From Dyella acidisoli (GTDB lineage: Bacteria; Pseudomonadota; Gammaproteobacteria; Xanthomonadales; Rhodanobacteraceae), in the NCBI RefSeq assembly GCF_030160295.1, contig NZ_BSOB01000008.1:1-64000 (forward strand): DNA of 64,000 nucleotides, written 5' to 3'. This document shows positions 1 through 64,000 of the stretch, one piece after another. The notes beneath the pieces were generated by a model that saw nothing but the letters and a program-made list of their open reading frames with translations, ran no database searches and had not been told where the DNA came from. The position numbers were made by a program, and so were the translations under genes. Each line of letters starts with the position of its first letter. Within the stretch, counting starts at the first letter, position 1.

Positions 1-405
1 TATCAGTCGGTTAACGATGGTGACGGGTGTTTTTACCGGACAGTACTGGGGCCAGCAAAGAAAAGTGACCCGGTCGCTTCGCGACCGGAAGCGCCGCAGG
101 CAATGCCCCAACAAACGACACCCCCAGCTGAGGCGAGACGCTAAGCAGGGGGAGCCACAGCATGGCGGCGACATTTTAGGAATCGTCCGATACAGCCATC
201 CCACCCCGAACGGCATGCTTCACACCCATAAGGCAACGCCGTCCATGCACTAGCGATGGCGTTCGAGATTTCCCGCACGCCCATGGATGGGCGTGTGTCG
301 GCGAGTTTACGCCGGCGGCAGGCATGCATTACCCCCTGTGAGTTATGTCTGCCGGGATCTCCTTTTGTTGCAGGGCACGTTGTTGTACGGCATGAGGTGT
401 CGGCC
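1..405. other. Non-coding or unresolved left edge
   Basis: No reading frame here has a convincing start, ribosome binding site or recognisable protein. A perfect GGTCGC-TTC-GCGACC hairpin lies at 72-86. An open frame continues upstream of the diguanylate cyclase start at 406, but its translation before that point looks like non-protein sequence. Confidence 0.4.
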
Positions 406-1719
406 ATGTACATGGACATGCAAGGAGAAGCACTTGACCGGCTGCATGCGGTGATTCACGCGCACCCACAATGGCAGTGGGAAATCGATGAGCGTCACCG
501 CTTCACCAAAGTCGCCGAAGGCCTGCTCGAACTGATGGGCCGCGAGCGCGCGAGCGTGCTCGGCGAGCCGGTCAACGCTTTCATGACGCCAGCCGAAGCA
601 GCGCGCGTCAATCGCTTCTTCGCCTCCGGGCCCAAAGCCTTTTCCTGCGCCATCAGCCGCCACCTGCACGCAAATGGCAGCGCGGTGGCGCTCGAATCCG
701 ATGCTGTCGTACTCGAAGACGAAAACGGCGCGTTCTCCGGCTACCGTGGTGTCGCGCGCGGCGTGATGGATCTTGCGCACGCCGAAAACGTGTACCGCAT
801 GATGGCCATCTACAACACCGCACCCAGCGCGCTATGCCTGATCGGCCGCGATGGCCGCTACCTGGCAGCCAACGCTGCCTATGCCGCCATCCATGGCATT
901 CCGGCGGAGGCGCTGGTGGGCCGCAAAGTGGCCGAGTTGATGCCGGGCGCCGGCCAGAGCATCCGCCGCAGCCTCACGCTGCTTGAGGCTGGCCAGGATG
1001 TGCCCGCGCAGGAAATCGAGCATCAGGGTAAGTTCTACCAGGTGCTGGCCAACCCGGTGCACAACTTGATGGGGCAGGTAATCGGCATTACCGCTGCGCT
1101 CACCGATATCACCGATCGCAAGCAGGCCGAGCAGAAACTTGCCGAAATCAATCGCAAGCTGGAGTACTACGCCAACAACGATCACCTCACCGGCTTGCCC
1201 AATCGCCGTAACGTGGACGAAGTGCTAGCGGACGAAGTGCGGCGCGCGATGCGTAGCAACCATCCGCTGTCAGTGCTGATGATCGATGTGGACTACTTCA
1301 AGAAGTACAACGATCACTATGGCCATCTGCGCGGCGACGACTGCCTGCGCACAGTCGCCGCCGAATTGCAGAAATCGCTGCATCGTTACTGCGACGTAGT
1401 GGGTCGCTACGGCGGCGAGGAATTCGTCGCCATCCTGCCCGGCACCGATGCCATCGGCGCGTTGAAAGTGTCCGGTGCGATCCTGCATGCAATCAGCGCG
1501 CTCAACATGCCTCACACGCAAAGCCGTTACGGCAAGGTCACGCTGAGCATTGGCGCGGCCAGTCTGGAGGACGCACCTCACGCGCAGGGCGTAGAAGAAA
1601 CGTGCGATGCCCTGCTGCAAACGGCTGACCGAGCGCTCTATACGGCGAAGTTGTCAGGCCGCAACACGGTCTATGGGATGTCGACGGGCGAGCTTGATGA
1701 ATTGTTGAGCGATTCGTAG
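406..1719 (+). CDS. Diguanylate cyclase with two PAS domains
   Basis: About 437 residues. It should make the second messenger cyclic-di-GMP from two GTP. Two PAS-type sensor modules fill roughly residues 15-125 and 130-255, followed by a GGDEF domain with the intact active-site motif GGEEF at about residue 336. An RxxD inhibitory-site motif (RYCD) lies five residues before it, so product feedback is expected. There is no transmembrane segment, so a soluble sensor is likely. I chose ATG 406 rather than the longer frame from 256 because GAGGTG sits about eight bases upstream and the earlier translation is unlike PAS proteins. The signal it senses cannot be read from sequence. Confidence 0.9.
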   Translation: MYMDMQGEALDRLHAVIHAHPQWQWEIDERHRFTKVAEGLLELMGRERASVLGEPVNAFMTPAEAARVNRFFASGPKAFSCAISRHLHANGSAVALESDAVVLEDENGAFSGYRGVARGVMDLAHAENVYRMMAIYNTAPSALCLIGRDGRYLAANAAYAAIHGIPAEALVGRKVAELMPGAGQSIRRSLTLLEAGQDVPAQEIEHQGKFYQVLANPVHNLMGQVIGITAALTDITDRKQAEQKLAEINRKLEYYANNDHLTGLPNRRNVDEVLADEVRRAMRSNHPLSVLMIDVDYFKKYNDHYGHLRGDDCLRTVAAELQKSLHRYCDVVGRYGGEEFVAILPGTDAIGALKVSGAILHAISALNMPHTQSRYGKVTLSIGAASLEDAPHAQGVEETCDALLQTADRALYTAKLSGRNTVYGMSTGELDELLSDS

Positions 1720-1938
1720 GTTGGGGTGCAAACCCCAACATTGCCATGTCGATCAGTATCGCGATGTTGGGGTTCGCACCCTGATGTATCCCCACATTTT
1801 TCGCTCGTCATCCCAGCTTTCGCTGGGATGACGACCAGGCGGTTTGAAAAATCGCGGCGAGCTTGGATAGCGTCAAGATTCCGCTGGAGCCACCAGGCAA
1901 AAACGTGGGGATACATCAGGGTTCGCACCCCAACCTAC
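1716..1938. repeat. Nested inverted-repeat block with REP-like core
   Basis: Three nested inverted repeats lie between the convergent cyclase and GH31 genes. The outer arms are GTAGGTTGGGGTGC (1716-1729) and its complement (1925-1938). The middle arms are CCTGATGTATCCCCAC (1780-1795) and its complement (1905-1920). A core hairpin is GTCATCCCAGC-TTTC-GCTGGGATGAC (1807-1832). The middle arm recurs at 6875-6890, so this is a dispersed repeat family. Confidence 0.75.
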
Positions 1939-1952
1939 ATTGGAATTCAAGC

Positions 1953-4727
1953 TCACTGCCACGTTACGCTCACATCGTCACGAACGCCTTGCTTCGGCAA
2001 GGTAACGATGGCGGTTGCTTGCTTATCGTCCCAATCCCACTGCATCACTGGCTTTCCATTTGCATTGATCGACTGCGGCTTGTTGTTCGCATGGATACGC
2101 AACACGTACGACCGTGATGCCGGTTGCCCTTGATAGCTTCCCTTTGCCGGCGAAACCGTCAGTTCGTGCGAGCCATCCGGCTTGGTCACGTAGCTGATGG
2201 GCGTGATCGCATAACTGCCCTTCGCATAATCGAGTGATCGGCCATCATCTTCGTACAGGTCGAAGTGCCCTTTGCCGCCACCATAGACATTGAGGATCAG
2301 CACATCCAATGGTTTGGCATCTGAATAGTCGCTGGGCTCCTGTTCGGGAATGATCGATCCTTCGCGCACGAAGACAGGCGTTTCGTCTACGTCGTAATGC
2401 GCGGTGAAGGACTGCCCGCCGTCATGACGCTTGCCGTTGAAGAAGTCGATCCACGAGCCCGGCGGCAGATAAACCGTCCGGTTACCGCTAGCATCGAGTA
2501 CCGGCGCAACCAGCATTTCATCACCGAAAAAATATTCTCGGGTTTGCTCGTAGGCCTCTTGTAGATCTGGATACTGCAGATACAGCGGACGCAGTAGCGG
2601 CAAAGACAGCGTGTGCGCCTGCCACGTGTATGTGTAGATATAGGGAATGAGCTGCGTGCGCAGGGTAAAGTACTTGCGCATCAACGCAACGCCCTTGTCG
2701 CCGTAAAGCCAAGGCATGCGCGTATTGCCTTCCTTCGGGTTGGCGTGTGCGCTGTGCATGCGCAGGATAGGGCTGAAGGCGCCGAATTCGATCCAACGGG
2801 CATACAGGTCGAAGTCGAGTTTGGCGCCATGGAAGCCACCAATGTCGTGGCTGATATACGGTACCAATACGTTGCCGCCGCGCGCGGTAAAGGCAACTTC
2901 GTAAGCCAGCACGGGCCATTCCGAATACGTGTCGCCGGTGAAGAATCCCGGATAGCGTTCGCTGCCCCAGTCGCCGTAACGACTAAGGATGAAAGCGCGC
3001 TGCCCGGTGAATTGCTGCGTGAAATCGTAGAAAACCTTGTTGGTCCAGAACTGTGGGTTGAGTCCTGGCATGTCGGCAGCACCACCGCCGCCATCCACCC
3101 ACCACGAGCTGACACCGGCTTGCATCAGCGGCCCGTGCAAGTCGCGCATGAAAATATCGGCCTGCCGCTTGTCGGCGAGATTGAAGTAGATCCGTTCCGG
3201 CGGATTCACGTCGCTTAGCGCTACCGGCCCGCGAAAGATGCCGCCACCTTGTTCGCCCGGCACAACGCGCAAGGCAATTTCATTGCGCTGACCGGGTCGA
3301 ACATAAGGTTTGATGTTGGCGTAGGTAAGCCGCTGTGGCCATGGCACATGGGTATGCTCGACTTCCTTGCCGTTCACGAACAGGCGATACGTCTGACCGA
3401 CTTCACCGATGGTGAGATACAGCGCGTCCGGCAGTTTTTCCGGCAAGGAAAGCGAACGACGGTACCAGCCGACACCTTGATAGTCCGGATAACCCTGCTT
3501 CTGCCATGACTGGTCGGTATGGATGGGCTTCCAGGCATGGTCGTCGTAATTAGCCGCGAACCATTGTTCTTGCAAGCCCCCATCTTTTGGATCGGTAGCG
3601 AATACCCATTGCCCGGAGATATCCATATCGAAGGAAGGCTTCGGCGGCAGCGGACGACCCAGTGCTTTCAGCACGCCCGGTGCATGACTGTCGTCGTAGG
3701 AAAGAATTTCCTCCTGCGTGCCTGCATAACCCGGATGATCGTTGAGGCTGAGCTTGATGCCGCGATCGTGCAGCCATTGCAGGAATTGCGTGGGCTGCGG
3801 AATCAGCGGACTCCAATCGTAGCCGCCTTGCCAGCCGTAGTTGTGCCACGCGAAGTCCAGCACCAGGGTATCGAACGGGATATGGTTCTCGCGCAGGCGC
3901 GACAGTTCGTCTTCCAGGTATGGCTGGTTGTAACGCTCGAATTGCGGGTCGTGCGCGTCGGCCGTGTTCGGAAAATATTCGAAGTTGAAGTCGGTGACCC
4001 AGTTGCCGAGCACGTAGCGCGGAATCATCGGAATGCCGCCGCAGAGTTGGGCGTATTCCTGCAGTACGTACGGATAGTTGCGGTCATACGTAAACAGATA
4101 CCAGTCCTGCCCATACGGCTTCTCGCGCGGACCGATCCATTGCATCTTCGCGTCCCATAGCGGCGTTTGGCTATCGTCGATGAACGCGTAGCCGCTGCGG
4201 CTGAGCAAGCCGGGCTTGGCCGGCTCCAGCGGAATCTCAATGCCTGGAATGATGTCGTTGACCGGGCTTTCCAGATCCTTGCCCTTCGGCAGATTCGTTT
4301 CGCTGACGTGATCGAGCGAATAGGTCAGGCCGCCAAGATTCTGTGTATCGACTTGACCGGGGTGCCACATACGCGGTGCGCTATTCGGATAGGTCCACGT
4401 CACTTGGAGGTTGCTGGCGTTGAAAGGGCCTGAGTCCAATCGATAGCGCAAGGTCATGCTGCTGGTGTGCACCACCAGCCAGCCGCTTTCTTTAGTGGAT
4501 TGCGCATTCACCGCGGGCCAATCGCGTTTCAACACTACGGCCGTGGGCGCATCCACAAAATGGCCGTTCGGCGCATATTCCATGCGCACCAGCGAAGACG
4601 TAAGGAACTCGAAGCGCGCGTTGCCGGCGACGATGATGGAGGTGCTCTGCGTCCGCGCTGACGAAACCAGCGGAGCCGATACGAAGCCGGCCAGCGCAAT
4701 GAGGAGCATGCGGCGGAACATGGTCAT
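1953..4727 (-). CDS. Secreted glycoside hydrolase family 31 enzyme
   Basis: About 924 residues. GH31 enzymes are retaining alpha-glucosidases or alpha-xylosidases and relatives; this one should act in the periplasm or outside the cell. The start at 4727 (or 4721) gives a signal peptide (MLLIALAGFVSAPLVSSA) and has GAAGAG upstream; the longer frame to 4844 would read through the terminator of the neighbouring gene. The (beta/alpha)8 barrel carries WWVDGGGG (nucleophile region, near residue 545) and GDTYSEW (acid/base region). Unusually, about 130 residues near 370-505 form a jelly-roll sugar-binding insert (WYRRSLSLPE, LFVNGKEVEH) inside the barrel. The C-terminal beta domain is intact. Substrate is not predictable from motifs alone; alpha-xylosidase or alpha-glucosidase activity is likeliest. 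Confidence 0.88.
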   Translation of the reverse strand: MTMFRRMLLIALAGFVSAPLVSSARTQSTSIIVAGNARFEFLTSSLVRMEYAPNGHFVDAPTAVVLKRDWPAVNAQSTKESGWLVVHTSSMTLRYRLDSGPFNASNLQVTWTYPNSAPRMWHPGQVDTQNLGGLTYSLDHVSETNLPKGKDLESPVNDIIPGIEIPLEPAKPGLLSRSGYAFIDDSQTPLWDAKMQWIGPREKPYGQDWYLFTYDRNYPYVLQEYAQLCGGIPMIPRYVLGNWVTDFNFEYFPNTADAHDPQFERYNQPYLEDELSRLRENHIPFDTLVLDFAWHNYGWQGGYDWSPLIPQPTQFLQWLHDRGIKLSLNDHPGYAGTQEEILSYDDSHAPGVLKALGRPLPPKPSFDMDISGQWVFATDPKDGGLQEQWFAANYDDHAWKPIHTDQSWQKQGYPDYQGVGWYRRSLSLPEKLPDALYLTIGEVGQTYRLFVNGKEVEHTHVPWPQRLTYANIKPYVRPGQRNEIALRVVPGEQGGGIFRGPVALSDVNPPERIYFNLADKRQADIFMRDLHGPLMQAGVSSWWVDGGGGAADMPGLNPQFWTNKVFYDFTQQFTGQRAFILSRYGDWGSERYPGFFTGDTYSEWPVLAYEVAFTARGGNVLVPYISHDIGGFHGAKLDFDLYARWIEFGAFSPILRMHSAHANPKEGNTRMPWLYGDKGVALMRKYFTLRTQLIPYIYTYTWQAHTLSLPLLRPLYLQYPDLQEAYEQTREYFFGDEMLVAPVLDASGNRTVYLPPGSWIDFFNGKRHDGGQSFTAHYDVDETPVFVREGSIIPEQEPSDYSDAKPLDVLILNVYGGGKGHFDLYEDDGRSLDYAKGSYAITPISYVTKPDGSHELTVSPAKGSYQGQPASRSYVLRIHANNKPQSINANGKPVMQWDWDDKQATAIVTLPKQGVRDDVSVTWQ

Positions 4728-4811
4728 GCGGGATCTCTTCCCAGCGACGGAAGACCTCGCACTTATACTCGCCAAAGCGAGCCCAGAACACCCAGCGAAA
4801 GTCGTGAGCAC

Positions 4812-4839
4812 AAAAAAGTGGAGGCCATGCGGCCTCCAC
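4812..4839 (-). terminator. Intrinsic terminator of the S53 protease gene
   Basis: On the minus strand a perfect 9 bp stem (GTGGAGGCC / GGCCTCCAC, loop GCAT) is followed directly by six T. It lies 23 bases past the stop codon of the S53 protease gene. Confidence 0.9.
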
Positions 4840-4861
4840 CTCATTCCTCAATCGTGCTCTA

Positions 4862-6595
4862 TTAGGGCGAATTCACCAACGTAGTGATCAGTCCAGCTTT
4901 CGGACTGCCCCAGCCTGTCACCAAGTCATAGCCGGTCACAGCCGAATAACTGCCGGATTTGCCACTGGTGATGTCGTGGAAGTCCGTCGCATAAGTGCTG
5001 GTCAATTTGCCGCCGGATTCGTTCTCCGGATAAACCGTCGCATTGAAATTGCCGATGCGTTTCTTGCTAACGGCCACGCGCTGTTGATTGATCAACGCCA
5101 CAAAGCCTGCCCACATCGGTGCCGCGAAACTGGTGCCACCATAGTTGTTGGCTGTACAAGTGGTTTGATCGGCGCAGACATAGAAAGTGAAGTTCGCATT
5201 GGCCGATACATCGGGGCCATTGCGATGTGTCGTCGAGCCCTTGTTGCTGGAATTGATCACGCCGGCGATCTTTTGCCATGTGGGAATGGCGATGCCATCC
5301 GGCGAAATGCCGCCGCCGCTATCGACCCATGCGGTTTCCGATTTCCATGGACCTGCTGCGCGAGTGGTTGTGAGATCCGTGCCGCCAACGGAGATCACGT
5401 ACGCATCATCCGCCGGCCATGCCTCGTTGCTGGCCGACCATGTCGAACTATCGCCCGATGCTGCGAAGAAGGTCTGGCCCTGTGCCGCCATCTTCTTGAA
5501 GTAAGGATCGAGCGTTGCCGGATCAGCCGGCGTCCAGCCCCACGAGCAACCGATCGTTGTCGGCAAGGGGCTGTGCGTAGTCATCGCACTGATCATCGCG
5601 GTGTCGCTGGAGCCGATATACATCACCAGGCTGGCAAGGCCAGGTGCCATGCCGAGCGCTTGCGTCATGTCGAGTGTTTGCTCGGTGTCATCGCAACTTT
5701 GCGAAGCGAGGCAGGATGTGCTGGTGCCGTCGGTCGAAAGCAATGTGATCGGCACTTTGTTGGTCTGACCCACGTTCTTGTAATACGTGCTCAAGTCAGC
5801 CAAATCAGTACCTACGAATTCGAGCAGGCCAAGATTCTGGCCTTTGCCGGTAAGTGCCGTGCCGCCGTAGTACGCCGCACGCATATCGCTGCCGAGGAAT
5901 GAAGCGGAAGGACCCGAACCCGTCGTTGCATGTGACACGACCGCATCAGGACTTATGCCGTGTGCCGCAGCGTAATCGCTCTTCTTCACGTACAGCGGTT
6001 TCGGAATCGAATAGTTGTCCAGTCCCGAAACATGCCAGAGCGGGATTGCCAACGATGTGGTCGGCTCGCGATCTGGACTGTAGAACATGCGGTTCTCAGT
6101 CGGATGCTTGTACGTGCGCATCTTCACATTGAACGCCGCTTCCACCGCGGAAACGGGGCCAATCACCTGGATATCCATGCCGTCGCGGCTGCCGCCCGTC
6201 ACCGTGAACCCATAGCGGGTGAGGTATTGCACCACCGTATCGTAGTCGTTCTGTGTCGGACCGAATCGTGCGGTGAACTCTTGTGGCGTCACGTAATGTT
6301 GGTAATTCGGACTAGAGGGATCGGTCACTGCCGCCACGAATGCATCCAACCCTGCTTCATCGCGCACTGGAAGCACGACGTCGAGGCTCATCAACTTGCT
6401 GGCCGGTAAGCTGCTGACTTGTTGAGCGACATTGCTATGCACAACGTCGCGCACGTGATGGGTATAGACCTGTGCAGCATTCGCCGCGGCACTGGCGCCG
6501 AAGGCCAGTGCAATGGCCATCGAAAGTCTGCATGCGTTGCGCGCCATGCTGAAAATTTCCGTTGAACGTGTTCCTGTCGAATCCGTGCTGGTCAT
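4862..6595 (-). CDS. Secreted S53 family acid serine protease (sedolisin, xanthomonalisin-like)
   Basis: 577 residues. Sedolisins are pepstatin-insensitive serine-carboxyl endopeptidases active at acid pH, exported as zymogens. A signal peptide (MAIALAFGASAAANA) is followed by a pro-kumamolisin activation domain (about 45-195) and the catalytic domain. Catalytic residues are visible: E305 and D309 in EQTLD, the oxyanion Asp382 in ASGDSS, and Ser489 in GGTSFAAP. The C-terminal calcium site pattern (DFHDITSG ... GYDLVTGWG) is present. GGGAG lies nine bases before ATG 6595, supporting the long start; ATG 6547 is an alternative. The gene is monocistronic with its own terminator. Confidence 0.93.
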   Translation of the reverse strand: MTSTDSTGTRSTEIFSMARNACRLSMAIALAFGASAAANAAQVYTHHVRDVVHSNVAQQVSSLPASKLMSLDVVLPVRDEAGLDAFVAAVTDPSSPNYQHYVTPQEFTARFGPTQNDYDTVVQYLTRYGFTVTGGSRDGMDIQVIGPVSAVEAAFNVKMRTYKHPTENRMFYSPDREPTTSLAIPLWHVSGLDNYSIPKPLYVKKSDYAAAHGISPDAVVSHATTGSGPSASFLGSDMRAAYYGGTALTGKGQNLGLLEFVGTDLADLSTYYKNVGQTNKVPITLLSTDGTSTSCLASQSCDDTEQTLDMTQALGMAPGLASLVMYIGSSDTAMISAMTTHSPLPTTIGCSWGWTPADPATLDPYFKKMAAQGQTFFAASGDSSTWSASNEAWPADDAYVISVGGTDLTTTRAAGPWKSETAWVDSGGGISPDGIAIPTWQKIAGVINSSNKGSTTHRNGPDVSANANFTFYVCADQTTCTANNYGGTSFAAPMWAGFVALINQQRVAVSKKRIGNFNATVYPENESGGKLTSTYATDFHDITSGKSGSYSAVTGYDLVTGWGSPKAGLITTLVNSP

Positions 6596-7096
6596 TGGAA
6601 GCTACTCCCGTAAGTAGTCAGTGACAGATGAAGAATCGAGGAAACAACGATGCTCCCTCCCCGGAGGTGCCAAATGGCCTCGGGAGGCTAGGACGGGTGC
6701 CGTCGTTTTCGGGTGAAACTATTTTTTACGCTGAAATATAGGGGTTTTTGATGCTTGTGCAGTGCGATGCACCGTGTGCGGGGAATCGTTGCAAGCAGCG
6801 TCTGGCACGGTTGCCTGTACGTTGCTTTATGGGTGCTCGCCCGATGCGTCGCCTACATGCGAGGCGAGCCTGACCCTGATGTATCCCCACGCTTTGCTCG
6901 TCATTCCGGCGAAAAGTCGAGGTTCACGGCGATTCCGGTTCAGAGCGCATCGTCATCCTGGCCTTCGCCAAGATGACGATACGGTGCATTGTCGTGATGC
7001 GCTGGCGTGTAACTCTATGGTTTACCCAGGAATAAAAGGTAAAAGATGTGGTGTATGTCAGAGCATGATTGCGTTTTTAAGGTGTGTGCAAAGACG
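6596..7096. repeat. Intergenic region with dispersed repeat copy
   Basis: No gene seen. The stretch holds the promoter region of the S53 gene (an AT-rich tract near 6720-6750) and a second copy of the repeat family found at 1716-1938. CCTGATGTATCCCCAC (6875-6890) runs into an imperfect REP hairpin, CGTCATCCTGGCC / GGCGAAGATGACG-like (6950-6977). Confidence 0.55.
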
Positions 7097-8071
7097 CTAG
7101 TCGTTGATCCCATGCGTACGCAGCACGCTGGAGATATCCACCCGCCAAATATTGCGCGAACCATTGAGTGGGCCGCTCAGTCGTTGCTGCAATGTGGCCA
7201 CGGTGTCGCGTCTCTTGGGGAAGTGCACGTCCTCCTGACGGTTGCTGGATACATACAGCTCGCCGAACGTCGGCCCTAGCGTCGGCGCGTTCTCCAGGCT
7301 TTTGGTGTTTACATCGCCGCCGAGGTGCTCGGGTTTGCTCCAACTTCCATCGGCTTGGCGGAAGGCGATGTAGATATCGGCGCTTCCCAAAGAGTCGCCT
7401 TCATCACCGGCGAACAGCAGAAAGCGCCCGCGCGGATCGATGCACGGGTCCATGCGGTTATGTGAGATATCGCCCAATTCTACGCGCTGCGGATTGGAAT
7501 AGCCGCTGCCGGCAGGGTGCACCACATAGATCTGATAAGAGTTGCCGGAGTCAGGGCGATGCGCAGAAAAGTAGATATCGCCATTGGCCGCTACGGAGGG
7601 GTTGTAGAGCATGGCTCCGTCATTGAGCGCACCGTCCACATGGTTGGGTTCGCCCCAGCGTCCGTCTGCCTGGCGCTCGACGTACCACAGGTTGGTGCCG
7701 GGAAAATGCTGGCCGTGCATCTCGACGACCAGCGATGCGCCACCCGGACGCACGGGTCGATTGGAGACGAAATACAGGCGCTTGCCATCCGGTGTGAAGG
7801 TCGGCTCGGAGTCATGCCATTGCCCGGAGAACGATGCCACCTCTGGCGTAGACCAGCTTTTGCCCTGGCGATGCGATACCAGAATGGTGTCGTCCGTTTC
7901 AGCAAAGTCAGAGCGCAGGAAGTACAGCGTCTGCCCATCGGGCGAAAACGCCGCGGTGGTTTCTTGCAAACCGGTGGAAATGACGCCGGGGCCGAGCAAT
8001 TCGGCGGCCTTTAGCGGCCCGGCGCAAGCCAGCGCGAAAGCCACGGTCCAGGCGAGTGCCTGCAATTTCAT
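7097..8071 (-). CDS. Secreted PD40/TolB-like beta-propeller protein
   Basis: 324 residues. A signal peptide (MKLQALAWTVAFALACAGPLKAAE) is followed by repeated PD40 blades: AAFSPDGQTLYFLR, PTFTPDGKRLYFVS, PSVAANGDIYFSA, IDPRGRFLLFAG. Such propellers bind proteins or ligands in the periplasm; no enzymatic motif is visible. AGGAG lies five bases before the ATG. It lies 127 bases downstream of the LytTR regulator in the same orientation and resembles the first gene of that cluster (10132-11016), so the two propellers flank the two-component system and may be its target and input. Confidence 0.85.
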   Translation of the reverse strand: MKLQALAWTVAFALACAGPLKAAELLGPGVISTGLQETTAAFSPDGQTLYFLRSDFAETDDTILVSHRQGKSWSTPEVASFSGQWHDSEPTFTPDGKRLYFVSNRPVRPGGASLVVEMHGQHFPGTNLWYVERQADGRWGEPNHVDGALNDGAMLYNPSVAANGDIYFSAHRPDSGNSYQIYVVHPAGSGYSNPQRVELGDISHNRMDPCIDPRGRFLLFAGDEGDSLGSADIYIAFRQADGSWSKPEHLGGDVNTKSLENAPTLGPTFGELYVSSNRQEDVHFPKRRDTVATLQQRLSGPLNGSRNIWRVDISSVLRTHGIND

Positions 8072-8198
8072 ACATGCTCCTGTGAATGAAGGTTGATGCG
8101 ACCGTCACCATCTTTGACGAAGCAAAAAGTACCCGCTGCGGTTTTGTGATGAGCGGTTGCGTTTGTGTGGCGAGCGGTCGGTTGTGCGCGTGACCGGC

Positions 8199-8963
8199 TC
8201 AGCTCATGCCCAATGTGCGTCGTGCATGCATGCGAAAGCGGCGACTCAAGCTGAGACGGGTGCCGTTGTGCAGTACCACCTCGGCGTTGCCTTGGAACAG
8301 CGGGTGGATCTCGCGAATGCGCTTCACATTGACCAGTGTGCCGCGATGAATGCGCAGAAAGCATGTCGGGTCCAGTGCTTCCAGCAGATGTCGCAGCGTT
8401 TCGCGATGCAAATAGCTGACACCGTCGACATGGATCTGCACGTAGTTGCCTTCCGCGCGAATCCAGTCGATGTCTTCGATGGCGATCACGCGGATGCTTT
8501 CGCCGAGGCGTACGCTGATGCGCTGTGCATAAGCGGCGCCGGGCGATGCCGTTGACGCCATGCGTGGCGTGCCAGCTCGTGCGTGCATACCCAGCCAATG
8601 CTGGTGCACACGCCTCATCGCCTGGTCGAAACGTGCCTGATCAATCGGTTTGAGCACATAATCCAGCGCATTCGCGTCGAAGGCGCGTAACGCATGCTGG
8701 CCGTAAGCGGTGGCGAATACGACCATGGGCGACGTATCCGGCCGCAAGCGGTGCAACAGCTTGAACCCGTCCATGCCGGGCATATGGATATCCAAGAACA
8801 ACAACGCGGGTTCCAGCGCGGCGATGGCCTGCAAGGCTTCAGTGGCATTGCCGCATTCGCCCACGATCTCGACATCTGGATGCGCAGCCAGTGCTTGCCG
8901 CAGTGCCAGGCGCGCCAGCACTTCATCGTCGACCAATAAGGTGCGGATCGGTGGTGGATTCAT
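8199..8963 (-). CDS. LytTR-family response regulator
   Basis: 254 residues. An N-terminal receiver domain (VDDE at 11-14, phospho-acceptor Asp58 in FLDIHMPGMDG, later conserved Lys in LKPID) is followed by a C-terminal LytTR DNA-binding domain (about 145-250, IHRGTLVNVKRI, LSLSRRFR). The start overlaps the stop of the histidine kinase gene by 4 bp, indicating translational coupling. It should be phosphorylated by that kinase and bind DNA upstream of target genes, possibly the flanking propeller genes. Confidence 0.93.
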   Translation of the reverse strand: MNPPPIRTLLVDDEVLARLALRQALAAHPDVEIVGECGNATEALQAIAALEPALLFLDIHMPGMDGFKLLHRLRPDTSPMVVFATAYGQHALRAFDANALDYVLKPIDQARFDQAMRRVHQHWLGMHARAGTPRMASTASPGAAYAQRISVRLGESIRVIAIEDIDWIRAEGNYVQIHVDGVSYLHRETLRHLLEALDPTCFLRIHRGTLVNVKRIREIHPLFQGNAEVVLHNGTRLSLSRRFRMHARRTLGMS

Positions 8964-10135
8964 GGGGTGGGCTCCGTCACGTATTCGCGGAAGGGAAAGC
9001 GCAGTTCCACGCGCGTGCCGCCCTCAGCCTTGCGCGCCAGCGCCACGCTGGCAGCCCCGCCAAACAGCACTTGCAAGCGTGCGCGTGTATTGCCCAATCC
9101 CAGTCCCTCGGACATGCCCTCCGGCAATCCCAATCCGTCATCGTCCACGCGCAGATACAGCTCGCTGCCTTCGCGTCGACTCACGATCTGCAGCTGTCCC
9201 GATTCGGGCTTATCCAGCAGTCCATGGCGCAGCGCGTTTTCCACGAGCGGTTGCAGGATCATGCTGGGCACGGCGGCGTGTACGGTATCCATCGCCACAT
9301 CCATGTGCGTACTCAAGCGATCCTGGAAGCGCACCTGCTGTATATCCAGATAACAGCTGAGCAGTTCCAGTTCGCGCGACAGCGGCACTTCCAGCGCATG
9401 GCGTTCTTCCAAGGTCAGGCGCAACAGGTCGCTGAGTCGCGCGATCATCAGGCGGGCTTGCATCGGATCGGCCAAGGCAAGCGCGGAAATCGCGTTGAGC
9501 GTGTTGAACAGAAAATGTGGTTGTAGCTGCACGCGCAGCGTACGTAGCTGGGATTGCGCCAACTGCGATGCCAGTTGCGCGTTGCGCAGGCGCTCATCAC
9601 GCAGGCGGCGCTGTGAGTCCAGGCCGCGCAGCACGACCAGGATCACCCAGTAAATCAGCAAGGCGAAGTGGTAGTTGAAGGCGAACTCCATGCGCACGAA
9701 CGCAGGGAACGTGGTGACGGGCGCGCGCCCGGGTCCGCACAAAGTCCAGTAAATCGACAGATGCACTGCTACATGCAGCAGCGCCAGCGTCAGACTGGCA
9801 GGCACATGTACGGCGGCAAAGCGTCGCCAGCCTTGGCCTGCGCTCTGGCGGCCGAGCCAGGCGACCACTGGTACTGACACCATCCACAAATAGAAATCGG
9901 TGAAGTTCCACGTCAGCATCCGCGACCAATTCGGGGGGTGACCTTCGCTGATCGACGACAGTCCTGCGCTAAGCGCATACGACAGCGCGATCAGGGTCCA
10001 CAACCCCAACAGCAAAGCCGGCATGGTCCATCGTTGTGGCGTAGCGCGTGTGGACACCCCATCCTCATCGGCGACAGCGGCAAGCCTGCGCCGGGGCAGT
10101 GTGGAGTGGGGTAGGCGTGTGAGGAAGTGCCTCAA
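8960..10135 (-). CDS. LytS-type membrane sensor histidine kinase
   Basis: 391 residues. Four membrane helices (roughly 38-60, 73-95, 108-132, 152-172) precede a His_kinase domain with the phospho-accepting histidine in LQPHFLFNTLNAI and a HATPase region (LQPLVENALRHGL, GLGLGNTRARL). It lacks a large extracellular domain, so the signal may be sensed in or near the membrane. It overlaps the upstream propeller gene by 4 bp and the downstream regulator by 4 bp, so all three form one operon. Confidence 0.93.
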   Translation of the reverse strand: MRHFLTRLPHSTLPRRRLAAVADEDGVSTRATPQRWTMPALLLGLWTLIALSYALSAGLSSISEGHPPNWSRMLTWNFTDFYLWMVSVPVVAWLGRQSAGQGWRRFAAVHVPASLTLALLHVAVHLSIYWTLCGPGRAPVTTFPAFVRMEFAFNYHFALLIYWVILVVLRGLDSQRRLRDERLRNAQLASQLAQSQLRTLRVQLQPHFLFNTLNAISALALADPMQARLMIARLSDLLRLTLEERHALEVPLSRELELLSCYLDIQQVRFQDRLSTHMDVAMDTVHAAVPSMILQPLVENALRHGLLDKPESGQLQIVSRREGSELYLRVDDDGLGLPEGMSEGLGLGNTRARLQVLFGGAASVALARKAEGGTRVELRFPFREYVTEPTP

Positions 10136-11016
10136 GACCTAGTGTGATGCTGCTGCAGCCAGATATTCAGCGCAAAGGTATGGATGCGCTTGTCGGTGCC
10201 GCTGTAATACAGCGTGCCCAGATCCGGTGACATTCTTGCCTCGACACCCATGGGTCCAAGCGGTTGCGGCGTGCTCCAGCCGCCTGCCCGGGCGAAGGCG
10301 ATGAACAGTGCGCTGTCTTGTGCTGTCGAGGGCGGACGATCCGAGCTGAAGACGATGAAAGATTGATCGGGCGCGACGGCCGGATCGAAATCCGCCGTAG
10401 AGCCACCGCTGAAGCTGAGTGCTTGCGGTAGTGTGTACAGGCCACCCCTCCGGTGACTTAGATAGAGCCGGAACGCGCCACTGGCGGGATCGGGTTTCAT
10501 GAAATAGAGACTGCCGTCTGCCGCGATGGCTGGCGCGAAGATCGAGTTGCCGGCGTTGATGATGTCGGGCAGGCGTTGCGGCGCGCCCCAGCCGTGAGCG
10601 TCGCGTGCGACACGCCACAAGTTGCCGCCGCGCCCCGGTCGTGACTTGCCGTTGAAGAAACCATCTAGTGCAGCGCCATCCGCTTGCGCTGGCCGGTTGG
10701 AGACAAACACCAGATACGAACCGTCTGGCGACATGGCCGGTTCCAGATCCATCCACGCCTGCGAGAAGGGCGCAGGTGCGGCTGGCGTCCAGTTCGCACT
10801 GATATGCCTGGAAATATATAGGCGCCGAGTGATGCCATCGCCTTGCGAGAACACCACGCTCTGGCCGTCCGGTGTGAAAGCAGGCGATGCATCTTTGTCC
10901 TGCCACTGAGGTCCGTTCGCGACGCCGGATGCAAACAAGCCGGACGTAGGAGCGCTGTTTGCTGGAGCGGCGCCGCTAACTGCAAGCATGATCGCGAGCA
11001 TCGGCAGATGACGCAT
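10132..11016 (-). CDS. Secreted PD40 propeller protein, first gene of the LytS/LytTR operon
   Basis: 294 residues with a signal peptide (MRHLPMLAIMLAVSGAAPANS) and PD40 repeats (PAFTPDGQSVVFSQGD, PAMSPDGSYLVFVSN, PAIAADGSLYFM, PAVAPDQSFIVFSS). GAGGAAACACC precedes the ATG. Its last 4 bp overlap the histidine kinase start, which suggests its amount is matched to the kinase. A periplasmic co-sensor role is an inference from this linkage; no catalytic residues are seen. Confidence 0.86.
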   Translation of the reverse strand: MRHLPMLAIMLAVSGAAPANSAPTSGLFASGVANGPQWQDKDASPAFTPDGQSVVFSQGDGITRRLYISRHISANWTPAAPAPFSQAWMDLEPAMSPDGSYLVFVSNRPAQADGAALDGFFNGKSRPGRGGNLWRVARDAHGWGAPQRLPDIINAGNSIFAPAIAADGSLYFMKPDPASGAFRLYLSHRRGGLYTLPQALSFSGGSTADFDPAVAPDQSFIVFSSDRPPSTAQDSALFIAFARAGGWSTPQPLGPMGVEARMSPDLGTLYYSGTDKRIHTFALNIWLQQHHTRS

Positions 11017-11195
11017 GGTGTTTCCTCAATGGTGGAGTCACCGGGAAGCTAAGCGGCATTCGCGTCGAGGTCACTGAGTTTGTGACGAGCGGTACGTGAG
11101 TTGGGGCAAGCGGCAAGGCTGTCGAGTTGAACGGGGTGGAATCAATTCAGGCCCGCAATCAACGGGCTCAGGCTGCGCATGAACGACACATGGCG

Positions 11196-11816
11196 CTAGC
11201 AGGCGTAGTGACCCAAAAACATATCCACGGCCGACTCAGCTACTTTCTTTTGAGTGGCGGCATCCAGCGGCGGTTGGGCCAGCGTGATCTGCGGCCAGAA
11301 CGCAAAGCCCTTGATCAATGCTTCCAATTGATGCGACGCAAAGACAGGATCTTTGGTCTTCAGCTTGCCCGCTGCCGCGGCAGCGCGGACCCACACGGTC
11401 AGCCCTTCTTCGCGTTCGCTCATGCGCGCCACCATGTCAAGCGCGCGTTCGGGCGAATGGATGCCGGCGGCAATCGCGACGCGAGCGAGCGATACAAACG
11501 CTTCGTCATTGAGCAGACGAAATTTCTGCGCGATCAACTCCAGCAATTGATCGCGCAACGGGCGATCGGCGTGATACGCGAATGCATCATTGCCCGCGAT
11601 CGCTTCCCACAGATGGCGCAGGATCTCCGCGAACAAGATTTCTTTGCTGGGGAAATGGTTGTAGACGGTGCGCTTGGATACCTCGGCACGGGCAGCAATG
11701 CGGTCCATGCTGGTGGTTTCGTAACCGGCTGCGCGAAATTCGTCGATGGCAGCCTCGATGATCGCAGTGCGTTTGCGGTCGGTAAGGCGCTGGGATGTGG
11801 GGAAGGGTCTGGGCAT
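11196..11816 (-). CDS. TetR family transcriptional regulator
   Basis: 206 residues. The N-terminal helix-turn-helix (TTSMDRIAARAEVSKRTVYNHFPSKEILF, about 35-63) is typical of TetR; the C-terminal half is the ligand-binding/dimer domain, of the AefR-like type. It is transcribed divergently from the metallo-hydrolase gene, and the 99 bp between them contain palindromic operators (11837-11873), so it probably represses both itself and that gene. Confidence 0.92.
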   Translation of the reverse strand: MPRPFPTSQRLTDRKRTAIIEAAIDEFRAAGYETTSMDRIAARAEVSKRTVYNHFPSKEILFAEILRHLWEAIAGNDAFAYHADRPLRDQLLELIAQKFRLLNDEAFVSLARVAIAAGIHSPERALDMVARMSEREEGLTVWVRAAAAAGKLKTKDPVFASHQLEALIKGFAFWPQITLAQPPLDAATQKKVAESAVDMFLGHYAC

Positions 11817-11836
11817 AGCCCTATTTTACACTTGGC

Positions 11837-11873
11837 AGTTTACTTTTTTCACGACGTAAACTACACTGTGTAG
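11837..11873. promoter_or_regulatory. Probable TetR operators between tetR and the hydrolase gene
   Basis: Two inverted repeats sit in the divergent promoter: AGTTTAC-N12-GTAAACT (11837-11843 and 11856-11862) and CTACAC-T-GTGTAG (11861-11873). They overlap by two bases, as expected for an autoregulated divergent pair. Confidence 0.6.
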
Positions 11874-11915
11874 TGTACATATTTGTCTCCCCTCGCTTAC
11901 CTACAGGATTTCGCC

Positions 11916-12992
11916 ATGCCTTCGCGCATCACCGCACTGTTTCGACCGAAGACGGACAAGTACACGTCCTCGCCGCAGCATCGCGAGAGCCGCTTCCATA
12001 ACCCGGTGCCGCAGCCATCGGAAGGGATAGGCAAGATGTTGCGCATCACATGGAACATGCTCTTCAAAAAGCCCGCCGGTACTCATCCGAGCAGTTCGAT
12101 ACCGATGCGAACCCTTACCCGTGCGCAACTCGAAGCGGCGCCTGATCGCAGCCTCTACCGGCTTGGGCACTCCACCATGCTGATCAAATTGCGCGGCGCT
12201 TATTGGCTTACCGATCCGGTTTTTTCCGAGCGCGCTTCGCCCTTCACGTGGACGGGTCCCAAGCGCTTTCATCAGCCGCCGATCGCGCTGCAGGATCTGC
12301 CGCCGCTTCGCGGCGTCATCCTGTCGCATGATCACTACGATCATCTGGACCGCTGGAGCATCGAACAGCTCGCAGCTACAACCGACGTCTTTCTGACGCC
12401 GCTTGGCGTTGGCGACCGCCTGATCGAATGGGGTGTAGATCCCGCCAAAGTGCATCAACTCGATTGGTGGCAGAGTATCGATATCGATGGCCTGCGGATG
12501 ACGGCTACACCGGCGCAGCATTTCTCAGGACGTACGCTGTTCGACGGCAACAGCACGCTGTGGGCATCGTGGGCGATCTTCGACGACGAATTGCGTGTGT
12601 TCTTCAGCGGCGACACCGGCTATTTCGAGGGCTTCAAAACCATCGGCGAGCGGCTTGGGCCCTTCGATATCACGCTCATGGAAACCGGCGCCTATGATGC
12701 ACAATGGCCGTACGTGCACATGCAGCCGGAACAGACCCTGCAGGCACACAAGGATCTGCGTGGCCGCTGGCTCATGCCCGTGCACAACGGCACCTTTGAC
12801 CTGGCGATGCACCGCTGGGAGGAACCCTTCGAACGCATCGCAACGCTGGCCATTGAAAACAACATTCCCCTTGCTACGCCGCATATGGGTGAGCGCATGG
12901 ATCTGACGTCACCGCATGCAGGTGAACGCTGGTGGCGTGAAACCGAAGCAGCGTCGAATTACCGTTGGGAAAGTGCTGTGTCGCTGAAGTAA
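11916..12992 (+). CDS. Metallo-beta-lactamase-fold hydrolase, NAPE-PLD/UlaG-like
   Basis: About 358 residues. The metal-binding motif HDHYDHLD (near residue 130) and later GDTGYF, MPVHNGTFDLA and TPHMGE supply the His/Asp ligands of a dinuclear zinc hydrolase. The STMLIKLRGAYWLTDPVF segment is typical of the NAPE-PLD-like group of phosphodiesterases and lactonases. I use ATG 11916 (AGGA nine bases upstream) rather than the TTG at 11883. The divergent TetR gene is its likely regulator. Substrate unknown. Confidence 0.87.
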   Translation: MPSRITALFRPKTDKYTSSPQHRESRFHNPVPQPSEGIGKMLRITWNMLFKKPAGTHPSSSIPMRTLTRAQLEAAPDRSLYRLGHSTMLIKLRGAYWLTDPVFSERASPFTWTGPKRFHQPPIALQDLPPLRGVILSHDHYDHLDRWSIEQLAATTDVFLTPLGVGDRLIEWGVDPAKVHQLDWWQSIDIDGLRMTATPAQHFSGRTLFDGNSTLWASWAIFDDELRVFFSGDTGYFEGFKTIGERLGPFDITLMETGAYDAQWPYVHMQPEQTLQAHKDLRGRWLMPVHNGTFDLAMHRWEEPFERIATLAIENNIPLATPHMGERMDLTSPHAGERWWRETEAASNYRWESAVSLK

Positions 12993-13090
12993 ATGCACTA
13001 CCCGCATCCATAACTTTGTCAAACACGGCTAATAGCTCAGCGTTGCCGATGGCTCGGCCTGAACATCAAGGCGCGTATCCGTCGCTGTCC

Positions 13091-13924
13091 CTAATGTCCT
13101 TGCGCAACATCGGCTGGCACCACGGCCACGACGCGCGCGGGAAAGCCATCGCCGTCTTTGACCTTGGGCCACATCGCGATGAGTACGGCACCGGTCGCGG
13201 GCACCTGATCGAGATGCGCCATGGCTTCGATCTGGTAATGGCCATGCTTTAGAAGCCAGGTTTCAGAATCCATTTGCGTCGTCGTGTCGGTGTCGAGCGA
13301 TTCATGGCCGATCGCCGTAGCGCCGCGCTGTTCGATCAAAAAGCGCACGGCTGCCAGCGACCAGGCTGGAAAAGGGGAGCGCTTGAATCGTGCCGGATTG
13401 GCATCCCAATCTTTGGACATATCGGTGCGCAGCGCAGCGAACGATCCGGATGGGACGCGGCCATGTTGTTTTTCCCAATCCAGGATGTCGTTGACACTCA
13501 ACGCATGGTTGGGATCTTTTTGCAGGAGGCCAGTGATATCGAAAACCACCAAAGGCAAGATCATCTGGTTCAACGGAATGGCGTCGATCGTCGCACCATG
13601 GGCATCGAAGTGTGCCGGCGGATCGACATGCGTTCCATACTGGCCAACCATCGAAAAGTAGTTTGCCCTGAACCCATCTTTTTCGATCGTATAGGGCTGG
13701 CCCGTCTTCGGATCTTTCGCAGGCGTGATGATGGCTTGGCCGAACCCGCTCCAGACGGGCGTGCTTGAACTGAACGAATGCGTCAGATCAACGAGCTTGC
13801 TGCCATGGATGATGGCGAGAAGTGCGGTGGTCTGGTTGTCATGCACATCGCCTGCTTTTGCCTGAGCAACGATGCCCATGTTTATGAAAGAAAACGCCAT
13901 GATGGCAATCATGCGATGGATCAC
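13091..13924 (-). CDS. Secreted cyclase-family (kynurenine formamidase-like) hydrolase
   Basis: 277 residues from a GTG start, chosen because GGAGG sits seven bases upstream while the first ATG is too far away. A signal peptide (MIAIMAFSFINMGIVAQAKA) precedes the cyclase fold. The metal-binding motif YGTHVDPPAHFD is clear, and DLTHSFSSSTPVWSG is the usual family N-terminal signature. The family hydrolyses amides or cyclises polyketides; here the periplasmic location and isolated position give no substrate hint. Confidence 0.85.
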   Translation of the reverse strand: MIHRMIAIMAFSFINMGIVAQAKAGDVHDNQTTALLAIIHGSKLVDLTHSFSSSTPVWSGFGQAIITPAKDPKTGQPYTIEKDGFRANYFSMVGQYGTHVDPPAHFDAHGATIDAIPLNQMILPLVVFDITGLLQKDPNHALSVNDILDWEKQHGRVPSGSFAALRTDMSKDWDANPARFKRSPFPAWSLAAVRFLIEQRGATAIGHESLDTDTTTQMDSETWLLKHGHYQIEAMAHLDQVPATGAVLIAMWPKVKDGDGFPARVVAVVPADVAQGH

Positions 13925-14070
13925 GTTTGGACCTCCGTGGCGGTGTCGCCCCTGTGGCGGATGCGAATGATACGAATTGTTTCACCTGCGCACTGCCCAG
14001 GTATTGTGTCAGGTACCGCAATCGGGGTTGCGATAGATCGTTGCGTGAATGGATGGAGTTGTATCCGCCA

Positions 14071-14916
14071 TTAACAGGCACCCGCAGCGCAACAGCTGCG
14101 CGCGTTGCTGGGAGAAGCCGATACAGCTTCTTCTTTTGATGTCACCGTCTCGGTTGCTGTTAAGGTTTCGGTGACTGCTGCGGCCTCAGATAATGCGCGG
14201 GCTTCTGCGGCGCCTTTGCGTTCGCTGTAGCGATCGACCAGGTAGTCGCTGCGATCGCGCACCATTAGGGTGAATTTGAACAGCTCTTCCATGACATCCA
14301 CCACGCGGTCATAGAACGGCGAAGGCTTCATCCGGCCGCTCTCGTCGAATTCCTGCCAGGCCTTGGCCACGGAAGACTGATTTGGAATGGTCACCATGCG
14401 CATCCAACGGCCAAGCACGCGCAGCGCATTGACGACATTGAAGGATTGCGAACCGCCGCTGACCTGCATCACAGCCAACGTTCGTCCCTGCGTTGGCCGA
14501 ACGCTGCCTTCTTCGAGCGGCAACCAATCGATCTGGTTCTTGAATACGCCAGTGACTGAACCATGACGTTCAGGGCTTACCCAGACCTGACCTTCCGACC
14601 ATAGCGACAGTGCACGCAACTCCTGCACCTTGGGATGGCTGGCTGGCACGCTGTCGAGAATCGGCAATTCGTGTGGATCGAATACACGAGTCTCTGCACC
14701 GAGGTGTTGAAGAATGCGCTCAGCCTCGAGGGCCAATTTTCGACTGAATGACTGGGGCCGCAAGGATCCGTAAAGGATCAGGATGCGTGGCGGATGGGTG
14801 GAGCCCGATGGCACCGACAGCTTTTCCGTACTGGGGCTGTCGAGTAGTTCAGGGCTCACGTGCGGCAGATCGGGGAGGGACATAGAGCGGCCTGGTTCCA
14901 GTTGCGCCATTTTCAT
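14071..14916 (-). CDS. arsH: ArsH, NADPH-dependent FMN reductase / organoarsenical oxidase
   Basis: About 281 residues. ArsH proteins are flavoproteins that oxidise trivalent methyl- and aryl-arsenicals to less toxic pentavalent forms. The flavodoxin-like core shows [18 protein letters not shown] (FMN phosphate loop), [17 protein letters not shown] and [17 protein letters not shown]. The C-terminus ends in a cysteine pair (SCCAAGAC) that could bind arsenic. ATG 14916 is chosen because the longer frame crosses the arsC1 promoter. It is divergent from arsC1-acr3-arsC2-arsR. Confidence 0.93.
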
Positions 14917-14980
14917 GATTCTATCATTATGGAAATATGGAATAGCAATCCTGACATCCCATCCTCGGACCCACGACCTT
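14917..14980. promoter_or_regulatory. Divergent promoter region of the arsenic locus
   Basis: Only 64 bp separate arsH and arsC1. The AT-rich stretch around 14917-14945 (TTCCATAATGATAG on the minus strand) is the natural place for both promoters and an ArsR site; I see only an imperfect palindrome, so the exact operator is not assigned. Confidence 0.45.
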
Positions 14981-15499
14981 ATGCATCCCTGTCGCGTTCT
15001 TTTCATTTGTACGGGCAACTCCGCTCGCAGCATCCTCTCGGAAGCCACGCTCAATCATCTCGGCAAAGGGCGGTTTGAGGCCTTTAGCGCGGGCAGCCAG
15101 CCCACGGGTCGAGTCAATCCTTATGCCCTCGAGGAACTTGCCAGTGCGGGTATCTCCACGGAAAACCTGTCGAGCAAGTCCTGGGATCGATTCGTCGATG
15201 AGGGGGCGCCGCCGCTCGATATCGTGATCACGGTATGCGACAGCGCGGCAAAAGAGCCCTGTCCTGTCCTCTTCGGAGATTTCGTGCGCACGCACTGGGG
15301 CCTCTCCGACCCGGCAGCGGTACAGGGCAACGCCATCGCCATCAGCAAAGCTTTTCAGCACGCTCATGCGTTGATCACCTACCGCTTGATGGCATTGCTG
15401 AACTTGCCGGTCGAGTCCATGACGCGCGACGAACTCCAGCACGCGCTCGATCACATTGGTGCGATGGCCAACGATGACGACGAAGAGGGCATCGCATGA
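14981..15499 (+). CDS. arsC: Arsenate reductase, low-molecular-weight phosphatase type (copy 1)
   Basis: 172 residues. Reduces arsenate to arsenite for export. The phosphatase P-loop CTGNSAR (CX5R) lies near the N-terminus ([13 protein letters not shown]). Further cysteines ([12 protein letters not shown]) are placed as the resolving cysteines of thioredoxin- or mycothiol-linked ArsC. Starts at ATG 14981; the long upstream frame overlaps arsH and is not real. It overlaps acr3 by 4 bp. Confidence 0.93.
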
Positions 15500-16578
15500 G
15501 CACGGTGGGCGCCGAGGCCGCGTCGCCCGCACCATCAAAACCGGGAAAAATCGGCTTTTTCGAGCACTACCTGACTCTGTGGGTGTTGCTATGCATTGTG
15601 GCCGGCACGTTGCTCGGTCACTTATTGCCCAGGATCTTCGAAGCCATCGGCAGCATGCAGGTCGCCCAGGTCAATCTGCCGGTCGCCGTATTGATCTGGC
15701 TAATGATCATTCCGATGCTGCTGAAGATCGACTTTGGCGCAATGGGAAATGTGCGCCGCCAGTGGAAGGGCATCGGGGTAACGCTGTTTATCAACTGGGC
15801 GGTCAAGCCATTTTCGATGGCTCTATTGGGCTGGATCTTCATTCGGCATGTTTTTGCCGCTTACCTGCCAACCATTCAACTTGATTCGTATGTGGCCGGG
15901 CTGATTCTGTTGGCCGCTGCACCGTGCACGGCGATGGTTTTCGTCTGGAGCAACCTATGCAATGGCGAGCCTAATTTCACCCTGAGCCAAGTGGCGGTCA
16001 ACGACGCGATCATGGTTGTCGCTTTTGCGCCGCTGGTTGGTTTGCTGCTGGGAATCTCTGCCATCGTGGTGCCGTGGAACACGCTGATTTTGTCGGTCGT
16101 GCTCTTCATTGTTGTGCCGGTGCTGATCAGTGTCGCACTTCGTCACATGGTGTTGTCGCGTGGTGGTCCGAAAGCGCTTCAGCATCTTTTGGGTCGCCTT
16201 GGGCCCATCTCCCTGACAGCGTTGCTGCTGACACTGGTGGTGCTCTTCGGTTTTCAAGGTCAGCAAATCCTTGCTCAACCACTGGTGATCGCGATATTGG
16301 CCGTGCCAATCCTGATCCAGGTGTATTTCAATGCCGGATTGGCGTATGTGCTCAATTGGATGTTTCGAGTCCCTCACTGCGTAGCGGCCCCCTCGGCGCT
16401 GATTGGCGCAAGCAACTTCTTTGAATTGGCCGTGGCTACCGCCGTCGGGTTGTTCGGCGTGCATTCCGGCGCTGCATTGGCGACCGTCGTGGGCGTCTTG
16501 ATTGAAGTGCCGGTGATGCTTTCTGTGGTTCGCATCGTCACTGCCAATAAGGGCTGGTACGAGACGCGAGCGGCGTAA
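15496..16578 (+). CDS. acr3: ACR3 family arsenite efflux permease
   Basis: 360 residues, about ten membrane helices, BASS/ACR3 superfamily. It exports arsenite using the proton gradient. The essential cysteine motif APCTAMVFVWS near residue 145 and the family helix NDAIMVVAFAPLVGLLLG are intact. Its start overlaps the arsC1 stop by 4 bp, and arsC2 follows 12 bases after its stop, so production of arsenite and its export are co-expressed. Confidence 0.95.
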   Translation: MSTVGAEAASPAPSKPGKIGFFEHYLTLWVLLCIVAGTLLGHLLPRIFEAIGSMQVAQVNLPVAVLIWLMIIPMLLKIDFGAMGNVRRQWKGIGVTLFINWAVKPFSMALLGWIFIRHVFAAYLPTIQLDSYVAGLILLAAAPCTAMVFVWSNLCNGEPNFTLSQVAVNDAIMVVAFAPLVGLLLGISAIVVPWNTLILSVVLFIVVPVLISVALRHMVLSRGGPKALQHLLGRLGPISLTALLLTLVVLFGFQGQQILAQPLVIAILAVPILIQVYFNAGLAYVLNWMFRVPHCVAAPSALIGASNFFELAVATAVGLFGVHSGAALATVVGVLIEVPVMLSVVRIVTANKGWYETRAA

Positions 16579-16590
16579 GTGGAGCGCGCG

Positions 16591-17103
16591 ATGAAAGGTC
16601 AGTACAACGTGTTGTTCGTCTGCACCGGAAACTCGGCACGCAGCATTCTCGCCGAGGCGATCACGAACCACTTCGGCCGAGGTCGTTTTCGGGGTTACAG
16701 CGCAGGGAGCGCAGCGAAGGGTTTTATTTATTCGCAGACGTTGCAGGTGCTGAAAGCCGTTGATCTTTCCACCGAAGGATTGCGCAGCAAGAGTTGGGCG
16801 GAATTCACCGCACCCGATGCGCCCGTCATGGATTTTGTGATTACTGTCTGTGACCAAGCGGCCGGTGAGGCATGTCCGGCATGGCCGGGAGCGCCTGTGA
16901 CCGCACACTGGAGTATTCCGGACCCCGCGAAGGCTGAAGGCGATGAGGCAACGGTTTATAAGGCGTTTCTGTTGGCACGCAATCTTTTGCAGCAGCGCAT
17001 CAGCTTGCTGCTTAACCTGAATGTCACCGCCCTGGATCGGCTTGCGCTGTCGAGTCAGCTGGCCGCGATCGGCAAAACGCCGGGTGGCGCTACGGCAGAT
17101 TGA
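16591..17103 (+). CDS. arsC: Arsenate reductase, low-molecular-weight phosphatase type (copy 2)
   Basis: About 170 residues. Same fold as copy 1, with P-loop CTGNSAR in [22 protein letters not shown] and the downstream cysteines VCDQAAGEACPAW. GGAG lies six bases before ATG 16591, preferred over GTG 16579. The two copies are clearly homologous but far from identical, so this is an old duplication or two acquired paralogues rather than a recent tandem copy. Confidence 0.92.
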   Translation: MKGQYNVLFVCTGNSARSILAEAITNHFGRGRFRGYSAGSAAKGFIYSQTLQVLKAVDLSTEGLRSKSWAEFTAPDAPVMDFVITVCDQAAGEACPAWPGAPVTAHWSIPDPAKAEGDEATVYKAFLLARNLLQQRISLLLNLNVTALDRLALSSQLAAIGKTPGGATAD

Positions 17104-17177
17104 TTCACCTTCAAAACAAGCCACTACACTGCGCTCACGCTTCCTTACATTTCTATCCAACTAGTGCAATCAGCATC

Positions 17178-17546
17178 ATGCAGACCAAACAAGCCATTAC
17201 GATCCTTTCAGCGCTCGCACAAGAGTCGCGACTGGCGGTGTATCGCCTGCTGATCGAGCATGCGCCTGAGGGTCTGGCAGCCAGCGTGATCGCTGAAAAG
17301 TTAGGGCTCGCCAATGCGACGCTCTCTTTCCACCTCAAAGAGCTATCTCACGCAGGCCTCGTGACCAGTCAGCAGGATGGTCGCTTTATCTACTACACGC
17401 CGGTGATTGAAGCGATGAACGATCTCATTGGCTATTTGACCGATCATTGCTGTAGTCAGAGCCAAGCGCATTGTGCTGTGGGTGCGACTTCGTGCAAGCC
17501 AACCAAGGCCGTGACCAAATCGCGGCGAAAGGTGTCTGCCTCTTAA
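17178..17546 (+). CDS. arsR: ArsR/SmtB family arsenic-responsive repressor
   Basis: 122 residues. Winged helix-turn-helix (LAASVIAEKLGLANATLSFHLKELSHAGLVTSQQDGR) with the recognition helix near 45-65. The usual ELCVC arsenic-binding motif is absent from the helix; instead a C-terminal cluster HCCSQSQAHC plus SC at the tail offers the thiols, as in ArsR types that bind As(III) elsewhere on the fold. It is the last gene of the operon, 74 bases after arsC2, with ATG 17178 chosen because the longer frame begins inside arsC2. Confidence 0.92.
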   Translation: MQTKQAITILSALAQESRLAVYRLLIEHAPEGLAASVIAEKLGLANATLSFHLKELSHAGLVTSQQDGRFIYYTPVIEAMNDLIGYLTDHCCSQSQAHCAVGATSCKPTKAVTKSRRKVSAS

Positions 17547-17851
17547 GGAAGGCAACGTCGGTTGCGACCCGCATTTACTTCGAGGCTTGAAGACGGAAGA
17601 CTTCCCGCGGCCGTGCGGACCCTTCCGAGTCTTACGTCTACCGCGACCGCCGATGTCTGCTTAACCTCAAGAGGCCCTGCAAATAATCCGGGTTGACTGC
17701 CTGTTGAGCGCACGCTTTCCCTTCGCACCAGTCCGACTCAAGGGCGGGCCGGATCCATCGATTTCGATAACTCGTTTTCAACCCGAAGCAGACAGTTCCA
17801 ACGACCAAACTTGTTTGTAGGGTTGCAGCGATTTCGACTTACATTCGCCCT
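17547..17851. other. Intergenic region without recognised features
   Basis: Convergent spacer between arsR and the YCII-type gene. No convincing reading frame, terminator or repeat was found. Confidence 0.4.
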
Positions 17852-18199
17852 TCAGTTGTAGGGAAGAAACGCTCGCACCTCGACGGGTGCACGGCAGGCG
17901 ATTACGGCTTTGCGCCCCCACGCCAGCGCCTCATTCATATCAGCGGCTTCCAGTATCCAGAAACCGCCAACGTGCTCCTTGGCCTCAGCGTACGGGCCAT
18001 CGATAACGACCACCTGGCCACCGGACTGCTTACGCAGTGATTTCGCCTTGTCGGGCGACTCCAAACCGCCAGCGAAGAACCTGGCGCCGGCGGCGATCAT
18101 CTCTTCGTTGAGCGCGTCGATATCGTGGATCATCGCTTCGTCTTCGAGGGATGGGTCGTAGTTTTCGGGATGATGAATGGCAACCAGATATTGCGGCAT
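17852..18199 (-). CDS. YCII-related (DGPF domain) protein
   Basis: 115 residues, the usual length of the family. The DGPYAEAKEHVGGFWILEA block is the diagnostic DGPF motif, and MPQYLVAIHHPE is the family N-terminus. Members have a ferredoxin-like fold and unknown biochemical role; they are often linked to ECF sigma factors, but none is next to it here. GGGAG lies six bases before the ATG. Confidence 0.9.
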   Translation of the reverse strand: MPQYLVAIHHPENYDPSLEDEAMIHDIDALNEEMIAAGARFFAGGLESPDKAKSLRKQSGGQVVVIDGPYAEAKEHVGGFWILEAADMNEALAWGRKAVIACRAPVEVRAFLPYN

Positions 18200-18339
18200 G
18201 TCTTACTCCCGTAAATCGCTTGCAGGCGAGCTGATTGCCGGCCCTCACTATCACAACGAACGGCCGGACCCGAATTCGACACATCGTCAGAAAAAATCTT
18301 GCGCATGGGCGCGCATCGAACAATGGACTCAACACCCAA

Positions 18340-19074
18340 CTAAAGACACAAACGCTCCAACAGCCCCCTCCTATACCTTCTGCTTACCCGTAACTTCACA
18401 CCCGTTCTGAGCACGACCTCGTATTCCCCCTCCGCGTCGGTCTCCAGCGCTTCCACTTGCGCCAGCCGAACGATCGTCGAGCGATGGATCCTGCAGAACA
18501 CCGCGGGGTTGAGATCGCGTTCGAGGTCGTTGAGGCTGCGGCGCAGCAGGTGGGTACGGGAGCCGATGTGCAGGCAGGCGTAGTAGTCGTCCGCTTCGAT
18601 CCAGTCGATTGTCGCAGTGTCGACGAACAACACCTGACCCACGCTGCGCACCACCAGCCGATCGCTGCGTGGTGGTTGGTCTGCGCGCTGACGCCAGCGC
18701 TCGCGGGCACGATCGAGGGCACGTTCGAAGCGGGCGTCGTCGAAGGGTTTGAGCAGGTAGTCGAGTGCACCGACCTCGAAGGCGCGTAGAGCATGGCCGT
18801 CGTAAGCCGTCACGAAGACGATAGCGGGCGGGAGTTCGGCGCCGAGCAGCTCCAGTACATCGAAGCCGTCACATTCGGGCATTTGTACATCAAGGAAGAC
18901 CACGTCAGGCCGATCGCTGCGGATCATCGTCAGCGCTTGCATGCCGGAATCGCATTCGCCGATCAACTCGACATCGGGCCGCGGTCGCAGCAGCGCGACA
19001 AGATTGCTGCGGGCAAGTGGTTCGTCGTCGACGACCAGCACACGCAGGCGTTCCGAAGGCGCGACTGTGCCCAT
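18340..19074 (-). CDS. LytTR-family response regulator (second system)
   Basis: 244 residues. Receiver domain with VDDEPLARSNL, phospho-acceptor Asp62 in FLDVQMPECDG and KPFD, then a LytTR domain (WIEADDYYACLHIG, FCRIHRSTIVRLAQV). The ATG directly abuts the stop of the kinase gene, so the pair is cotranscribed. It is clearly paralogous to the 8199-8963 regulator. Confidence 0.93.
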   Translation of the reverse strand: MGTVAPSERLRVLVVDDEPLARSNLVALLRPRPDVELIGECDSGMQALTMIRSDRPDVVFLDVQMPECDGFDVLELLGAELPPAIVFVTAYDGHALRAFEVGALDYLLKPFDDARFERALDRARERWRQRADQPPRSDRLVVRSVGQVLFVDTATIDWIEADDYYACLHIGSRTHLLRRSLNDLERDLNPAVFCRIHRSTIVRLAQVEALETDAEGEYEVVLRTGVKLRVSRRYRRGLLERLCL

Positions 19075-20193
19075 TCAATCGACCTCCAGCGGCACGAGGA
19101 CGATAGCTTCGGTGCCGCCTTCGCGACGTTCGAGGCGCAGGTCGCAGCGTTCGCCGTACAGGCTGCGCAGGCGTTCGACGGTGTTGGAAAGGCCGATGCC
19201 AGGGCGCGGCGGCGCGGCATGCGCGGCGGCGGCGGGGCCGTCGTTGTAGACGCGCAGCGTGAGCAGGCCATTCTGGCCGCTGGCGGACACGCGCAACGCA
19301 CCACCCTGCGCGCGCTTGCTGAGGCCGTGCTTGAAAGCATTCTCGGCGAGCGGCTGCAGAATCAGACGCGGCACGCGCGCGGTCAGCAGTTCATCGGGCA
19401 CGTCGATGCCGACGTGCAAGCGGTCGCCGAAGCGCAGCTTCTGAATGTCGAGATAGACGCGCAGGAAGTCGAGCTCTTCACGCAGCGGCACCTCGGCGCC
19501 GGTGGAGTCGTCGAGCACCCGACGCAGCAGGTCGCCGAAGCCGGCGATCGTGCCGATTGCATCATCGTGCCGGCGCTCGCGCACGAGACCGGCGATCGCG
19601 TTGAGGGCGTTGAACAGGAAGTGCGGCTCGAGCTGGCGACGCAGTGCGTCGAGCTGCGCTTTGGCGAGCTGTTCGCTCAGACGCGCGGATTCGGCCCGCT
19701 CCGCGATCAGCCGTTCGCGCGCGCGGAGGCCGTAGCCGATCGCCAGCGCGGTCGCATACACGATCAGGCACGGCGCCACGCTCTCAAGGAAGCCTTCGAA
19801 CCATTGCGACGCGAGGGGTGCTGGCATGGCGTCGGTGCCATACGGATCCATCGCGGCCTCTAGCCACAGCGACCACGCGGCAACCGCTAACGCCATCGGC
19901 GCGCACAGGCACAAATGTGCGAGGGCCGGCGCGAGCAAGCGCCCTCGCCGCATCGGGAAGCGATGGTCCAGCGCGAGCATCAATGGCGAGGCCAGCATCC
20001 ACAGCGACCACACCACCACGCGAAACGCGAACAGCCGCGCCCACGGATGGTGCATGCCCTGGGCGTGCATCACCAGCACCGTCTGGGTCGCGTCGATCAG
20101 CGCGAACGCAAGCCACATCGCACCGACCCACGACCACGGGACGCCGAGGAAGGCGGGCGGCGTGATCGCATCGGAGCGGCGGTCGGTTGTCAT
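19075..20193 (-). CDS. LytS-type membrane sensor histidine kinase (second system)
   Basis: 372 residues from ATG 20193; the longer frame runs into the divergent gene and is rejected. Four membrane helices (about 17-40, 52-75, 85-108, 122-145) lead into a His_kinase domain with LEPHFLFNALNAIAGLV and an ATPase domain (ILQPLAENAFKHGLS, GIGLSNTVERLRSLYG). It is divergent from the secreted DJ-1/PfpI gene, the obvious candidate target of this system. Confidence 0.92.
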   Translation of the reverse strand: MTTDRRSDAITPPAFLGVPWSWVGAMWLAFALIDATQTVLVMHAQGMHHPWARLFAFRVVVWSLWMLASPLMLALDHRFPMRRGRLLAPALAHLCLCAPMALAVAAWSLWLEAAMDPYGTDAMPAPLASQWFEGFLESVAPCLIVYATALAIGYGLRARERLIAERAESARLSEQLAKAQLDALRRQLEPHFLFNALNAIAGLVRERRHDDAIGTIAGFGDLLRRVLDDSTGAEVPLREELDFLRVYLDIQKLRFGDRLHVGIDVPDELLTARVPRLILQPLAENAFKHGLSKRAQGGALRVSASGQNGLLTLRVYNDGPAAAAHAAPPRPGIGLSNTVERLRSLYGERCDLRLERREGGTEAIVLVPLEVD

Positions 20194-20341
20194 GGCATCA
20201 CGATAGTGCAGACGGCCCGTGTAGCGGCATCCTTTGCAGCCAATCGCCAGAACGATGCAGGGACCGGCCTGTCCCCAAATCGGGCGCGCTTCGACACTGG
20301 CGGTGTGCAGAACGCACGCCCTTATCCTTCGGAGCAACAGC

Positions 20342-21376
20342 ATGAAAACCCTTCTCGCTGCGGCGCTGGCCGCGATCGTCTGCCTGCCTGCCATAAGTGC
20401 CACCACGGTTTCCGCCCCTGCCGCGAGCGTGCCTCGCGACGGCATGATCAAGGTTGCCTTCATGGTCAGTGACGACGCCAACGTGATCGACATCGGCGGA
20501 CCTTGGGAGGTATTCCAGGACACCATGGTCTCCAGCGGCAAGGACGGCAAGCACAAAGTCATGCCGTACGAGCTGTACACGATAGGACCTTCGCACAAGC
20601 CGCTGCATACGGAAGGCGGCAACCGTCCGGGCATGACCTTTACGCCGGACTACAGTTACGACGACGCACCGATGCCGGACATTATCGTGGTCGGCGCGCA
20701 AAGCGGCGCCCCGGGCCTGGGCGCGTGGCTGCAGAAGGCGCATGCACAAGGCAAGACGATCGTGTCGATTTGCACCGGCGCATTCTTGCTCGGCGAAACG
20801 GGATTGCTGAAGGGCAAACAGGCAACCACGCACCACTGGTATTTCGGTGACTTCGCACGCCAATTCCCGGACACGAAACTCGTGCGCGAGGTGCGCTACG
20901 TCGATGCCGATCCGATCACCTTTACCGCTGGCGGGCTCAGCTCGGGCGTGGACCTGGCGCTGCACCTCGTCGCCCACCGCTTCGGTGACGCCACCGCTCA
21001 GCAGACCGCCGACTACATCGAGTACCAAGGCACCGGCTGGAAAACCAACCAGGGCATCGCCGCTGCGACCGCACCGGTTACTCACGTGCACTGGTCGGGA
21101 CAGCTCACATCGCAGTCCAGCGTGGTGTTGCACCAGATCACCACCGGGTGGAGCACCGCGATCACCGCTGAGATCCCCGCGGAAAAAGTCGCCAGCGTTC
21201 CGGTCACCGAGACCAGCACAGACGATCGCACCACGCTGCTCTTCGCGATCCCGGGACATCCGGCGACGTTCACCGGCAAGGCCTCGGCGGACGGCCATTC
21301 CATGACGGGTACGTTCGTGCAGAACGGGACCTCCTATCCATTGACGCTGCGGCAGGGAAGTGACGCGGCGGAGTGA
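20342..21376 (+). CDS. Secreted DJ-1/PfpI family protein
   Basis: 344 residues. Signal peptide (MKTLLAAALAAIVCLPAISA), then a DJ-1/PfpI domain with the nucleophile elbow cysteine in IVSICTGAFLLGETGLL and the N-terminal VIDIGGPWEVF typical of the AraC-linked/isonitrile-hydratase-like group. After about residue 240 comes a beta-rich tail unlike the family core (TEIPAEKV ... SMTGTFVQNGTSYPLTL). The residues are compatible with a hydrolase or glyoxalase-like activity, which is not proven. GGAG sits seven bases before the ATG. Divergent from the LytS/LytTR pair. Confidence 0.85.
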   Translation: MKTLLAAALAAIVCLPAISATTVSAPAASVPRDGMIKVAFMVSDDANVIDIGGPWEVFQDTMVSSGKDGKHKVMPYELYTIGPSHKPLHTEGGNRPGMTFTPDYSYDDAPMPDIIVVGAQSGAPGLGAWLQKAHAQGKTIVSICTGAFLLGETGLLKGKQATTHHWYFGDFARQFPDTKLVREVRYVDADPITFTAGGLSSGVDLALHLVAHRFGDATAQQTADYIEYQGTGWKTNQGIAAATAPVTHVHWSGQLTSQSSVVLHQITTGWSTAITAEIPAEKVASVPVTETSTDDRTTLLFAIPGHPATFTGKASADGHSMTGTFVQNGTSYPLTLRQGSDAAE

Positions 21377-21392
21377 ACGGCATCATGGGTTG

Positions 21393-21424
21393 CTTTTGAT
21401 ATCCCCGTGAGGGGGTATCAAAAG
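21393..21424. terminator. Strong hairpin after the DJ-1 gene
   Basis: Two 14-base arms (CTTTTGATATCCCC and GGGGGTATCAAAAG) around a GTGA loop, with one wobble mismatch. No T-run follows on the plus strand, so it may act as an mRNA-stabilising or weak bidirectional terminator. Confidence 0.6.
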
Positions 21425-21582
21425 ACGCTGATTGATCCACGCTAAAGTGGGTGCGTAGCATTTAGGTCCGCTTCCGACCTATAGCGAGCTTTGTTGGGAC
21501 TGGAAAGAGCGAAAGACTGTTTTCTAGTTGAGAAAGCACTCTGCTCCTTTTGTCGCATTCACCTCAATGGACGATTTCTCCG

Positions 21583-22194
21583 ATGACTTCATTTATGACC
21601 AAGTCGCTTATCGCCGTATCGCTCATCGCAAATGGCCTGCTGACGATATTGTTCTTGACGGGGGCTGCAGCACCACGGCAAACGACATTCGATGAAATCA
21701 CGGTCCATCGCATCAATGTCGTAGAGCCGGATGGCACATTGCGTATGATCATTTCCGACAAGACCCGTTTGCCTGGCGTGATCGTAAAAGGCAAAGAGCC
21801 GCCGCCAAGCGATCGCCCGCAGGCCGGCATGCTCTTTTACAACGATGAGGGCTCTGAAAACGGCGGTTTGATTTTCGGTGGACGCAAGGACAGCAGCGGA
21901 AACGTGGTCGACTCAGGCGGTAGCTTGTCGTTTGACAAATATGGCGCCAACCAAATCGTTCAGATCGCCGGCGTCGACGATAAGACCGATCAGTTCGCTG
22001 GCATGGCGGTCAGTGACAACAACCGACGCGTTTGGGTAGGCCGAGCCGCAGATGGCGATTCCATGCTTTCCCTTATGGATGCCAATGGTCGAAAGCGAAT
22101 CGTTCTACGGGTTACCGCCGATGGACATTCGAGCCTGGAATTCCTGGATGCCACTGGTCACGTCACTAAACGTATGAGTCCGGAGAGTATGTAA
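21583..22194 (+). CDS. Hypothetical exported or membrane-anchored protein
   Basis: About 203 residues. An N-terminal hydrophobic segment (LIAVSLIANGLLTILFLTGAAA) anchors or exports it. The remainder is a series of short beta repeats (IDVV/NRRVWVG/MDANGRKRIVLRV/LDATGHVTKRM), compatible with a beta-solenoid or propeller. I do not recognise a characterised family. ATG 21583 or 21595 is preferred to TTG 21550; no strong ribosome site separates them. Confidence 0.7.
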   Translation: MTSFMTKSLIAVSLIANGLLTILFLTGAAAPRQTTFDEITVHRINVVEPDGTLRMIISDKTRLPGVIVKGKEPPPSDRPQAGMLFYNDEGSENGGLIFGGRKDSSGNVVDSGGSLSFDKYGANQIVQIAGVDDKTDQFAGMAVSDNNRRVWVGRAADGDSMLSLMDANGRKRIVLRVTADGHSSLEFLDATGHVTKRMSPESM

Positions 22195-22435
22195 ACGTAG
22201 AACGACATGCGTCTAGTTCTCGAACTGTCCACTTCCCAAGCCGGCCGTTCGCGCCCTAGGCCTCATCCGTCGAAAAATTGTGTGGGCGATGTCGATTTCC
22301 GAAAATCCCATCCGTCGTTCCTATGTAGGGTGACGAATCGGGCTTAATCAGGAAGGGTGCCTGCCATTGCAGTGAACTCGTCTTGACGGCCTGCCAACGT
22401 TGCCGCTCTTAATTTTTGCCAGGAGGAACGTCACG

Positions 22436-23089
22436 ATGAGTATCACCATTACCGCTTTTGAACGGTCGCCCGACGGCGGCAAGGGGCTTGCGCGCGATAC
22501 ACGCGTTCGTTGGGCGCTGGAAGAGGTGGGTCAGCCGTACGACGTTCGGTATGTGTCGTTCCAGGCGATGAAGGAGCCCGCTCATCTATGCCTTCATCCT
22601 TTTGGTCAGATTCCAACGTATGAAGAGGGCGATCTGGCCTTATTCGAAACCGGTGCGATCGTCTTCCATATCGCCGAGCAACATACGGGCCTGTTGCCGA
22701 AGGATGCCCATGCCCGCGCGCGCGCGATCGCATGGATGTTTGCGGCCCTCAACTCCGTTGAGCCCAGCGTCCTGGAACTCGTCATCGTCAAGTTCCAAGA
22801 GGGCGACAAGCCGTGGAGCAAGGAGCGCCTACCACTGGTTGCGGACCGCATCCGCCAGCGCCTGGGCCAGCTTTCCACCCGCCTTGGCGACGCCGACTGG
22901 TTGGATGGTGCCTTCAGCGCGGGCGACTTGTTGATGGTGTCGGTGCTGCTTAGAACGAGGCCATCGGGCATCCTGGACGAATTTCCGAACCTCGCGGCGT
23001 ATGTAGCCCGCGCCGAAGCACGGCCAGCCTACCAGCGCGCGTTTGCCGCGCAATTGGCGGCTAACACCGGCAAATCACTAGCTGGGTGA
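22436..23089 (+). CDS. Glutathione S-transferase family protein
   Basis: 217 residues. A thioredoxin-like N-terminal domain (VRWALEEVGQPYDVRYVSF, FGQIPTYEEGDLALFETGAIVFHIAE) contains the glutathione-binding cis-proline and E-T/S pair. It is followed by an all-alpha domain (about 95-210). AGGAGG lies nine bases before ATG 22436. Glutathione conjugation or stress defence is likely; the substrate is unknown. Confidence 0.9.
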   Translation: MSITITAFERSPDGGKGLARDTRVRWALEEVGQPYDVRYVSFQAMKEPAHLCLHPFGQIPTYEEGDLALFETGAIVFHIAEQHTGLLPKDAHARARAIAWMFAALNSVEPSVLELVIVKFQEGDKPWSKERLPLVADRIRQRLGQLSTRLGDADWLDGAFSAGDLLMVSVLLRTRPSGILDEFPNLAAYVARAEARPAYQRAFAAQLAANTGKSLAG

Positions 23090-23236
23090 TCAAGCTCGGC
23101 GCAGGGCTCAATACCGCCGTCAGAGTCTTGGTTCGCTTTATTGGGTCTGGCCTTCGACGGCCAGGCCTGGGGTGGCCAGAATGGGCGCGGTTTCAAGCAA
23201 GGGCGAACAAGCGCAATATCCGATTTCGACACAATC

Positions 23237-23311
23237 CGGACCTGATGCGTCGGCTTTGTCCATCGGACGCATCGCGTAATTAAGCAGGAACGTACGTCAA
23301 TCTAATCACGT
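23237..23311. repeat. Remnant matching the 3' end of the DHFR-like gene
   Basis: About 75 bp here (GATGCGTCGGC ... TTAAGCAGGAACGTACGTCA ... ATCACGTC) match, with scattered changes, the last codons and downstream flank of the dihydrofolate-reductase-like gene at 27155-27232. Translated on the minus strand it encodes the same tail, DVIRLTYVPA. No upstream part of the gene is recognisable here. Confidence 0.7.
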
Positions 23312-23347
23312 CTTCGACTAGCGCTGCGCGGGTGGGGAGTCGATCCG

Positions 23348-24034
23348 ATGAATGCGAAACAGGTGCGCCGTCTTGCTGCTGTCGCGGGTGTTCTTGTCAC
23401 GATTTCGATTTTTGCTGGCGGCTTTGCTGAGGTTTATGTTCCTGGCAAATTGCTTGTCGCCTCCGATCCGATTGCAACCGCCAGAAATGTTGCCGCGTCA
23501 GCCCAGCTCTTTCGGCTCAGCTTCTTGGTTTACTTGATCGAGGCACTGTGTGACGTAACGCTGACCTGGATTTTCTACGTACTCCTGCGACCGGTGAGCT
23601 CCACGTTGTCGCTGTTGGCGGCATTCTTTGGGATCGTTTCTACCGCCACGTTCGCCACGAGCGAACTTTTTTACTTCATGGCCTCGGTCCCCGTTCTTGA
23701 CGAAACTGTTCAAAAACACTTTACCCCCGACGAAAGCTCACTATTCATTTATTCGGCGCTGACGTTGTATGGCTATGGCGGAACCGTGTTCATGGTGTTC
23801 TACGGTGTTGCGACGGCCCTGCGAGGATATTTGTTCTATCGATCGGCTTACTTCCCTAAGTGGCTTGGTGCATTGCTCCTGCTGGCTGGAACAAGTTTTA
23901 TTGTCAAAAACATTGTCGCTGTCGCGTTGCCACAGTACGACTCCGATTTGCTGCTTGCACCCACGTTCGTGACGATGATTGCTCTCGCTGCTTTGCTGTT
24001 GTTCAAGAGCAACTATTCTCGATGGAGTGAGTAA
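23348..24034 (+). CDS. DUF4386 family membrane protein
   Basis: 228 residues with six predicted membrane helices. The Arg-rich start (MNAKQVRRLAAVAGVLVTI), the loop LLVASDPIATARNVAASAQLFRLSF and the KWLGALLLLAG segment are family hallmarks. Function of DUF4386 is unknown. GGGGAG precedes the ATG by eight bases. It lies downstream of the DHFR-remnant. Confidence 0.87.
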   Translation: MNAKQVRRLAAVAGVLVTISIFAGGFAEVYVPGKLLVASDPIATARNVAASAQLFRLSFLVYLIEALCDVTLTWIFYVLLRPVSSTLSLLAAFFGIVSTATFATSELFYFMASVPVLDETVQKHFTPDESSLFIYSALTLYGYGGTVFMVFYGVATALRGYLFYRSAYFPKWLGALLLLAGTSFIVKNIVAVALPQYDSDLLLAPTFVTMIALAALLLFKSNYSRWSE

Positions 24035-24256
24035 CCCGAAAAGGGTGTTTTGCCGAGGTGGTGACGGCACGACATGATCATTTACTCGGTTGATCTGCGA
24101 TGTCTGCCCAGGCCACACGTGGAAACGATAGTTAGGACGGAAATCGTCAAGATTGTTTGTCTATCGGTTGAATCCGCAACCAGAAGTGGACCTTGAAGAC
24201 CCCTGGCTTTACAGGCTTTTCAAGTCCCCTTCTTAACTGGGCCAAAGGAGGTAGTG

Positions 24257-24928
24257 ATGCCTCAACCCAAGATTCGCTCACCGCTCATGGCTGGACTCGG
24301 GTTACGCGCGTTCAAAGGTGGCGCCGTGGTCATTGGTGTCGCCGTTGTGGAGGGGGAGCCTTGCGTCGTCCTCTCTACGGTTCTGGAAACGTATACCCAG
24401 GGCGACCGGCTTTCCTTTGAACCTTATCGGCTGGCCGCCGAAACGTCGCGCGAACCGTCAGGAAGGGCTGCGCCTGAAGCCGCGGCCATCGTGGCAGAGG
24501 GGCGCAGGCGTCAGAATCAGCTGGCGACGCACGGCCTGCAAGCCATCATCCATCGACTTGATGCAGCGGGACGCAAGCCGGCTGTCGCCGCATTGCTCGT
24601 CAATCGCGCCGGCTGGATTACCGATCTCCTCGAATACAGTCTTGCCTGGGCGGAGCACATACCGGTTGCCGAAAATCTGGCCGTACGCGAAGCGCTTCGG
24701 TTCGCAGCTGGTCAATGTGGTGTCGCGATGGTCGAACAGGACGAGAAGTCACTTCCCGAACTCGCCACCAAGACACTCGGCGTATCTTCGGCGGAGTTGG
24801 ATGCCCGACTGAAAGCGTTGGGTGCGCCCGCAGGGAAACCTTGGCGGAAAGAGCAGAAGCTTGCTTGCCTATCCGCCTGGGTTGCGCTTGCAAATCGGCC
24901 TGTTGTCGAAATCGACCGGCTTGGTTAG
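24257..24928 (+). CDS. Hypothetical protein, possibly RNase H-like fold
   Basis: 223 residues with a strong AGGAGG five bases before the ATG. I do not recognise it. The N-terminal half has hydrophobic beta-strand-like runs (GGAVVIGVAVVEGEPCVVLSTVLE), then conserved-looking acidic positions (EAAAIVAEGRRR, VAENLAVREALRFAAGQCG, MVEQDEKSLPELA) reminiscent of RNase H-like or resolvase folds. This is only a resemblance in pattern. No signal peptide or membrane segment. Confidence 0.6.
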   Translation: MPQPKIRSPLMAGLGLRAFKGGAVVIGVAVVEGEPCVVLSTVLETYTQGDRLSFEPYRLAAETSREPSGRAAPEAAAIVAEGRRRQNQLATHGLQAIIHRLDAAGRKPAVAALLVNRAGWITDLLEYSLAWAEHIPVAENLAVREALRFAAGQCGVAMVEQDEKSLPELATKTLGVSSAELDARLKALGAPAGKPWRKEQKLACLSAWVALANRPVVEIDRLG

Positions 24929-24992
24929 TCGCCCAGGCGCGCGCACCACTCAGGCAAATGTTGGACAGTCCACCACCCAAGGCCAGTCATCG

Positions 24993-25340
24993 CTACAAAA
25001 AGCGGACCACCACAGTAACCACAATAAGAGCCGAGAAGATTAGCGCCGGAGCAAGATGCGCGAACGGCTCCCGATTACGTAGCAACGTGACAAGCGCGCC
25101 GATCATGATCGCGCCGGCTAGCGTTAAGCCCAAGACTCTGGTTTGTTGTCCAAGAAGAAGTGCCGCACTGAGCAGCTCGAGCGCGCCACAGAGCAACTGA
25201 AACCATGCCGGATAACCCCAGCGTGCGAAGTCTCGCTTCGGCGCGCCGCGTCTTGCGAGATTGACCGCTCCGGCAACCGCGAACAGAACCGCTACGACTA
25301 TCGCGAGAATCGATTCGAACGACGCACTGTTCCACGCCAT
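24993..25340 (-). CDS. DoxX-like small membrane protein
   Basis: 115 residues with four membrane helices. The RRGAPKRDFARWGYPAWFQLLCGALELLSAALLL segment is typical of DoxX-like families. ATG 25340 is preferred because GGAG then has seven-base spacing. It begins two bases after the stop of the SDR gene, so the two are coupled. Confidence 0.85.
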   Translation of the reverse strand: MAWNSASFESILAIVVAVLFAVAGAVNLARRGAPKRDFARWGYPAWFQLLCGALELLSAALLLGQQTRVLGLTLAGAIMIGALVTLLRNREPFAHLAPALIFSALIVVTVVVRFL

Positions 25341-25342
25341 CG

Positions 25343-26266
25343 TCATGCTCCGCTGATGTGCTGAAAGTGGTTTTGTGCAGAGAGGTCCGCAATCAGGCCG
25401 GGGCCGTGGGGTTCCCACGCAAGCACTCGCCGGGCATGCTGGCCGCTTACTGTCTGGTCGAGCGCCAGTGCGTCAGCGAACGGTCCAAGCGATTGGCGAG
25501 CGTCGTCGAGCGGCCAAGGTTCGACGCGATCGGCGCCGATCGAGGCCCGAATCGCTTCACCCATTTCGGCAACGGCAACGGCATCTTCCGCGACTACGTT
25601 GAAGATCTGTCCTGTAACTAGAACGTCCCCGCTTACTGCCCGCTCCACCGCGCTCAGGTAAGTCGCCGCGAGATCATCGACGTGAACGGCGGGCCAGTGG
25701 TTGCGACCATCGCCGACAATCCGCACACTGCCGGTCTGACGAGCCATGCCGGCAAGCATGCCGAAGACGCCGCCGCCGTAGCCGTGCACCATCGCCGGCC
25801 TGAGGACCACTGCAGCTATTGAACGGCTTGCTGCTAACGCCAGCACATGCTGCTCCACGGCTGGCCGCCAGGCGATGAGTGGTGTCGGATTCAGCGCTGA
25901 CGCTTCCGTCGCGGGCTCCCCCTCCGTATTGCCATAGACCCAGGTGCCCGACGTATAGACGAACGCCGCGCCCGGCCGCAAATGCGAAAGCATCGCTACA
26001 ACCGCAGCCTCATCGGCCGCAGCGGCGGAAGCGTCCGCAGTCGACGCGGTGTGCACCACGCCATCAGCGGCACCGGCCGTCGCAGCGAAAGACTGTGGCT
26101 CACGCAGATCGCCGGAATGCAGTTTCACACCGAGACGTGCCAGCTCGCTGGCGGCCGCCGACCCGTCCTGGCGCACCAGCACCGTCACCTGATGGCCGAG
26201 GCTGATAGCCTTGCGCGCGACGGCTTGCCCGATGTAGCCCGTACCACCTGTAATGAATAGTTTCAA
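25343..26266 (-). CDS. NAD-dependent epimerase/dehydratase (extended SDR)
   Basis: 307 residues. Rossmann nucleotide-binding motif GGTGYIG at residues 7-13 in MKLFITGGTGYIGQAV, then VVHTAST and FVYTSGTWVYG. The usual YxxxK of classical SDRs is not evident, which is common in atypical extended SDRs (NmrA-like). It starts at TTG 26266 with GGGAG six bases upstream. It forms an operon with the DoxX gene and is divergent from a TetR regulator. Confidence 0.88.
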   Translation of the reverse strand: MKLFITGGTGYIGQAVARKAISLGHQVTVLVRQDGSAAASELARLGVKLHSGDLREPQSFAATAGAADGVVHTASTADASAAAADEAAVVAMLSHLRPGAAFVYTSGTWVYGNTEGEPATEASALNPTPLIAWRPAVEQHVLALAASRSIAAVVLRPAMVHGYGGGVFGMLAGMARQTGSVRIVGDGRNHWPAVHVDDLAATYLSAVERAVSGDVLVTGQIFNVVAEDAVAVAEMGEAIRASIGADRVEPWPLDDARQSLGPFADALALDQTVSGQHARRVLAWEPHGPGLIADLSAQNHFQHISGA

Positions 26267-26306
26267 AGCGTTCTCCCGACGATTGCTCGCGAAGTTGAAG
26301 GATCAA

Positions 26307-26363
26307 AAACGAGACCAATGAGTCTCGTTTAGGTAACCGTAAACGAGACTGGTCAGTCTTGTC
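26307..26363. promoter_or_regulatory. Duplicated TetR operator
   Basis: Perfect inverted repeat AAACGAGAC-N6-GTCTCGTTT (26307-26330) and a second, slightly degenerate copy (26341-26363) lie between the divergent SDR and tetR genes. Confidence 0.75.
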
Positions 26364-26393
26364 AACTGCGCGACGATCTGTTAATTACCCCTT

Positions 26394-26999
26394 ATGGACG
26401 CTTCCTCTCTCCCCGGCCTGAGCCCTCTGCAACGCCGCAAGCGGGCTGCCATCCTCGGCGGCGCGAAAACCGTTTTCTTACGCCAGAGTTTTGCTCTGGC
26501 GAAGATGGACGATGTCGCCGCAGCCGCCGGCGTCGGCAAACAGACGGTCTACCGCCACTTCAAGTCGAAGGAGGCGCTCTTCGTTGGTCTGGTGACCTTG
26601 ATGTGCGCTCAGGTGGGCGAGCTTCTTGCCGCCCCTCAAGACGCGCAATCCGATGGCTCACCCGAAGTCGAATTGCGCGCGTTGGGATCGTTGTTGGCGC
26701 AAATCCTTATCGCGCCGGATGTCCTGCGGCTTTACCGGGCCATCGTTGCTGAGGCCGAGCGTCTTCCGGAACTCGGCCAGGTGTTTTACGAAAATGGTGC
26801 AAAGGTCGTGCGCGCCTTCGCTGCAAACATTCTGCGAAAGCGATTTGACGAATCGACGGCCGCATTGCGGGCAGCGACATTCATTAATCTGGTGCTAGGC
26901 GACGCGTATCTGGAACTGTCCATTGGCTACGCGGTACCCGAGGTTGAGAAGCGCTTTGCGCTACAGATTGACGAGGCGGTGGCGGCTGCACTTCGCTAA
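26394..26999 (+). CDS. TetR family transcriptional regulator
   Basis: 201 residues. Helix-turn-helix at about 35-62 (KMDDVAAAAGVGKQTVYRHFKSKEALF) and a C-terminal TetR_C-type domain (LRLYRAIVAEAERLPELGQVFYENG). It is divergent from the SDR-DoxX operon across a pair of palindromic operators, so it probably represses that operon and itself. Confidence 0.93.
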   Translation: MDASSLPGLSPLQRRKRAAILGGAKTVFLRQSFALAKMDDVAAAAGVGKQTVYRHFKSKEALFVGLVTLMCAQVGELLAAPQDAQSDGSPEVELRALGSLLAQILIAPDVLRLYRAIVAEAERLPELGQVFYENGAKVVRAFAANILRKRFDESTAALRAATFINLVLGDAYLELSIGYAVPEVEKRFALQIDEAVAAALR

Positions 27000-27191
27000 G
27001 GAGCGCCGCATAAGGTGTCGCGCCGCCGCATGCGGAGCGCAACATCGTGTTGCGGGAAATGGGCGGCGAGTTGGCGAGGACGGACCGTTTGGCTGCCAAC
27101 CCTGGTTAGTTTCACGAGCGAAGCTGCTCGGTTGCTGCGGCGAAGGTGGGTACGCGATGCGTCGGCGTCATCCGTCGGGCGCGTTGCGTCA

Positions 27192-27725
27192 TTAAGCAGG
27201 AACGTATGTCAATCTGATCACGTCCTCGCCGATTAAATCGCTGGCCACCAGGCGCAGCGGCGGCCGAGGGCCCGTGAAGAATGGCTTGCCGTGACCAAGC
27301 ACGACGGGGCGGAGATAAAGTCGATACTCGTCGATAAGACCAAGGTCGGTCAGGCTTCGCGCCAGGTCCGGGCCGGCGACATCGATCTCCCCGGAGTGCT
27401 GGGCTTTCAGTTTCCGTATCGCCGCCTCGATGTCATCGGCAACAAGGATGGCGTTGGCGCCGACTGATTTCAGCGAGCGCGACACGACCCACTTCGATTG
27501 GCTTCGCCAAATCGCCGCAAAATCGTGATCCTCCGTGTCCCAACCAGGCTGGTCCTCGTCCCAATAACGCATGATCTCGTACGTACGGCGTCCGTACACC
27601 ATGCCCGTGAGGTTGCGCACGTGCTCTAAGAAGTGGCGAGAGACCAATGGCCCGGGAGGGCCTAATTTCTGATGGTCGACATAGCCATCCAGGGACTGCA
27701 TCAGTCCGAACACAAGCTTTGCCAT
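27192..27725 (-). CDS. RibD C-terminal / dihydrofolate reductase-like protein
   Basis: 177 residues. The DHFR-like fold of RibD C-terminal domains is visible in KLVFGLMQSLDGYVDH, VYGRRTYEIMRYW, KWVVSRSLKSVGANAILV and IDEYRLYLRPVVLGHGKPFF. These are NADPH-dependent reductases of unknown substrate in most genomes. ATG 27725 follows a G-rich stretch. A copy of the gene's tail lies at 23.3 kb. Confidence 0.88.
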   Translation of the reverse strand: MAKLVFGLMQSLDGYVDHQKLGPPGPLVSRHFLEHVRNLTGMVYGRRTYEIMRYWDEDQPGWDTEDHDFAAIWRSQSKWVVSRSLKSVGANAILVADDIEAAIRKLKAQHSGEIDVAGPDLARSLTDLGLIDEYRLYLRPVVLGHGKPFFTGPRPPLRLVASDLIGEDVIRLTYVPA

Positions 27726-27783
27726 GGGAAACCCCCACTTGAGAGTCTTCAGGATAGTAGTGGTGCGAGTGCCTGGGCGTGCT

Positions 27784-28032
27784 CCAAAGTTTGTACGTAG
27801 GCCGTCCCCATAATTTGTACGTCGGGTACAAACGATGGAGTTTTGTCCAATTTGTGGACAGAACTCCATAGTCAGTGCGTTTTAGCGCCCCATAGTTTGT
27901 GCATTTGGAACGTCATCAACACAGACTACGCGCAAAGCTCGGAACCATAGTTTGTGTATGGGCTTTCAGATCAATAACTTGTCGAATGAGCGAAGTCGCG
28001 AATTTGGCCAGATTTAGCACCATAGTTTGTGC
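27784..28032. repeat. Left array of CCCATAGTTTGT repeats
   Basis: Copies at 27784 (CCAAAGTTTGTAC), 27806 (CCCCATAATTTGTAC), 27826 (inverted, GTACAAACGATGG), 27888 (CCCCATAGTTTGTGC), 27945 (CCATAGTTTGTG) and 28020 (CCATAGTTTGTGC). Spacing is uneven. The region between the DHFR-like gene and the HxlR gene has no other recognisable content. Looks like a transposase or replication-protein binding array. Confidence 0.75.
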
Positions 28033-28144
28033 AATCAGCCGTCGCCAAGAAACGCTGCCTACGTATGCGGATTAGGGGGAAGAAGATAACCGTCTACGAA
28101 AGCGGAGGCGTACCAGTCTGTGAAGCCGGCAGTAGCTCAGCAGC

Positions 28145-28570
28145 TCATCCTGATGCCGGAAGATGTGTTTTTCGAAGTTCATTCATAAATTCTGCGCGCA
28201 GTTCAGCCCCACCTTCTTTCAAGGTGCGAGCCAGGCCCTGCAACTTAGAAGTGGGCAAATACTCGTGTCCCCACGCAGCCATTTCCAACAGAAGAGGAAC
28301 CAGTGCGATGCCTTTCTCCGTAAGGCTATAAATCGCTTTCTGTTTGTGGGTCGGGTCATCGGACTTGGTAATGATCCCTTGTTCGACAAGCTTTCGAAGT
28401 CGGTCGGCAAGGATATTCGATGCGATTCCCTCCAAAGATTGGGTCAGGAGTTCGCGGAAATGCCTTCGATTAACGAAAACGATGTCGCGGATGACGAGCA
28501 AAGTCCATTGATCGCCAAGCACTTCGACTGTTTGGTTGATGACGCATTCGGATCTATGACTCGTGCGCAC
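28145..28570 (-). CDS. HxlR family transcriptional regulator
   Basis: 141 residues, winged helix. The family core EVLGDQWTLLVIRDIVFVNRRHFRELLTQSLEGIASNILADRLRKLVEQGII is complete. It starts at GTG with GGA nine bases upstream; an in-frame stop lies just before. The conserved N-terminal cysteine of redox-sensing members (SEC) is present. It is divergent from the HAF-repeat gene, its likely target. Confidence 0.9.
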   Translation of the reverse strand: MRTSHRSECVINQTVEVLGDQWTLLVIRDIVFVNRRHFRELLTQSLEGIASNILADRLRKLVEQGIITKSDDPTHKQKAIYSLTEKGIALVPLLLEMAAWGHEYLPTSKLQGLARTLKEGGAELRAEFMNELRKTHLPASG

Positions 28571-28618
28571 GCTGCTTCCAACTTAAATGGACATTCCAGC
28601 CCCATTTTACGACTTTAA

Positions 28619-28660
28619 AACCAGTTGCATAATATAACCAGTTGTATCATTGTACTGGTT
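28619..28660. promoter_or_regulatory. Repeated operator between hxlR-type and HAF genes
   Basis: AACCAGTTG occurs at 28619-28627 and 28636-28644, and TACTGGTT (inverted) at 28653-28660. The AT-rich setting and divergent genes suggest an HxlR binding region. Confidence 0.5.
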
Positions 28661-28755
28661 GTTATGAGCGAGATCCGTCCGGCTGGCGCTCGCGTGTAAC
28701 GCTGCGTTGTCAGGAACCTGGGGGTTGGGACTGAAACTTCGTGGGAGGCAAAAAT

Positions 28756-30057
28756 ATGAACATGTTCAAGCAGCTGCGCAATCTCTGGATACCGTGCGCT
28801 ACGATTTTTGCTCTGACTTGCTTTGGCAATGCGTTCGCTCAAGTGAGCTACCAAGTTACCGATCTGGGCGTTCCGAAGAATGACAATTATTCGATGATCA
28901 TGTCCGTCAACGATGAGGGCTGGTCGGAGATCATGGCTGGGAACTTTCTACCGGGGCAGGGGGATTCGTTATCCGGGGTACCTTTAAACGGACGGGCACT
29001 GATAAACGTCGACGGATACTACGTCGATCTTGGCACGCTCGGCGGACCGAACAGTTGGATGAACTTTGGCGAGATCAACGACTTCGCACAGGTAGTGGGT
29101 GATTCCGAAACGGCTGTCCCAGACCCGAACGGCGAAGACATTTGCGGATTCGGCACCCACCTTACGTGTCTTCCGTTTCTTTGGCAGCCCTTCCATATGA
29201 GAGCCCTCCCAACACTAGGCGGAAATAACGGGGAGGCGAGCGCGATTAATAACCTTGGACAAATCGTTGGAATGGCAGAAAACGGTGCCGTGGACCCCTC
29301 ATGCCAGTCGGGCACCGTCAATAATCGGGTTCAATTGCCGGTGTTGTGGGAAAACGGCAACGTCCACGCTCTGCCTACGGTAGATCATGATCCAGACGGG
29401 TTCGCATTTTGGATCAACAATCGTGGTCAGGCTGTCGGCTACTCGGGAAACTGCAGCGGACCCATTCACGGCATATTGTGGGAAAACCGCACTGCGTCTG
29501 CGCTTGCGGACCTCGGAACCGGCGGCTTCGCTGAGAACATCAACGACGAAGGCCAAATTGTTGGAACAGTCGGTAGTGCTGACGGAACTACCCAAACTGG
29601 CGCGATTTGGCAGATTGTCAAAGGCACAGGCACCACCAAACTCACCACAGTGCTCGGACTGCTGCCGGGAGATGCCGCGGGCCTAGCTTTCGGCAACAAC
29701 AACGAGGGCCAGGTAGTGGGAGGTGAGTGGAACGCCAACTTCTACTGGTCTCATGCCTTCATCTGGCAGAGCGGCGTAATGACCGACCTCAACACGCTGT
29801 TCCCTGCCAGTTCCAACCTGTTCGCGACCTTCGCCGCCAAGATCAACAACCGCGGACAAATCGGAGGCATGGCAATCGTATGCAGCGGGCCGCACCAGGG
29901 CGAGATGCACGCCTTTCTAGCAACCCCTGTGGAGCAAAGCGCGGGTGAATCGATTGCACAGGCCGCGCCTAATTGCCTGGAATCCAATTTCCCCGCAGCG
30001 GACGCTGTCAATCGACTTTTGAAGAAATCCGGACCCAGCGGCCAATTCGTGCGTTAA
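28756..30057 (+). CDS. Secreted HAF-repeat protein
   Basis: 433 residues with a signal peptide (IPCATIFALTCFGNAFA). The protein is a series of HAF-type extracellular repeats: INDFAQVVGDSE, INNLGQIVGMAENG, INNRGQAVGYSG, INDEGQIVGTVGS, NNNEGQVVGGEW, INNRGQIGGMA, alternating with LWENG or IWQSG strands. These probably form a beta-propeller outside the cell; ligand unknown. GGGAGG precedes ATG 28756 by seven bases. A large hairpin follows the gene. Confidence 0.87.
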   Translation: MNMFKQLRNLWIPCATIFALTCFGNAFAQVSYQVTDLGVPKNDNYSMIMSVNDEGWSEIMAGNFLPGQGDSLSGVPLNGRALINVDGYYVDLGTLGGPNSWMNFGEINDFAQVVGDSETAVPDPNGEDICGFGTHLTCLPFLWQPFHMRALPTLGGNNGEASAINNLGQIVGMAENGAVDPSCQSGTVNNRVQLPVLWENGNVHALPTVDHDPDGFAFWINNRGQAVGYSGNCSGPIHGILWENRTASALADLGTGGFAENINDEGQIVGTVGSADGTTQTGAIWQIVKGTGTTKLTTVLGLLPGDAAGLAFGNNNEGQVVGGEWNANFYWSHAFIWQSGVMTDLNTLFPASSNLFATFAAKINNRGQIGGMAIVCSGPHQGEMHAFLATPVEQSAGESIAQAAPNCLESNFPAADAVNRLLKKSGPSGQFVR

Positions 30058-30101
30058 CGAGCGCTTTCGAAGCGTTATTGAACCTCACTCCAACAACGTG
30101 G

Positions 30102-30143
30102 ACGCATGCAGCCAGCGCGAGAGGTGGCGCTGACTGCATGCGT
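30102..30143. terminator. Long hairpin after the HAF gene
   Basis: Arms ACGCATGCAGCCAGCGC (30102-30118) and GCGCTGACTGCATGCGT (30127-30143) with one mismatch; outer CTCCAAC/GTTGGAG extend it. It separates the HAF gene from the convergent hydrolase remnant. No T-run. Confidence 0.6.
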
Positions 30144-30153
30144 GAGTTGGAGC

Positions 30154-30381
30154 TCATTGTTTCGGTAAGCTTTGTATGAAGTCGTCAATCATGCGATTGA
30201 ACGTCACTGGATCATCAAAAAACAGTGTGTGTCCATTCTCGTCGAACCGCTCAAATCGAACTTTGTCGGCAAGCTTTGCCTCCAGAAAATCCGCACTTGG
30301 CAGCAATGCTGGCTCATACGCGAAGAGCTTGGGGCGATTGATCTTGGTGAACGCTTTGGAGAAATAGCCGAAGGAAGGTAC
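30154..30381 (-). pseudogene. C-terminal remnant of an alpha/beta hydrolase
   Basis: About 75 residues match the end of an alpha/beta hydrolase: INRPKLFAYEPALLPSADFLEAKL, then the catalytic-histidine motif ENGHTLFFDDPVTFNRMIDDF. The nucleophile-elbow serine and the whole N-terminal two thirds are missing. Upstream, the frame runs into non-coding sequence and the CCCATAGTTTGT repeats, so the gene was cut by the same event that placed the right array. Confidence 0.7.
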
Positions 30382-30545
30382 TGGCGAATGTCTGCCTCCA
30401 ACCCCAAGCAGACGATTCGCGCAAAGTCTGGTCGAGACTTCGGCTAAAGGGTCAATAAATGAAAGCCGTGGAATTACATTCATTGGCTGTGCTGAAAAAT
30501 AAAATAAGAAATTGATCTTGATGGATTTATTTGGAAAAAAAGAAT

Positions 30546-30606
30546 CCCATAGTTTGTAAGTGAGGGGTGTTCCCATAGTTTGTGAGGGGTGCACAAACTA
30601 TGGGGG
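30546..30606. repeat. Right array of CCCATAGTTTGT repeats
   Basis: Two direct copies (30546-30557, 30572-30583) and one inverted copy ACAAACTATGGGGG (30593-30606), matching the left array at 27784-28032. Confidence 0.75.
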
Positions 30607-30619
30607 TATGGACACATGG

Positions 30620-30624
30620 GCGGT
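30620..30624. repeat. Putative 5 bp target duplication, left copy
   Basis: GCGGT lies directly outside the left TGTCGGGA end; GCGGT recurs at 62011-62015 beyond the right end. Tn7-like elements make 5 bp duplications. Confidence 0.5.
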
Positions 30625-30780
30625 TGTCGGGATCAGCAAATTTTGTCGCTTCGCATAAATTATTGAAAACAATAAATTAATTTACTAATACCCCTACGGG
30701 ATGTGTCGGTCGGCGACGGGGTTAAGTGTTTTTTGTCGGCTAGCGACACGGTCACGTGATGTTTCTGTCGCTTAGCGACA
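30625..30780. repeat. Left transposon end with palindromic TnsB-type sites
   Basis: Sites: TGTCGGGA (30625), TTTGTCGC (30642), TGTCGGTCGGCGACG (30704-30718), TGTCGGCTAGCGACA (30734-30748), TGTCGCTTAGCGACA (30766-30780). GCGACGGGGTTAAGTG (from 30713) is shared with the right end. Confidence 0.7.
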
Positions 30781-30977
30781 GGGTTGGCTGACGCAGCCTA
30801 ACGCGGCCAGCGATACAGTGAGTTTCAATTGCACCGTGGTCACGGTGCTCTCTACCACCGCGACGGGATTGGTGATGACGATGCCGAGTGGTGCCACCAT
30901 GGGCCGATCAGCTCGACCGAAGACGGCCAGCAGTGCCACCCTGTTGTCATTGATGAGAAGTCTGTACTCGATTCAAG
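30781..30977. other. Spacer inside left transposon end
   Basis: No convincing gene; short open frames here lack ribosome sites. Confidence 0.4.
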
Positions 30978-31655
30978 TCACTTGAGATCATGCTCAAGAG
31001 GCGTACTGTGAGCGTAAAAGTCTATGTTGTTCGGCCACGCATCGGTATGGTCCTGAAACGATTGACTGATAAGAAGGTCAGGGCTGTTCACATGTCCGGC
31101 CGCGCAAACGTGCGGCTCTCGTTTGGCGGCACTGGTCAATGGATCGTGTCTGTTTGGAGGGCTATCTCGTTGAACCAAAGGTCGCAAGATCGCTATGTGA
31201 CCGGGCAACGCTATCGGTTGGCCTGTTTTGTCATCAATGGCAGGGCGTTGAGCGTAGGATGCTAAAACCAATTTACCCTTGTTGGTGGCTTCCTGCGCCA
31301 ACTTAATAACGCCTACGTCGCCGCTTCGCCCAATACGCAGCCATCCCGCCGCGCTCGCTGCTTCACCCTGATAGCGTTGATAACCTCTTAACCAATGATC
31401 TTGAGCGCTGGCAAGCAATAATTCGTCGTGAAATGGAGGTCGCAGAACGTAGATGCCAAGTCGCAAACAGGCCGCTGCGACGAAAGTGCTGCAATGCGTA
31501 TAGTGCGCACGACCAACATCTGGAGGAGCATTTTGTTGACCAGTCTCCCAGACGATGTGATGGCCTTTTAGCCAATAGCGATCGACTTGAAGTCCATCAA
31601 GAAACTCAACCAATCTTTCGGCACCTGCCGAAGCGTAATCCTGCGGTGCGGCCAT
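30978..31655 (-). CDS. NlpC/P60-like cysteine peptidase or amidase candidate
   Basis: 225 residues, no signal peptide. THCSTFVAAACLRLGI (about residues 53-68) has the Cys-Ser/Asp-x-hydrophobic pattern of the papain-like NlpC/P60 and CHAP nucleophile helix, and LPGHIAIL near 150 fits the catalytic histidine strand. Such enzymes cut cell-wall peptides; lack of an export signal suggests delivery by another route or a cytoplasmic substrate. GAGG precedes the ATG by eight bases. It follows the DUF4430 gene by 22 bases and is surely cotranscribed. Assignment to a precise family is uncertain. Confidence 0.6.
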   Translation of the reverse strand: MAAPQDYASAGAERLVEFLDGLQVDRYWLKGHHIVWETGQQNAPPDVGRAHYTHCSTFVAAACLRLGIYVLRPPFHDELLLASAQDHWLRGYQRYQGEAASAAGWLRIGRSGDVGVIKLAQEATNKGKLVLASYAQRPAIDDKTGQPIALPGHIAILRPLVQRDSPPNRHDPLTSAAKREPHVCAAGHVNSPDLLISQSFQDHTDAWPNNIDFYAHSTPLEHDLK

Positions 31656-31677
31656 ACATCCGTCCTCTATATGTCGA

Positions 31678-32064
31678 TTAGAGCGGCCTGGTTTTGAGCG
31701 GCAGAGAGACGGCTGCCTGAGCGCTCATATCGGTGTATTTCCATTCGACTAATGACGACCGCTTGCTAGGGTCTTCTTTGATTATTGCTTCGCTGGCGCC
31801 GACTAAAGATTCTTTACCATCCACAAAGAGTAACCAGTAGTGGTTTGGCTGATCACCATCGGATAATCCGTCAATGCTGTCGATCTGTGCCCCATAGATC
31901 GATCGATATTCCACCCGGAAAGCAAAATTTTTCGTGTTAAGCGCTTCGCCGATTATCATTGCCTGGAGCGCAGTCATCCCTGCGTACCAAGGAATTCCCG
32001 ATAGGATCAGCGATGGTGGCTGCGTCTGATCGGCGTAAATATTGATCTCAACTGTATAGCCCAT
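31678..32064 (-). CDS. DUF4430-like (transcobalamin C-terminal fold) protein
   Basis: 128 residues. VEINIYADQ ... GMTALQAMIIGEAL ... INGLSDGDQPNHYWLLFVDGK-type layout (here IDSIDGLSDGDQPNHYWLLFVDG) and the closing SLVEWKYTD strand are typical of DUF4430. In other bacteria the domain is in surface proteins; here it stands alone without a signal peptide. A strong AGGGGG site precedes the ATG. First gene of a two-gene operon with the NlpC/P60-like gene. Confidence 0.65.
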   Translation of the reverse strand: MGYTVEINIYADQTQPPSLILSGIPWYAGMTALQAMIIGEALNTKNFAFRVEYRSIYGAQIDSIDGLSDGDQPNHYWLLFVDGKESLVGASEAIIKEDPSKRSSLVEWKYTDMSAQAAVSLPLKTRPL

Positions 32065-32467
32065 AAAATCCCCCTATTCATGATGTCTGCACCACGCATG
32101 TCATGTAATGACATGAACCAATAGCGGACGCTTATGAGCCCGGTAGCCATCTCCTTGTACTGCTAACAGGATGGGTTGAGCAGGTTAACCTAATTCATCA
32201 AGGCAACTGGGCTTAGCAATCACAATCATAGCAATAGCTATCTGCTTTTTTGAGAAAGAAAGCTTGTGCCGGCTGCAGCAAGGAGCTATGCGTGCTTGTG
32301 AAATCTTTGTGACGACCTGATGGGGGGACTAAATTCGTTGTGATAGCTGCAAGAAGCGAGGTGGCGCTATCGGACTCGCCCGCGCGAGCGGCGGTGGGAA
32401 GCATCGGACTTCGACAAAAGAAAGGCCCTTCGATCCCCGGCCTGTGTGCCGCTGGCGCCATTGCGTT
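32065..32467. other. Intergenic region without recognised gene
   Basis: Contains the promoter of the DUF4430 operon. A minus-strand frame at 32213-32461 exists but lacks a ribosome site and protein-like composition. Confidence 0.4.
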
Positions 32468-32692
32468 TCATTTTGCTTTTGTCGCTTTGCGACCAGGTTT
32501 GAGGTAGGTCGGCCGGTTCGATGCTGCTAAGAGGTCGTCATCGCTCAGATGCTCTAGCTGAGCGATCGCTGCTCGGATTACCTCGCTGCGATTACGGAGC
32601 ACACCCTGGCGACCGAGTCGCTGCCTTGCGTTCTCGATGGCTTTTATTTCCTGGTCAGTAAGACAAAAACTCAATCTAGGCAGCTGTTCCAT
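32468..32692 (-). CDS. Ribbon-helix-helix DNA-binding protein
   Basis: About 74 residues. LPRLSFCLTDQEIKAIENARQRLGRQGVLRNRSEVIRAAIAQL is a typical RHH_1/CopG-like fold (beta strand, two helices). It ends in a basic tail (KPGRKATKAK). No ribosome site is visible before ATG 32692; the promoter and start overlap a long palindrome (32697-32728), so it is probably autoregulated and perhaps leaderless. It is divergent from ietA and may control it. Confidence 0.8.
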   Translation of the reverse strand: MEQLPRLSFCLTDQEIKAIENARQRLGRQGVLRNRSEVIRAAIAQLEHLSDDDLLAASNRPTYLKPGRKATKAK

Positions 32693-32696
32693 ATAT

Positions 32697-32728
32697 ATCA
32701 ATCATATCATTAAAATGATATGATTGAT
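32697..32728. promoter_or_regulatory. Perfect 15 bp palindrome upstream of the RHH gene
   Basis: ATCAATCATATCATT-AA-AATGATATGATTGAT: two perfect 15-base arms with a 2-base spacer, five bases before the RHH start codon. The likely operator of the RHH protein. Confidence 0.85.
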
Positions 32729-32841
32729 ACGCGATCGCAGCCCTTGCGCCTCGTACGGCCTAAAAGCTCCTTCGATAGTTCGACCCTTCGTAGACAGGAC
32801 GGCAGAGCTAGGCGAATATTCCTCAGTCCCGGACAACGATC

Positions 32842-33810
32842 ATGTCGCGAGCAGACCTTTTAGTTAACTTGGTTAAAGCTGGCAGCGAAGGCGACCAGCG
32901 GTTACTCCGTACCACGGTGGAAGCTATGGCTGCCGAGGAACGTGCCAAACATCATCATCAGCTGGCTGACCGCCTCGTTCAAAATCTCGGGGGTGACAAG
33001 CCACGCCCGCGCGCTCCTGAAGTGGTGCGTTCTTATGATGGCGGTCACGGCGGGCTCCTCTTTGAGATTGAGCCGCGGCGCACGCTTGATGCCTTGCTCC
33101 TTAACAACAGCGTCCGAACCGCATGCCGCGAGCTTGTTGAGGAGCAGCAAAGAAGCGATCTGCTCCGGTCCTATGGATTGGAGCCTCGGCATCGCGTGCT
33201 TCTTTCCGGGCCGCCGGGCAACGGCAAAACATCATTGGCCGAGGCATTGGCGTCAGAGCTAATGGCGCCCTTATTTGTAGTCCGCTATGAAGCCGTCATC
33301 GGCAGCTTCCTAGGGGAAACGAGCAGCCGCTTGAAGCGCTTATTCGATTTTGTACGTACGCATCAATGTGTATTGTTCTTCGATGAATTCGATACGCTCG
33401 GCAAGGAGCGTGGTGATACGCATGAAACGGGCGAAATCAAGCGCGTTGTGAGTTCGCTTCTTTTGCAGATCGACGCTCTGCCTAGCCATGTTGTTGTCGT
33501 CACTGCCACCAATCACGCCGAGTTACTCGATCGGGCCGTTTGGCGCCGTTTCCAGCTGCGTTTGGACATGCCAGCGCCGACTGAGGCCCAGAAAGAAGTC
33601 TGGTTTGTTGAGTTGCAAAAAAAACTCAAGGCACCGTTGGGGGTTGCGCCTAAAACGTTGGCTGCAAAGTTGCCCGCCACCAGTTTTTCGGACCTCGAAC
33701 AATTTTGCGAAGATATTCAGCGGCGCTACGTATTGGCGTTGCCAGGCGCCGATCTGAAGAAGATCGTTGCTGAGCGTCTAAAACAATGGCAGGTTCGATT
33801 TACGATGTAA
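32842..33810 (+). CDS. ietA: IetA-type AAA+ ATPase of an IetAS defence module
   Basis: 322 residues. AAA domain with Walker A GPPGNGKT (123-130), Walker B VLFFDEFD (177-184), sensor-1 VVTATNHAELLD and arginine finger region WRRFQLRL. The N-terminal 100 residues are helical. An AAA ATPase directly followed by a large subtilisin-like protein is the composition of IetAS, a two-gene system reported to protect bacteria against phage. The 29-base gap to the protease gene supports an operon. Most likely the ATPase controls the protease. Mechanism in the family is not well understood. Confidence 0.82.
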   Translation: MSRADLLVNLVKAGSEGDQRLLRTTVEAMAAEERAKHHHQLADRLVQNLGGDKPRPRAPEVVRSYDGGHGGLLFEIEPRRTLDALLLNNSVRTACRELVEEQQRSDLLRSYGLEPRHRVLLSGPPGNGKTSLAEALASELMAPLFVVRYEAVIGSFLGETSSRLKRLFDFVRTHQCVLFFDEFDTLGKERGDTHETGEIKRVVSSLLLQIDALPSHVVVVTATNHAELLDRAVWRRFQLRLDMPAPTEAQKEVWFVELQKKLKAPLGVAPKTLAAKLPATSFSDLEQFCEDIQRRYVLALPGADLKKIVAERLKQWQVRFTM

Positions 33811-33839
33811 CAATCCATTGAATGTCTTAGGGGATAAGG

Positions 33840-36431
33840 ATGCCTGAAGGACAGCTACCCCTTCTAATTTTTCCCGTTCGTGCCAGGGGCGAACGAAATA
33901 ACATGGGAGGAGGTGGTGGACGGATCCATGTCCCCGATATCGCTCGTCAGCGTGAGCGCATTGCTCCTCAGTTGGCCGTTCTTCAAGGTGCCTTCGAGGC
34001 CCGCCGATTGCAGCTACAAGACGCTGGGCCGCTTGAAAATCCTGAGTTAGTACTCGTCCTTGAAGTCGTAGGGACAATCCAACACTTTGCCAGGGCAGTG
34101 GCAGGCATCCAAGGACTGGAATGGCTGTATGAATTTGCCCAGGATCGGATTTCTCCGGACGATGATTTTCATGAACAGGACAGACAAGACAAGCTTCTAA
34201 CTGGCCGCCTTTACCTGCTTGGGACGAATCAACAAGCACTCAATCAGCTACTTGCTCTTTGGGATCGCTATCAACGTAATCCGGCCGCGCCTTTTGATAC
34301 AGGTCTCGCGCCATTTAAGCATTTGTTCTCTCATCTCCGTGCTATACGCCCTTGGAGCACAGAAGATCGCGTAGGCGTGGATATTCGAGATTACTGGCTA
34401 AGTGAAATCGAGAGCGGTAAACCAATTATCCGGTTCGAGATCGAGATTTGGTATCACGCATCCGCCGCTAGGAACGACGCCGCACGAGCGGAAATTGCGA
34501 CCCTGATTGAACAGCAGGGTGGCGACGTTATCAGTCACGCGGTAATCGATGGAATCGCTTACCACGGACTTTTGGTCGATTTACCGATCGAGGCAGTGCG
34601 CGCCATCTTGGAGGGTGGCGTGCCGCAGCTACTGCTATCCGATCGCATCATGTTTTTCCGGCCCCGGGGACAATCGGTTACCGAAAGCGCTCGGGAAGAA
34701 CACGTGGTTCAAGGCCAGGCACACGCCGCTGCGTCCGATGCGCCGCCGATCGTGGGCCTGCTCGACGGACTTCCGATGGCCAATCATGCACTGTTGGCGG
34801 GACGTCTGACTATCGACGACCCGGATGGTTGGGAGGCGGGTTACGAGGCAAAAGATCGCGTTCATGGCACGGCCATGGCATCACTGATTTTGCACGGGGA
34901 TTTGGACGAAGCGGGTCCAACCCTTCATCGACGACTTTACGTTCGCCCCGTCATGCGCCCAGATCCGGACGATGGGTACCATCGCCGCAGAAGGGAAAGC
35001 ACGCCCAATGACGTGCTGCTTATAGACCTCATGCATCGCGCCGTCCGGCGGATGTTCGAAGGAGAGGGTAACACTGGCCCGGTCGCTCCTACGGTCAAGA
35101 TAATCAACCTATCGCTCGGAGATCCTCACCGCATCTTTGCGAATGAAATGTCGCCATGGGCCCGCCTAATCGACTGGCTGTCGTATCAGTACTCCGTGCT
35201 CTTCATCGTCAGCGCCGGCAATGATCCTTCTGATGTAACGTTGGCAACACCGCGTGATTCGCTGGTCAACATGTCGCCACCCGAGCGAACGGCGATGGCT
35301 TTGTCGGCCCTCGTGCAGGACGGCATTTCTAGACGCTTGATGGCACCGGCCGAGTCCATGAATGCTCTGACGGTGGGGGCATTGCATATGGATGCGTCCA
35401 ATCCAAACGTACCGCAGAATCGATTCGATCTTTTTGAATATGGCGGCATCAGTCCGATTTCACGTGTGGGGCTCGGGTATCGAAGGGCTGTGAAGCCGGA
35501 CATCCTAATGTCAGGAGGTCGTTGCCTTTATCAAGAGCAGCTCGTGGGGCAGCCCGATGTCACTATCTTGCGAGTGCTCGATGCTGGGTACGCGCCTGGC
35601 CACAAGGTGGCCATTTCCCCAGATGGCGGCGGAGATCTGAATCTCAGCACCTATACACGGGGAACGAGCAACGCTGCGGCTCTCGCCACGCGAGCGGCTG
35701 CGCAAGCATACGACATGCTTGAAGAACTTCGTGCGCAGGAGCCGAATGCTCCGGGGCATGAATATGATGCAGTCGTGCTCAAGGCGTTGCTCGTGCATGG
35801 CGCCTCATGGGGAGAGTTGTCCGATAATCTGTTGCGCCCTCGTCCAGACCTGGCAGCGATTCCTAATGGAATCACTCGACATCACGCTCAAAAGGACTTT
35901 CTGACGACATGGCTCGGATATGGGCCGGCTAACATTGAACGTGCTATCGGTTGCACTCAGCAGCGTGCCACCTTACTTGGTGTGGGAACGCTGGCCGCTG
36001 ATAAAGCCATGGAGTTTTCTGCGCCACTTCCAACGAGCCTTGCAGGTCGAGTTGTCTGGCGTCGGGTTACAGTCACGCTCGCATGGTTGACACCGACTCA
36101 TCCTACGCATCAAGCATATCGTCGAGCGAAGCTGTGGGCTTCGGGCGTTGGTGCGGAGCTAAGAGTCAACCGAACTAATAGTGTTAGTGACAAAGCCGCT
36201 CTGCGAGGCACGGTTCAGCACGAAGTGTTCGAGGGGGCTGATGCGGTGGTCTTCGTGGAAGGCGATGCATTCGCCTGCAAGGTCAATTGCGCACGGGATG
36301 CAGGGAGCTGGCAAGGTGGCGTTCGCTTTGCGATCTGCGTCTCCCTCGAAGTGGCTGTCGATTCTGGGATTGCAGTGTATGAAGAGATACGTGAGCGTCT
36401 TGCACCACCTGTTCCAATTCAGCCGGGTTAA
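33840..36431 (+). CDS. ietS: IetS-type subtilisin-like (S8) protease
   Basis: 863 residues, no signal peptide, so a cytoplasmic protease. The S8 triad is complete: Asp309 in VGLLDGLP, His342 in VHGTAMASL, Ser610 in RGTSNAAALA, with oxyanion Asn461 in VSAGND. About 300 residues precede the catalytic domain and about 230 follow it (beta-rich, WRRVTVTLAWLTP), both larger than in secreted subtilisins and fitting a regulated effector. Forms an operon with the AAA gene upstream. A protease that fires on infection is the expected role; the target is unknown. Confidence 0.84.
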   Translation: MPEGQLPLLIFPVRARGERNNMGGGGGRIHVPDIARQRERIAPQLAVLQGAFEARRLQLQDAGPLENPELVLVLEVVGTIQHFARAVAGIQGLEWLYEFAQDRISPDDDFHEQDRQDKLLTGRLYLLGTNQQALNQLLALWDRYQRNPAAPFDTGLAPFKHLFSHLRAIRPWSTEDRVGVDIRDYWLSEIESGKPIIRFEIEIWYHASAARNDAARAEIATLIEQQGGDVISHAVIDGIAYHGLLVDLPIEAVRAILEGGVPQLLLSDRIMFFRPRGQSVTESAREEHVVQGQAHAAASDAPPIVGLLDGLPMANHALLAGRLTIDDPDGWEAGYEAKDRVHGTAMASLILHGDLDEAGPTLHRRLYVRPVMRPDPDDGYHRRRRESTPNDVLLIDLMHRAVRRMFEGEGNTGPVAPTVKIINLSLGDPHRIFANEMSPWARLIDWLSYQYSVLFIVSAGNDPSDVTLATPRDSLVNMSPPERTAMALSALVQDGISRRLMAPAESMNALTVGALHMDASNPNVPQNRFDLFEYGGISPISRVGLGYRRAVKPDILMSGGRCLYQEQLVGQPDVTILRVLDAGYAPGHKVAISPDGGGDLNLSTYTRGTSNAAALATRAAAQAYDMLEELRAQEPNAPGHEYDAVVLKALLVHGASWGELSDNLLRPRPDLAAIPNGITRHHAQKDFLTTWLGYGPANIERAIGCTQQRATLLGVGTLAADKAMEFSAPLPTSLAGRVVWRRVTVTLAWLTPTHPTHQAYRRAKLWASGVGAELRVNRTNSVSDKAALRGTVQHEVFEGADAVVFVEGDAFACKVNCARDAGSWQGGVRFAICVSLEVAVDSGIAVYEEIRERLAPPVPIQPG

Positions 36432-36478
36432 TGTCCTTTTTGATGCGATGAGCCTAACAAATCATGTATGGACTCCTC

Positions 36479-36712
36479 ATGCAACTAGCCCGATTTGCTG
36501 TGGCGGTTGATGTCGGGTGAATGGATCGGTTGCAGTCGTGTATTCGGCCTTGGGGTGAACGCATCGCGTTCGGGCCATCATGGAATCCGCGAATCGAAAG
36601 CCAATCGTTCGAAGCGGCCTCGCAGGCCAGAAGAGTTATCGGCTTGGTTCGATTCGGGACCGACGCATTCGCCATGACATAGATCGCTGTGGCAACTCGG
36701 GGATGAGAAGGT
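36479..36712 (-). ncRNA. Candidate bridge/seek RNA region of the IS1111 element
   Basis: 234 bp between transposase stop and inverted repeat without a coding frame. In IS1111-group elements the guide RNA for target choice is encoded at this end. Placement is inferred by position; I did not fold it. Confidence 0.5.
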
Positions 36713-37795
36713 TTAGTCGGTCATGTATATGTCTTCGCGGGTCTGGAGTGGTCGTACGCTGCAGTAATCGCTATCGAATGCAGCGTGATGATGTTCCATC
36801 GCCCACATGCGGCGGGCCATTTTGTTGGCCATGGCGACGGCCGCTTTGTTGTGACCCTGCCGCGCCTGCAAGGCCAGCGCCCACGCCTGTAGATGGTTGA
36901 GCGGTTGATCCTTTCGCTGCCGCACCTGCGCGGCACGCAAGGCGGCGCGTGCGCCATGGATCAACAGCAAACGCAGATAGCCGTCGCCGCGTTTGCTCAT
37001 GGCACCCAGGTGTCGCTGCGCGCCGGAAGAATGTTCGCGAGGCGTCAGGCCCAGCCACGCAGCGAAGTGGCGGCCACTGCGGAACCGATCCAGCGGACCC
37101 ACGCTGGCGCATAACGCGGTGGCAGTCAGCAGACCGATGCCCGGCACACTCTGATAGCGCTGGCTGGTCGGATCGCGTTGGGCAAACGCCTCCAACTGTT
37201 GTTCGATCGCGGTCATGTCCGTGTGTAAGTTCGCCAGGCGATCCAGCAAGTTACCCAGCGTATGGCGCAAGGCCATCGGCAAATCGTTATCGCCGTCTTC
37301 GAGGAACGTCAGCACCGTAGGGCGCACCTTGCTTGCACCCAGCGGGATGACCAGACCGAATTCACGCAACACGCCACGCAACAGATTGATCGTAGAGGTG
37401 TGCTGTGCTTTCAGTCGTTCGCGAATCCGATGCAGTGCTTGGATGCCCTGCTGCTCGGGCGACTTGATCGGTACAGGATTGATCTGTGCGCAACGATCCG
37501 CCTCGAGTATCCCAGCCACATCCGTGCGGTCCGTCTTGTTGCGCCGCACGTACGGACGCACGTCGCGAGCAGGGAGAAGGCATACCGTGTGCCCCTGTCC
37601 GGTAAATCGGCGCGCCCAGTAGTGGGCGCTGCTGCAGGCCTCCATCACCACCCGCAGCGGTCCGCGGTTATCCAGCGCATGGGCGAAGGTGCGGCGCGTC
37701 AGGCGCTTGCGCTCCACAATACGGTGCTCGGCGTCGGCAAACGCCAGCTCGAACACGTCCTTTGCCAGATCAATAGCGACAGTCGTAGCATGCAT
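36713..37795 (-). CDS. IS110-family transposase (IS1111 group)
   Basis: 360 residues. RuvC-like DEDD domain with Asp9 (VAIDLAKD), Glu52 (MEACSSA), Asp89 and Asp92 (KTDRTD). The C-terminal Tnp_IS116/IS110 domain has SVPGIGLLTATAL and GLTPREHSSG, where Ser256/257 is the proposed second catalytic site. No truncation or missing active-site residue is visible, so the element may be active. Confidence 0.95.
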   Translation of the reverse strand: MHATTVAIDLAKDVFELAFADAEHRIVERKRLTRRTFAHALDNRGPLRVVMEACSSAHYWARRFTGQGHTVCLLPARDVRPYVRRNKTDRTDVAGILEADRCAQINPVPIKSPEQQGIQALHRIRERLKAQHTSTINLLRGVLREFGLVIPLGASKVRPTVLTFLEDGDNDLPMALRHTLGNLLDRLANLHTDMTAIEQQLEAFAQRDPTSQRYQSVPGIGLLTATALCASVGPLDRFRSGRHFAAWLGLTPREHSSGAQRHLGAMSKRGDGYLRLLLIHGARAALRAAQVRQRKDQPLNHLQAWALALQARQGHNKAAVAMANKMARRMWAMEHHHAAFDSDYCSVRPLQTREDIYMTD

Positions 37796-37964
37796 GGCGG
37801 ACTCCTCTCGTGATCCCGTCGACTGAACGGTAACGACTCAGTCTGGCTCATCGAAGCCGCGTGGCGACGCGGGAGGAGTCCATTCAATCATTCAAGCTTG
37901 GCTGAACTAATAAACCAGACGCGTGACTTAAGCTAGGCAACATACTCATTAATGGTGGAGAAAA

Positions 37965-38573
37965 ATGCCAAGTGAAGCTGCTACTGCGATAGCCTACGTC
38001 GGAGCTTTCGTTGGCCTCGTAGGGGGTGGCGTAGCCCTGTTCAATAGCTGGAAGGCCGTATGCTGGAAGCGAGCTGAGCTCGCCAATACATATCTAAAGG
38101 ACTTCAACAGCAACGCCGAGCTAGTATTTGCTGGACGCTGCCTCGATTGGAACGGAGGCAAGCTACTCTTGCCGGAAAGTCTTCGGCCCTACATGACTGA
38201 TGGTGCTAATTTCATTAACCATGATCGAAGGGTATTTGCGAGGGCCTTGCGGCCGGACCTGCAGGTCGGGGAAATGGACGATGACCCGAGAATTCAAATC
38301 TATAGAACATCTATGGATTCGTTTCTTTCATGGCTTTGCCTCGTTGCTAGTGCGCTAGACAGGAAACTGTTTTTGGTGGCTGATATGCAAGATGTTGGTT
38401 ATTGGGTGGCCAAGATCCAAGCTGAAGTGGTCGTTCACCCCTTCATTGTCGCGTATGGATACCGAGAAAATATCGAGAAATTGTTGCGTTTGTATCGCTC
38501 AAAGAAATCTCCATACAAGGATTGGGTCTTCCCCATTAACAAAAAGTACGACGCCAAGGAGGGTGGTGCCTAA
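37965..38573 (+). CDS. Hypothetical protein with N-terminal membrane helix
   Basis: 202 residues; GGAG precedes the ATG. One hydrophobic helix (IAYVGAFVGLVGGGVALF) is followed by a mostly helical cytoplasmic domain (LSWLCLVASALDRKLFLVADMQDVGYWVAKIQAEVVVHPFI). I do not recognise it. The layout (short membrane anchor plus cytoplasmic domain, next to a defence module and a DUF4760 protein) resembles effectors of defence islands, but there is no motif to support that. Confidence 0.6.
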   Translation: MPSEAATAIAYVGAFVGLVGGGVALFNSWKAVCWKRAELANTYLKDFNSNAELVFAGRCLDWNGGKLLLPESLRPYMTDGANFINHDRRVFARALRPDLQVGEMDDDPRIQIYRTSMDSFLSWLCLVASALDRKLFLVADMQDVGYWVAKIQAEVVVHPFIVAYGYRENIEKLLRLYRSKKSPYKDWVFPINKKYDAKEGGA

Positions 38574-38656
38574 AGGAGTGAGCCCATGAAAGAAACGATC
38601 GAAGTCCCCAAGAACGCAGTAAGAAATCCATTCACTTCACCCATCGTGAAGAGGGT

Positions 38657-38936
38657 GAGTACTTGCTGGTCTACGAGCCTCGTCTGATTAGTGGCAATTT
38701 GCTCGTGTTGGAAGCGGCTGCGCGTGATGGTCTTGGTGCCGCGTGTTTGCCGCGCTATCTGTGCCGGCAGGCGCTGGCGTCCGGAGAACTGATTGAACTG
38801 TTCGCTACCGAGAGTACGTGGGCGGCCCATGCAGGGCAGCTCTACGCGCTGCTGCCCAACCTTCGAGGGAAATACGCTCGCTGTGAAACTGTTCGTCGAA
38901 TTTGCACTGCCTCGTCTTGGGAATTTGCTCTGAGCG
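38657..38936 (+). pseudogene. C-terminal remnant of a LysR family regulator
   Basis: Translates as the substrate-binding tail of a LysR protein: LLVYEPRLISGNLLVLEAAARDGLGAACLPRYLCRQALASGELIELF. A frameshift follows near 38885; the next frame continues VKLFVEFALPRLGNLL to a stop. The helix-turn-helix part is absent. Confidence 0.75.
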
Positions 38937-39545
38937 CTTTTCAGGATCAAACGGCGGACGTCCGTCACGGACGTTCAATGGGTCGCTCATGACAGCTGGC
39001 ATGTCGCCCAAGCAATTGATGCTATGTGGTGTGCCGTTTAATGAGTGCCGTGGTCGGGTTCAAATTCGGTGCTTTTCCTGAATGAGGGGGCGACTTGGAT
39101 GGGCAAGCCCCATACGCTGAATGGTGACCGCGATGTGGACTCGATGCCGGTGAACCCAGCCACCAACGAGGGATCGAATGGAGGCCAACTTCCCCTTTGG
39201 CGCCAGGAGGGCCTCCCTCAGCGTAGAAATGGGCCTCGGAACCCCCATATCTGGTATCAGAGGCACTTAACCGAAGTCGAGGGCCTCCGTTCTTTCCATT
39301 ATGTCATTGAAAAACAATGGGTTAGCTAATTTATCAATATGTTAAGCCGAGGCTCGTAAAATTCAATGTAAATTTGTTACGTAGTTGGCCGAAACAGTTA
39401 CGAAAGGCATAGAACCGCAAAATTCACGCGGACGTGATAGCTAAGAATGCAACCTTCATCTATATTCGCGGCCAAAGTAAGCGTAAGTCGTTGGAGAGTA
39501 GTTGCGTACTGTCCGTTCGTTAACCAGGGGGTAAAGGAGAGCATC
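38937..39545. other. Long non-coding stretch
   Basis: No convincing gene. Composition falls to AT-rich between 39310 and 39450. Probably decayed sequence plus the promoter of the leader at 39546. Confidence 0.4.
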
Positions 39546-39578
39546 ATGAAATTAAATACAGGCGTGGGTGACGGTTAA
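39546..39578 (+). CDS. Ten-codon leader-like peptide
   Basis: ATG AAA TTA AAT ... encodes MKLNTGVGDG and stops. A strong AAGGAGAG lies five bases upstream, much better than for most genes here. A perfect intrinsic terminator begins 38 bases later and the DUF4760-type gene follows. Looks like a leader peptide of an attenuator, or the coding part of a small RNA. Confidence 0.45.
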   Translation: MKLNTGVGDG

Positions 39579-39616
39579 ACAGCCCTACTTCCAGCAAGAC
39601 CATTGATGAATTAGCG

Positions 39617-39642
39617 ACAAGGCCCCCGAAAGGGGGCCTTGT
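39617..39642 (+). terminator. Perfect intrinsic hairpin between leader and DUF4760-type gene
   Basis: ACAAGGCCCCC-GAAA-GGGGGCCTTGT, 11 bp perfect stem with GAAA tetraloop, followed by CTTGTCT. It lies 28 bases before the ATG of the next gene, so it should limit read-through into it. Confidence 0.8.
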
Positions 39643-39669
39643 CTTGTCTGCAACGTCCAGGAGGGGGAA

Positions 39670-40626
39670 ATGGAGCAGAAGAAAGACAATGTCGTTGCTT
39701 TGGCGTGGCGCCATGTCATTGCGCCGGCGGCGAAGTCGGCAGATCCATTGAGTTGGATTCTATTTATTGCGTTCTTGGCGGTATTCACACTTGGAGTGAT
39801 CTGCCGACTGGGATCGGCGGGGGCCGGAAGTCTGCATGACTTTTACATGGTGCATTACGGTTTGTTTTGGTACAGCGGATGGTTTTTATTCGTACTCGCT
39901 ACGGTGGGGCCGATTATCAACCTGACGCGGGAACTCAACGAGGTTCCACTCGTTGTCCTTATCGGTTTCGGCATCTTTGATCTGTTCGTCTTTTTGGTTA
40001 TCAGTGCTTTGGCACTAACTCAGGACAACTCGGTTGCTCCAGCCACTGCACTTCTCGCCGCCATCTGTGCAGCGGGAATGGTCGGAATCGGCTGGGTCGT
40101 TCAGCAACAAAGCTCAGCCAAAGCGACAAGGCGGACCCACACCTTCAATATCCTCATGCAATCGCGTCTTAGCTCGGAATTTCAAAAGCAAATAGCTGAG
40201 CGTGCCAAGTTCTATCCGAGCGGCACAAAAGTCAGTGAGGAAGACGCCAAGTTATATTTAAAGTCTGGTGTGAAGGAAAGAAAGCAAGAACTTGATACCA
40301 AGTTCGAGACGGATAAGCAGCGTAGCCGTGAAGACGCCATTCCTAAGCTTGTGGAAGAGTTGGAAGCGGCGAAGCAACAAGTTGACGAAAAGCATGCTTC
40401 GCTCAAGGGGCTCACCTATATTTTGAATTTTTACGAGTTCATCGGCGCGGGAATTTTGTTGCGCGAACTCGATGAAAGAATGCTCAAGGAAACGCTGAAG
40501 GATATTGCGGTCTCGCTCTACGAAGACACCATCATTCTGCGCACGCTCGCAAAGGAACGGCAGCCAGAAGCGTATTGCAATCTCGATCGACTGATTGGGC
40601 AGAATTGGTCCAAGCCTGATTGCTGA
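39670..40626 (+). CDS. DUF4760-like membrane protein
   Basis: 318 residues; AGGAGG precedes the ATG. Four membrane helices lie in residues 28-155, then a helical domain (KQELDTKFETDKQRSREDAIPKLVEELEAAKQQVDEKHASLKGL) that is probably coiled coil. The tail LTYILNFYEFIGAGILLRELDERMLKETL matches DUF4760. Function unknown; members occur in defence and mobile islands. Confidence 0.65.
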   Translation: MEQKKDNVVALAWRHVIAPAAKSADPLSWILFIAFLAVFTLGVICRLGSAGAGSLHDFYMVHYGLFWYSGWFLFVLATVGPIINLTRELNEVPLVVLIGFGIFDLFVFLVISALALTQDNSVAPATALLAAICAAGMVGIGWVVQQQSSAKATRRTHTFNILMQSRLSSEFQKQIAERAKFYPSGTKVSEEDAKLYLKSGVKERKQELDTKFETDKQRSREDAIPKLVEELEAAKQQVDEKHASLKGLTYILNFYEFIGAGILLRELDERMLKETLKDIAVSLYEDTIILRTLAKERQPEAYCNLDRLIGQNWSKPDC

Positions 40627-40738
40627 GTTACCCGGTTTGATAAGAGACGTATTCTGAAGCGAATCAGCGTCAGGGTACGTCTTTTATTGGGACCCCGTAG
40701 AATAACTGACGGCGCGACGTTAAAGGGCGCTATCCCCC

Positions 40739-41377
40739 TCAACTTGTTTCGTTGATGGTGGTGTCGTCGTTGTCCAAGAACGTCGATTTGAAAAGCATGC
40801 CAAGCGCAGCGCGAATCGCCTCATCACGGATGTCATTGGGCATGCTCATGTTGAGGTACAGCACGCCATCAATGAGCGTCATCATGGTTAGCGCAAGCAC
40901 ATTCGGATCCATCGGTAATTGGATGTTTATGCGTTCGCAGAACTGCGTGATGAAGCAGGTGATGACGTCGCGCTTCTCCAGCGTCAAGGCGTTCAATCGC
41001 TGCCGGAATTTCGTATCGCGCATGGCATGCAGATGTGCCTCCGCCCAGAGGATGTAGTTGCTGCTGTCGCGATAGCACTGCTCACACAATGATACGAGCT
41101 GGGTTTGAAGGCTTTCGCTGGACTCGGATGTGTCTACAAGATTCCGTAAATTTTCTTGAGTGAGTCGATGCTCAACACGAAGCAGTTCAACGAACAGATC
41201 GGCCTTGCTGCTGAAGTTCGAATAAAAAGCGCCGCGAGTGAAGCCGGCCTTTGCAGCGATGTTCTCTACGCTCGTTGCGGCCAGGCCCTTCTTGGCAATG
41301 ATCGTGGTCGCAGCTGCGATCAAACGCCGACGGGTCTGCTCTCGACTTTCCGCCCGACTCAAGCGTATGCGTGACAT
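40739..41377 (-). CDS. TetR family regulator beside the efflux outer-membrane gene
   Basis: 212 residues from ATG 41377. Helix-turn-helix LAATSVENIAAKAGFTRGAFYSNFSSKADLF; C-terminal domain with CFITQFCERINIQLPMD. It begins 13 bases after the stop of the outer-membrane efflux gene and is cotranscribed with it. Confidence 0.9.
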   Translation of the reverse strand: MSRIRLSRAESREQTRRRLIAAATTIIAKKGLAATSVENIAAKAGFTRGAFYSNFSSKADLFVELLRVEHRLTQENLRNLVDTSESSESLQTQLVSLCEQCYRDSSNYILWAEAHLHAMRDTKFRQRLNALTLEKRDVITCFITQFCERINIQLPMDPNVLALTMMTLIDGVLYLNMSMPNDIRDEAIRAALGMLFKSTFLDNDDTTINETS

Positions 41378-41390
41378 GCAGCAGCGGCTA

Positions 41391-42851
41391 CTATTTGATG
41401 GCGACCGCTTGGGCTCCGTCAGGTTGCCACCCGCCGCCCAGTGCCTTGAATGCAGCAACTGCCGCGCGTGTCGACTCCGTTTGCGCCTGCGCTCGCTCGT
41501 CGGACGCACGCAATAGACTTTCGTCCGCCTGGAGCACTTCGATCAAGCTGACCACGCCTTTTTGATAGGCCGCAAACGAGGCTGCTCTTGCGCGGCCGAG
41601 CGAATCTACACCCTGGGTGAGCACGGCCGCTTCTTCTTCGCGTTTGACCAGTGTTGAAAAGGCGTTTTCGACATCTTCGGTTGCGTGCAGTGCCGCAAGC
41701 CGATACGCAGCTAACATCTCGGCTTGCTGTCCCTTGGCCTGCTGGATCTGCGCATTGATGCGACCGAAATCGAACAGTCGCCAGCGCAAGCCCAACACGC
41801 CAGCCGCTTGATTGGCGCCGCCGGTGAACAGATTCCCGCCCGCCACCGAGGTCGCACTGCCGATCAATCCACTCAACGAGAGTTTGGGGTAGTACTCGGC
41901 GATGGCGACACCGATGCGTGCGTTCGATGCGGCGAGGCGACGCTCAGCCACGATCAGGTCTGGCCGGCGCCTGAGCAGTTCGCCGGGCGTTTCAGTAGTG
42001 GCGATTTGCGGGGCGACCGGAATGTCACCAGCTTCCATCAGCTCCGCGCGATGCGTGCCGGGTTGCGAGCCCAGCATCACATCCAATGCATTCATGGCAG
42101 CGTCCAGGCCCGCTTCAAGCACCGGGACGGATGCTTGTACCTGCGCAAGCGCCCCTTCAGCCTGTCGCACTTGGAGTTCAGCCGCCAATCCCTTGCCGTA
42201 CAGAAGTTTGATGGTGGCGAGCAGGTCCTGCTGCGTGCGTACTTGCTTGCGCGCCACGTTTAGCCGCGCTTGCAGTCCGCGAATGGTGATGTAGATGTCG
42301 GCGGTTTGCGCGGCCACCGCCAAGCGCGTGGCGACGACGCCCGCTTCGGATGCCTGGTAATCCGCTAGCGCCGCTTGCCGTCCGCGACGCAAGCCACCGA
42401 ACGCGTCCAATTCCCAGCTGGCATTGAAGTTGACCTCATAGTCATTGCCGTAGCGATCGAACCCGGGTGTGGCATTCAAGACCTGGCCCAGCGGCGTTTG
42501 GACCGACTGATAGACCCTGGCCGCCTGACCACTGATGTTGCCGGCAGGCAGCAACGCCGCATTGGCGGCGCCCAGACCTGCACGTGCCTGGGCAACGCGC
42601 GCGGATGCCTGCGCGAGATCCAGGTTTTGTTCCAACGCAAGCGTTACGTACCGGGTCAATTGCGGATCGCCGAAGCCCGTCCACCATGTGGCAAGGTCGG
42701 CGCTGGTTGTCGCGTACCGCTGATCAACCTCGGCTTGGCCCTGGAAATGCTCCGGCATGGCGATGTCGGGCCGGACGTAATCGGGGCCGACCGCGCAGCC
42801 CGCGAGGAGGCCGGTAGCGAACAGCGCGACAAGGATGTGTTTGGGCGACAT
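41391..42851 (-). CDS. Outer-membrane factor of an RND efflux system (NodT family lipoprotein)
   Basis: 486 residues. Lipoprotein signal LLAGC followed by AVGPDYVRPD, the common start of NodT-type TolC homologues. Two OEP repeats follow (ATWWTGFGDPQLTRYVTLALEQNLDLAQASARV and LLRRRPDLIVAERRLAASNARIGVAIAEYYPKLSLSG). It is divergent from a TetR gene across a palindromic operator and should be the exit duct for the inner-membrane pump at 44.7 kb. Confidence 0.94.
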   Translation of the reverse strand: MSPKHILVALFATGLLAGCAVGPDYVRPDIAMPEHFQGQAEVDQRYATTSADLATWWTGFGDPQLTRYVTLALEQNLDLAQASARVAQARAGLGAANAALLPAGNISGQAARVYQSVQTPLGQVLNATPGFDRYGNDYEVNFNASWELDAFGGLRRGRQAALADYQASEAGVVATRLAVAAQTADIYITIRGLQARLNVARKQVRTQQDLLATIKLLYGKGLAAELQVRQAEGALAQVQASVPVLEAGLDAAMNALDVMLGSQPGTHRAELMEAGDIPVAPQIATTETPGELLRRRPDLIVAERRLAASNARIGVAIAEYYPKLSLSGLIGSATSVAGGNLFTGGANQAAGVLGLRWRLFDFGRINAQIQQAKGQQAEMLAAYRLAALHATEDVENAFSTLVKREEEAAVLTQGVDSLGRARAASFAAYQKGVVSLIEVLQADESLLRASDERAQAQTESTRAAVAAFKALGGGWQPDGAQAVAIK

Positions 42852-42872
42852 GGGTTCGCTCCGACAATGGTT

Positions 42873-42896
42873 GTGACTATATTACCAAATAGTCAC
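42873..42896. promoter_or_regulatory. TetR operator, copy 1
   Basis: GTGACTAT-N8-ATAGTCAC between the divergent outer-membrane and tetR genes; matches the site at 43567-43590. Confidence 0.8.
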
Positions 42897-42935
42897 TAGT
42901 TGTCCATTCCCAAGGCGAGGGGTAAGCTCCCACCC

Positions 42936-43553
42936 ATGAAAAAAGCAGCCACCACTCCCCAGTCCACCCGTGGTCCGGTCGACCACGAGGTGCGGGATCA
43001 AATCGTCGTCGCCGCCACCGAGCACTTCAGCCGGTATGGCTACGAGAAGACCACTGTTTCCGATCTGGCTAAGGCGATCGGGTTTTCAAAGGCATACATC
43101 TACAAGTTCTTCGAGTCCAAGCAGGCCATTGGCGAAATGATCTGCGCCAACTGCCTGCAAGAGATCGAAACCGAAGTGAAGGCCGCCATGGCGGAGGCCG
43201 ATCTGCCTTCGGAAAAGCTCCGGCGAATGTTCAAGGGGTTCACCGAAGCCACCCTCCGGCTGTTGTTCCGCGATCGCAAGCTTTACGAGATTGCCGCATC
43301 GGCGGTCGCGGAACGTTGGTCGGCGGTGGTGGCCTACGAGGAACGTGTGCAGGCGCTGCTCAAGGAGATCCTGCAGGAAGGTCGGCAGAGCGGGGATTTC
43401 GAGCGCAAGACGCCGCTGGATGAAACCGCGGCGGCGATCTACCTGGTCATGCGCCCCTATTTCAATCCGCTGCTGCTGCAGCACAGCTTCGACTACACCG
43501 ACGAGGCCCCGGGGCAACTGTCCAGCTTGGTGTTGCGCAGCCTGTCGCCCTGA
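42936..43553 (+). CDS. TetR family regulator of the RND efflux genes
   Basis: About 205 residues. Helix-turn-helix TTVSDLAKAIGFSKAYIYKFFESKQAI; C-terminal domain typical of efflux repressors. Its own promoter and the downstream pump promoter carry the same palindrome, so it probably represses the outer-membrane gene, itself and the pump operon. ATG 42936 chosen over an upstream TTG. Confidence 0.93.
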   Translation: MKKAATTPQSTRGPVDHEVRDQIVVAATEHFSRYGYEKTTVSDLAKAIGFSKAYIYKFFESKQAIGEMICANCLQEIETEVKAAMAEADLPSEKLRRMFKGFTEATLRLLFRDRKLYEIAASAVAERWSAVVAYEERVQALLKEILQEGRQSGDFERKTPLDETAAAIYLVMRPYFNPLLLQHSFDYTDEAPGQLSSLVLRSLSP

Positions 43554-43566
43554 TGTGTGACGCGTG

Positions 43567-43590
43567 GTGACTATTGACTAATTTAGTCAC
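43567..43590. promoter_or_regulatory. TetR operator, copy 2
   Basis: GTGACTA-N10-TAGTCAC, with a further TGACTA at 43575, upstream of the adaptor gene. Confidence 0.78.
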
Positions 43591-43636
43591 TAGATAGCAG
43601 AATGAAGCCCAGGTCACTTCGCCCGTGGGGCTTCTC

Positions 43637-44752
43637 ATGTTCCGGCTTCGTCTTGCTACCTCCGCCGTCGTCTTGGCACTGCCTTTTGCGCTCGTTGCTT
43701 GCGGTGGAAAGGCGCCCACCGATCCGCGCACCGAGGCGCCGCTGGTGCGCGCCGCCGTGGTCCAGGGCGCGACGCCCGCCACACGGTCGTTTACCGGCAT
43801 CGTCGCTGCCCGAGTGCAGAGCGATCTGGGCTTTCGTGTTTCCGGCAAGGTGTTGCAACGGCTGGTGGATGCGGGGCAGAGCGTTAAGCGCGGCCAACCG
43901 CTGATGCGCATCGATCCGGTCGACCTGAAGCTCGCTGCACAGGCGCGGCAGGAAGCGGTCATGGCCGCACGCGCGCGCGCCAAACAGACGGCGGACGATG
44001 AGGCGCGCTACCGCGACTTGCGCGGTACCGGTGCGATCTCCGCCTCCACGTATGACCAGATCAAGGCCGCGGCGGATGCCGCCAAGGCGCAATTGAGCGC
44101 CGCCGAAGCCGATGCCAGCGTGGCCAACAACGCCAGCGGCTATGCGGAGCTGGTAGCCGATGGCGATGGCGTGGTGATGGAAACGCTGGCCGAACCGGGC
44201 CAGGTCGTCAGCGCGGGACAGACCGTGGTGCGTCTGGCGCACGCCGGGCCGCGCGAGGCGGTGGTGCAGCTGCCGGAAACGCTGCGCCCCGCGATCGGTT
44301 CCATCGCGCAAGCGGCGTTGTTCGGCAAGGAGGGCGAGAGCGTGCCGGCCACGTTGCGACAGCTCTCGGATGCCGCCGATCCACTGACCCGCACGTTTGA
44401 AGCGCGGTATGTGCTGGGTGGCGCGTTGGTCAACGCTCCGTTGGGCAGCACGGTCACGATCCAGCTTCCCGATGGACGCGGCTATGTGCAAGGTGGCTTG
44501 CAGGTGCCGATGGGCGCGTTGTTCGACGCGGGCAAGGGATCTGGTGTGTGGGTCATCAACGGCGAACCGGCCACGGTGTCCTGGCAGCCAGTCGTTGTCC
44601 AGCACATGGATGACGACAGTGCACGCGTCACCGGCCAACTCAAGCAAGGCGATCGAGTCGTAGCGCTTGGCGCGCATCTGCTGCACGACGGTGAGCAAGT
44701 GCGCGTGGCAAGCCAAGACGTCGCGATGGCACGTGAAGGAGCCAGCCCGTGA
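43637..44752 (+). CDS. RND efflux periplasmic adaptor (membrane fusion protein), lipoprotein
   Basis: 371 residues. Lipoprotein signal (LPFALVACGG). Barrel-sandwich and hairpin regions: VSGKVLQRLVDAGQSVKRGQPLMRIDP, YRDLRGTGAISASTYDQIKAAADAAKAQL, then GVVMETLAEPGQVVSAGQTVVRLAH. Links the inner pump to the outer-membrane duct. Overlaps the pump gene by 4 bp. Confidence 0.93.
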   Translation: MFRLRLATSAVVLALPFALVACGGKAPTDPRTEAPLVRAAVVQGATPATRSFTGIVAARVQSDLGFRVSGKVLQRLVDAGQSVKRGQPLMRIDPVDLKLAAQARQEAVMAARARAKQTADDEARYRDLRGTGAISASTYDQIKAAADAAKAQLSAAEADASVANNASGYAELVADGDGVVMETLAEPGQVVSAGQTVVRLAHAGPREAVVQLPETLRPAIGSIAQAALFGKEGESVPATLRQLSDAADPLTRTFEARYVLGGALVNAPLGSTVTIQLPDGRGYVQGGLQVPMGALFDAGKGSGVWVINGEPATVSWQPVVVQHMDDDSARVTGQLKQGDRVVALGAHLLHDGEQVRVASQDVAMAREGASP

Positions 44753-47700
44753 GCGAAGGTCGCTTCAATCTCTCTGCGCTCGCGGTGCGCGAGCGCTCCA
44801 TCACCTTGTTCCTGATCTTTCTGATCTCGCTGGCGGGGCTTGTTTCATTCTTCAAGCTGGGTCGTGCGGAAGATCCTGCCTTCACGGTCAAGGTGATGAC
44901 CATCATCACCGTGTGGCCCGGCGCCACCGCGCAGGAAATGCAGGATCAGGTCGCCGAAAAAATCGAAAAGCGCATGCAGGAATTGCGCTGGTACGACCGC
45001 ACCGAAACCTACACACGACCTGGTTTGGCCTTCACCACGTTGACCTTGCTCGACAGCACGCCGCCGTCGGAAGTACAGGAAGAGTTTTATCAGGCGCGAA
45101 AGAAAACCGGGGACGAAATCAACAATCTTCCGCCCGGCGTGATCGGGCCGCTGGTCAACGACGAATATGCGGATGTCACCTTTGCGCTGTTCGCACTCAA
45201 GGCCAGGGGCGAACCGCAGCGCTTGCTGGTGCGCGATGCGGAAACGCTGCGCCAACGGTTGTTGCATGTGCCGGGCGTGAAGAAGGTCAATATCATCGGC
45301 GAGCAGTCGGAACGGATTTATGTCGAGTTCTCGCATGACCGCCTCGCCACGCTGGGAGTGAGCCCGCAGGATGTATTCGTCGCGCTCAACAGCCAGAACG
45401 CGCTGACGCCGGCCGGCTCCGTGCAGACGAAGGGCCCGGAGGTATTCATCCGCCTGGACGGAGCTTTCGATTCGCTGCAGAAGATTCGGGACACGCCGGT
45501 GGTGGCGCACGGCCGCACACTGAAGCTGTCCGACATCGCCACCGTCAAGCGTGGTTATGAAGATCCAGCCACCTTCATGATCCGCAACGACGGCGAACCT
45601 GCGTTGTTGCTGGGCATCGTCATGCGCGATGGCTGGAACGGACTGGATCTGGGCAAGGCGCTGGATCATGAGGTCGGCGCGATCAACGCCGAACTGCCGT
45701 TGGGTATGAGCCTGACCAAGGTCACCGACCAGGCCGTCAATATCAGTTCGGCGGTCGATGAGTTCATGCTGAAGTTCTTCGTCGCGCTGCTGGTGGTGAT
45801 GGTGGTGTGCTTCATCAGCATGGGTTGGCGCGTGGGCTTGGTGGTGGCCGCAGCCGTACCGTTGACGCTGGCCGTGGTGTTCGTGGTGATGGCCGCCACC
45901 GGCAAGAATTTCGATCGCATCACCTTGGGTTCACTGATTCTGGCGTTGGGCCTGCTGGTGGACGACGCCATCATCGCCATCGAAATGATGGTGGTGAAGA
46001 TGGAAGAGGGCTACAGCCGCATGGCCGCTTCTGCTTATGCGTGGAGCCACACCGCCGCGCCCATGCTGGCGGGCACGCTGGTGACAGCTGTCGGCTTCAT
46101 GCCCAATGGCTTCGCGCGATCCACCGCCGGCGAATACACCAGCAACATGTTCTGGATCGTCGGCATTGCGCTGGTAGCATCGTGGGTGGTGGCGGTGGTG
46201 TTTACACCGTATCTGGGCGTGAAGATGTTGCCCGATTTCAAAAAGGTCGAAGGCGGCCACGACGCGATCTACGACACGCCGCGCTACAACCGTTTCCGTC
46301 AACTGCTTGGCCGCGTCATTGCACGCAAATGGCTGGTGGCCTGTTCCGTTGTGGGTCTGTTTGTGCTGGCCATCCTCGGCATGGCGGTGGTGAAGAAGCA
46401 GTTCTTTCCCATCTCCGACCGCCCCGAAGTGCTGGTCGAAGTGCAGATGCCCTATGGCACTTCGATCGACCAGACCAGCGCCGCCTCGGCGAAGGTGGAA
46501 GCGTGGCTCGCCAAACAGAAAGAAGCCAAGATCGTCACCGCCTACATCGGCCAAGGCGCGCCGCGTTTTTATCTCGCCATGGGACCGGAGCTGCCTGATC
46601 CATCCTTTGCCAAGATCGTGATCCGCACCGACAACGAGGAAGAGCGCGATGCGCTGAAGCAACGCTTGCGTCAGGCCGTGGCCGATGGCCTCGCCTCCGA
46701 AGCGCGTGTGCGCGTCACGCAACTTGTCTTCGGCCCGTATTCACCGTTCCCGGTGGCTTATCGCATCGCCGGTCCCGATCCGGACGAGTTGCGCAAGATC
46801 GCGGCGGAAGTGCAGCAGGTGATGACTGCCAGCCCGATGATGCGCACGGTCAACAACGACTGGGGCACGCGCACGCCTACCTTGCACTTCACGTTGCAGC
46901 AGGATCGATTGCAGGCCGTGGGGCTCACCTCCAGCGCGGTGGCGCAGCAATTACAGTTTTTGCTGAGCGGGGTACCGATTACTACCGTGCGTGAAGATAT
47001 TCGCACGGTGCAGGTAATGGCGCGTTCGGCCGGCGACGTTCGGCTTGATCCGGCCAAGATCGGCGACTTTACACTGGCTGGCGCCAACGGGCAGCGCATT
47101 CCGCTGTCGCAGGTGGGCAAGGTCGACGTGCGCATGGAGGAGCCGATCATGCGCCGGCGCGATCGCGTGCCAACCATCACGGTGCGCGGCGATATTGCCG
47201 ACAATCTGCAGCCGCCGGACGTATCGACCGCGGTCACCAAGCAACTGCAGCCGATCATCGCCAAACTGCCCAGTGGCTATCGCATCGAACAGGCCGGCTC
47301 CATCGAAGAATCAGCCAAGGCAACGACAGCCATGTTGCCGCTGTTCCCGATCATGTTGGCAGCTACTTTGCTGATCATCATCTTCCAGGTGCGCTCCATC
47401 TCCGCGATGGTGATGGTGTTCCTGACCAGCCCGCTGGGTTTGATCGGTGTGGTGCCCACCTTGATCGTGTTCCGGCAACCGTTCGGCATCAATGCGCTGG
47501 TCGGTTTGATTGCGTTGTCGGGCATCCTGATGCGCAACACGCTGATCCTGATCGGGCAGATCAAGCACAACCAAGAAGCAGGACTGGATCCGTTCCATGC
47601 GGTGGTCGAGGCCACCGTGCAACGTGCGCGGCCGGTGATCCTTACTGCCTTGGCGGCGATCCTCGCCTTCATTCCGCTAACGCATTCGGTGTTCTGGGGA

Positions 47701-47883
47701 ACCCTCGCCTACACGCTGATCGGCGGCACCTTTGCCGGAACGATTTTGACCTTGGTGTTCCTGCCGGCGATGTATTCCATCTGGTTCAAGATCAGGCCGG
47801 GGAATGCAACGCACGGACACAAAGGTCGACATGAGTCGATGCAGTCTTCGCAGCGCAAGCTGGAGGAAGTCGTCGCGGGATAA
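44749..47883 (+). CDS. RND family efflux permease
   Basis: 1044 residues, full length, twelve membrane helices in two halves with large periplasmic loops. The proton-relay motif [17 protein letters not shown] (TM4) and the second-half [37 protein letters not shown] region are clear. Drives proton-coupled export of drugs, dyes or solvents; the exact substrates are not deducible. Confidence 0.95.
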
Positions 47884-47978
47884 AAAATCGCGAAGACACG
47901 TCTGAACTGTCATTGCAAACATCCGTCGATCTACTGATCCATCTCTTGCCCATTCATCTCTATCGAAGGGAACGCGTC

Positions 47979-48785
47979 ATGTCTGATTCCAAAGTTGTCG
48001 TTGTTACCGGTGTGTCGTCAGGTATCGGACGCGCCACGGCGGCGAAATTCGCCAAGCGCGGTTGTCGGGTCTTCGGCACCGTGCGCAACCTTGCCAAGGC
48101 AGCACCATTGGCCGGTGTCGAACTCGTCGAAATGGACGTGAGTAACGACGCTTCCGTCAAATCTGGCATTCAATCCATCATCGATCGCGCCAAGCGTATC
48201 GACGTGCTGGTCAATAACGCCGGCACCAGCCTGGTCGGCGCGGTGGAGGAAACGAGCGTCGCCGAGGCGACGTCGCTGTTCGATGCGAACGTCTTCGGCA
48301 TCCTGCGCACAGCCCGCGCAGTGCTGCCGCAGATGCGCGCACAACGGAGTGGAAGAATCGTCAACATCAGCTCGGTACTCGGGTTTCTGCCGGCGCCGTA
48401 TATGGGGCTATATGCGGCATCCAAGCATGCGGTAGAAGGGCTTTCCGAAACGCTGGATCACGAAGTGCGCCAGTTCGGCGTGCGCGTAAGCCTGGTCGAG
48501 CCATCTTTCACACGCACCAACCTGGACGTCAACGCGCCGCAGGCGAGCGCAAGAATCACTGACTATGACCGCGAGCGCGATCTCGCATCGCGCGCCATCG
48601 TCAAAAGCGTCAAAGGTGCGCCGGAACCGGAAGGCGTCACCGATACCGTTGTCGAAGCGGCGCTCGGCGCATGGCGCATGCGCCACACACCGAGCGGCCA
48701 GGCATCCTTGCTGAGCAAGCTGCGCCGCTTCATGCCGGCGGCTCCCGTCGACTCAAGTTTGAGGAAGAGCTTCGGGCTTGGTTGA
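47979..48785 (+). CDS. Short-chain dehydrogenase/reductase
   Basis: 268 residues. Cofactor motif TGVSSGIG (10-17), NNAG, catalytic Ser in NISSVLG and YAASKHA (YxxxK). GAAGGGA precedes ATG 47979. It follows the pump gene by 95 bases in the same direction and probably shares its transcript; it may modify the pump substrate. Confidence 0.93.
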
Positions 48786-48840
48786 AAGACACGATCGCGA
48801 CGTAAGGCGCCATCGAGAACGTTAGCCATGGGGAAACACC

Positions 48841-49383
48841 ATGACAATAATGACAACTACTGATTGGACCACCCAGCAGACGTCAGCGCAGCAGCGTTCG
48901 CTTGCTGGTGGTGGCAAGTCCGGTGTCGCTCACATCGAGCAGCTCACCGGCAAGAGCGGACGCGAAATTCTCGAAGCGATGATGGCCGGCGAATTACCGT
49001 ATCCGCCGATGAACGAAACCATGAACATGGCGCTGCTGGAGGTCAACGACGGCCACGCCGTGTTCCAAGGCATTCCGCTGATGCAGCATTACAACCCGCT
49101 GGGTACGGTGCACGGCGGCTGGTTCGCCGCGCTGTTGGACTCGGCCATGGGTTGTGCTGTGCAGAGCACACTACCGCCCGGACGTTCCTACACAACCGCC
49201 GAACTCAGCATCAACATCGTGCGGTCAGCCACTCACAACACCGGGCCGCTGCGTGCGGTTGGTACCGTCATTCACGGCGGCCGGCAGATCACCACGGCCC
49301 AAGCCCGTGTTGAGGACGAAAAGGGCAAGTTGTACGCGCATGCGACCACCACCTGCTTTGTCTTCGACGTGACAGCAGGTTGA
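48841..49383 (+). CDS. PaaI-type hotdog thioesterase
   Basis: 180 residues. The 4HBT motif HYNPLGTVHGGWFAALLDSAMGCA is intact; the N-terminus carries an extra ~50 residues. Hydrolyses acyl- or aryl-CoA thioesters. Follows the SDR gene by 55 bases. Confidence 0.9.
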   Translation: MTIMTTTDWTTQQTSAQQRSLAGGGKSGVAHIEQLTGKSGREILEAMMAGELPYPPMNETMNMALLEVNDGHAVFQGIPLMQHYNPLGTVHGGWFAALLDSAMGCAVQSTLPPGRSYTTAELSINIVRSATHNTGPLRAVGTVIHGGRQITTAQARVEDEKGKLYAHATTTCFVFDVTAG

Positions 49384-49493
49384 GCATAGTTCGCGCGGAT
49401 CAATGAACTCCTACGCTGCTGCGGAGAGCCAAGGCGTTCGGGAAACGAGTGAAATTGTCTAACATTCGGCAAAGCTACGTAGCATCCCGGGCC

Positions 49494-49871
49494 ATGAAGC
49501 GCTCTTATCTGCCCCTGTTGCCTCGCCTGCGCCGTTCCCGGGGCCTGTGGGTATTGGCCGTGGCTGTATTGCTCTTCAAGGTCATCACAACATCCATTTG
49601 CTTTGCAGACCCGTCAGCGTCGTCGTCGGTGTGGAAGCACACCTCTGTGACGCAGGTGTCTTCGATGAAGGCATCCGTGCCCGACGACGGGGACTGCCTC
49701 CTTGGCGAGGCCGGTGGCTGCCACTGCACCTGCGCGCACAATCTGCCCGTGCCTGCCGGTCCGGCTTGGCCGGTGCTCCCTCAGAGCTTGGCATTCACTC
49801 CTGAGGCGTCCTTTATAGGGATAGTCCCGAACCCCGCCCGATCCCTACTTCGACCCCCTATCGCCGCCTGA
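49494..49871 (+). CDS. CzcI/CopL-like exported metal-response protein
   Basis: About 125 residues. Hydrophobic segment WVLAVAVLLFKVITTSICFA, then a Cys/His cluster GGCHCTCAHNLPVPA typical of small proteins at the head of czc/cop operons. Located directly before a czcC-like start. Probably senses or binds divalent metals in the periplasm. Confidence 0.6.
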   Translation: MKRSYLPLLPRLRRSRGLWVLAVAVLLFKVITTSICFADPSASSSVWKHTSVTQVSSMKASVPDDGDCLLGEAGGCHCTCAHNLPVPAGPAWPVLPQSLAFTPEASFIGIVPNPARSLLRPPIAA

Positions 49872-49941
49872 AAACACCGACCGACCGTGTCGCGGCCTGA
49901 GGCCGCGCCGCGCTTCGTATCTGTTTTCAGGAGATGAGTAC

Positions 49942-50157
49942 ATGGCTTTGTTACGCCCAGCACCGTGGGGTGCTGTCTGTTTTCTATATGCACTATCGCT
50001 GGGCGGGATGTCGCCGCCCGCACTCTGTGCATCACCGTCATCGGCGACCGCCGATACCGACACATCGGCCCCTTGGCGGGACCCCATTCGTGCGCTTTGG
50101 ATGGCCAATCCCGATGTCCGGGCGGCGCGCGCCGATCTGGAGGCTGCCCGTGAAGTC
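49942..50157 (+). pseudogene. N-terminal fragment of a CzcC-like outer-membrane efflux protein
   Basis: AGGAG precedes the ATG. Signal peptide (ALCA), then DPIRALWMANPDVRAARADLEAAR, the usual start of CzcC-type TolC homologues. The homology ends near 50145 and the frame stops soon after; the rest of czcCBA is absent. Confidence 0.7.
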
Positions 50158-50374
50158 GAAGACCAACACCAGCCAGTTCGATGACTACGCGGAACGGTTC
50201 AATTCGGCGGCGCACACGCGCATGTTCTACGTCTGGCACACGGGAGTCATCAAGCGTGGTTCACCGCCAAACATTAGGCTCTGGGGGCCGGGCGTGATCG
50301 ACGAAAAAAGTGCTGGAAGCGGGACTACTGGGTTGGCTGAAAGAACGCGTTTCCTAATTAGGAGTGTGCACTGA
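50150..50374 (+). pseudogene. Unidentified coding fragment joined to the czcC remnant
   Basis: A different frame that picks up where czcC breaks: FDDYAERFNSAAHTRMFYVWHTG looks like genuine protein, but the remainder soon becomes poor. I cannot name the family. The fusion marks a deletion or insertion junction just outside tniQ. Confidence 0.45.
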
Positions 50375-50457
50375 TGCTTGATGGATCAAAGGGGAAATTA
50401 TTTGTTTCAAGCTTCATCGTGATAGCAGCTTTATTTTTAGGAAGGGGCTCGATTTCT

Positions 50458-51369
50458 CTACACATCCATGAAGTCGAATGACGTGGCGTACATCAATGCG
50501 CGGCGCTTCGCGATGGAACGAAACCCGCGAAGCTCCAGCCAACGATCGGCTCGCTCTTTTCCGACGTCCATCACAAAGGTCATCACGCGCGGTTCCTCAA
50601 ACGAACCGTCGCGGCCTTCCAGTTTGAGTCGTCCGTGTAGACGCGTCGACTGTGCTAACGCTGCTGCGCGATGAACGACCTCTTGTTCCAGTGAGCTCAC
50701 GCCACGGCGCTGTTCACAAATCTGGAGCGCACCGACGCTGCGTTGATAGAGCCATTCCTCAAAATGGCAAACACGCCGCCAAGCATCTATGGAAGGAGGT
50801 GTCTTTGGACGAATGCCGTACGCATACATTTTCGCCAGGGTGAGGTCTTGCATGAACTGAGGGCAATCGTCCAACGCCGGTCCTTGGCCCATAAACCATT
50901 GATGAGGTAAACGTCGGAACCCGCTGGGAGCGGTCTTGGGCCACGGAAAGAGTGGGCAGCCGTGTTGGCGGCAATGAGTCAGGAACACTCTCGCCCAGTC
51001 CAGGCGAAAGTACGGTGTATAACCGGATGCCGCGTCCTCGAAAAAACAGATCGGGCAATAAGCATTACGGTAGGACATAAAGACGATATGGCTACCGTAA
51101 TGGGCCAGCGCACCCGACAAGGCCGCGCTGGTCTGCCCGATTTTAGTGGCGTAGTGATCGAGAAATTTGTCCAACGGCAGACGCACATCCACATCGCGAC
51201 GCCCCAGGGCACTGGGAGGATCGACCTGATTCATCAGGTCGATCCTTGATACGCCCCAGAGCGACGCTTGGCGATCCACCAGCGAGGAAATGGTTTCCCC
51301 CGGCATCAGGACCTGCGGGGCCAAACGCAGGCGCGGCGCCGAATCGTTAATCGCGGGTGGTGCCATCAT
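50458..51369 (-). CDS. tniQ: TniQ-family target-selection protein
   Basis: 303 residues. TniQ start PGETISSLVDRQASLWGVS, then a zinc-finger region YCPICFFEDAASGYTPYFRLDWARVFLTHCRQHGCPL. In Tn7-like elements TniQ/TnsD proteins choose the target, alone or with a partner. It is shorter than TnsD of Tn7 and nearer to the short TniQ proteins. It overlaps tnsC by 4 bp. No cas genes are in the window. Confidence 0.9.
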   Translation of the reverse strand: MMAPPAINDSAPRLRLAPQVLMPGETISSLVDRQASLWGVSRIDLMNQVDPPSALGRRDVDVRLPLDKFLDHYATKIGQTSAALSGALAHYGSHIVFMSYRNAYCPICFFEDAASGYTPYFRLDWARVFLTHCRQHGCPLFPWPKTAPSGFRRLPHQWFMGQGPALDDCPQFMQDLTLAKMYAYGIRPKTPPSIDAWRRVCHFEEWLYQRSVGALQICEQRRGVSSLEQEVVHRAAALAQSTRLHGRLKLEGRDGSFEEPRVMTFVMDVGKERADRWLELRGFRSIAKRRALMYATSFDFMDV

Positions 51370-52313
51370 CGCAGACTCTCCAACCCCTGCGGGCGAGGAG
51401 GTGGATCTTCAGCCGCTTTCAGCCCCGCTAGATCCAATCGCTCTTCACCGCTCAAGATCGCGCGCACACCCGCGCACTTAATGCGACTCATGATCTCGCG
51501 CAGGCTACCCTCGGACACCTCAGCGAGGTAGTTAAGGACTTGCTCATTGCGAAGCTCGGACGGCCTGCGCAGCGGCAAGCTGGTCTCCAGCACACCCAGG
51601 AGATCGACCAGATCCTGATTGGCTTGCCACTGCGGAAGCCGAAAAGGACGCAACCTCGCCTTAAGATGCTTATCTATGCGAAGGGCTTGATCGGATTCGG
51701 GCGTGCCCAAACAAATCAAAGCCACTTTTGCTTCGTTCATGATCATCTTCAGGCTGGTCAGTACCTGTTGGTGTTCGCGTTGGGTGCCATCCTTCACATC
51801 CTGGATTTCGTCGGCCACCAGGCCCCGGATATTCATAGCCCTGAAAAGACGGAATACGGTGTGTTGACGATCTGATGTGCGGGCATTTTTTGAAACGAGT
51901 CCTTCCAAGGCCTCGATGATGCGTCCATAGATGTCGCGCATATTGCGCGCACCACCTGCCTGAAACATGAGAACGCGGCCTTGCCCGATGCGCACCAGTT
52001 CGTTCCCTACCGTACTTTTACCTGCGCCGGGTTCGCCCGTCACCAGCATCCCCATGGGTGCTACGCCCAGAGGTTGCGTCAGTAACCAGTGGGCATAGTC
52101 CATGGCTGTACGGTAGGCCTTGTGCTCGATCACGCCGCCGTGCTTGATAAGTTCCATACGCACAGCAGCTGGTAAGGCTGCATCGGCGCGAAGCGTGGGA
52201 TTCAGGTGCGCATACAGGACATCATCATCCGTGCTCGTGGTATTCAACGGTATGTCCGGCAGTGGGGAGTTCACCGGAGTGGAGATATGTTCTTCGTTGA
52301 TGCGGCTATCCAT
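51366..52313 (-). CDS. tnsC: TnsC/TniB-type transposition ATPase
   Basis: 315 residues from ATG 52313, five bases after the tnsB stop. AAA domain with Walker A TGEPGAGKST and Walker B RGLVADEIQD; GTPESDQAL is the sensor region. Forms filaments on target DNA and links TniQ to TnsAB in related systems. Confidence 0.92.
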   Translation of the reverse strand: MDSRINEEHISTPVNSPLPDIPLNTTSTDDDVLYAHLNPTLRADAALPAAVRMELIKHGGVIEHKAYRTAMDYAHWLLTQPLGVAPMGMLVTGEPGAGKSTVGNELVRIGQGRVLMFQAGGARNMRDIYGRIIEALEGLVSKNARTSDRQHTVFRLFRAMNIRGLVADEIQDVKDGTQREHQQVLTSLKMIMNEAKVALICLGTPESDQALRIDKHLKARLRPFRLPQWQANQDLVDLLGVLETSLPLRRPSELRNEQVLNYLAEVSEGSLREIMSRIKCAGVRAILSGEERLDLAGLKAAEDPPPRPQGLESLR

Positions 52314-52317
52314 AAGT

Positions 52318-54138
52318 TTAGGCGCTCTTCCTGTAGGTTCCAAAATCACGTATGTCTCGATCAAAAACCAGAACGGTAGATGCGGGAGACTGGGGGGGTG
52401 TGGAGCTGCTGGGTAATGGCACATCTCTTGTTTGCGCTTCGCGCGTCTTCTGAATAGCGGCAGCGCGATGAGCAGCCTTCGTGCTGGCTATGGCCTGATT
52501 CGTGTTGGCATCTCTGAAGTCGAGCCCAGCATCTTTATATGCAAGAAGTTCAGGTGCTTCAGATAGTGCTGCATTTCGTTGGCGTTGCAGGCGAAGCTCC
52601 TCAAAAGCGATGCAGCGTGTGTCGCCCTTGGTGTGCAAAGCGACGACAATTGCTCCGCTGGGTCCGCGCAGATAGACCTTGGAGGCATCGCCGGGGTGGA
52701 AGTGGATGGCGCACTTTTCTTTCCGCCCCACCCATTCGGTCAGTTCATCCGCCCAGTAAAAACGCCCGCCGAATTCAATGCCGGTCCGGCGAATACACCG
52801 CATTGCGAAGGGATAGAAAAGGACGGGAATTTGCCAGGGCGCATAGCCCGATGGCAAAGGGCGCCCGGCGTTGTGCTCTGCCGCTAACTCACGCCATTTC
52901 ATCAAGGGCGGTACGTCCAGTGTCCGGTGCCTAGTAACGTGATAGCCGCGCACGATTTCGTTCACAAAAAAGGCTTTGAACGCTGAGAGCGTCATGCGTG
53001 CGTCACGTTCAGCGTCATAGTCACCGCGTTCGACGACATTGCGCTGCGTGCTTCCGGGGAGAAGCCGGCATTTACCCATGAACGTGCCGATCAGTCGTTC
53101 GATGATGCCACCATAATGAGGCGCGTCCACAGGGCGGTTTTGCAAATCGATACCGATATCTGTGCAACCGTTTTGGAGTGCTTCGCTATGGAACTCCCGT
53201 GCGTTATCGGCGTGGACGAGTAGCATGACGCCATGGACGGGCCATTCACCGTCAATGCCGAGTGTTGCGAGGAAGTCGGACTTTGGAAGGATGGCATGGG
53301 CCAAGCACATGCCTACCGAGATGGCGCTCGGTGGTTCTAGTGAGATATAAACCCCGACTACCATCCGCGATTTCACATCAATGGCGAGCGTCACCCACGG
53401 TCGTCCTATGACGATGGTCTGATCGAATTCAGATACGAGGAGGACATCGGCGAGCGTGTGGTCGATCTGGACGTACTCCAAAAGTTTCCACACCTCGAAG
53501 GAGCCCGTCATGGGGGTCAACTTGTATTTGGCGGCCTTGGCCCCTTCACGCCGTCTGATACGTTCATATTCATCGAGTTGACTTGCGCGATGCCGAATGG
53601 TGGTCGGACTAGGCAGAGGGCACTGGAACTTCCGACATTCCTTGTGGATGTGCTCAATGGCATCTGTGAGCGACGGTTTGGTTTCTTTAAGCCATCGCTC
53701 ATTCAGCTGGGTCGCGATGATTTCTTCGACTTTCGGCAAGAGCAGCCGAACACCTGTGCGACGGCCGCTCTTTTCGGGCTTCATCGCACTGACCGTGCCC
53801 TGGATACGAAATTGCCTGACTTTTCGCTGCATGGTGCGAAGGGAAAGACCTAATTGCTCCGACGACTCTTCGTAGCGTTGTTTCTTTTCAGCGGGTGTCT
53901 GCGCCGCGAGGATCTTTCGTGCGGCCTGAGCGTATTGGTCCCACTCTTGCCATGCCGACGCCTCTGCGGGGGCCAGCGGCAAAGGCCTGTCGGTGGCTAA
54001 CGTGAGTTCAGTGGCCTTGCATTCGTAGATCTCACCCGAATCGGTGCGAGCGATGAGCGTGACGGTATCGCCGGAGGCATCCAGTACTTCCATGCGGCGT
54101 TCGCGATAGACAACCTCCATGCCGGACTTAAACTGCAT
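52318..54138 (-). CDS. tnsB: TnsB/TniA-type DDE transposase
   Basis: 606 residues. An N-terminal beta/HTH DNA-binding part (LGLSLRTMQRKVRQFR), then an rve integrase core with the DDE triad Asp226 (YVQIDHTLADVLL), Asp311 (LLVHADNAREF) and Glu347 (GGIIERLIGTF), then a Mu-transposase-type beta-barrel. It binds transposon ends and joins the 3' ends to target. Starts inside the tnsA 3' end (11 bp overlap). Confidence 0.95.
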   Translation of the reverse strand: MQFKSGMEVVYRERRMEVLDASGDTVTLIARTDSGEIYECKATELTLATDRPLPLAPAEASAWQEWDQYAQAARKILAAQTPAEKKQRYEESSEQLGLSLRTMQRKVRQFRIQGTVSAMKPEKSGRRTGVRLLLPKVEEIIATQLNERWLKETKPSLTDAIEHIHKECRKFQCPLPSPTTIRHRASQLDEYERIRRREGAKAAKYKLTPMTGSFEVWKLLEYVQIDHTLADVLLVSEFDQTIVIGRPWVTLAIDVKSRMVVGVYISLEPPSAISVGMCLAHAILPKSDFLATLGIDGEWPVHGVMLLVHADNAREFHSEALQNGCTDIGIDLQNRPVDAPHYGGIIERLIGTFMGKCRLLPGSTQRNVVERGDYDAERDARMTLSAFKAFFVNEIVRGYHVTRHRTLDVPPLMKWRELAAEHNAGRPLPSGYAPWQIPVLFYPFAMRCIRRTGIEFGGRFYWADELTEWVGRKEKCAIHFHPGDASKVYLRGPSGAIVVALHTKGDTRCIAFEELRLQRQRNAALSEAPELLAYKDAGLDFRDANTNQAIASTKAAHRAAAIQKTREAQTRDVPLPSSSTPPQSPASTVLVFDRDIRDFGTYRKSA

Positions 54139-54646
54139 GGTGCACCTCCTGCAGCGATGGCAACCGCACCAGCGGCAGACCTAACGCAGCGGCCACGATA
54201 CGGCGCCGCAGTTCCCAGACCTTGGGGTCGATCGTCACGGTCGGCGGTTTCACCTCGACGAGGCAAAGGTTGCTCAATCCCAGCATTGCCCAGTGCGTCG
54301 GCGGATGGTCGAGCAGGACGAGCGCATCGGGCGTGTAGCGGCGTGCATGGCCGTCCTCATGCCATTCAAACGTTGCAGGTTGCGTGGCCAACGCCTGGCA
54401 CGACGGATCATCCGCCAGTTCGCGCAGCACGCGCCGTTCCAGTGCGCTTTCCACACGAAGCATCGGTTGGCCCAAGAATGCACAAAGGTAGCCGGTGTGA
54501 TGGCGACCGTACGACAGAGGTACGCGACGATGATTCCAGAACACTTTGATGGTGGGATCGGCTGACGACGAGGCCAGTACGGGTTCGATTCGGTCCTTGA
54601 TGGACGAATTGCGGTACGCCACCTTCAATTCACGATATTTCCTCAT
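54128..54646 (-). CDS. tnsA: TnsA-type endonuclease
   Basis: 172 residues from ATG 54646 (a longer frame to 54706 is possible). PD-(D/E)XK-like nuclease: ESALERRVLRELADDP (catalytic Glu), YTPDALVLL (Asp) and LCLVEVKP (E-x-K). TnsA cuts the 5' ends so that transposition is cut-and-paste. First gene of the tnsABC-tniQ operon. Confidence 0.88.
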   Translation of the reverse strand: MRKYRELKVAYRNSSIKDRIEPVLASSSADPTIKVFWNHRRVPLSYGRHHTGYLCAFLGQPMLRVESALERRVLRELADDPSCQALATQPATFEWHEDGHARRYTPDALVLLDHPPTHWAMLGLSNLCLVEVKPPTVTIDPKVWELRRRIVAAALGLPLVRLPSLQEVHHAV

Positions 54647-54748
54647 AGAAAAACAAGCTCCATGCTTGAGATGGCCATCGGCCATAAAAAGTGGAGCCCT
54701 AGGCAAAACTCGCCCTTGCCCTACGAAGGGGTTGGGCTAGCATGAGTC

Positions 54749-54766
54749 TGTCGGTGGCAATCGACA
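54749..54766. promoter_or_regulatory. TGTCG...CGACA palindrome upstream of tnsA
   Basis: TGTCGGTGGCAATCGACA resembles the palindromes at both transposon ends and lies about 100 bases upstream of tnsA. It may be an autoregulatory TnsB site. Confidence 0.45.
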
Positions 54767-54774
54767 GCAGTGCC

Positions 54775-54803
54775 GGCCTACGAGATTCGCAGTCTCGTAG
54801 GCC
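54775..54803. terminator. Perfect 11 bp hairpin upstream of tnsA
   Basis: GGCCTACGAGA-N7-TCTCGTAGGCC, followed by GTTTT on the plus strand. Could insulate the tns operon or stop rightward transcription. Confidence 0.65.
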
Positions 54804-54946
54804 GTTTTGCTTCAGGCTCTGCGAAATTCGAAAACGGCAGTCGAGCAGTTAGCTGATAGAGACTCCTTTTTTGATGTGATGGGTGTCGTGGAGGGAGTCC
54901 TTGCCTCACGTTCCGCTAGTAAGGGATGCGTGCAAAAGCCCAGAAG

Positions 54947-55324
54947 CTAGTCGGACGCGTCTTCGTCGCGGCACCGTTTGTTTGTGGAATGGGCACTCTT
55001 GGGGCGCAGTTCCTGGCTAGACAGCTGGGCCATTGACGCAGGCGTAGATTCATCGCCAGGGCAGATGGCAGATACGTCAATAGAAGCCAGCCAAGCGGCA
55101 ACGTCTCGTGTCCGGGCAAACCACCCCTTCCGTCCAGGGAGCCGAAATACGCTCACCGGCAGACGGCCTGCCGCGGCGGCCCGCCGAAAGGCTCTCTCGT
55201 GGTTCATGCGCAATAAGCGTCGAAGATCGGCGCCGGTCATCAGTTCCCCGTGAGCGCCTAAGAGGCTGATTTCAATTGGATTCTTTATCGCTTGGTGACC
55301 AATGGGTCGGACAAATGCGGACAT
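54947..55324 (-). CDS. Small putative DNA-binding protein (excisionase/AlpA-like HTH)
   Basis: 125 residues; GGAG seven bases before the ATG. MTGADLRRLLRMNHERAFRRAAAAGRLPVSVFRLPGRKGWFARTRDVAAWLAS has the layout of MerR/AlpA-like small helix-turn-helix proteins. Basic/Ser-rich tail. It points toward tnsA in the same orientation, 300 bases upstream. Confidence 0.55.
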   Translation of the reverse strand: MSAFVRPIGHQAIKNPIEISLLGAHGELMTGADLRRLLRMNHERAFRRAAAAGRLPVSVFRLPGRKGWFARTRDVAAWLASIDVSAICPGDESTPASMAQLSSQELRPKSAHSTNKRCRDEDASD

Positions 55325-55388
55325 ATGGGGTCTCCGATGGACTGGTGCGCATCGTAAGCCGCATACTGTTTTCTCCGACCAAACAAAA

Positions 55389-56600
55389 ATGGGGAATTAC
55401 GCTCTAATGGCTCCAGGACGGCCTTCATGCAGCTTTGCCGACCCCGTTAAGCGTGTACGGGCATGGTGTTGGCTGTCCGATTTGCAGGATGCAGTGGGTG
55501 TTGGGGCAGCACTTGAGCTGGATAAAGGCCCTCTGATGAAAGGGTTTCCTCTAGGAAGAAGGTTTCAGTCCATCGCAGATGACGGGTTTGACCCAGGTCG
55601 GGTCCAAATAACGGCGACCCTTTCGTTGCTGGATCACGTTTGTAGAAAGAGGCCATATAGCCATTTGCGAGAGGTCTATCGTCACTCGCTTTGGCGAGTG
55701 CTGGAAGATCGTTCATGGGGCGAACATCGGCGAGACGAGCTACTGGAAAAAGCCCTCAAAAACGTGGGGCTAGTTGTCATTGATATCGTCGACGCAGGTC
55801 ACGCGAGGGGACTAAGTGTCGAGTGGCGAGAACACTTCAGCGTCAAAATCTACGGTCCGGGTGAATACGATTATGAACCCGTGCTTCTTTCGTTTAAGAA
55901 TTCCAAAGTTGCCGAGTCTCTGGCAACGTTGGACGGCATCCTTGCTCTCGTGTTGCTTTTACGGCGTAGCCTTGATGTGGGCAACACGAAATTCGCACAC
56001 CAGATATATCGTGTTCTTGAGAAGGCTTGTTATACCTTCGGTGCACGATGGCGAGGAGAAGCAGCTGATACGTGGAATTACGTGGTCAGGACGCGTGCGC
56101 TTGCGTGGATACCAGACTTTGAACCCAGTGCAAAAGCATGGGAAAGTGCAAGAACGCTTGTTCTGCTCGAATCCAAAGAGGCCAAACGTGAGGGACGTGG
56201 GCGCCCGTCTCGTAGCGCTGACCAAGTAACAAGTGGGAAGGTGGAGCGTCGCTGGAGACGTCGCATCTTAATGAAGGCGTGTGCTTTGACAGATTCAAAA
56301 ATCTGGCATGTTGGGTTTCAAGAACGTACACGCTTCAATGAGTGGTTGACTGGGAACCGTCGACTCATCGAAGCGCATTTAAATTGGGCGGCCTATCTCG
56401 AGTATGTTGGTGGGGGTGAAGATCCGGATTACGAAGCTCAATTCGCAAAACTCCCGTCTCTGGAGATTCCCGTCGATGCCGACCACTCAAATTCCTACCC
56501 GTATTCTGGACGTCTAGAGGGACATCGAACGGAAGGTTCTGATCGCGGCATGCTCTCCATGGAGATTCCCGTCGATGATGATGCTCATAATGCGGACTAG
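55389..56600 (+). CDS. Hypothetical protein with duplicated C-terminal motif
   Basis: About 403 residues; family not recognised. Mostly helical and basic in the middle (AKREGRGRPSRSADQVTSGKVERRWRRRILMKA suggests nucleic-acid contact). The tail carries two near copies of a motif (SLEIPVDADH and SMEIPVDDDAH) about 35 residues apart. Start uncertain: an ATG at 55302 would overlap the divergent gene; 55389 and 55407 are alternatives. Confidence 0.6.
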   Translation: MGNYALMAPGRPSCSFADPVKRVRAWCWLSDLQDAVGVGAALELDKGPLMKGFPLGRRFQSIADDGFDPGRVQITATLSLLDHVCRKRPYSHLREVYRHSLWRVLEDRSWGEHRRDELLEKALKNVGLVVIDIVDAGHARGLSVEWREHFSVKIYGPGEYDYEPVLLSFKNSKVAESLATLDGILALVLLLRRSLDVGNTKFAHQIYRVLEKACYTFGARWRGEAADTWNYVVRTRALAWIPDFEPSAKAWESARTLVLLESKEAKREGRGRPSRSADQVTSGKVERRWRRRILMKACALTDSKIWHVGFQERTRFNEWLTGNRRLIEAHLNWAAYLEYVGGGEDPDYEAQFAKLPSLEIPVDADHSNSYPYSGRLEGHRTEGSDRGMLSMEIPVDDDAHNAD

Positions 56601-56604
56601 GGGA

Positions 56605-56967
56605 TTAAATGGGGCCGTAGAGAGCAAGCTTTCCAATGGCAAGGGTGTTTCCAACAGCGGTCGCGATGTTGACCAGCAATCCGAGCGTAAGCACCGGCGG
56701 TGCTCGATAACTTCGGCAGCGCTGCCAGGGCGCATCGAGGCAGGTGGCACTGATATAAGCCTGACGCGCCAGGTCGCCGACAAAAAGCGCAGGCCAAAAC
56801 CGATACGGGACAAGCATCAGGACCGCCAAATGGAAGCCCGTCAGCAAAATCCAGTGATTGATCGACACGTGACGGGCCAAAACCAGCGCGATCAGGTAGA
56901 TCGTCGCTATTCCCGCCTGCCGTAGAAGGGCCACCGCCCTTGGTCCTGCCTGCATCGCCTCCCCCAT
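56605..56967 (-). CDS. MASE1-like membrane sensor fragment
   Basis: 120 residues; AAGGA six bases before the ATG. The segment LLRQAGIATIYLIALVLARHVSINHWILLTGFHLAVLMLVPYRFWPALFVGDLARQAY resembles the first helices of a MASE1 domain; real MASE1 domains are more than twice as long and precede a kinase or GGDEF domain. Probably truncated. Confidence 0.45.
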   Translation of the reverse strand: MGEAMQAGPRAVALLRQAGIATIYLIALVLARHVSINHWILLTGFHLAVLMLVPYRFWPALFVGDLARQAYISATCLDAPWQRCRSYRAPPVLTLGLLVNIATAVGNTLAIGKLALYGPI

Positions 56968-57219
56968 GGAAATCCTTGATGCCAGCTCACCCACCAACAA
57001 TCCCCGCGATGTGACATGGTGGCACGTGAAACCTGGGTGAAGCATATCCGCTCTCTTGGCTCACCCCAGCCCAGAACCGGAAAACGGCTCACACCCTTGA
57101 ATTGGCCCTTCGAACACGCTCATCATGTGTGCTGCCGGGAAGTCAGGCATCAAGCAGTGGGCCCGCTGTGACCAAGGATGACCGATGCACCGACCGCCGT
57201 CCCTTAGGGGGCGGCGTTT

Positions 57220-57543
57220 TCACTTCTCGACCCTGGATGCACGTGGCTTGGGGACGCGAACGGAGGCGGGCATGTTCTTGGGCAAAGCATCCAGCATGGC
57301 TTCCACCTGTTGTGCATAGGCGCTAAGGGTGACCCCGCAGGCCCTTGTCCATTCGTAAATTTGAAGTATGTCCAAGCGCCTACGGCCCAGTTCCACGTCC
57401 CCAACGAACGTTTGCGACCGGCCTAACTTCGCAGCAAGCTGCCGTTGAGTGAGCTTTGCGGCCTGACGGGCGGCCTTCAACAACGCCCATGCCACGGCGT
57501 ATTCCCCTTTTTCTACGCTTTTTGTCTTTCGTGTGGTCGACAT
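57220..57543 (-). CDS. XRE-family helix-turn-helix regulator
   Basis: About 107 residues. HTH_3 core LLKAARQAAKLTQRQLAAKLGRSQTFVGDVELGRRRLDILQIYEW. Single-domain regulator; no toxin partner identified beside it. Confidence 0.88.
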   Translation of the reverse strand: MSTTRKTKSVEKGEYAVAWALLKAARQAAKLTQRQLAAKLGRSQTFVGDVELGRRRLDILQIYEWTRACGVTLSAYAQQVEAMLDALPKNMPASVRVPKPRASRVEK

Positions 57544-57800
57544 GGCGCCCACCATAGGGTGGTCCGCTCATGACCTATTCTTTGGTTCATGACCAATTTC
57601 TACGCAACAACTGCGCAGGAAAAAAGCCGAAATGCCAGGTGGAAACTCGCCATTTGCGGGCTTTTCGGAAACCCAGGCTTGAACCGTTTTTAAGTTCAAG
57701 TCAAAATCAGGCGAACGATTGCGCTCAGGCGACGGTCCGGCAGCCTTCCTGGGCGCCACCGGCTGAGCTGGGGCGGCGCAACTAACAGGGGAATCCAGAG

Positions 57801-57972
57801 ATGAACACCTTATTGAAGATCGGGGCCGTTACGGCGCCCGTGCTTTCGCTGACCGGATGCGCCACCACAGTGGGCAAAAGATTTCGATCAGTCCCACGTA
57901 TCGCAGTTCGTGTCGCACCTAACCACAGCGGACCAAGTGACCATGAATCCACCCTACGAGGGGGAGCCATGA
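57801..57972 (+). pseudogene. Frameshifted small lipoprotein
   Basis: MNTLLKIGAVTAPVLSLTGCATTVGK has a lipobox; at an A-run near 57880 the frame changes and continues convincingly as KDFDQSHVSQFVSHLTTADQV to a TGA overlapping the next ATG. SmpA/OmlA-like style. One inserted base explains it. Confidence 0.6.
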
Positions 57973-58541
57973 AAAGGCGAATCTGGAGCGCCATCGCGTG
58001 CGGCGCCCTGATGCTCGCCTGTGGCCTGGCTTACGCAGCACCCGCCCCACTAACGTTGTTCGGCATACCGCTTAAGGGCGCAACGCGCGCTCACTTGCGT
58101 GAAGCACTCAAATCACACGGCATGATCGCAAAGCGCGAGGACGATAGCTATTGGGTCGACCTGTACGATCCTAGTTCTGTGCTGGACGGAGCCAGTGAAT
58201 TTCAAGTGGGTTACGTGGCGGCCACGCACGTATTTGCTGACTGCAAATATACATTCCAAGGCTCTATGGACACCCAATTGGTAGGGAAGGTCATCGCCTT
58301 AGTTCAATCCAAATATGGACCTCCGTCCACTCGCACGGGCGATATCAATCTAGGCGAGGTCACCGCCACCTGGAATTTTCCTAGCAGTATGAGCATCACA
58401 GTAAGGCGCGGCTGGCCTGACACGACGACCTACCTTTACTACATCGATGCGGCAGAGGATAGGGTCATGCAGACAGAAGTGGACGCTGAAAAACGTCGCC
58501 AGCTGCAACAAAAGGCGCGCGCGCAGAATCAGGCTTACTGA
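57969..58541 (+). CDS. Exported hypothetical protein
   Basis: 190 residues with signal peptide (SAIACGALMLACGLAYAA). LTLFGIPLKGATRAHLREALKSHGM ... ALVQSKYGPPSTRTGDINLGEVTATWNF shows a small alpha/beta domain; not assigned to a family. GAGGGGGAG precedes the ATG. Overlaps the end of the frameshifted lipoprotein gene by 4 bp (ATGA). Confidence 0.7.
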   Translation: MKRRIWSAIACGALMLACGLAYAAPAPLTLFGIPLKGATRAHLREALKSHGMIAKREDDSYWVDLYDPSSVLDGASEFQVGYVAATHVFADCKYTFQGSMDTQLVGKVIALVQSKYGPPSTRTGDINLGEVTATWNFPSSMSITVRRGWPDTTTYLYYIDAAEDRVMQTEVDAEKRRQLQQKARAQNQAY

Positions 58542-58685
58542 GAAGGAAGCACAAGCATTTCCCGCCTTGTGCTCAGAACTAAGAAGCTTTTTTAACCGAT
58601 AAGCTAGAACGTGTCGGTCGCTGTGCGTCTGCTCCGCAGTTGCCGCAATTGCCAATCAATTGCTACGTGTACCATTGAGAATGTC

Positions 58686-59042
58686 ATGGCACTCAAGCTT
58701 GTCGACGATGACTTAGATGTATCGTTTGAAATTCCACTCAACGACGAAGCGCGATACATATTGAGCGTCCAACTTCAGCGGGCCTCCGAGGCCAAATTAA
58801 AGCCGCAATTCGAAGAACGGCTATGCGAACGACTTCAAGAGCTTGTCGATGCCGATCTTCGCCCGCCGACCTCGAAGCAGGTGGCCTACGCACTGGATAT
58901 CGCACGAAACCTCGATGTTTCCCTGCCGAGCGAGGCGTTGCGACACAAAGGATCCATGTTTGAATTCCTAGACCGTTATGCGCCGCTGTACAAGGAACGT
59001 TGCAAACCCTCTCATGAAACACCGGCGCAACCCGCAGAATGA
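58686..59042 (+). CDS. Hypothetical cytoplasmic protein
   Basis: 118 residues. SKQVAYALDIARNLDVSLPSEAL resembles a short motif found in several unknown plasmid and island proteins. Helical, soluble. No function assigned. ATG 58686 preferred to 58611. Confidence 0.55.
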   Translation: MALKLVDDDLDVSFEIPLNDEARYILSVQLQRASEAKLKPQFEERLCERLQELVDADLRPPTSKQVAYALDIARNLDVSLPSEALRHKGSMFEFLDRYAPLYKERCKPSHETPAQPAE

Positions 59043-59226
59043 AACCGTGTAATCGCATTCCGCGGCCGAAAAGGCGATCGCGCTCACCAGCGACCGATGG
59101 ATCTGCGTGCATATCGATTAGGCATGGCACGTCATCGCACTATTCATTGATGCGCTTTATAGGCGCTATCTTTGACAGCGCTCCTAACCAATGCCTCCGC
59201 GTGGGTGAATGAGTAGGAAAATCTCA

Positions 59227-59976
59227 ATGGCGCATGCAGGAGATGATCATCTAGAGCCACTGTGGCTTCAGGCCAGCCGTAATCCTCAAATGGAAGCGGC
59301 CTTCTTGCGCCAACTAGTTCATCAACGGGTGGTGGTGATCTTGCGGCAACCGCCTGGGCCCGGCGATGCGGCCCCAGAACGCAATCTTGTGCAATGGCGA
59401 CGCGAAACCGATGGCGTGACCTTTGTGCCCGTCTTTATCTGTGCCACCCATCTAACATATGCGCTGCCGGCACCCGCTAAATTCACGCAGGTTCCCATGC
59501 GGGTGCTGCTAGCAGCCGGTGGCGATCAAACGTATATCATCAATCCGCTGTCGGTGGCGCCATTCGAACTGCGGGAGCGGCAGCGAGCTTTGTTACGCCG
59601 CTATAGTGCCGAAGCTCACTATGACACCGAATGGCCGTCCCGCCGCGCACCTTGGGTGTTCCAGTTGCCCGACGACGCGCTCTATCCCATTGCAGTCAAA
59701 CTAGCACAGTGGTTTAACGCCACGGGTCGCGTCGATCAAGCGTTCCTTTATGAACTTAGGCGAGGTAAGAAGCCTCGCACCGAGATTGTGTTGGGGTTGA
59801 ACGAATCTGCCGATCAGGAGTTGGCAGATACGTTGATGGCAATAGCAGTCCACGCGGGAGCCAAAACAGCGTCTTTTATCATCCGCTTTCTGCCCGACGA
59901 ACCAGCTCATCGAGAAGGCCTTGCGCAGGCCGGCATCACACCGTTTTACCAACGACCGATGCCGTCACGTCAATGA
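59227..59976 (+). CDS. SseB-like protein
   Basis: 249 residues. N-terminal SseB domain (LWLQASRNPQMEAAFLRQLVHQRVVVILRQ, TFVPVFICATHLTYA, VPMRVLLAAGGDQTYIINPLS) and SseB_C (VDQAFLYELRRGKKPRTEIVLGLN). The biochemical role of SseB proteins is unclear; some are linked to secretion systems. AGGA precedes ATG 59227. Confidence 0.75.
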   Translation: MAHAGDDHLEPLWLQASRNPQMEAAFLRQLVHQRVVVILRQPPGPGDAAPERNLVQWRRETDGVTFVPVFICATHLTYALPAPAKFTQVPMRVLLAAGGDQTYIINPLSVAPFELRERQRALLRRYSAEAHYDTEWPSRRAPWVFQLPDDALYPIAVKLAQWFNATGRVDQAFLYELRRGKKPRTEIVLGLNESADQELADTLMAIAVHAGAKTASFIIRFLPDEPAHREGLAQAGITPFYQRPMPSRQ

Positions 59977-60350
59977 GGCATCGTTGCGGCGCGAGCGTAA
60001 GTCGGCGCCGCCCATTATTCCAGAAAAATGTGTGAGTCCGAACGTTTCACGACACCTCCGGTTTTCCGGTTTGGGTAGCCGCTTGGTTCGCTGCAGCAAA
60101 CGGTCGTCATTGTTTCGGCGCGACTTGCGGACGTGCTGGATATCGAACGCCCTCAGGTGGTAGAAGTCGCCGAAATCGAGGCAGCGGGAATTCAATACGG
60201 TTAGAGCGCGGCCGGTGGCACCGATTTCAATCGTATTAAGAAGAGATGAGTGACCCCGGGCCGGTTCCGTGTGCGCTCACGGAGGCTCTGCACCGCTGGC
60301 CCGATTCGGGTCACTGGCGCGAATGGCGACGACAACAGGCGGGGTGATGC
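59977..60350. other. Intergenic region with possible decayed frames
   Basis: No supported gene. A short open stretch ending near 60204 (RLADVLDIERPQVVEVAEI) looks protein-like but has no start. Confidence 0.35.
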
Positions 60351-60554
60351 ATGGCAAGCGTTGATGATCTCAATGTGCAACGTGTGCTTCGGGCAGCCGA
60401 AGCAATTTCGGGAGATCGCGCCCGAGCCATCGCATGGCTGCAGCAACCGATCCTAGATTTCAATGGGAAAAAACCGATGGACTTAGTTGATGAAGGTCGA
60501 ACCGATGCTCTGTTGCGTTACTTGAACTCAATCGAAGTGGGTCCCGTCGGCTGA
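60351..60554 (+). CDS. MbcA/ParS-like antitoxin C-terminal domain protein
   Basis: 67 residues. ISGDRARAIAWLQQPILDFNGKKPMDLVDEGRTDALLRYLNSIEVG matches the toxin-binding domain of MbcA/ParS/Xre antitoxins. The N-terminal DNA-binding part and a RES-domain toxin are both missing, so it is an orphan or a remnant. Confidence 0.7.
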   Translation: MASVDDLNVQRVLRAAEAISGDRARAIAWLQQPILDFNGKKPMDLVDEGRTDALLRYLNSIEVGPVG

Positions 60555-60611
60555 TTTAGGTGCAGACAAAATATTTTGTTGCAGACTCGATGCTGTCGCC
60601 GAAGGTCGCCT

Positions 60612-61601
60612 ATGAAGAACACCCGGAAGCATCACCGAACGATCAGGCCACGAAGCACCCGTGACCTACGCGCGGAAGTGGCGGACCTCGCCGCAACCCT
60701 TGCCAGCACAGCGGGGAAAGGGGAGCTGGTCATAGAAGATCGACGCATCAGTGCGCAAACGATTCAGTTCGAATGGGACCGGCTCTTAAAGGCCTTTCCG
60801 CCGCAATTGCGGTCGCGATTGACGTTGAAAATCCTAGAGCCCGAGCCCGCGTCGCACGCGCGGCATCCGGCCATTGACCAGGCACGCAGCGTGATGCTGG
60901 GCACACCCAACTTTCGCTTTGAGGTGGTACGCCAGTTGATCGGCGCCGATATCGATCAGGCCGGACCCCAAAGTGTCGAGGCCCTTGTTGAGAAGATCGG
61001 CGCCTCACAGTTCACGGTACGCAAGGTGCTGGGTGAGCTGGTCGGGTGCGGCATCGTCAAGCAATCGCGTCCAGCAAACGCACGTTTCTCCCTCAAGTCG
61101 GCCGACATCAACCCGGAGCTGCTGGGGATCGCAAGGGCCATGCCGCAGACATTGCGGTTCCGGTATGCCGCCGGCACCCGCCCGCGATCGATGGGCGAAC
61201 TGATCCAGCGCTTCGAGCAGCTCATGCAAGCTGGCACCTCTGCAGGTTGGAAGAACATCGGATTGTCAGGGTCGGCAGCGACAAACCTGCTACGCCTTCG
61301 CCAGGTGGATCTCCTTGGCGTGCCACGCATGGATCTCACGGCCTATATCGCTAAGTCCGCCAAGACGTTCGACGTGTCCCTGCTCCACGAGCTGGATAGT
61401 GGCCTTGAATACGTGTCGGACGTGTTCTGGCCAGCGTCGCTGGTTATCACGCCCGTGCGTTCGGATGTGATGTTCAATCATCCCGACGGTGACCACCCTT
61501 GGCGTTTTGCGCAGAACAGCGATATTTATCTTGCGCTACTCCATACGGACTTGCGGGAGCAGGCGGTACAGTTTGCCGCTGGCGGTGGCAGGGGTTGGTG
61601 A
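60612..61601 (+). CDS. Winged-helix protein with AbiEi-like C-terminal region
   Basis: About 329 residues. Basic N-terminus, then a winged helix (VEALVEKIGASQFTVRKVLGELVGCGIVKQSRPANARFSL, about 125-165), then an AbiEi-like alpha/beta domain (WKNIGLSGSAATNLLRLRQVD, ITPVRSDVMFNHPDGDHPWRFAQNSDIYLALLHTDLREQA). AbiEi proteins are antitoxins of AbiE systems; no AbiEii toxin is beside it. Last complete gene before the right transposon end. Confidence 0.55.
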   Translation: MKNTRKHHRTIRPRSTRDLRAEVADLAATLASTAGKGELVIEDRRISAQTIQFEWDRLLKAFPPQLRSRLTLKILEPEPASHARHPAIDQARSVMLGTPNFRFEVVRQLIGADIDQAGPQSVEALVEKIGASQFTVRKVLGELVGCGIVKQSRPANARFSLKSADINPELLGIARAMPQTLRFRYAAGTRPRSMGELIQRFEQLMQAGTSAGWKNIGLSGSAATNLLRLRQVDLLGVPRMDLTAYIAKSAKTFDVSLLHELDSGLEYVSDVFWPASLVITPVRSDVMFNHPDGDHPWRFAQNSDIYLALLHTDLREQAVQFAAGGGRGW

Positions 61602-61681
61602 TAAAGGCTCGCACATCGGAGCAACTCGCGGTCGCGCGACTCGAAGCATTTCTCGCCCAAGCCCGACCGAAAGCTGGCTAA
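61598..61681 (+). CDS. Very short open frame overlapping the AbiEi-like stop
   Basis: GTGA overlap. Twenty-seven codons (VIKARTSEQLAVARLEAFL...) that look protein-like. Either the true C-terminus displaced by a frameshift or a truncated second gene. Confidence 0.3.
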   Translation: MIKARTSEQLAVARLEAFLAQARPKAG

Positions 61682-61931
61682 GTCGGACGTCATAGGCCGG
61701 ATGATGGGAGCACAGCCGCCGTAGATGGCCGGCGTTGTGCCAGGCGCATGCGCGACACCGGCAAATTGCTGGGCGTATGGTCGGAGGCAGAGCGCGCGCT
61801 TTTGCTTTGGGCTTCGTGTGGGTGACCGGACGTTCGCGCTATCTCTTTGAATTCCTTAGAATTGTCCTGGATTTTTGGATTTTCCTGTATTTTAGGATAA
61901 ACCTTCCTTAATCAAGCACTTGCCGAAAATT
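61682..61931. other. Non-coding right sub-terminal region
   Basis: No gene seen. AT-rich from 61840. Confidence 0.4.
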
Positions 61932-62010
61932 TGTCGCTTAACGACAGCGTTATCTGTTCGCGACAGGGTTAAGTGTTTTGCGACAAAGTTAAGCGTTCCC
62001 GACAACAACA
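61932..62010. repeat. Right transposon end
   Basis: TGTCGCTTAACGACA (61932-61946), GCGACAGGGTTAAGTG (from 61960), GCGACAAA (61980-61987) and terminal TCCCGACA (61997-62004), then ACAACA. Mirrors the left end. Confidence 0.72.
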
Positions 62011-62015
62011 GCGGT
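62011..62015. repeat. Putative 5 bp target duplication, right copy
   Basis: GCGGT, identical to 30620-30624. Confidence 0.5.
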
Positions 62016-62043
62016 CAAAGCACCGCTTGTGCAATCGCGGAAT

Positions 62044-62079
62044 TTGCACCAACCCGGCGCATTGTCCATGATGGTGCAA
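62044..62079. promoter_or_regulatory. NtrC-like half sites before ntrB
   Basis: TTGCACCA and TGGTGCAA, inverted, 20 bases apart, next to the ntrB start. The half-site sequence matches NtrC boxes but the spacing is unusual. Confidence 0.35.
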
Positions 62080-63113
62080 TGAGCGAGCACTCCCGAAGCT
62101 GGGTAGAGCAGATGTCGACCGGTTTGGCGGTGGTCGATGAGGCGTTGCGCGTGCAGTGGATCAACTCGGCGTTGGCGGAATTGCTGGGGTTGGGGTTGCG
62201 GCATGCGCAGGGGCAGCTGCTGCAGGGGTTGTTGCAGGACGCCAAGATTGCGGAGCAGGCGAAGCGGAGTTTGTCCGAGCAGCGGACAGTGCAGTGCCGG
62301 GGTGTGTTGCTGCCGGGTATTCAGAGTGGGCAGCGGGTGGATGTGGCGTTGCAGCCCTTGGAAGGCGGCAGCCTGCTGGTAGAGGTGCATGCGCTGGCGG
62401 AGACGCCGTCCACGGTTTCGCCACTATCGGCCACGCTGCGCGGGTTTGCGCATGAGGTGAAGAATCCGCTGGCAGGTTTGCGCGGCGCGGCGCAGTTGCT
62501 GCAGCGTCGGCTGGAAGATCCGGACATGCAGTCGCTGGCTGGCATGGTGATCAAGGAGGCGGATCGGCTCGCCGCACTGGCCAACCGGTTGCTGCATCAC
62601 GATGGCGCGCCGCGCTTGGTAGCGGTGAATTTGCATAAGTTGATGGAACGCGTCGGCGAATTGATTCGCGCGGAGCCTTCGCCGCCGCGCTTGCGTCAGG
62701 ACTATGACCCAAGCTTGCCGGATGTAGAGGGCGATGCGGATCGTCTGCAGCAGGTGTTGCTCAACCTTGCGCGTAATGCGATCGAGGCTGGCGCAAAAAC
62801 ACTCACTTTGCGCAGCCGTGTCGAGCACGGAGTGCGTCTGGGCGATCGCATGTTCCGCAGCGCGTTGCGGCTGGATGTGATGGACGATGGCCCCGGTGTG
62901 CCCACGGCCTTGCGCGATACCTTGTTCGAACCTTTGGTTTCCGGACGCGTGGATGGCACCGGTTTAGGGCTGGCTTTGTCGCGCGAAATCGCCTACGAAC
63001 ACGGGGGCGAATTGCGCTACGTGAGTCGTCCCGGTGAAACGGTGTTTTCGCTTTATCTACCTTTGCCGCCGCGCGTAGGCGCTGCAGTATCGACGGGGCG
63101 TTCTAATGGCTAA
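62079..63113 (+). CDS. ntrB: NtrB (GlnL) nitrogen-regulation sensor kinase
   Basis: 344 residues. PAS domain (10-110), His box GFAHEVKNPLAGLRGAAQLL, N box NLARNAIEAGAK, G boxes DDGPGVP and GTGLGLALSREI. Controls phosphorylation of NtrC in response to PII. ATG 62079 chosen because the longer frame enters the transposon end. Overlaps ntrC by 8 bp. Confidence 0.95.
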   Translation: MSEHSRSWVEQMSTGLAVVDEALRVQWINSALAELLGLGLRHAQGQLLQGLLQDAKIAEQAKRSLSEQRTVQCRGVLLPGIQSGQRVDVALQPLEGGSLLVEVHALAETPSTVSPLSATLRGFAHEVKNPLAGLRGAAQLLQRRLEDPDMQSLAGMVIKEADRLAALANRLLHHDGAPRLVAVNLHKLMERVGELIRAEPSPPRLRQDYDPSLPDVEGDADRLQQVLLNLARNAIEAGAKTLTLRSRVEHGVRLGDRMFRSALRLDVMDDGPGVPTALRDTLFEPLVSGRVDGTGLGLALSREIAYEHGGELRYVSRPGETVFSLYLPLPPRVGAAVSTGRSNG

Positions 63114-64000
63114 ATCCAACGACCGCTCTGGCATATGGATCGTTGATGACGATCGCGGCGTGCGTTTTGTGCTGGCCGAAGCGTTGCGTGATGCCGGACT
63201 GGAAGTACGCGAGTTCGAAGACACGGCAAGTGTACGCAAAGCGCTACAAGAGGCGACGCCGGCCTTGGTGATTACCGACGTGCGCATGCCAGGCGAAGGC
63301 GGCCTTGCCTTACTGGACGAGTTACGCGCGCAAGGCATCGAGCCGGTGATCGTGATGAGTGCTTACACGGACGTCGCGACGACCGCGGCGGCCTATCGCG
63401 CGGGCGCGGTGGATTACCTGGCCAAGCCGTTCGATCTGGATCAGGCCTTGGCTTCCGTGCAACGTGCCTTGGCAGAAGTGCCGCATGCGGATGCGGTGTC
63501 CGTCGCACCAACGGTACCCGCTCATGCGTTGCTGGGCGAAAGCGGACCGATGCGTGAAGTGTTCCGGCTGATCGGCCGTGTCGCCGCCAGTGATCTCAAC
63601 GTGCTTATCACCGGTGAAACGGGTACAGGCAAGGAGCTCGTAGCGCGAGCTTTGCACGAGGAGAGTGCCCGGCGCGGCAAGCCATTCGTGGCATTGAACA
63701 CCGCGGCGATTCCCAGCGAGTTGCTGGAAAGCGAATTGTTCGGTCACGAAGCGGGTGCATTTACTGGCGCCACGCGTCGTGTAGCAGGGCGCTTCGAACA
63801 GGCGGAAGGTGGCACGCTGTTCCTGGATGAGATCGGCGACATGCCGCTGATTCTGCAGACGCGCTTGCTGCGCGTGCTGGCGGGTGGCGAGTTCTATCGC
63901 GTAGGCGGGCGTGAGCTGATTCGTTGCAACGTACGCATCGTCGCGGCCACGCATCAGGATCTGGATGCGCGTGTGGCTGCGGGGCAGTTTCGCGCGGACC
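63106..64000 (+). CDS. ntrC: NtrC (GlnG) sigma-54 response regulator, 5' part
   Basis: Partial at the window edge, 298 codons visible. Receiver domain ([20 protein letters not shown] with the phospho-Asp, YLAKPFD), then the sigma-54 AAA domain with Walker A GETGTGKE, the GAFTGA loop that contacts sigma-54, and [11 protein letters not shown]. The C-terminal Fis-type HTH lies beyond the window. Confidence 0.96.

What the first reader, a model, noticed from the sequence alone, without database searches (positions are those of the whole stretch)
30620..62015. A roughly 31.4 kb Tn7-like transposon with readable ends and a possible target duplication
Seen: both ends read TGTCGGGA-N9-TTTGTCGC inward, with identical 17-base spacing, and both carry groups of TGTCG...CGACA palindromes and a shared GCGACRGGGTTAAG block. 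GCGGT lies next to the left end and six bases beyond the right TGTCGGGA; if the right end is 62010 it too begins TGT. A complete tnsABC-tniQ operon is inside. Inference: all cargo from 30.6 to 62.0 kb moved, or was assembled, as one element. Alternative: the shared 14-20 bp block could be att repeats of an integrase-driven island, but no integrase is present.
Basis: partly seen in the sequence, partly recalled or inferred. Interest (0 to 1): 0.9.

Follow-up and report, generated by a model that had tools for sequence, protein, structure and literature searches.

The report
Jumping DNA docked beside glnL
A 31.4-kb Tn7-like jumping element, with both ends and a short copied target sequence readable, sits just upstream of the nitrogen-control gene glnL (ntrB), a spot that at least two different Tn7-like lineages use as a docking site in this family of soil bacteria.

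Summary
TGTCGGGA-N9-TTTGTCGC occurs once per strand, facing inward, at 30625 and 62004; TnsB-type site clusters lie only at these ends; tnsA-tnsB-tnsC-tniQ lies between. Best reading: a Tn7-like transposon at 30625-62010 (31,386 bp) with a GCGGT target duplication. Support for the duplication is spacing: removing the element and one GCGGT leaves 51 bp between the glnL operator and the end motif of the neighbouring element; 20 loci from other genomes have 44-53 bp, mostly 51-52. A right end at 62004 without duplication gives 62 bp.

The dense end of this transposon type faces it in five genomes of three genera. A second Tn7-like lineage (fused TnsAB, other ends) occupies the same place; its end motif is there in 21 of 233 family genomes, reversed control 0. 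One such element lies directly left of the finding: a tandem stack. Cargo includes IetAS anti-phage genes and an RND efflux operon. The site was not found in the papers searched. That TniQ reads this site is inferred.

The parts
30620..30624 (.). GCGGT, left copy of the target duplication
   Evidence: spacing test
30625..30800 (+). Left end: terminus TGTCGGGA, one terminal and three spaced TnsB-type sites (30636, 30726, 30756, 30788)
30978..32064 (-). Two cargo ORFs (225 and 128 aa; the second has a DUF4430 match)
32842..36431 (+). IetA (32842-33810) and IetS (33840-36431), anti-phage system cargo
   Evidence: IetA E 2e-152; IetS 1050 bits
36713..37795 (-). Nested IS110-family transposase
40739..47883 (.). 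RND-type efflux cargo: TetR, OEP, TetR, HlyD-type, AcrB-type genes
50458..51369 (-). tniQ, 303 aa, target selector candidate
   Evidence: PF06527, 40.2 bits, cut-off 27
51366..52424 (-). tnsC (TniB-type ATPase); the true start is probably inside this ORF
   Evidence: PF05621, E 6.5e-30
52318..54138 (-). tnsB, DDE transposase, D226/D311/E347 invariant in 4 relatives
54128..54706 (-). tnsA-like endonuclease, E-D-ExK residues invariant in 3 relatives
   Evidence: (E 4.6e-8, below the curated cut-off)
54947..55324 (-). Small DNA-binding-type ORF beside the tns operon, similar ORFs beside tns operons of both lineages
55302..56600 (+). Accessory ORF, 432 aa, weakly similar to ORFs in the same position in relatives
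   Evidence: E 4e-5 and 0.006
61930..62010 (-). Right (dense) end: (TGT)2-TGTCGGGA terminus, three TnsB-type sites 19-20 bp apart (61993, 61973, 61954) and a palindrome
62011..62015 (.). GCGGT, right copy of the target duplication
62043..62081 (+). Conserved operator/start region of glnL, the presumed attachment site
62079..63113 (+). glnL/ntrB (nitrogen regulation protein NR-II); an ORF read as ntrC follows
   Evidence: (234.4 bits, cut-off 240)
27855..30614 (.). 2.76-kb element of the second end type directly to the left, with one gene (28741-30057); not part of the finding but of the stack

Best explanation
30625-62010 is one Tn7-like transposon that moves by cut-and-paste with its own TnsA, TnsB and TnsC. 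TnsB binds the spaced sites of the left end and the close-packed sites of the right end; TnsA and TnsB cut the element out; TnsC and the 303-aa TniQ place it upstream of the conserved operator/start region of glnL (ntrB), here 33 bp from it, with the dense end facing glnL and 5 bp (GCGGT) copied. Operator and gene stay whole. The site is a hotspot: a second Tn7-like lineage with fused TnsAB and other ends uses it as well, so elements of different lineages stack in tandem next to glnL. Shown: ends, genes, spacing, recurrence at glnL. Inferred: that TniQ reads this DNA, that the enzymes are active, that the host is little harmed.
For: Inverted ends unique in 64 kb and site clusters only there. 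Complete tns operon with invariant residues that I read as catalytic. Removing the element and one GCGGT restores a 51-bp spacing; 20 other loci have 44-53, against 62 without duplication. The same dense end lies directly at glnL in window, G007, G008, G147 and G190. 8 of 88 TniQ matches of 233 family genomes lie within 25 kb upstream of glnL, in 7 of 61 genomes (the glnL list was cut, so a lower bound). Conservation begins on the glnL side of the insertion points (30 of 33 rows, 3 with another start context dropped). No guide-like match to the target inside the element.
Against: The duplication needs a right end 6 bp longer than the left. G008, with both ends present, shows no 5-bp repeat by eye and no tns genes between. 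The TGTCGG end pattern also occurs away from glnL: in 13 of 18 genomes no glnL was seen within 1.5 kb, and a TniQ relative of 41% (G220) lies beside another gene. In G007 and G190 the tns operon reads towards the dense end, in the window away from it. No same-species empty site. The TniQ model was poor (pLDDT 51.7).
Confidence: 0.87

Rival explanations
1. The two ends come from different insertions: tandem elements of the same type fused by a deletion, so there is no true target duplication and the right end is at 62004.
For: With the right end at 62004 both ends are exactly symmetric; G008 shows a pair of ends without a repeat, and G013 shows two ends of this type 75 bp apart, so tandems exist.
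Against: Gives a 62-bp spacing, outside the 44-53 bp of 20 other loci, whereas the duplication reading gives 51; chance of the 5-bp match about 1.1%.
Confidence: 0.1
2. An integrase-driven genomic island whose shared end blocks are attachment repeats.
For: Short block shared by both ends.
Against: 0 of 8 integrase matches of this genome lie on this contig; the block is one of several TnsB-type sites; tns operon inside; no tRNA in the window.
Confidence: 0.02
3. A CRISPR-guided Tn7-like element that reaches glnL with a guide RNA.
For: A TniQ shorter than typical TnsD could need a partner (survey PMC10293859, passages).
Against: No shared 12-mer and no 32-bp match to the 190-bp target above shuffled levels (21-22 of 32 against 21-23 in 5 shuffles); no repeat array found by the direct-repeat search in 30000-62300; no Cas domain in 26 element ORFs scanned with Pfam; one weak Csx3 hit to the IetA ATPase (E 0.005), taken as a P-loop match.
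Confidence: 0.01
4. A transposon of this kind is guided to glnL by the host regulator NtrC bound to the operator, not by TniQ reading DNA alone.
For: The conserved stretch beside the insertion points is the operator/start region, which reads like NtrC sites (consensus recalled); TniQ proteins that show no similarity to each other in tblastn at E 1e-6 converge on it.
Against: A second operator-like pair in this genome (C6:80883) shows nothing that looks like an element in the 3 kb read. DNA reading by TnsD is the known rule for Tn7. Not tested.
Confidence: 0.1

Closest known systems
Tn7 (TnsABC + TnsD at glmS)
   Same: TnsA, TnsB, TnsC and a TniQ protein; one end with spaced, one with dense TnsB sites; dense end next to the recognised sequence; offset, gene-preserving insertion (comparison from PMC11406308, section 2.6.1).
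   Different: Target is the operator/start side of glnL, not the 3' end of glmS; TniQ is 303 aa (TnsD length recalled as about 500 aa); no TnsE match among 26 element ORFs scanned with Pfam; right terminus carries extra TGT units.
Tn7-like elements of Dyella acidiphila 7MK23 (G007) and Rhodanobacter sp. MP7CTX1 (G190)
   Same: TniQ 48% identical, TnsB 48-50%, same end type, same site beside glnL.
   Different: tns operon reads towards the dense end instead of away from it; different cargo (G190 has another IetAS pair and an LmuA-like protein).
Fused-TnsAB Tn7-like elements at the same site (G010, G006, G118, G102)
   Same: Use the same place beside glnL; TnsC and TniQ genes alongside.
   Different: Other ends (ACAAAC palindromes), TnsA and TnsB in one protein, TniQ of 469-486 aa in G010 and G006; no tblastn similarity of their TniQ to the window's at E 1e-6.
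CRISPR-associated transposons (I-F3, V-K)
   Same: TnsB is nearest, by profile, to solved TnsB of such systems.
   Different: No cas genes or guide found.
Tn5053 family
   Same: TniQ and a TniB-type ATPase; TGTCG-like terminus (recalled).
   Different: TnsA is present; no resolvase match among 26 element ORFs scanned with Pfam; chromosomal fixed site.

Membership tests
Tn7-like transposons | TnsB DDE transposase | tested here: met
   Mu-transpos_C E 7.5e-9; D226, D311, E347 invariant; profile matches solved TnsB
Tn7-like transposons | TnsA endonuclease | tested here: met
   TnsA-like model E 4.6e-8 but 32.8 bits against a cut-off of 110; E, D, ExK invariant; relative in G190 has a sub-threshold TnsA hit
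Tn7-like transposons | TnsC AAA+ ATPase and TniQ-domain protein | tested here: met
   PF05621 and PF06527 over their cut-offs
Tn7-like transposons | Asymmetric ends with arrays of TnsB sites and TGT termini | tested here: met
   binding itself not testable here
Tn7-like transposons | 5-bp target duplication | tested here: met
   GCGGT both sides and restored spacing; needs a 6-bp longer right end; no same-species empty site
Tn7-like transposons | Site-specific insertion with fixed orientation | tested here: met
   Five genomes with the dense end towards glnL; other places exist too
Tn7-like transposons | Transposition activity | not testable with these tools
   needs a bench assay
CRISPR-associated transposons | Cas effector genes and guide RNA in the element | tested here: not met
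   dedicated Cas models were not run on all ORFs
Tn5053 family | No TnsA, resolvase for cointegrates | tested here: not met
   TnsA present; no resolvase in 26 element ORFs scanned with Pfam
Tyrosine-integrase genomic island | Integrase gene in the element | tested here: not met
   0 of 8 PF00589 matches of this genome on contig C8

The most novel reading that the evidence does not exclude
Two Tn7-like lineages have separately taken the ntrBC (glnLG) operator as their chromosomal home, and their TniQ proteins are guided there with the help of the host regulator NtrC bound to that operator, so that transposition could respond to nitrogen supply.
Probability: 0.1. Interest if true: 0.8.

Novelty: new variant of a known kind. 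Interest (0 to 1): 0.5.

Why it matters
Attachment sites of Tn7-like elements named in the passages I saw are glmS, yhiN, comM, parE, tRNA genes, guaC, yciA, ffs and rsmJ (PMC11406308). A site on the operator/start side of a regulatory gene, shared by two lineages with different TniQ proteins, would widen the idea of a safe site and gives two selectors that can be compared on the same DNA. The stacking helps explain how this spot builds islands that carry anti-phage systems. The variable (TGT)n right terminus would let one test how exactly TnsB must cut.

Tried and rejected
Rejected: guide-RNA targeting (no Rfam match in 30000-63200). Rejected: integrase island. My first guess that the host is Xanthomonas was dropped when close relatives proved to be Dyella and Rhodanobacter. 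My first guess that the ACAAAC palindromes are tyrosine-recombinase sites was dropped when tns operons with fused TnsAB were found beside them. A promoter reading of the operator was dropped: the scan of 61900-62200 found none. The TniQ model was too poor to search with, so no fold search was run. Left ends of the elements in G007, G190, G004 and G006 were not found by pattern in the stretches fetched. No empty-site pattern was run on genome contigs; its one scan went to TniQ relatives (24 stretches matched, 7 confirmed). An order-wide scan for operator plus TGTCGG end matched 2 of 398 genomes, both in this genus; the pattern is strict and missed G008, if drawn, and other forms, so it is no evidence of absence. 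PMC2621215, which holds 'Tn7-like' and 'ntrB', was opened for passages: its Tn7-like copies lie at glmSU and among hypothetical genes, not at ntrB.
Full report
WHAT WAS CLAIMED AND WHETHER IT IS THERE. The pattern TGTCGGGA-N9-TTTGTCGC occurs once on each strand of the 64 kb, at 30625 and 62004, facing inward. GCGGT flanks the left end and lies six bases outside the right TGTCGGGA. A profile of the repeated site, made from 17 right-end sites of six genomes (three of them the window's own, none from its left end), finds clusters only at the two ends: left sites 18.0, 12.5 and 15.9 plus a terminal one of 9.3, right sites 20.5, 23.5 and 14.3; the best single site elsewhere scores 12.8. The right end has three sites 19-20 bp apart, the left end spaced ones. 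This is the layout described for Tn7-like ends, with the dense end next to the recognised sequence (PMC11406308, section 2.6.1 read in full).

GENES. Pfam names TniQ, a TniB-type ATPase and a Mu-type transposase; NCBIfam gives a TnsA-like model, E 4.6e-8 but below its curated cut-off. Residues that I read as catalytic are invariant among relatives: D226, D311, E347 in TnsB (4 sequences); E86/E90, D127, E151, K153 in TnsA (3 sequences). The TnsB profile matched 87 solved sequences at E <= 0.01, of which 60 were shown; the best are TnsB of CASTs (6.5e-54) and Tn7 (5.8e-22), the rest shown largely retroviral integrases. Cargo: IetAS, a nested IS110 copy, an RND-type efflux operon with TetR genes, and ORFs without a match. 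None of this genome's 8 integrase matches is on this contig; no tRNA was found in the window, no Rfam match in 30000-63200.

THE NEIGHBOURHOOD. The right flank is glnL/ntrB (NR-II model 234.4 bits, cut-off 240), followed by an ORF that I read as ntrC. All 16 genomes searched in the genus have glnL, but the sequence just upstream differs between them. Two kinds of end occur there: the TGTCGG kind, and a kind with a palindrome of the form CATAGTTTGT...ACAAACTATG. Upstream of the second kind, in G010, G006, G118 and G102, lie tns operons in which TnsA and TnsB appear fused, with TnsC and TniQ. Pfam gave nothing for the G010 fusion and a sub-threshold rve hit for that of G006; the fusion reading rests on motifs read by eye, on one solved relative of the G006 protein (9bw1_M, E 1.5e-20) and on similarity among the four.

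HOW OFTEN. The TGTCGG right-end pattern with up to one mismatch gave 20 places in 18 of 233 family genomes; the reversed control gave 2. tblastn with GlnL found glnL within the 3-kb loci of 5 of the 18: window, G007, G006, G008 and, in another genus, G147. In G006 an end of the second kind lies between. In the other 13 no glnL was seen within 1.5 kb; in one of them, G004, it lies 7.4 kb away behind an element of the second kind. G190, in a third genus, was found through its TniQ; its right end misses the pattern but reads TGTCGGCGACGCGTAACTGTGTCGC. So five genomes of three genera have this end directly at glnL: window, G007, G008, G147, G190. The second kind of end motif lies beside the operator in 21 of 233 genomes of 6 genera, control 0; not every one was checked for a whole element. 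TniQ (PF06527) gave 88 matches in 61 of 233 genomes. Compared with the glnL places listed (glnL found in 224 of 233, list cut before its end), 8 TniQ matches lie within 25 kb upstream of glnL: G000, G007, G010 (two), G006, G118, G190, G102. My rough estimate for chance is 0.5 (88 x 25 kb / 4.2 Mb).

THE DUPLICATION TEST. In genomes with the second kind of end the distance from the operator to the palindrome is nearly fixed: 44, 48, 49, 50 (2), 51 (7), 52 (7), 53 in the 20 loci measured, of 21 genomes (G248 had no locus). The search pattern allowed about 42-70. In the window that palindrome lies left of the Tn7-like element. Removing 30625-62010 and one GCGGT leaves 51; joining at 62004 without a duplication leaves 62. 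So the right terminus is most likely (TGT)2-TGTCGGGA at 62010. Two other right ends, G004 and G190, also have one extra TGT outside TGTCGG; G007 and G008 have none. Against a simple rule: in G008, where both ends are present (2568 and 15501 of L030), I see no 5-bp repeat and tblastn finds no tns gene between them.

THE TARGET. Of 33 glnL starts, 30 with the common context were stacked (3 dropped): conservation runs from about TTTGCACCAA through the start codon into the gene, with hardly any upstream, where the elements insert. What is recognised should therefore lie on the glnL side. From the operator edge to TGTCGG the distances are 39 in the window (33 to the inferred terminus) and 37 in G190; counted by hand on the same output, 34 in G008, 46 in G007 and 41 in G004 with its later insert taken out. 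The conserved stretch reads like two NtrC sites (consensus recalled). A second place in this genome with the outer pattern (C6:80883) shows nothing like an element in the 3 kb read. The window's TniQ is 48% identical to those of G007 and G190, both beside glnL; a 41% relative in G220 lies beside another gene.

STACKING. Directly left lies a 2.76-kb element of the second kind (27855-30614) with one gene and no transposase seen; its body is 94-97% identical in G001, G006, G010 and G011. Left of that, about 27785-27849 reads as the end of another, with 5 bp between. Several genes of 4.8-30 kb of the window recur in the 20-60 kb fetched upstream of glnL in other genomes. In G004 the order is reversed: the second kind sits nearer glnL, with a repeat readable as ACCGA or CCGAT, and the TGTCGG kind behind it. 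So the site gathers elements, new ones next to glnL. That different lineages escape each other's target immunity is my inference.

HOW IT PROBABLY WORKS. TniQ finds the glnL start region, TnsC relays, TnsA and TnsB cut and join with the dense end towards glnL; operator and gene stay whole. These steps are established for Tn7 and inferred here. The survey PMC10293859 (passages) notes that in dual loci the selector over 400 aa suggests direct targeting; at 303 aa this TniQ is in between, so a partner is possible, for example the product of 55302-56600, whose position is weakly conserved.

LITERATURE. I found no report of glnL or ntrB as a Tn7-like site (listings and abstracts), in passages of PMC10293859, PMC8649781, PMC11406308 and PMC2621215. 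Supplements could not be read, so lists of sites there were not checked.

VERDICT. A well-delimited Tn7-like transposon at an attachment site that I could not find described, used by two lineages: new variant of a known kind, interest 0.5.

Noticed in passing
27855-30614: A 2.76-kb element of the second end type with a single gene and no transposase; the body recurs at 94-97% identity in four other genomes, so it may be a non-autonomous passenger.
   Followed up: partly
L139:15713-19256 (G190) and window 32842-36431: IetAS anti-phage genes are cargo in both elements, but of different subtypes.
   Followed up: partly
L030:2568-15501 (G008): A pair of TGTCGG ends 12.9 kb apart at glnL with no tns genes between: perhaps a non-autonomous or decayed element.
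   Followed up: partly
L035:10546-17706 (G010): A fused-TnsAB element with two different TniQ genes, one before and one after the operon, and a reverse-transcriptase gene of a defence type near its end.
   Followed up: partly
L025/L011 (G012:C50:189073-189233): The first 160 bp of the glnL operator/start region are present a second time about 1.5 kb upstream of glnL: a second possible docking site.
   Followed up: no
L014 (G005), upstream of glnL: Another pair of palindromes (GACTACACGTGTAGTCA type) lies upstream of the operator; perhaps a third element type.
   Followed up: no
54947-55324: A small DNA-binding-type ORF; similar ORFs lie beside tns operons of both lineages. Role unknown.
   Followed up: partly
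right ends in window, G004, G190: Extra TGT units outside TGTCGG at the right end (two, one and one), none in G007 and G008.
   Followed up: partly
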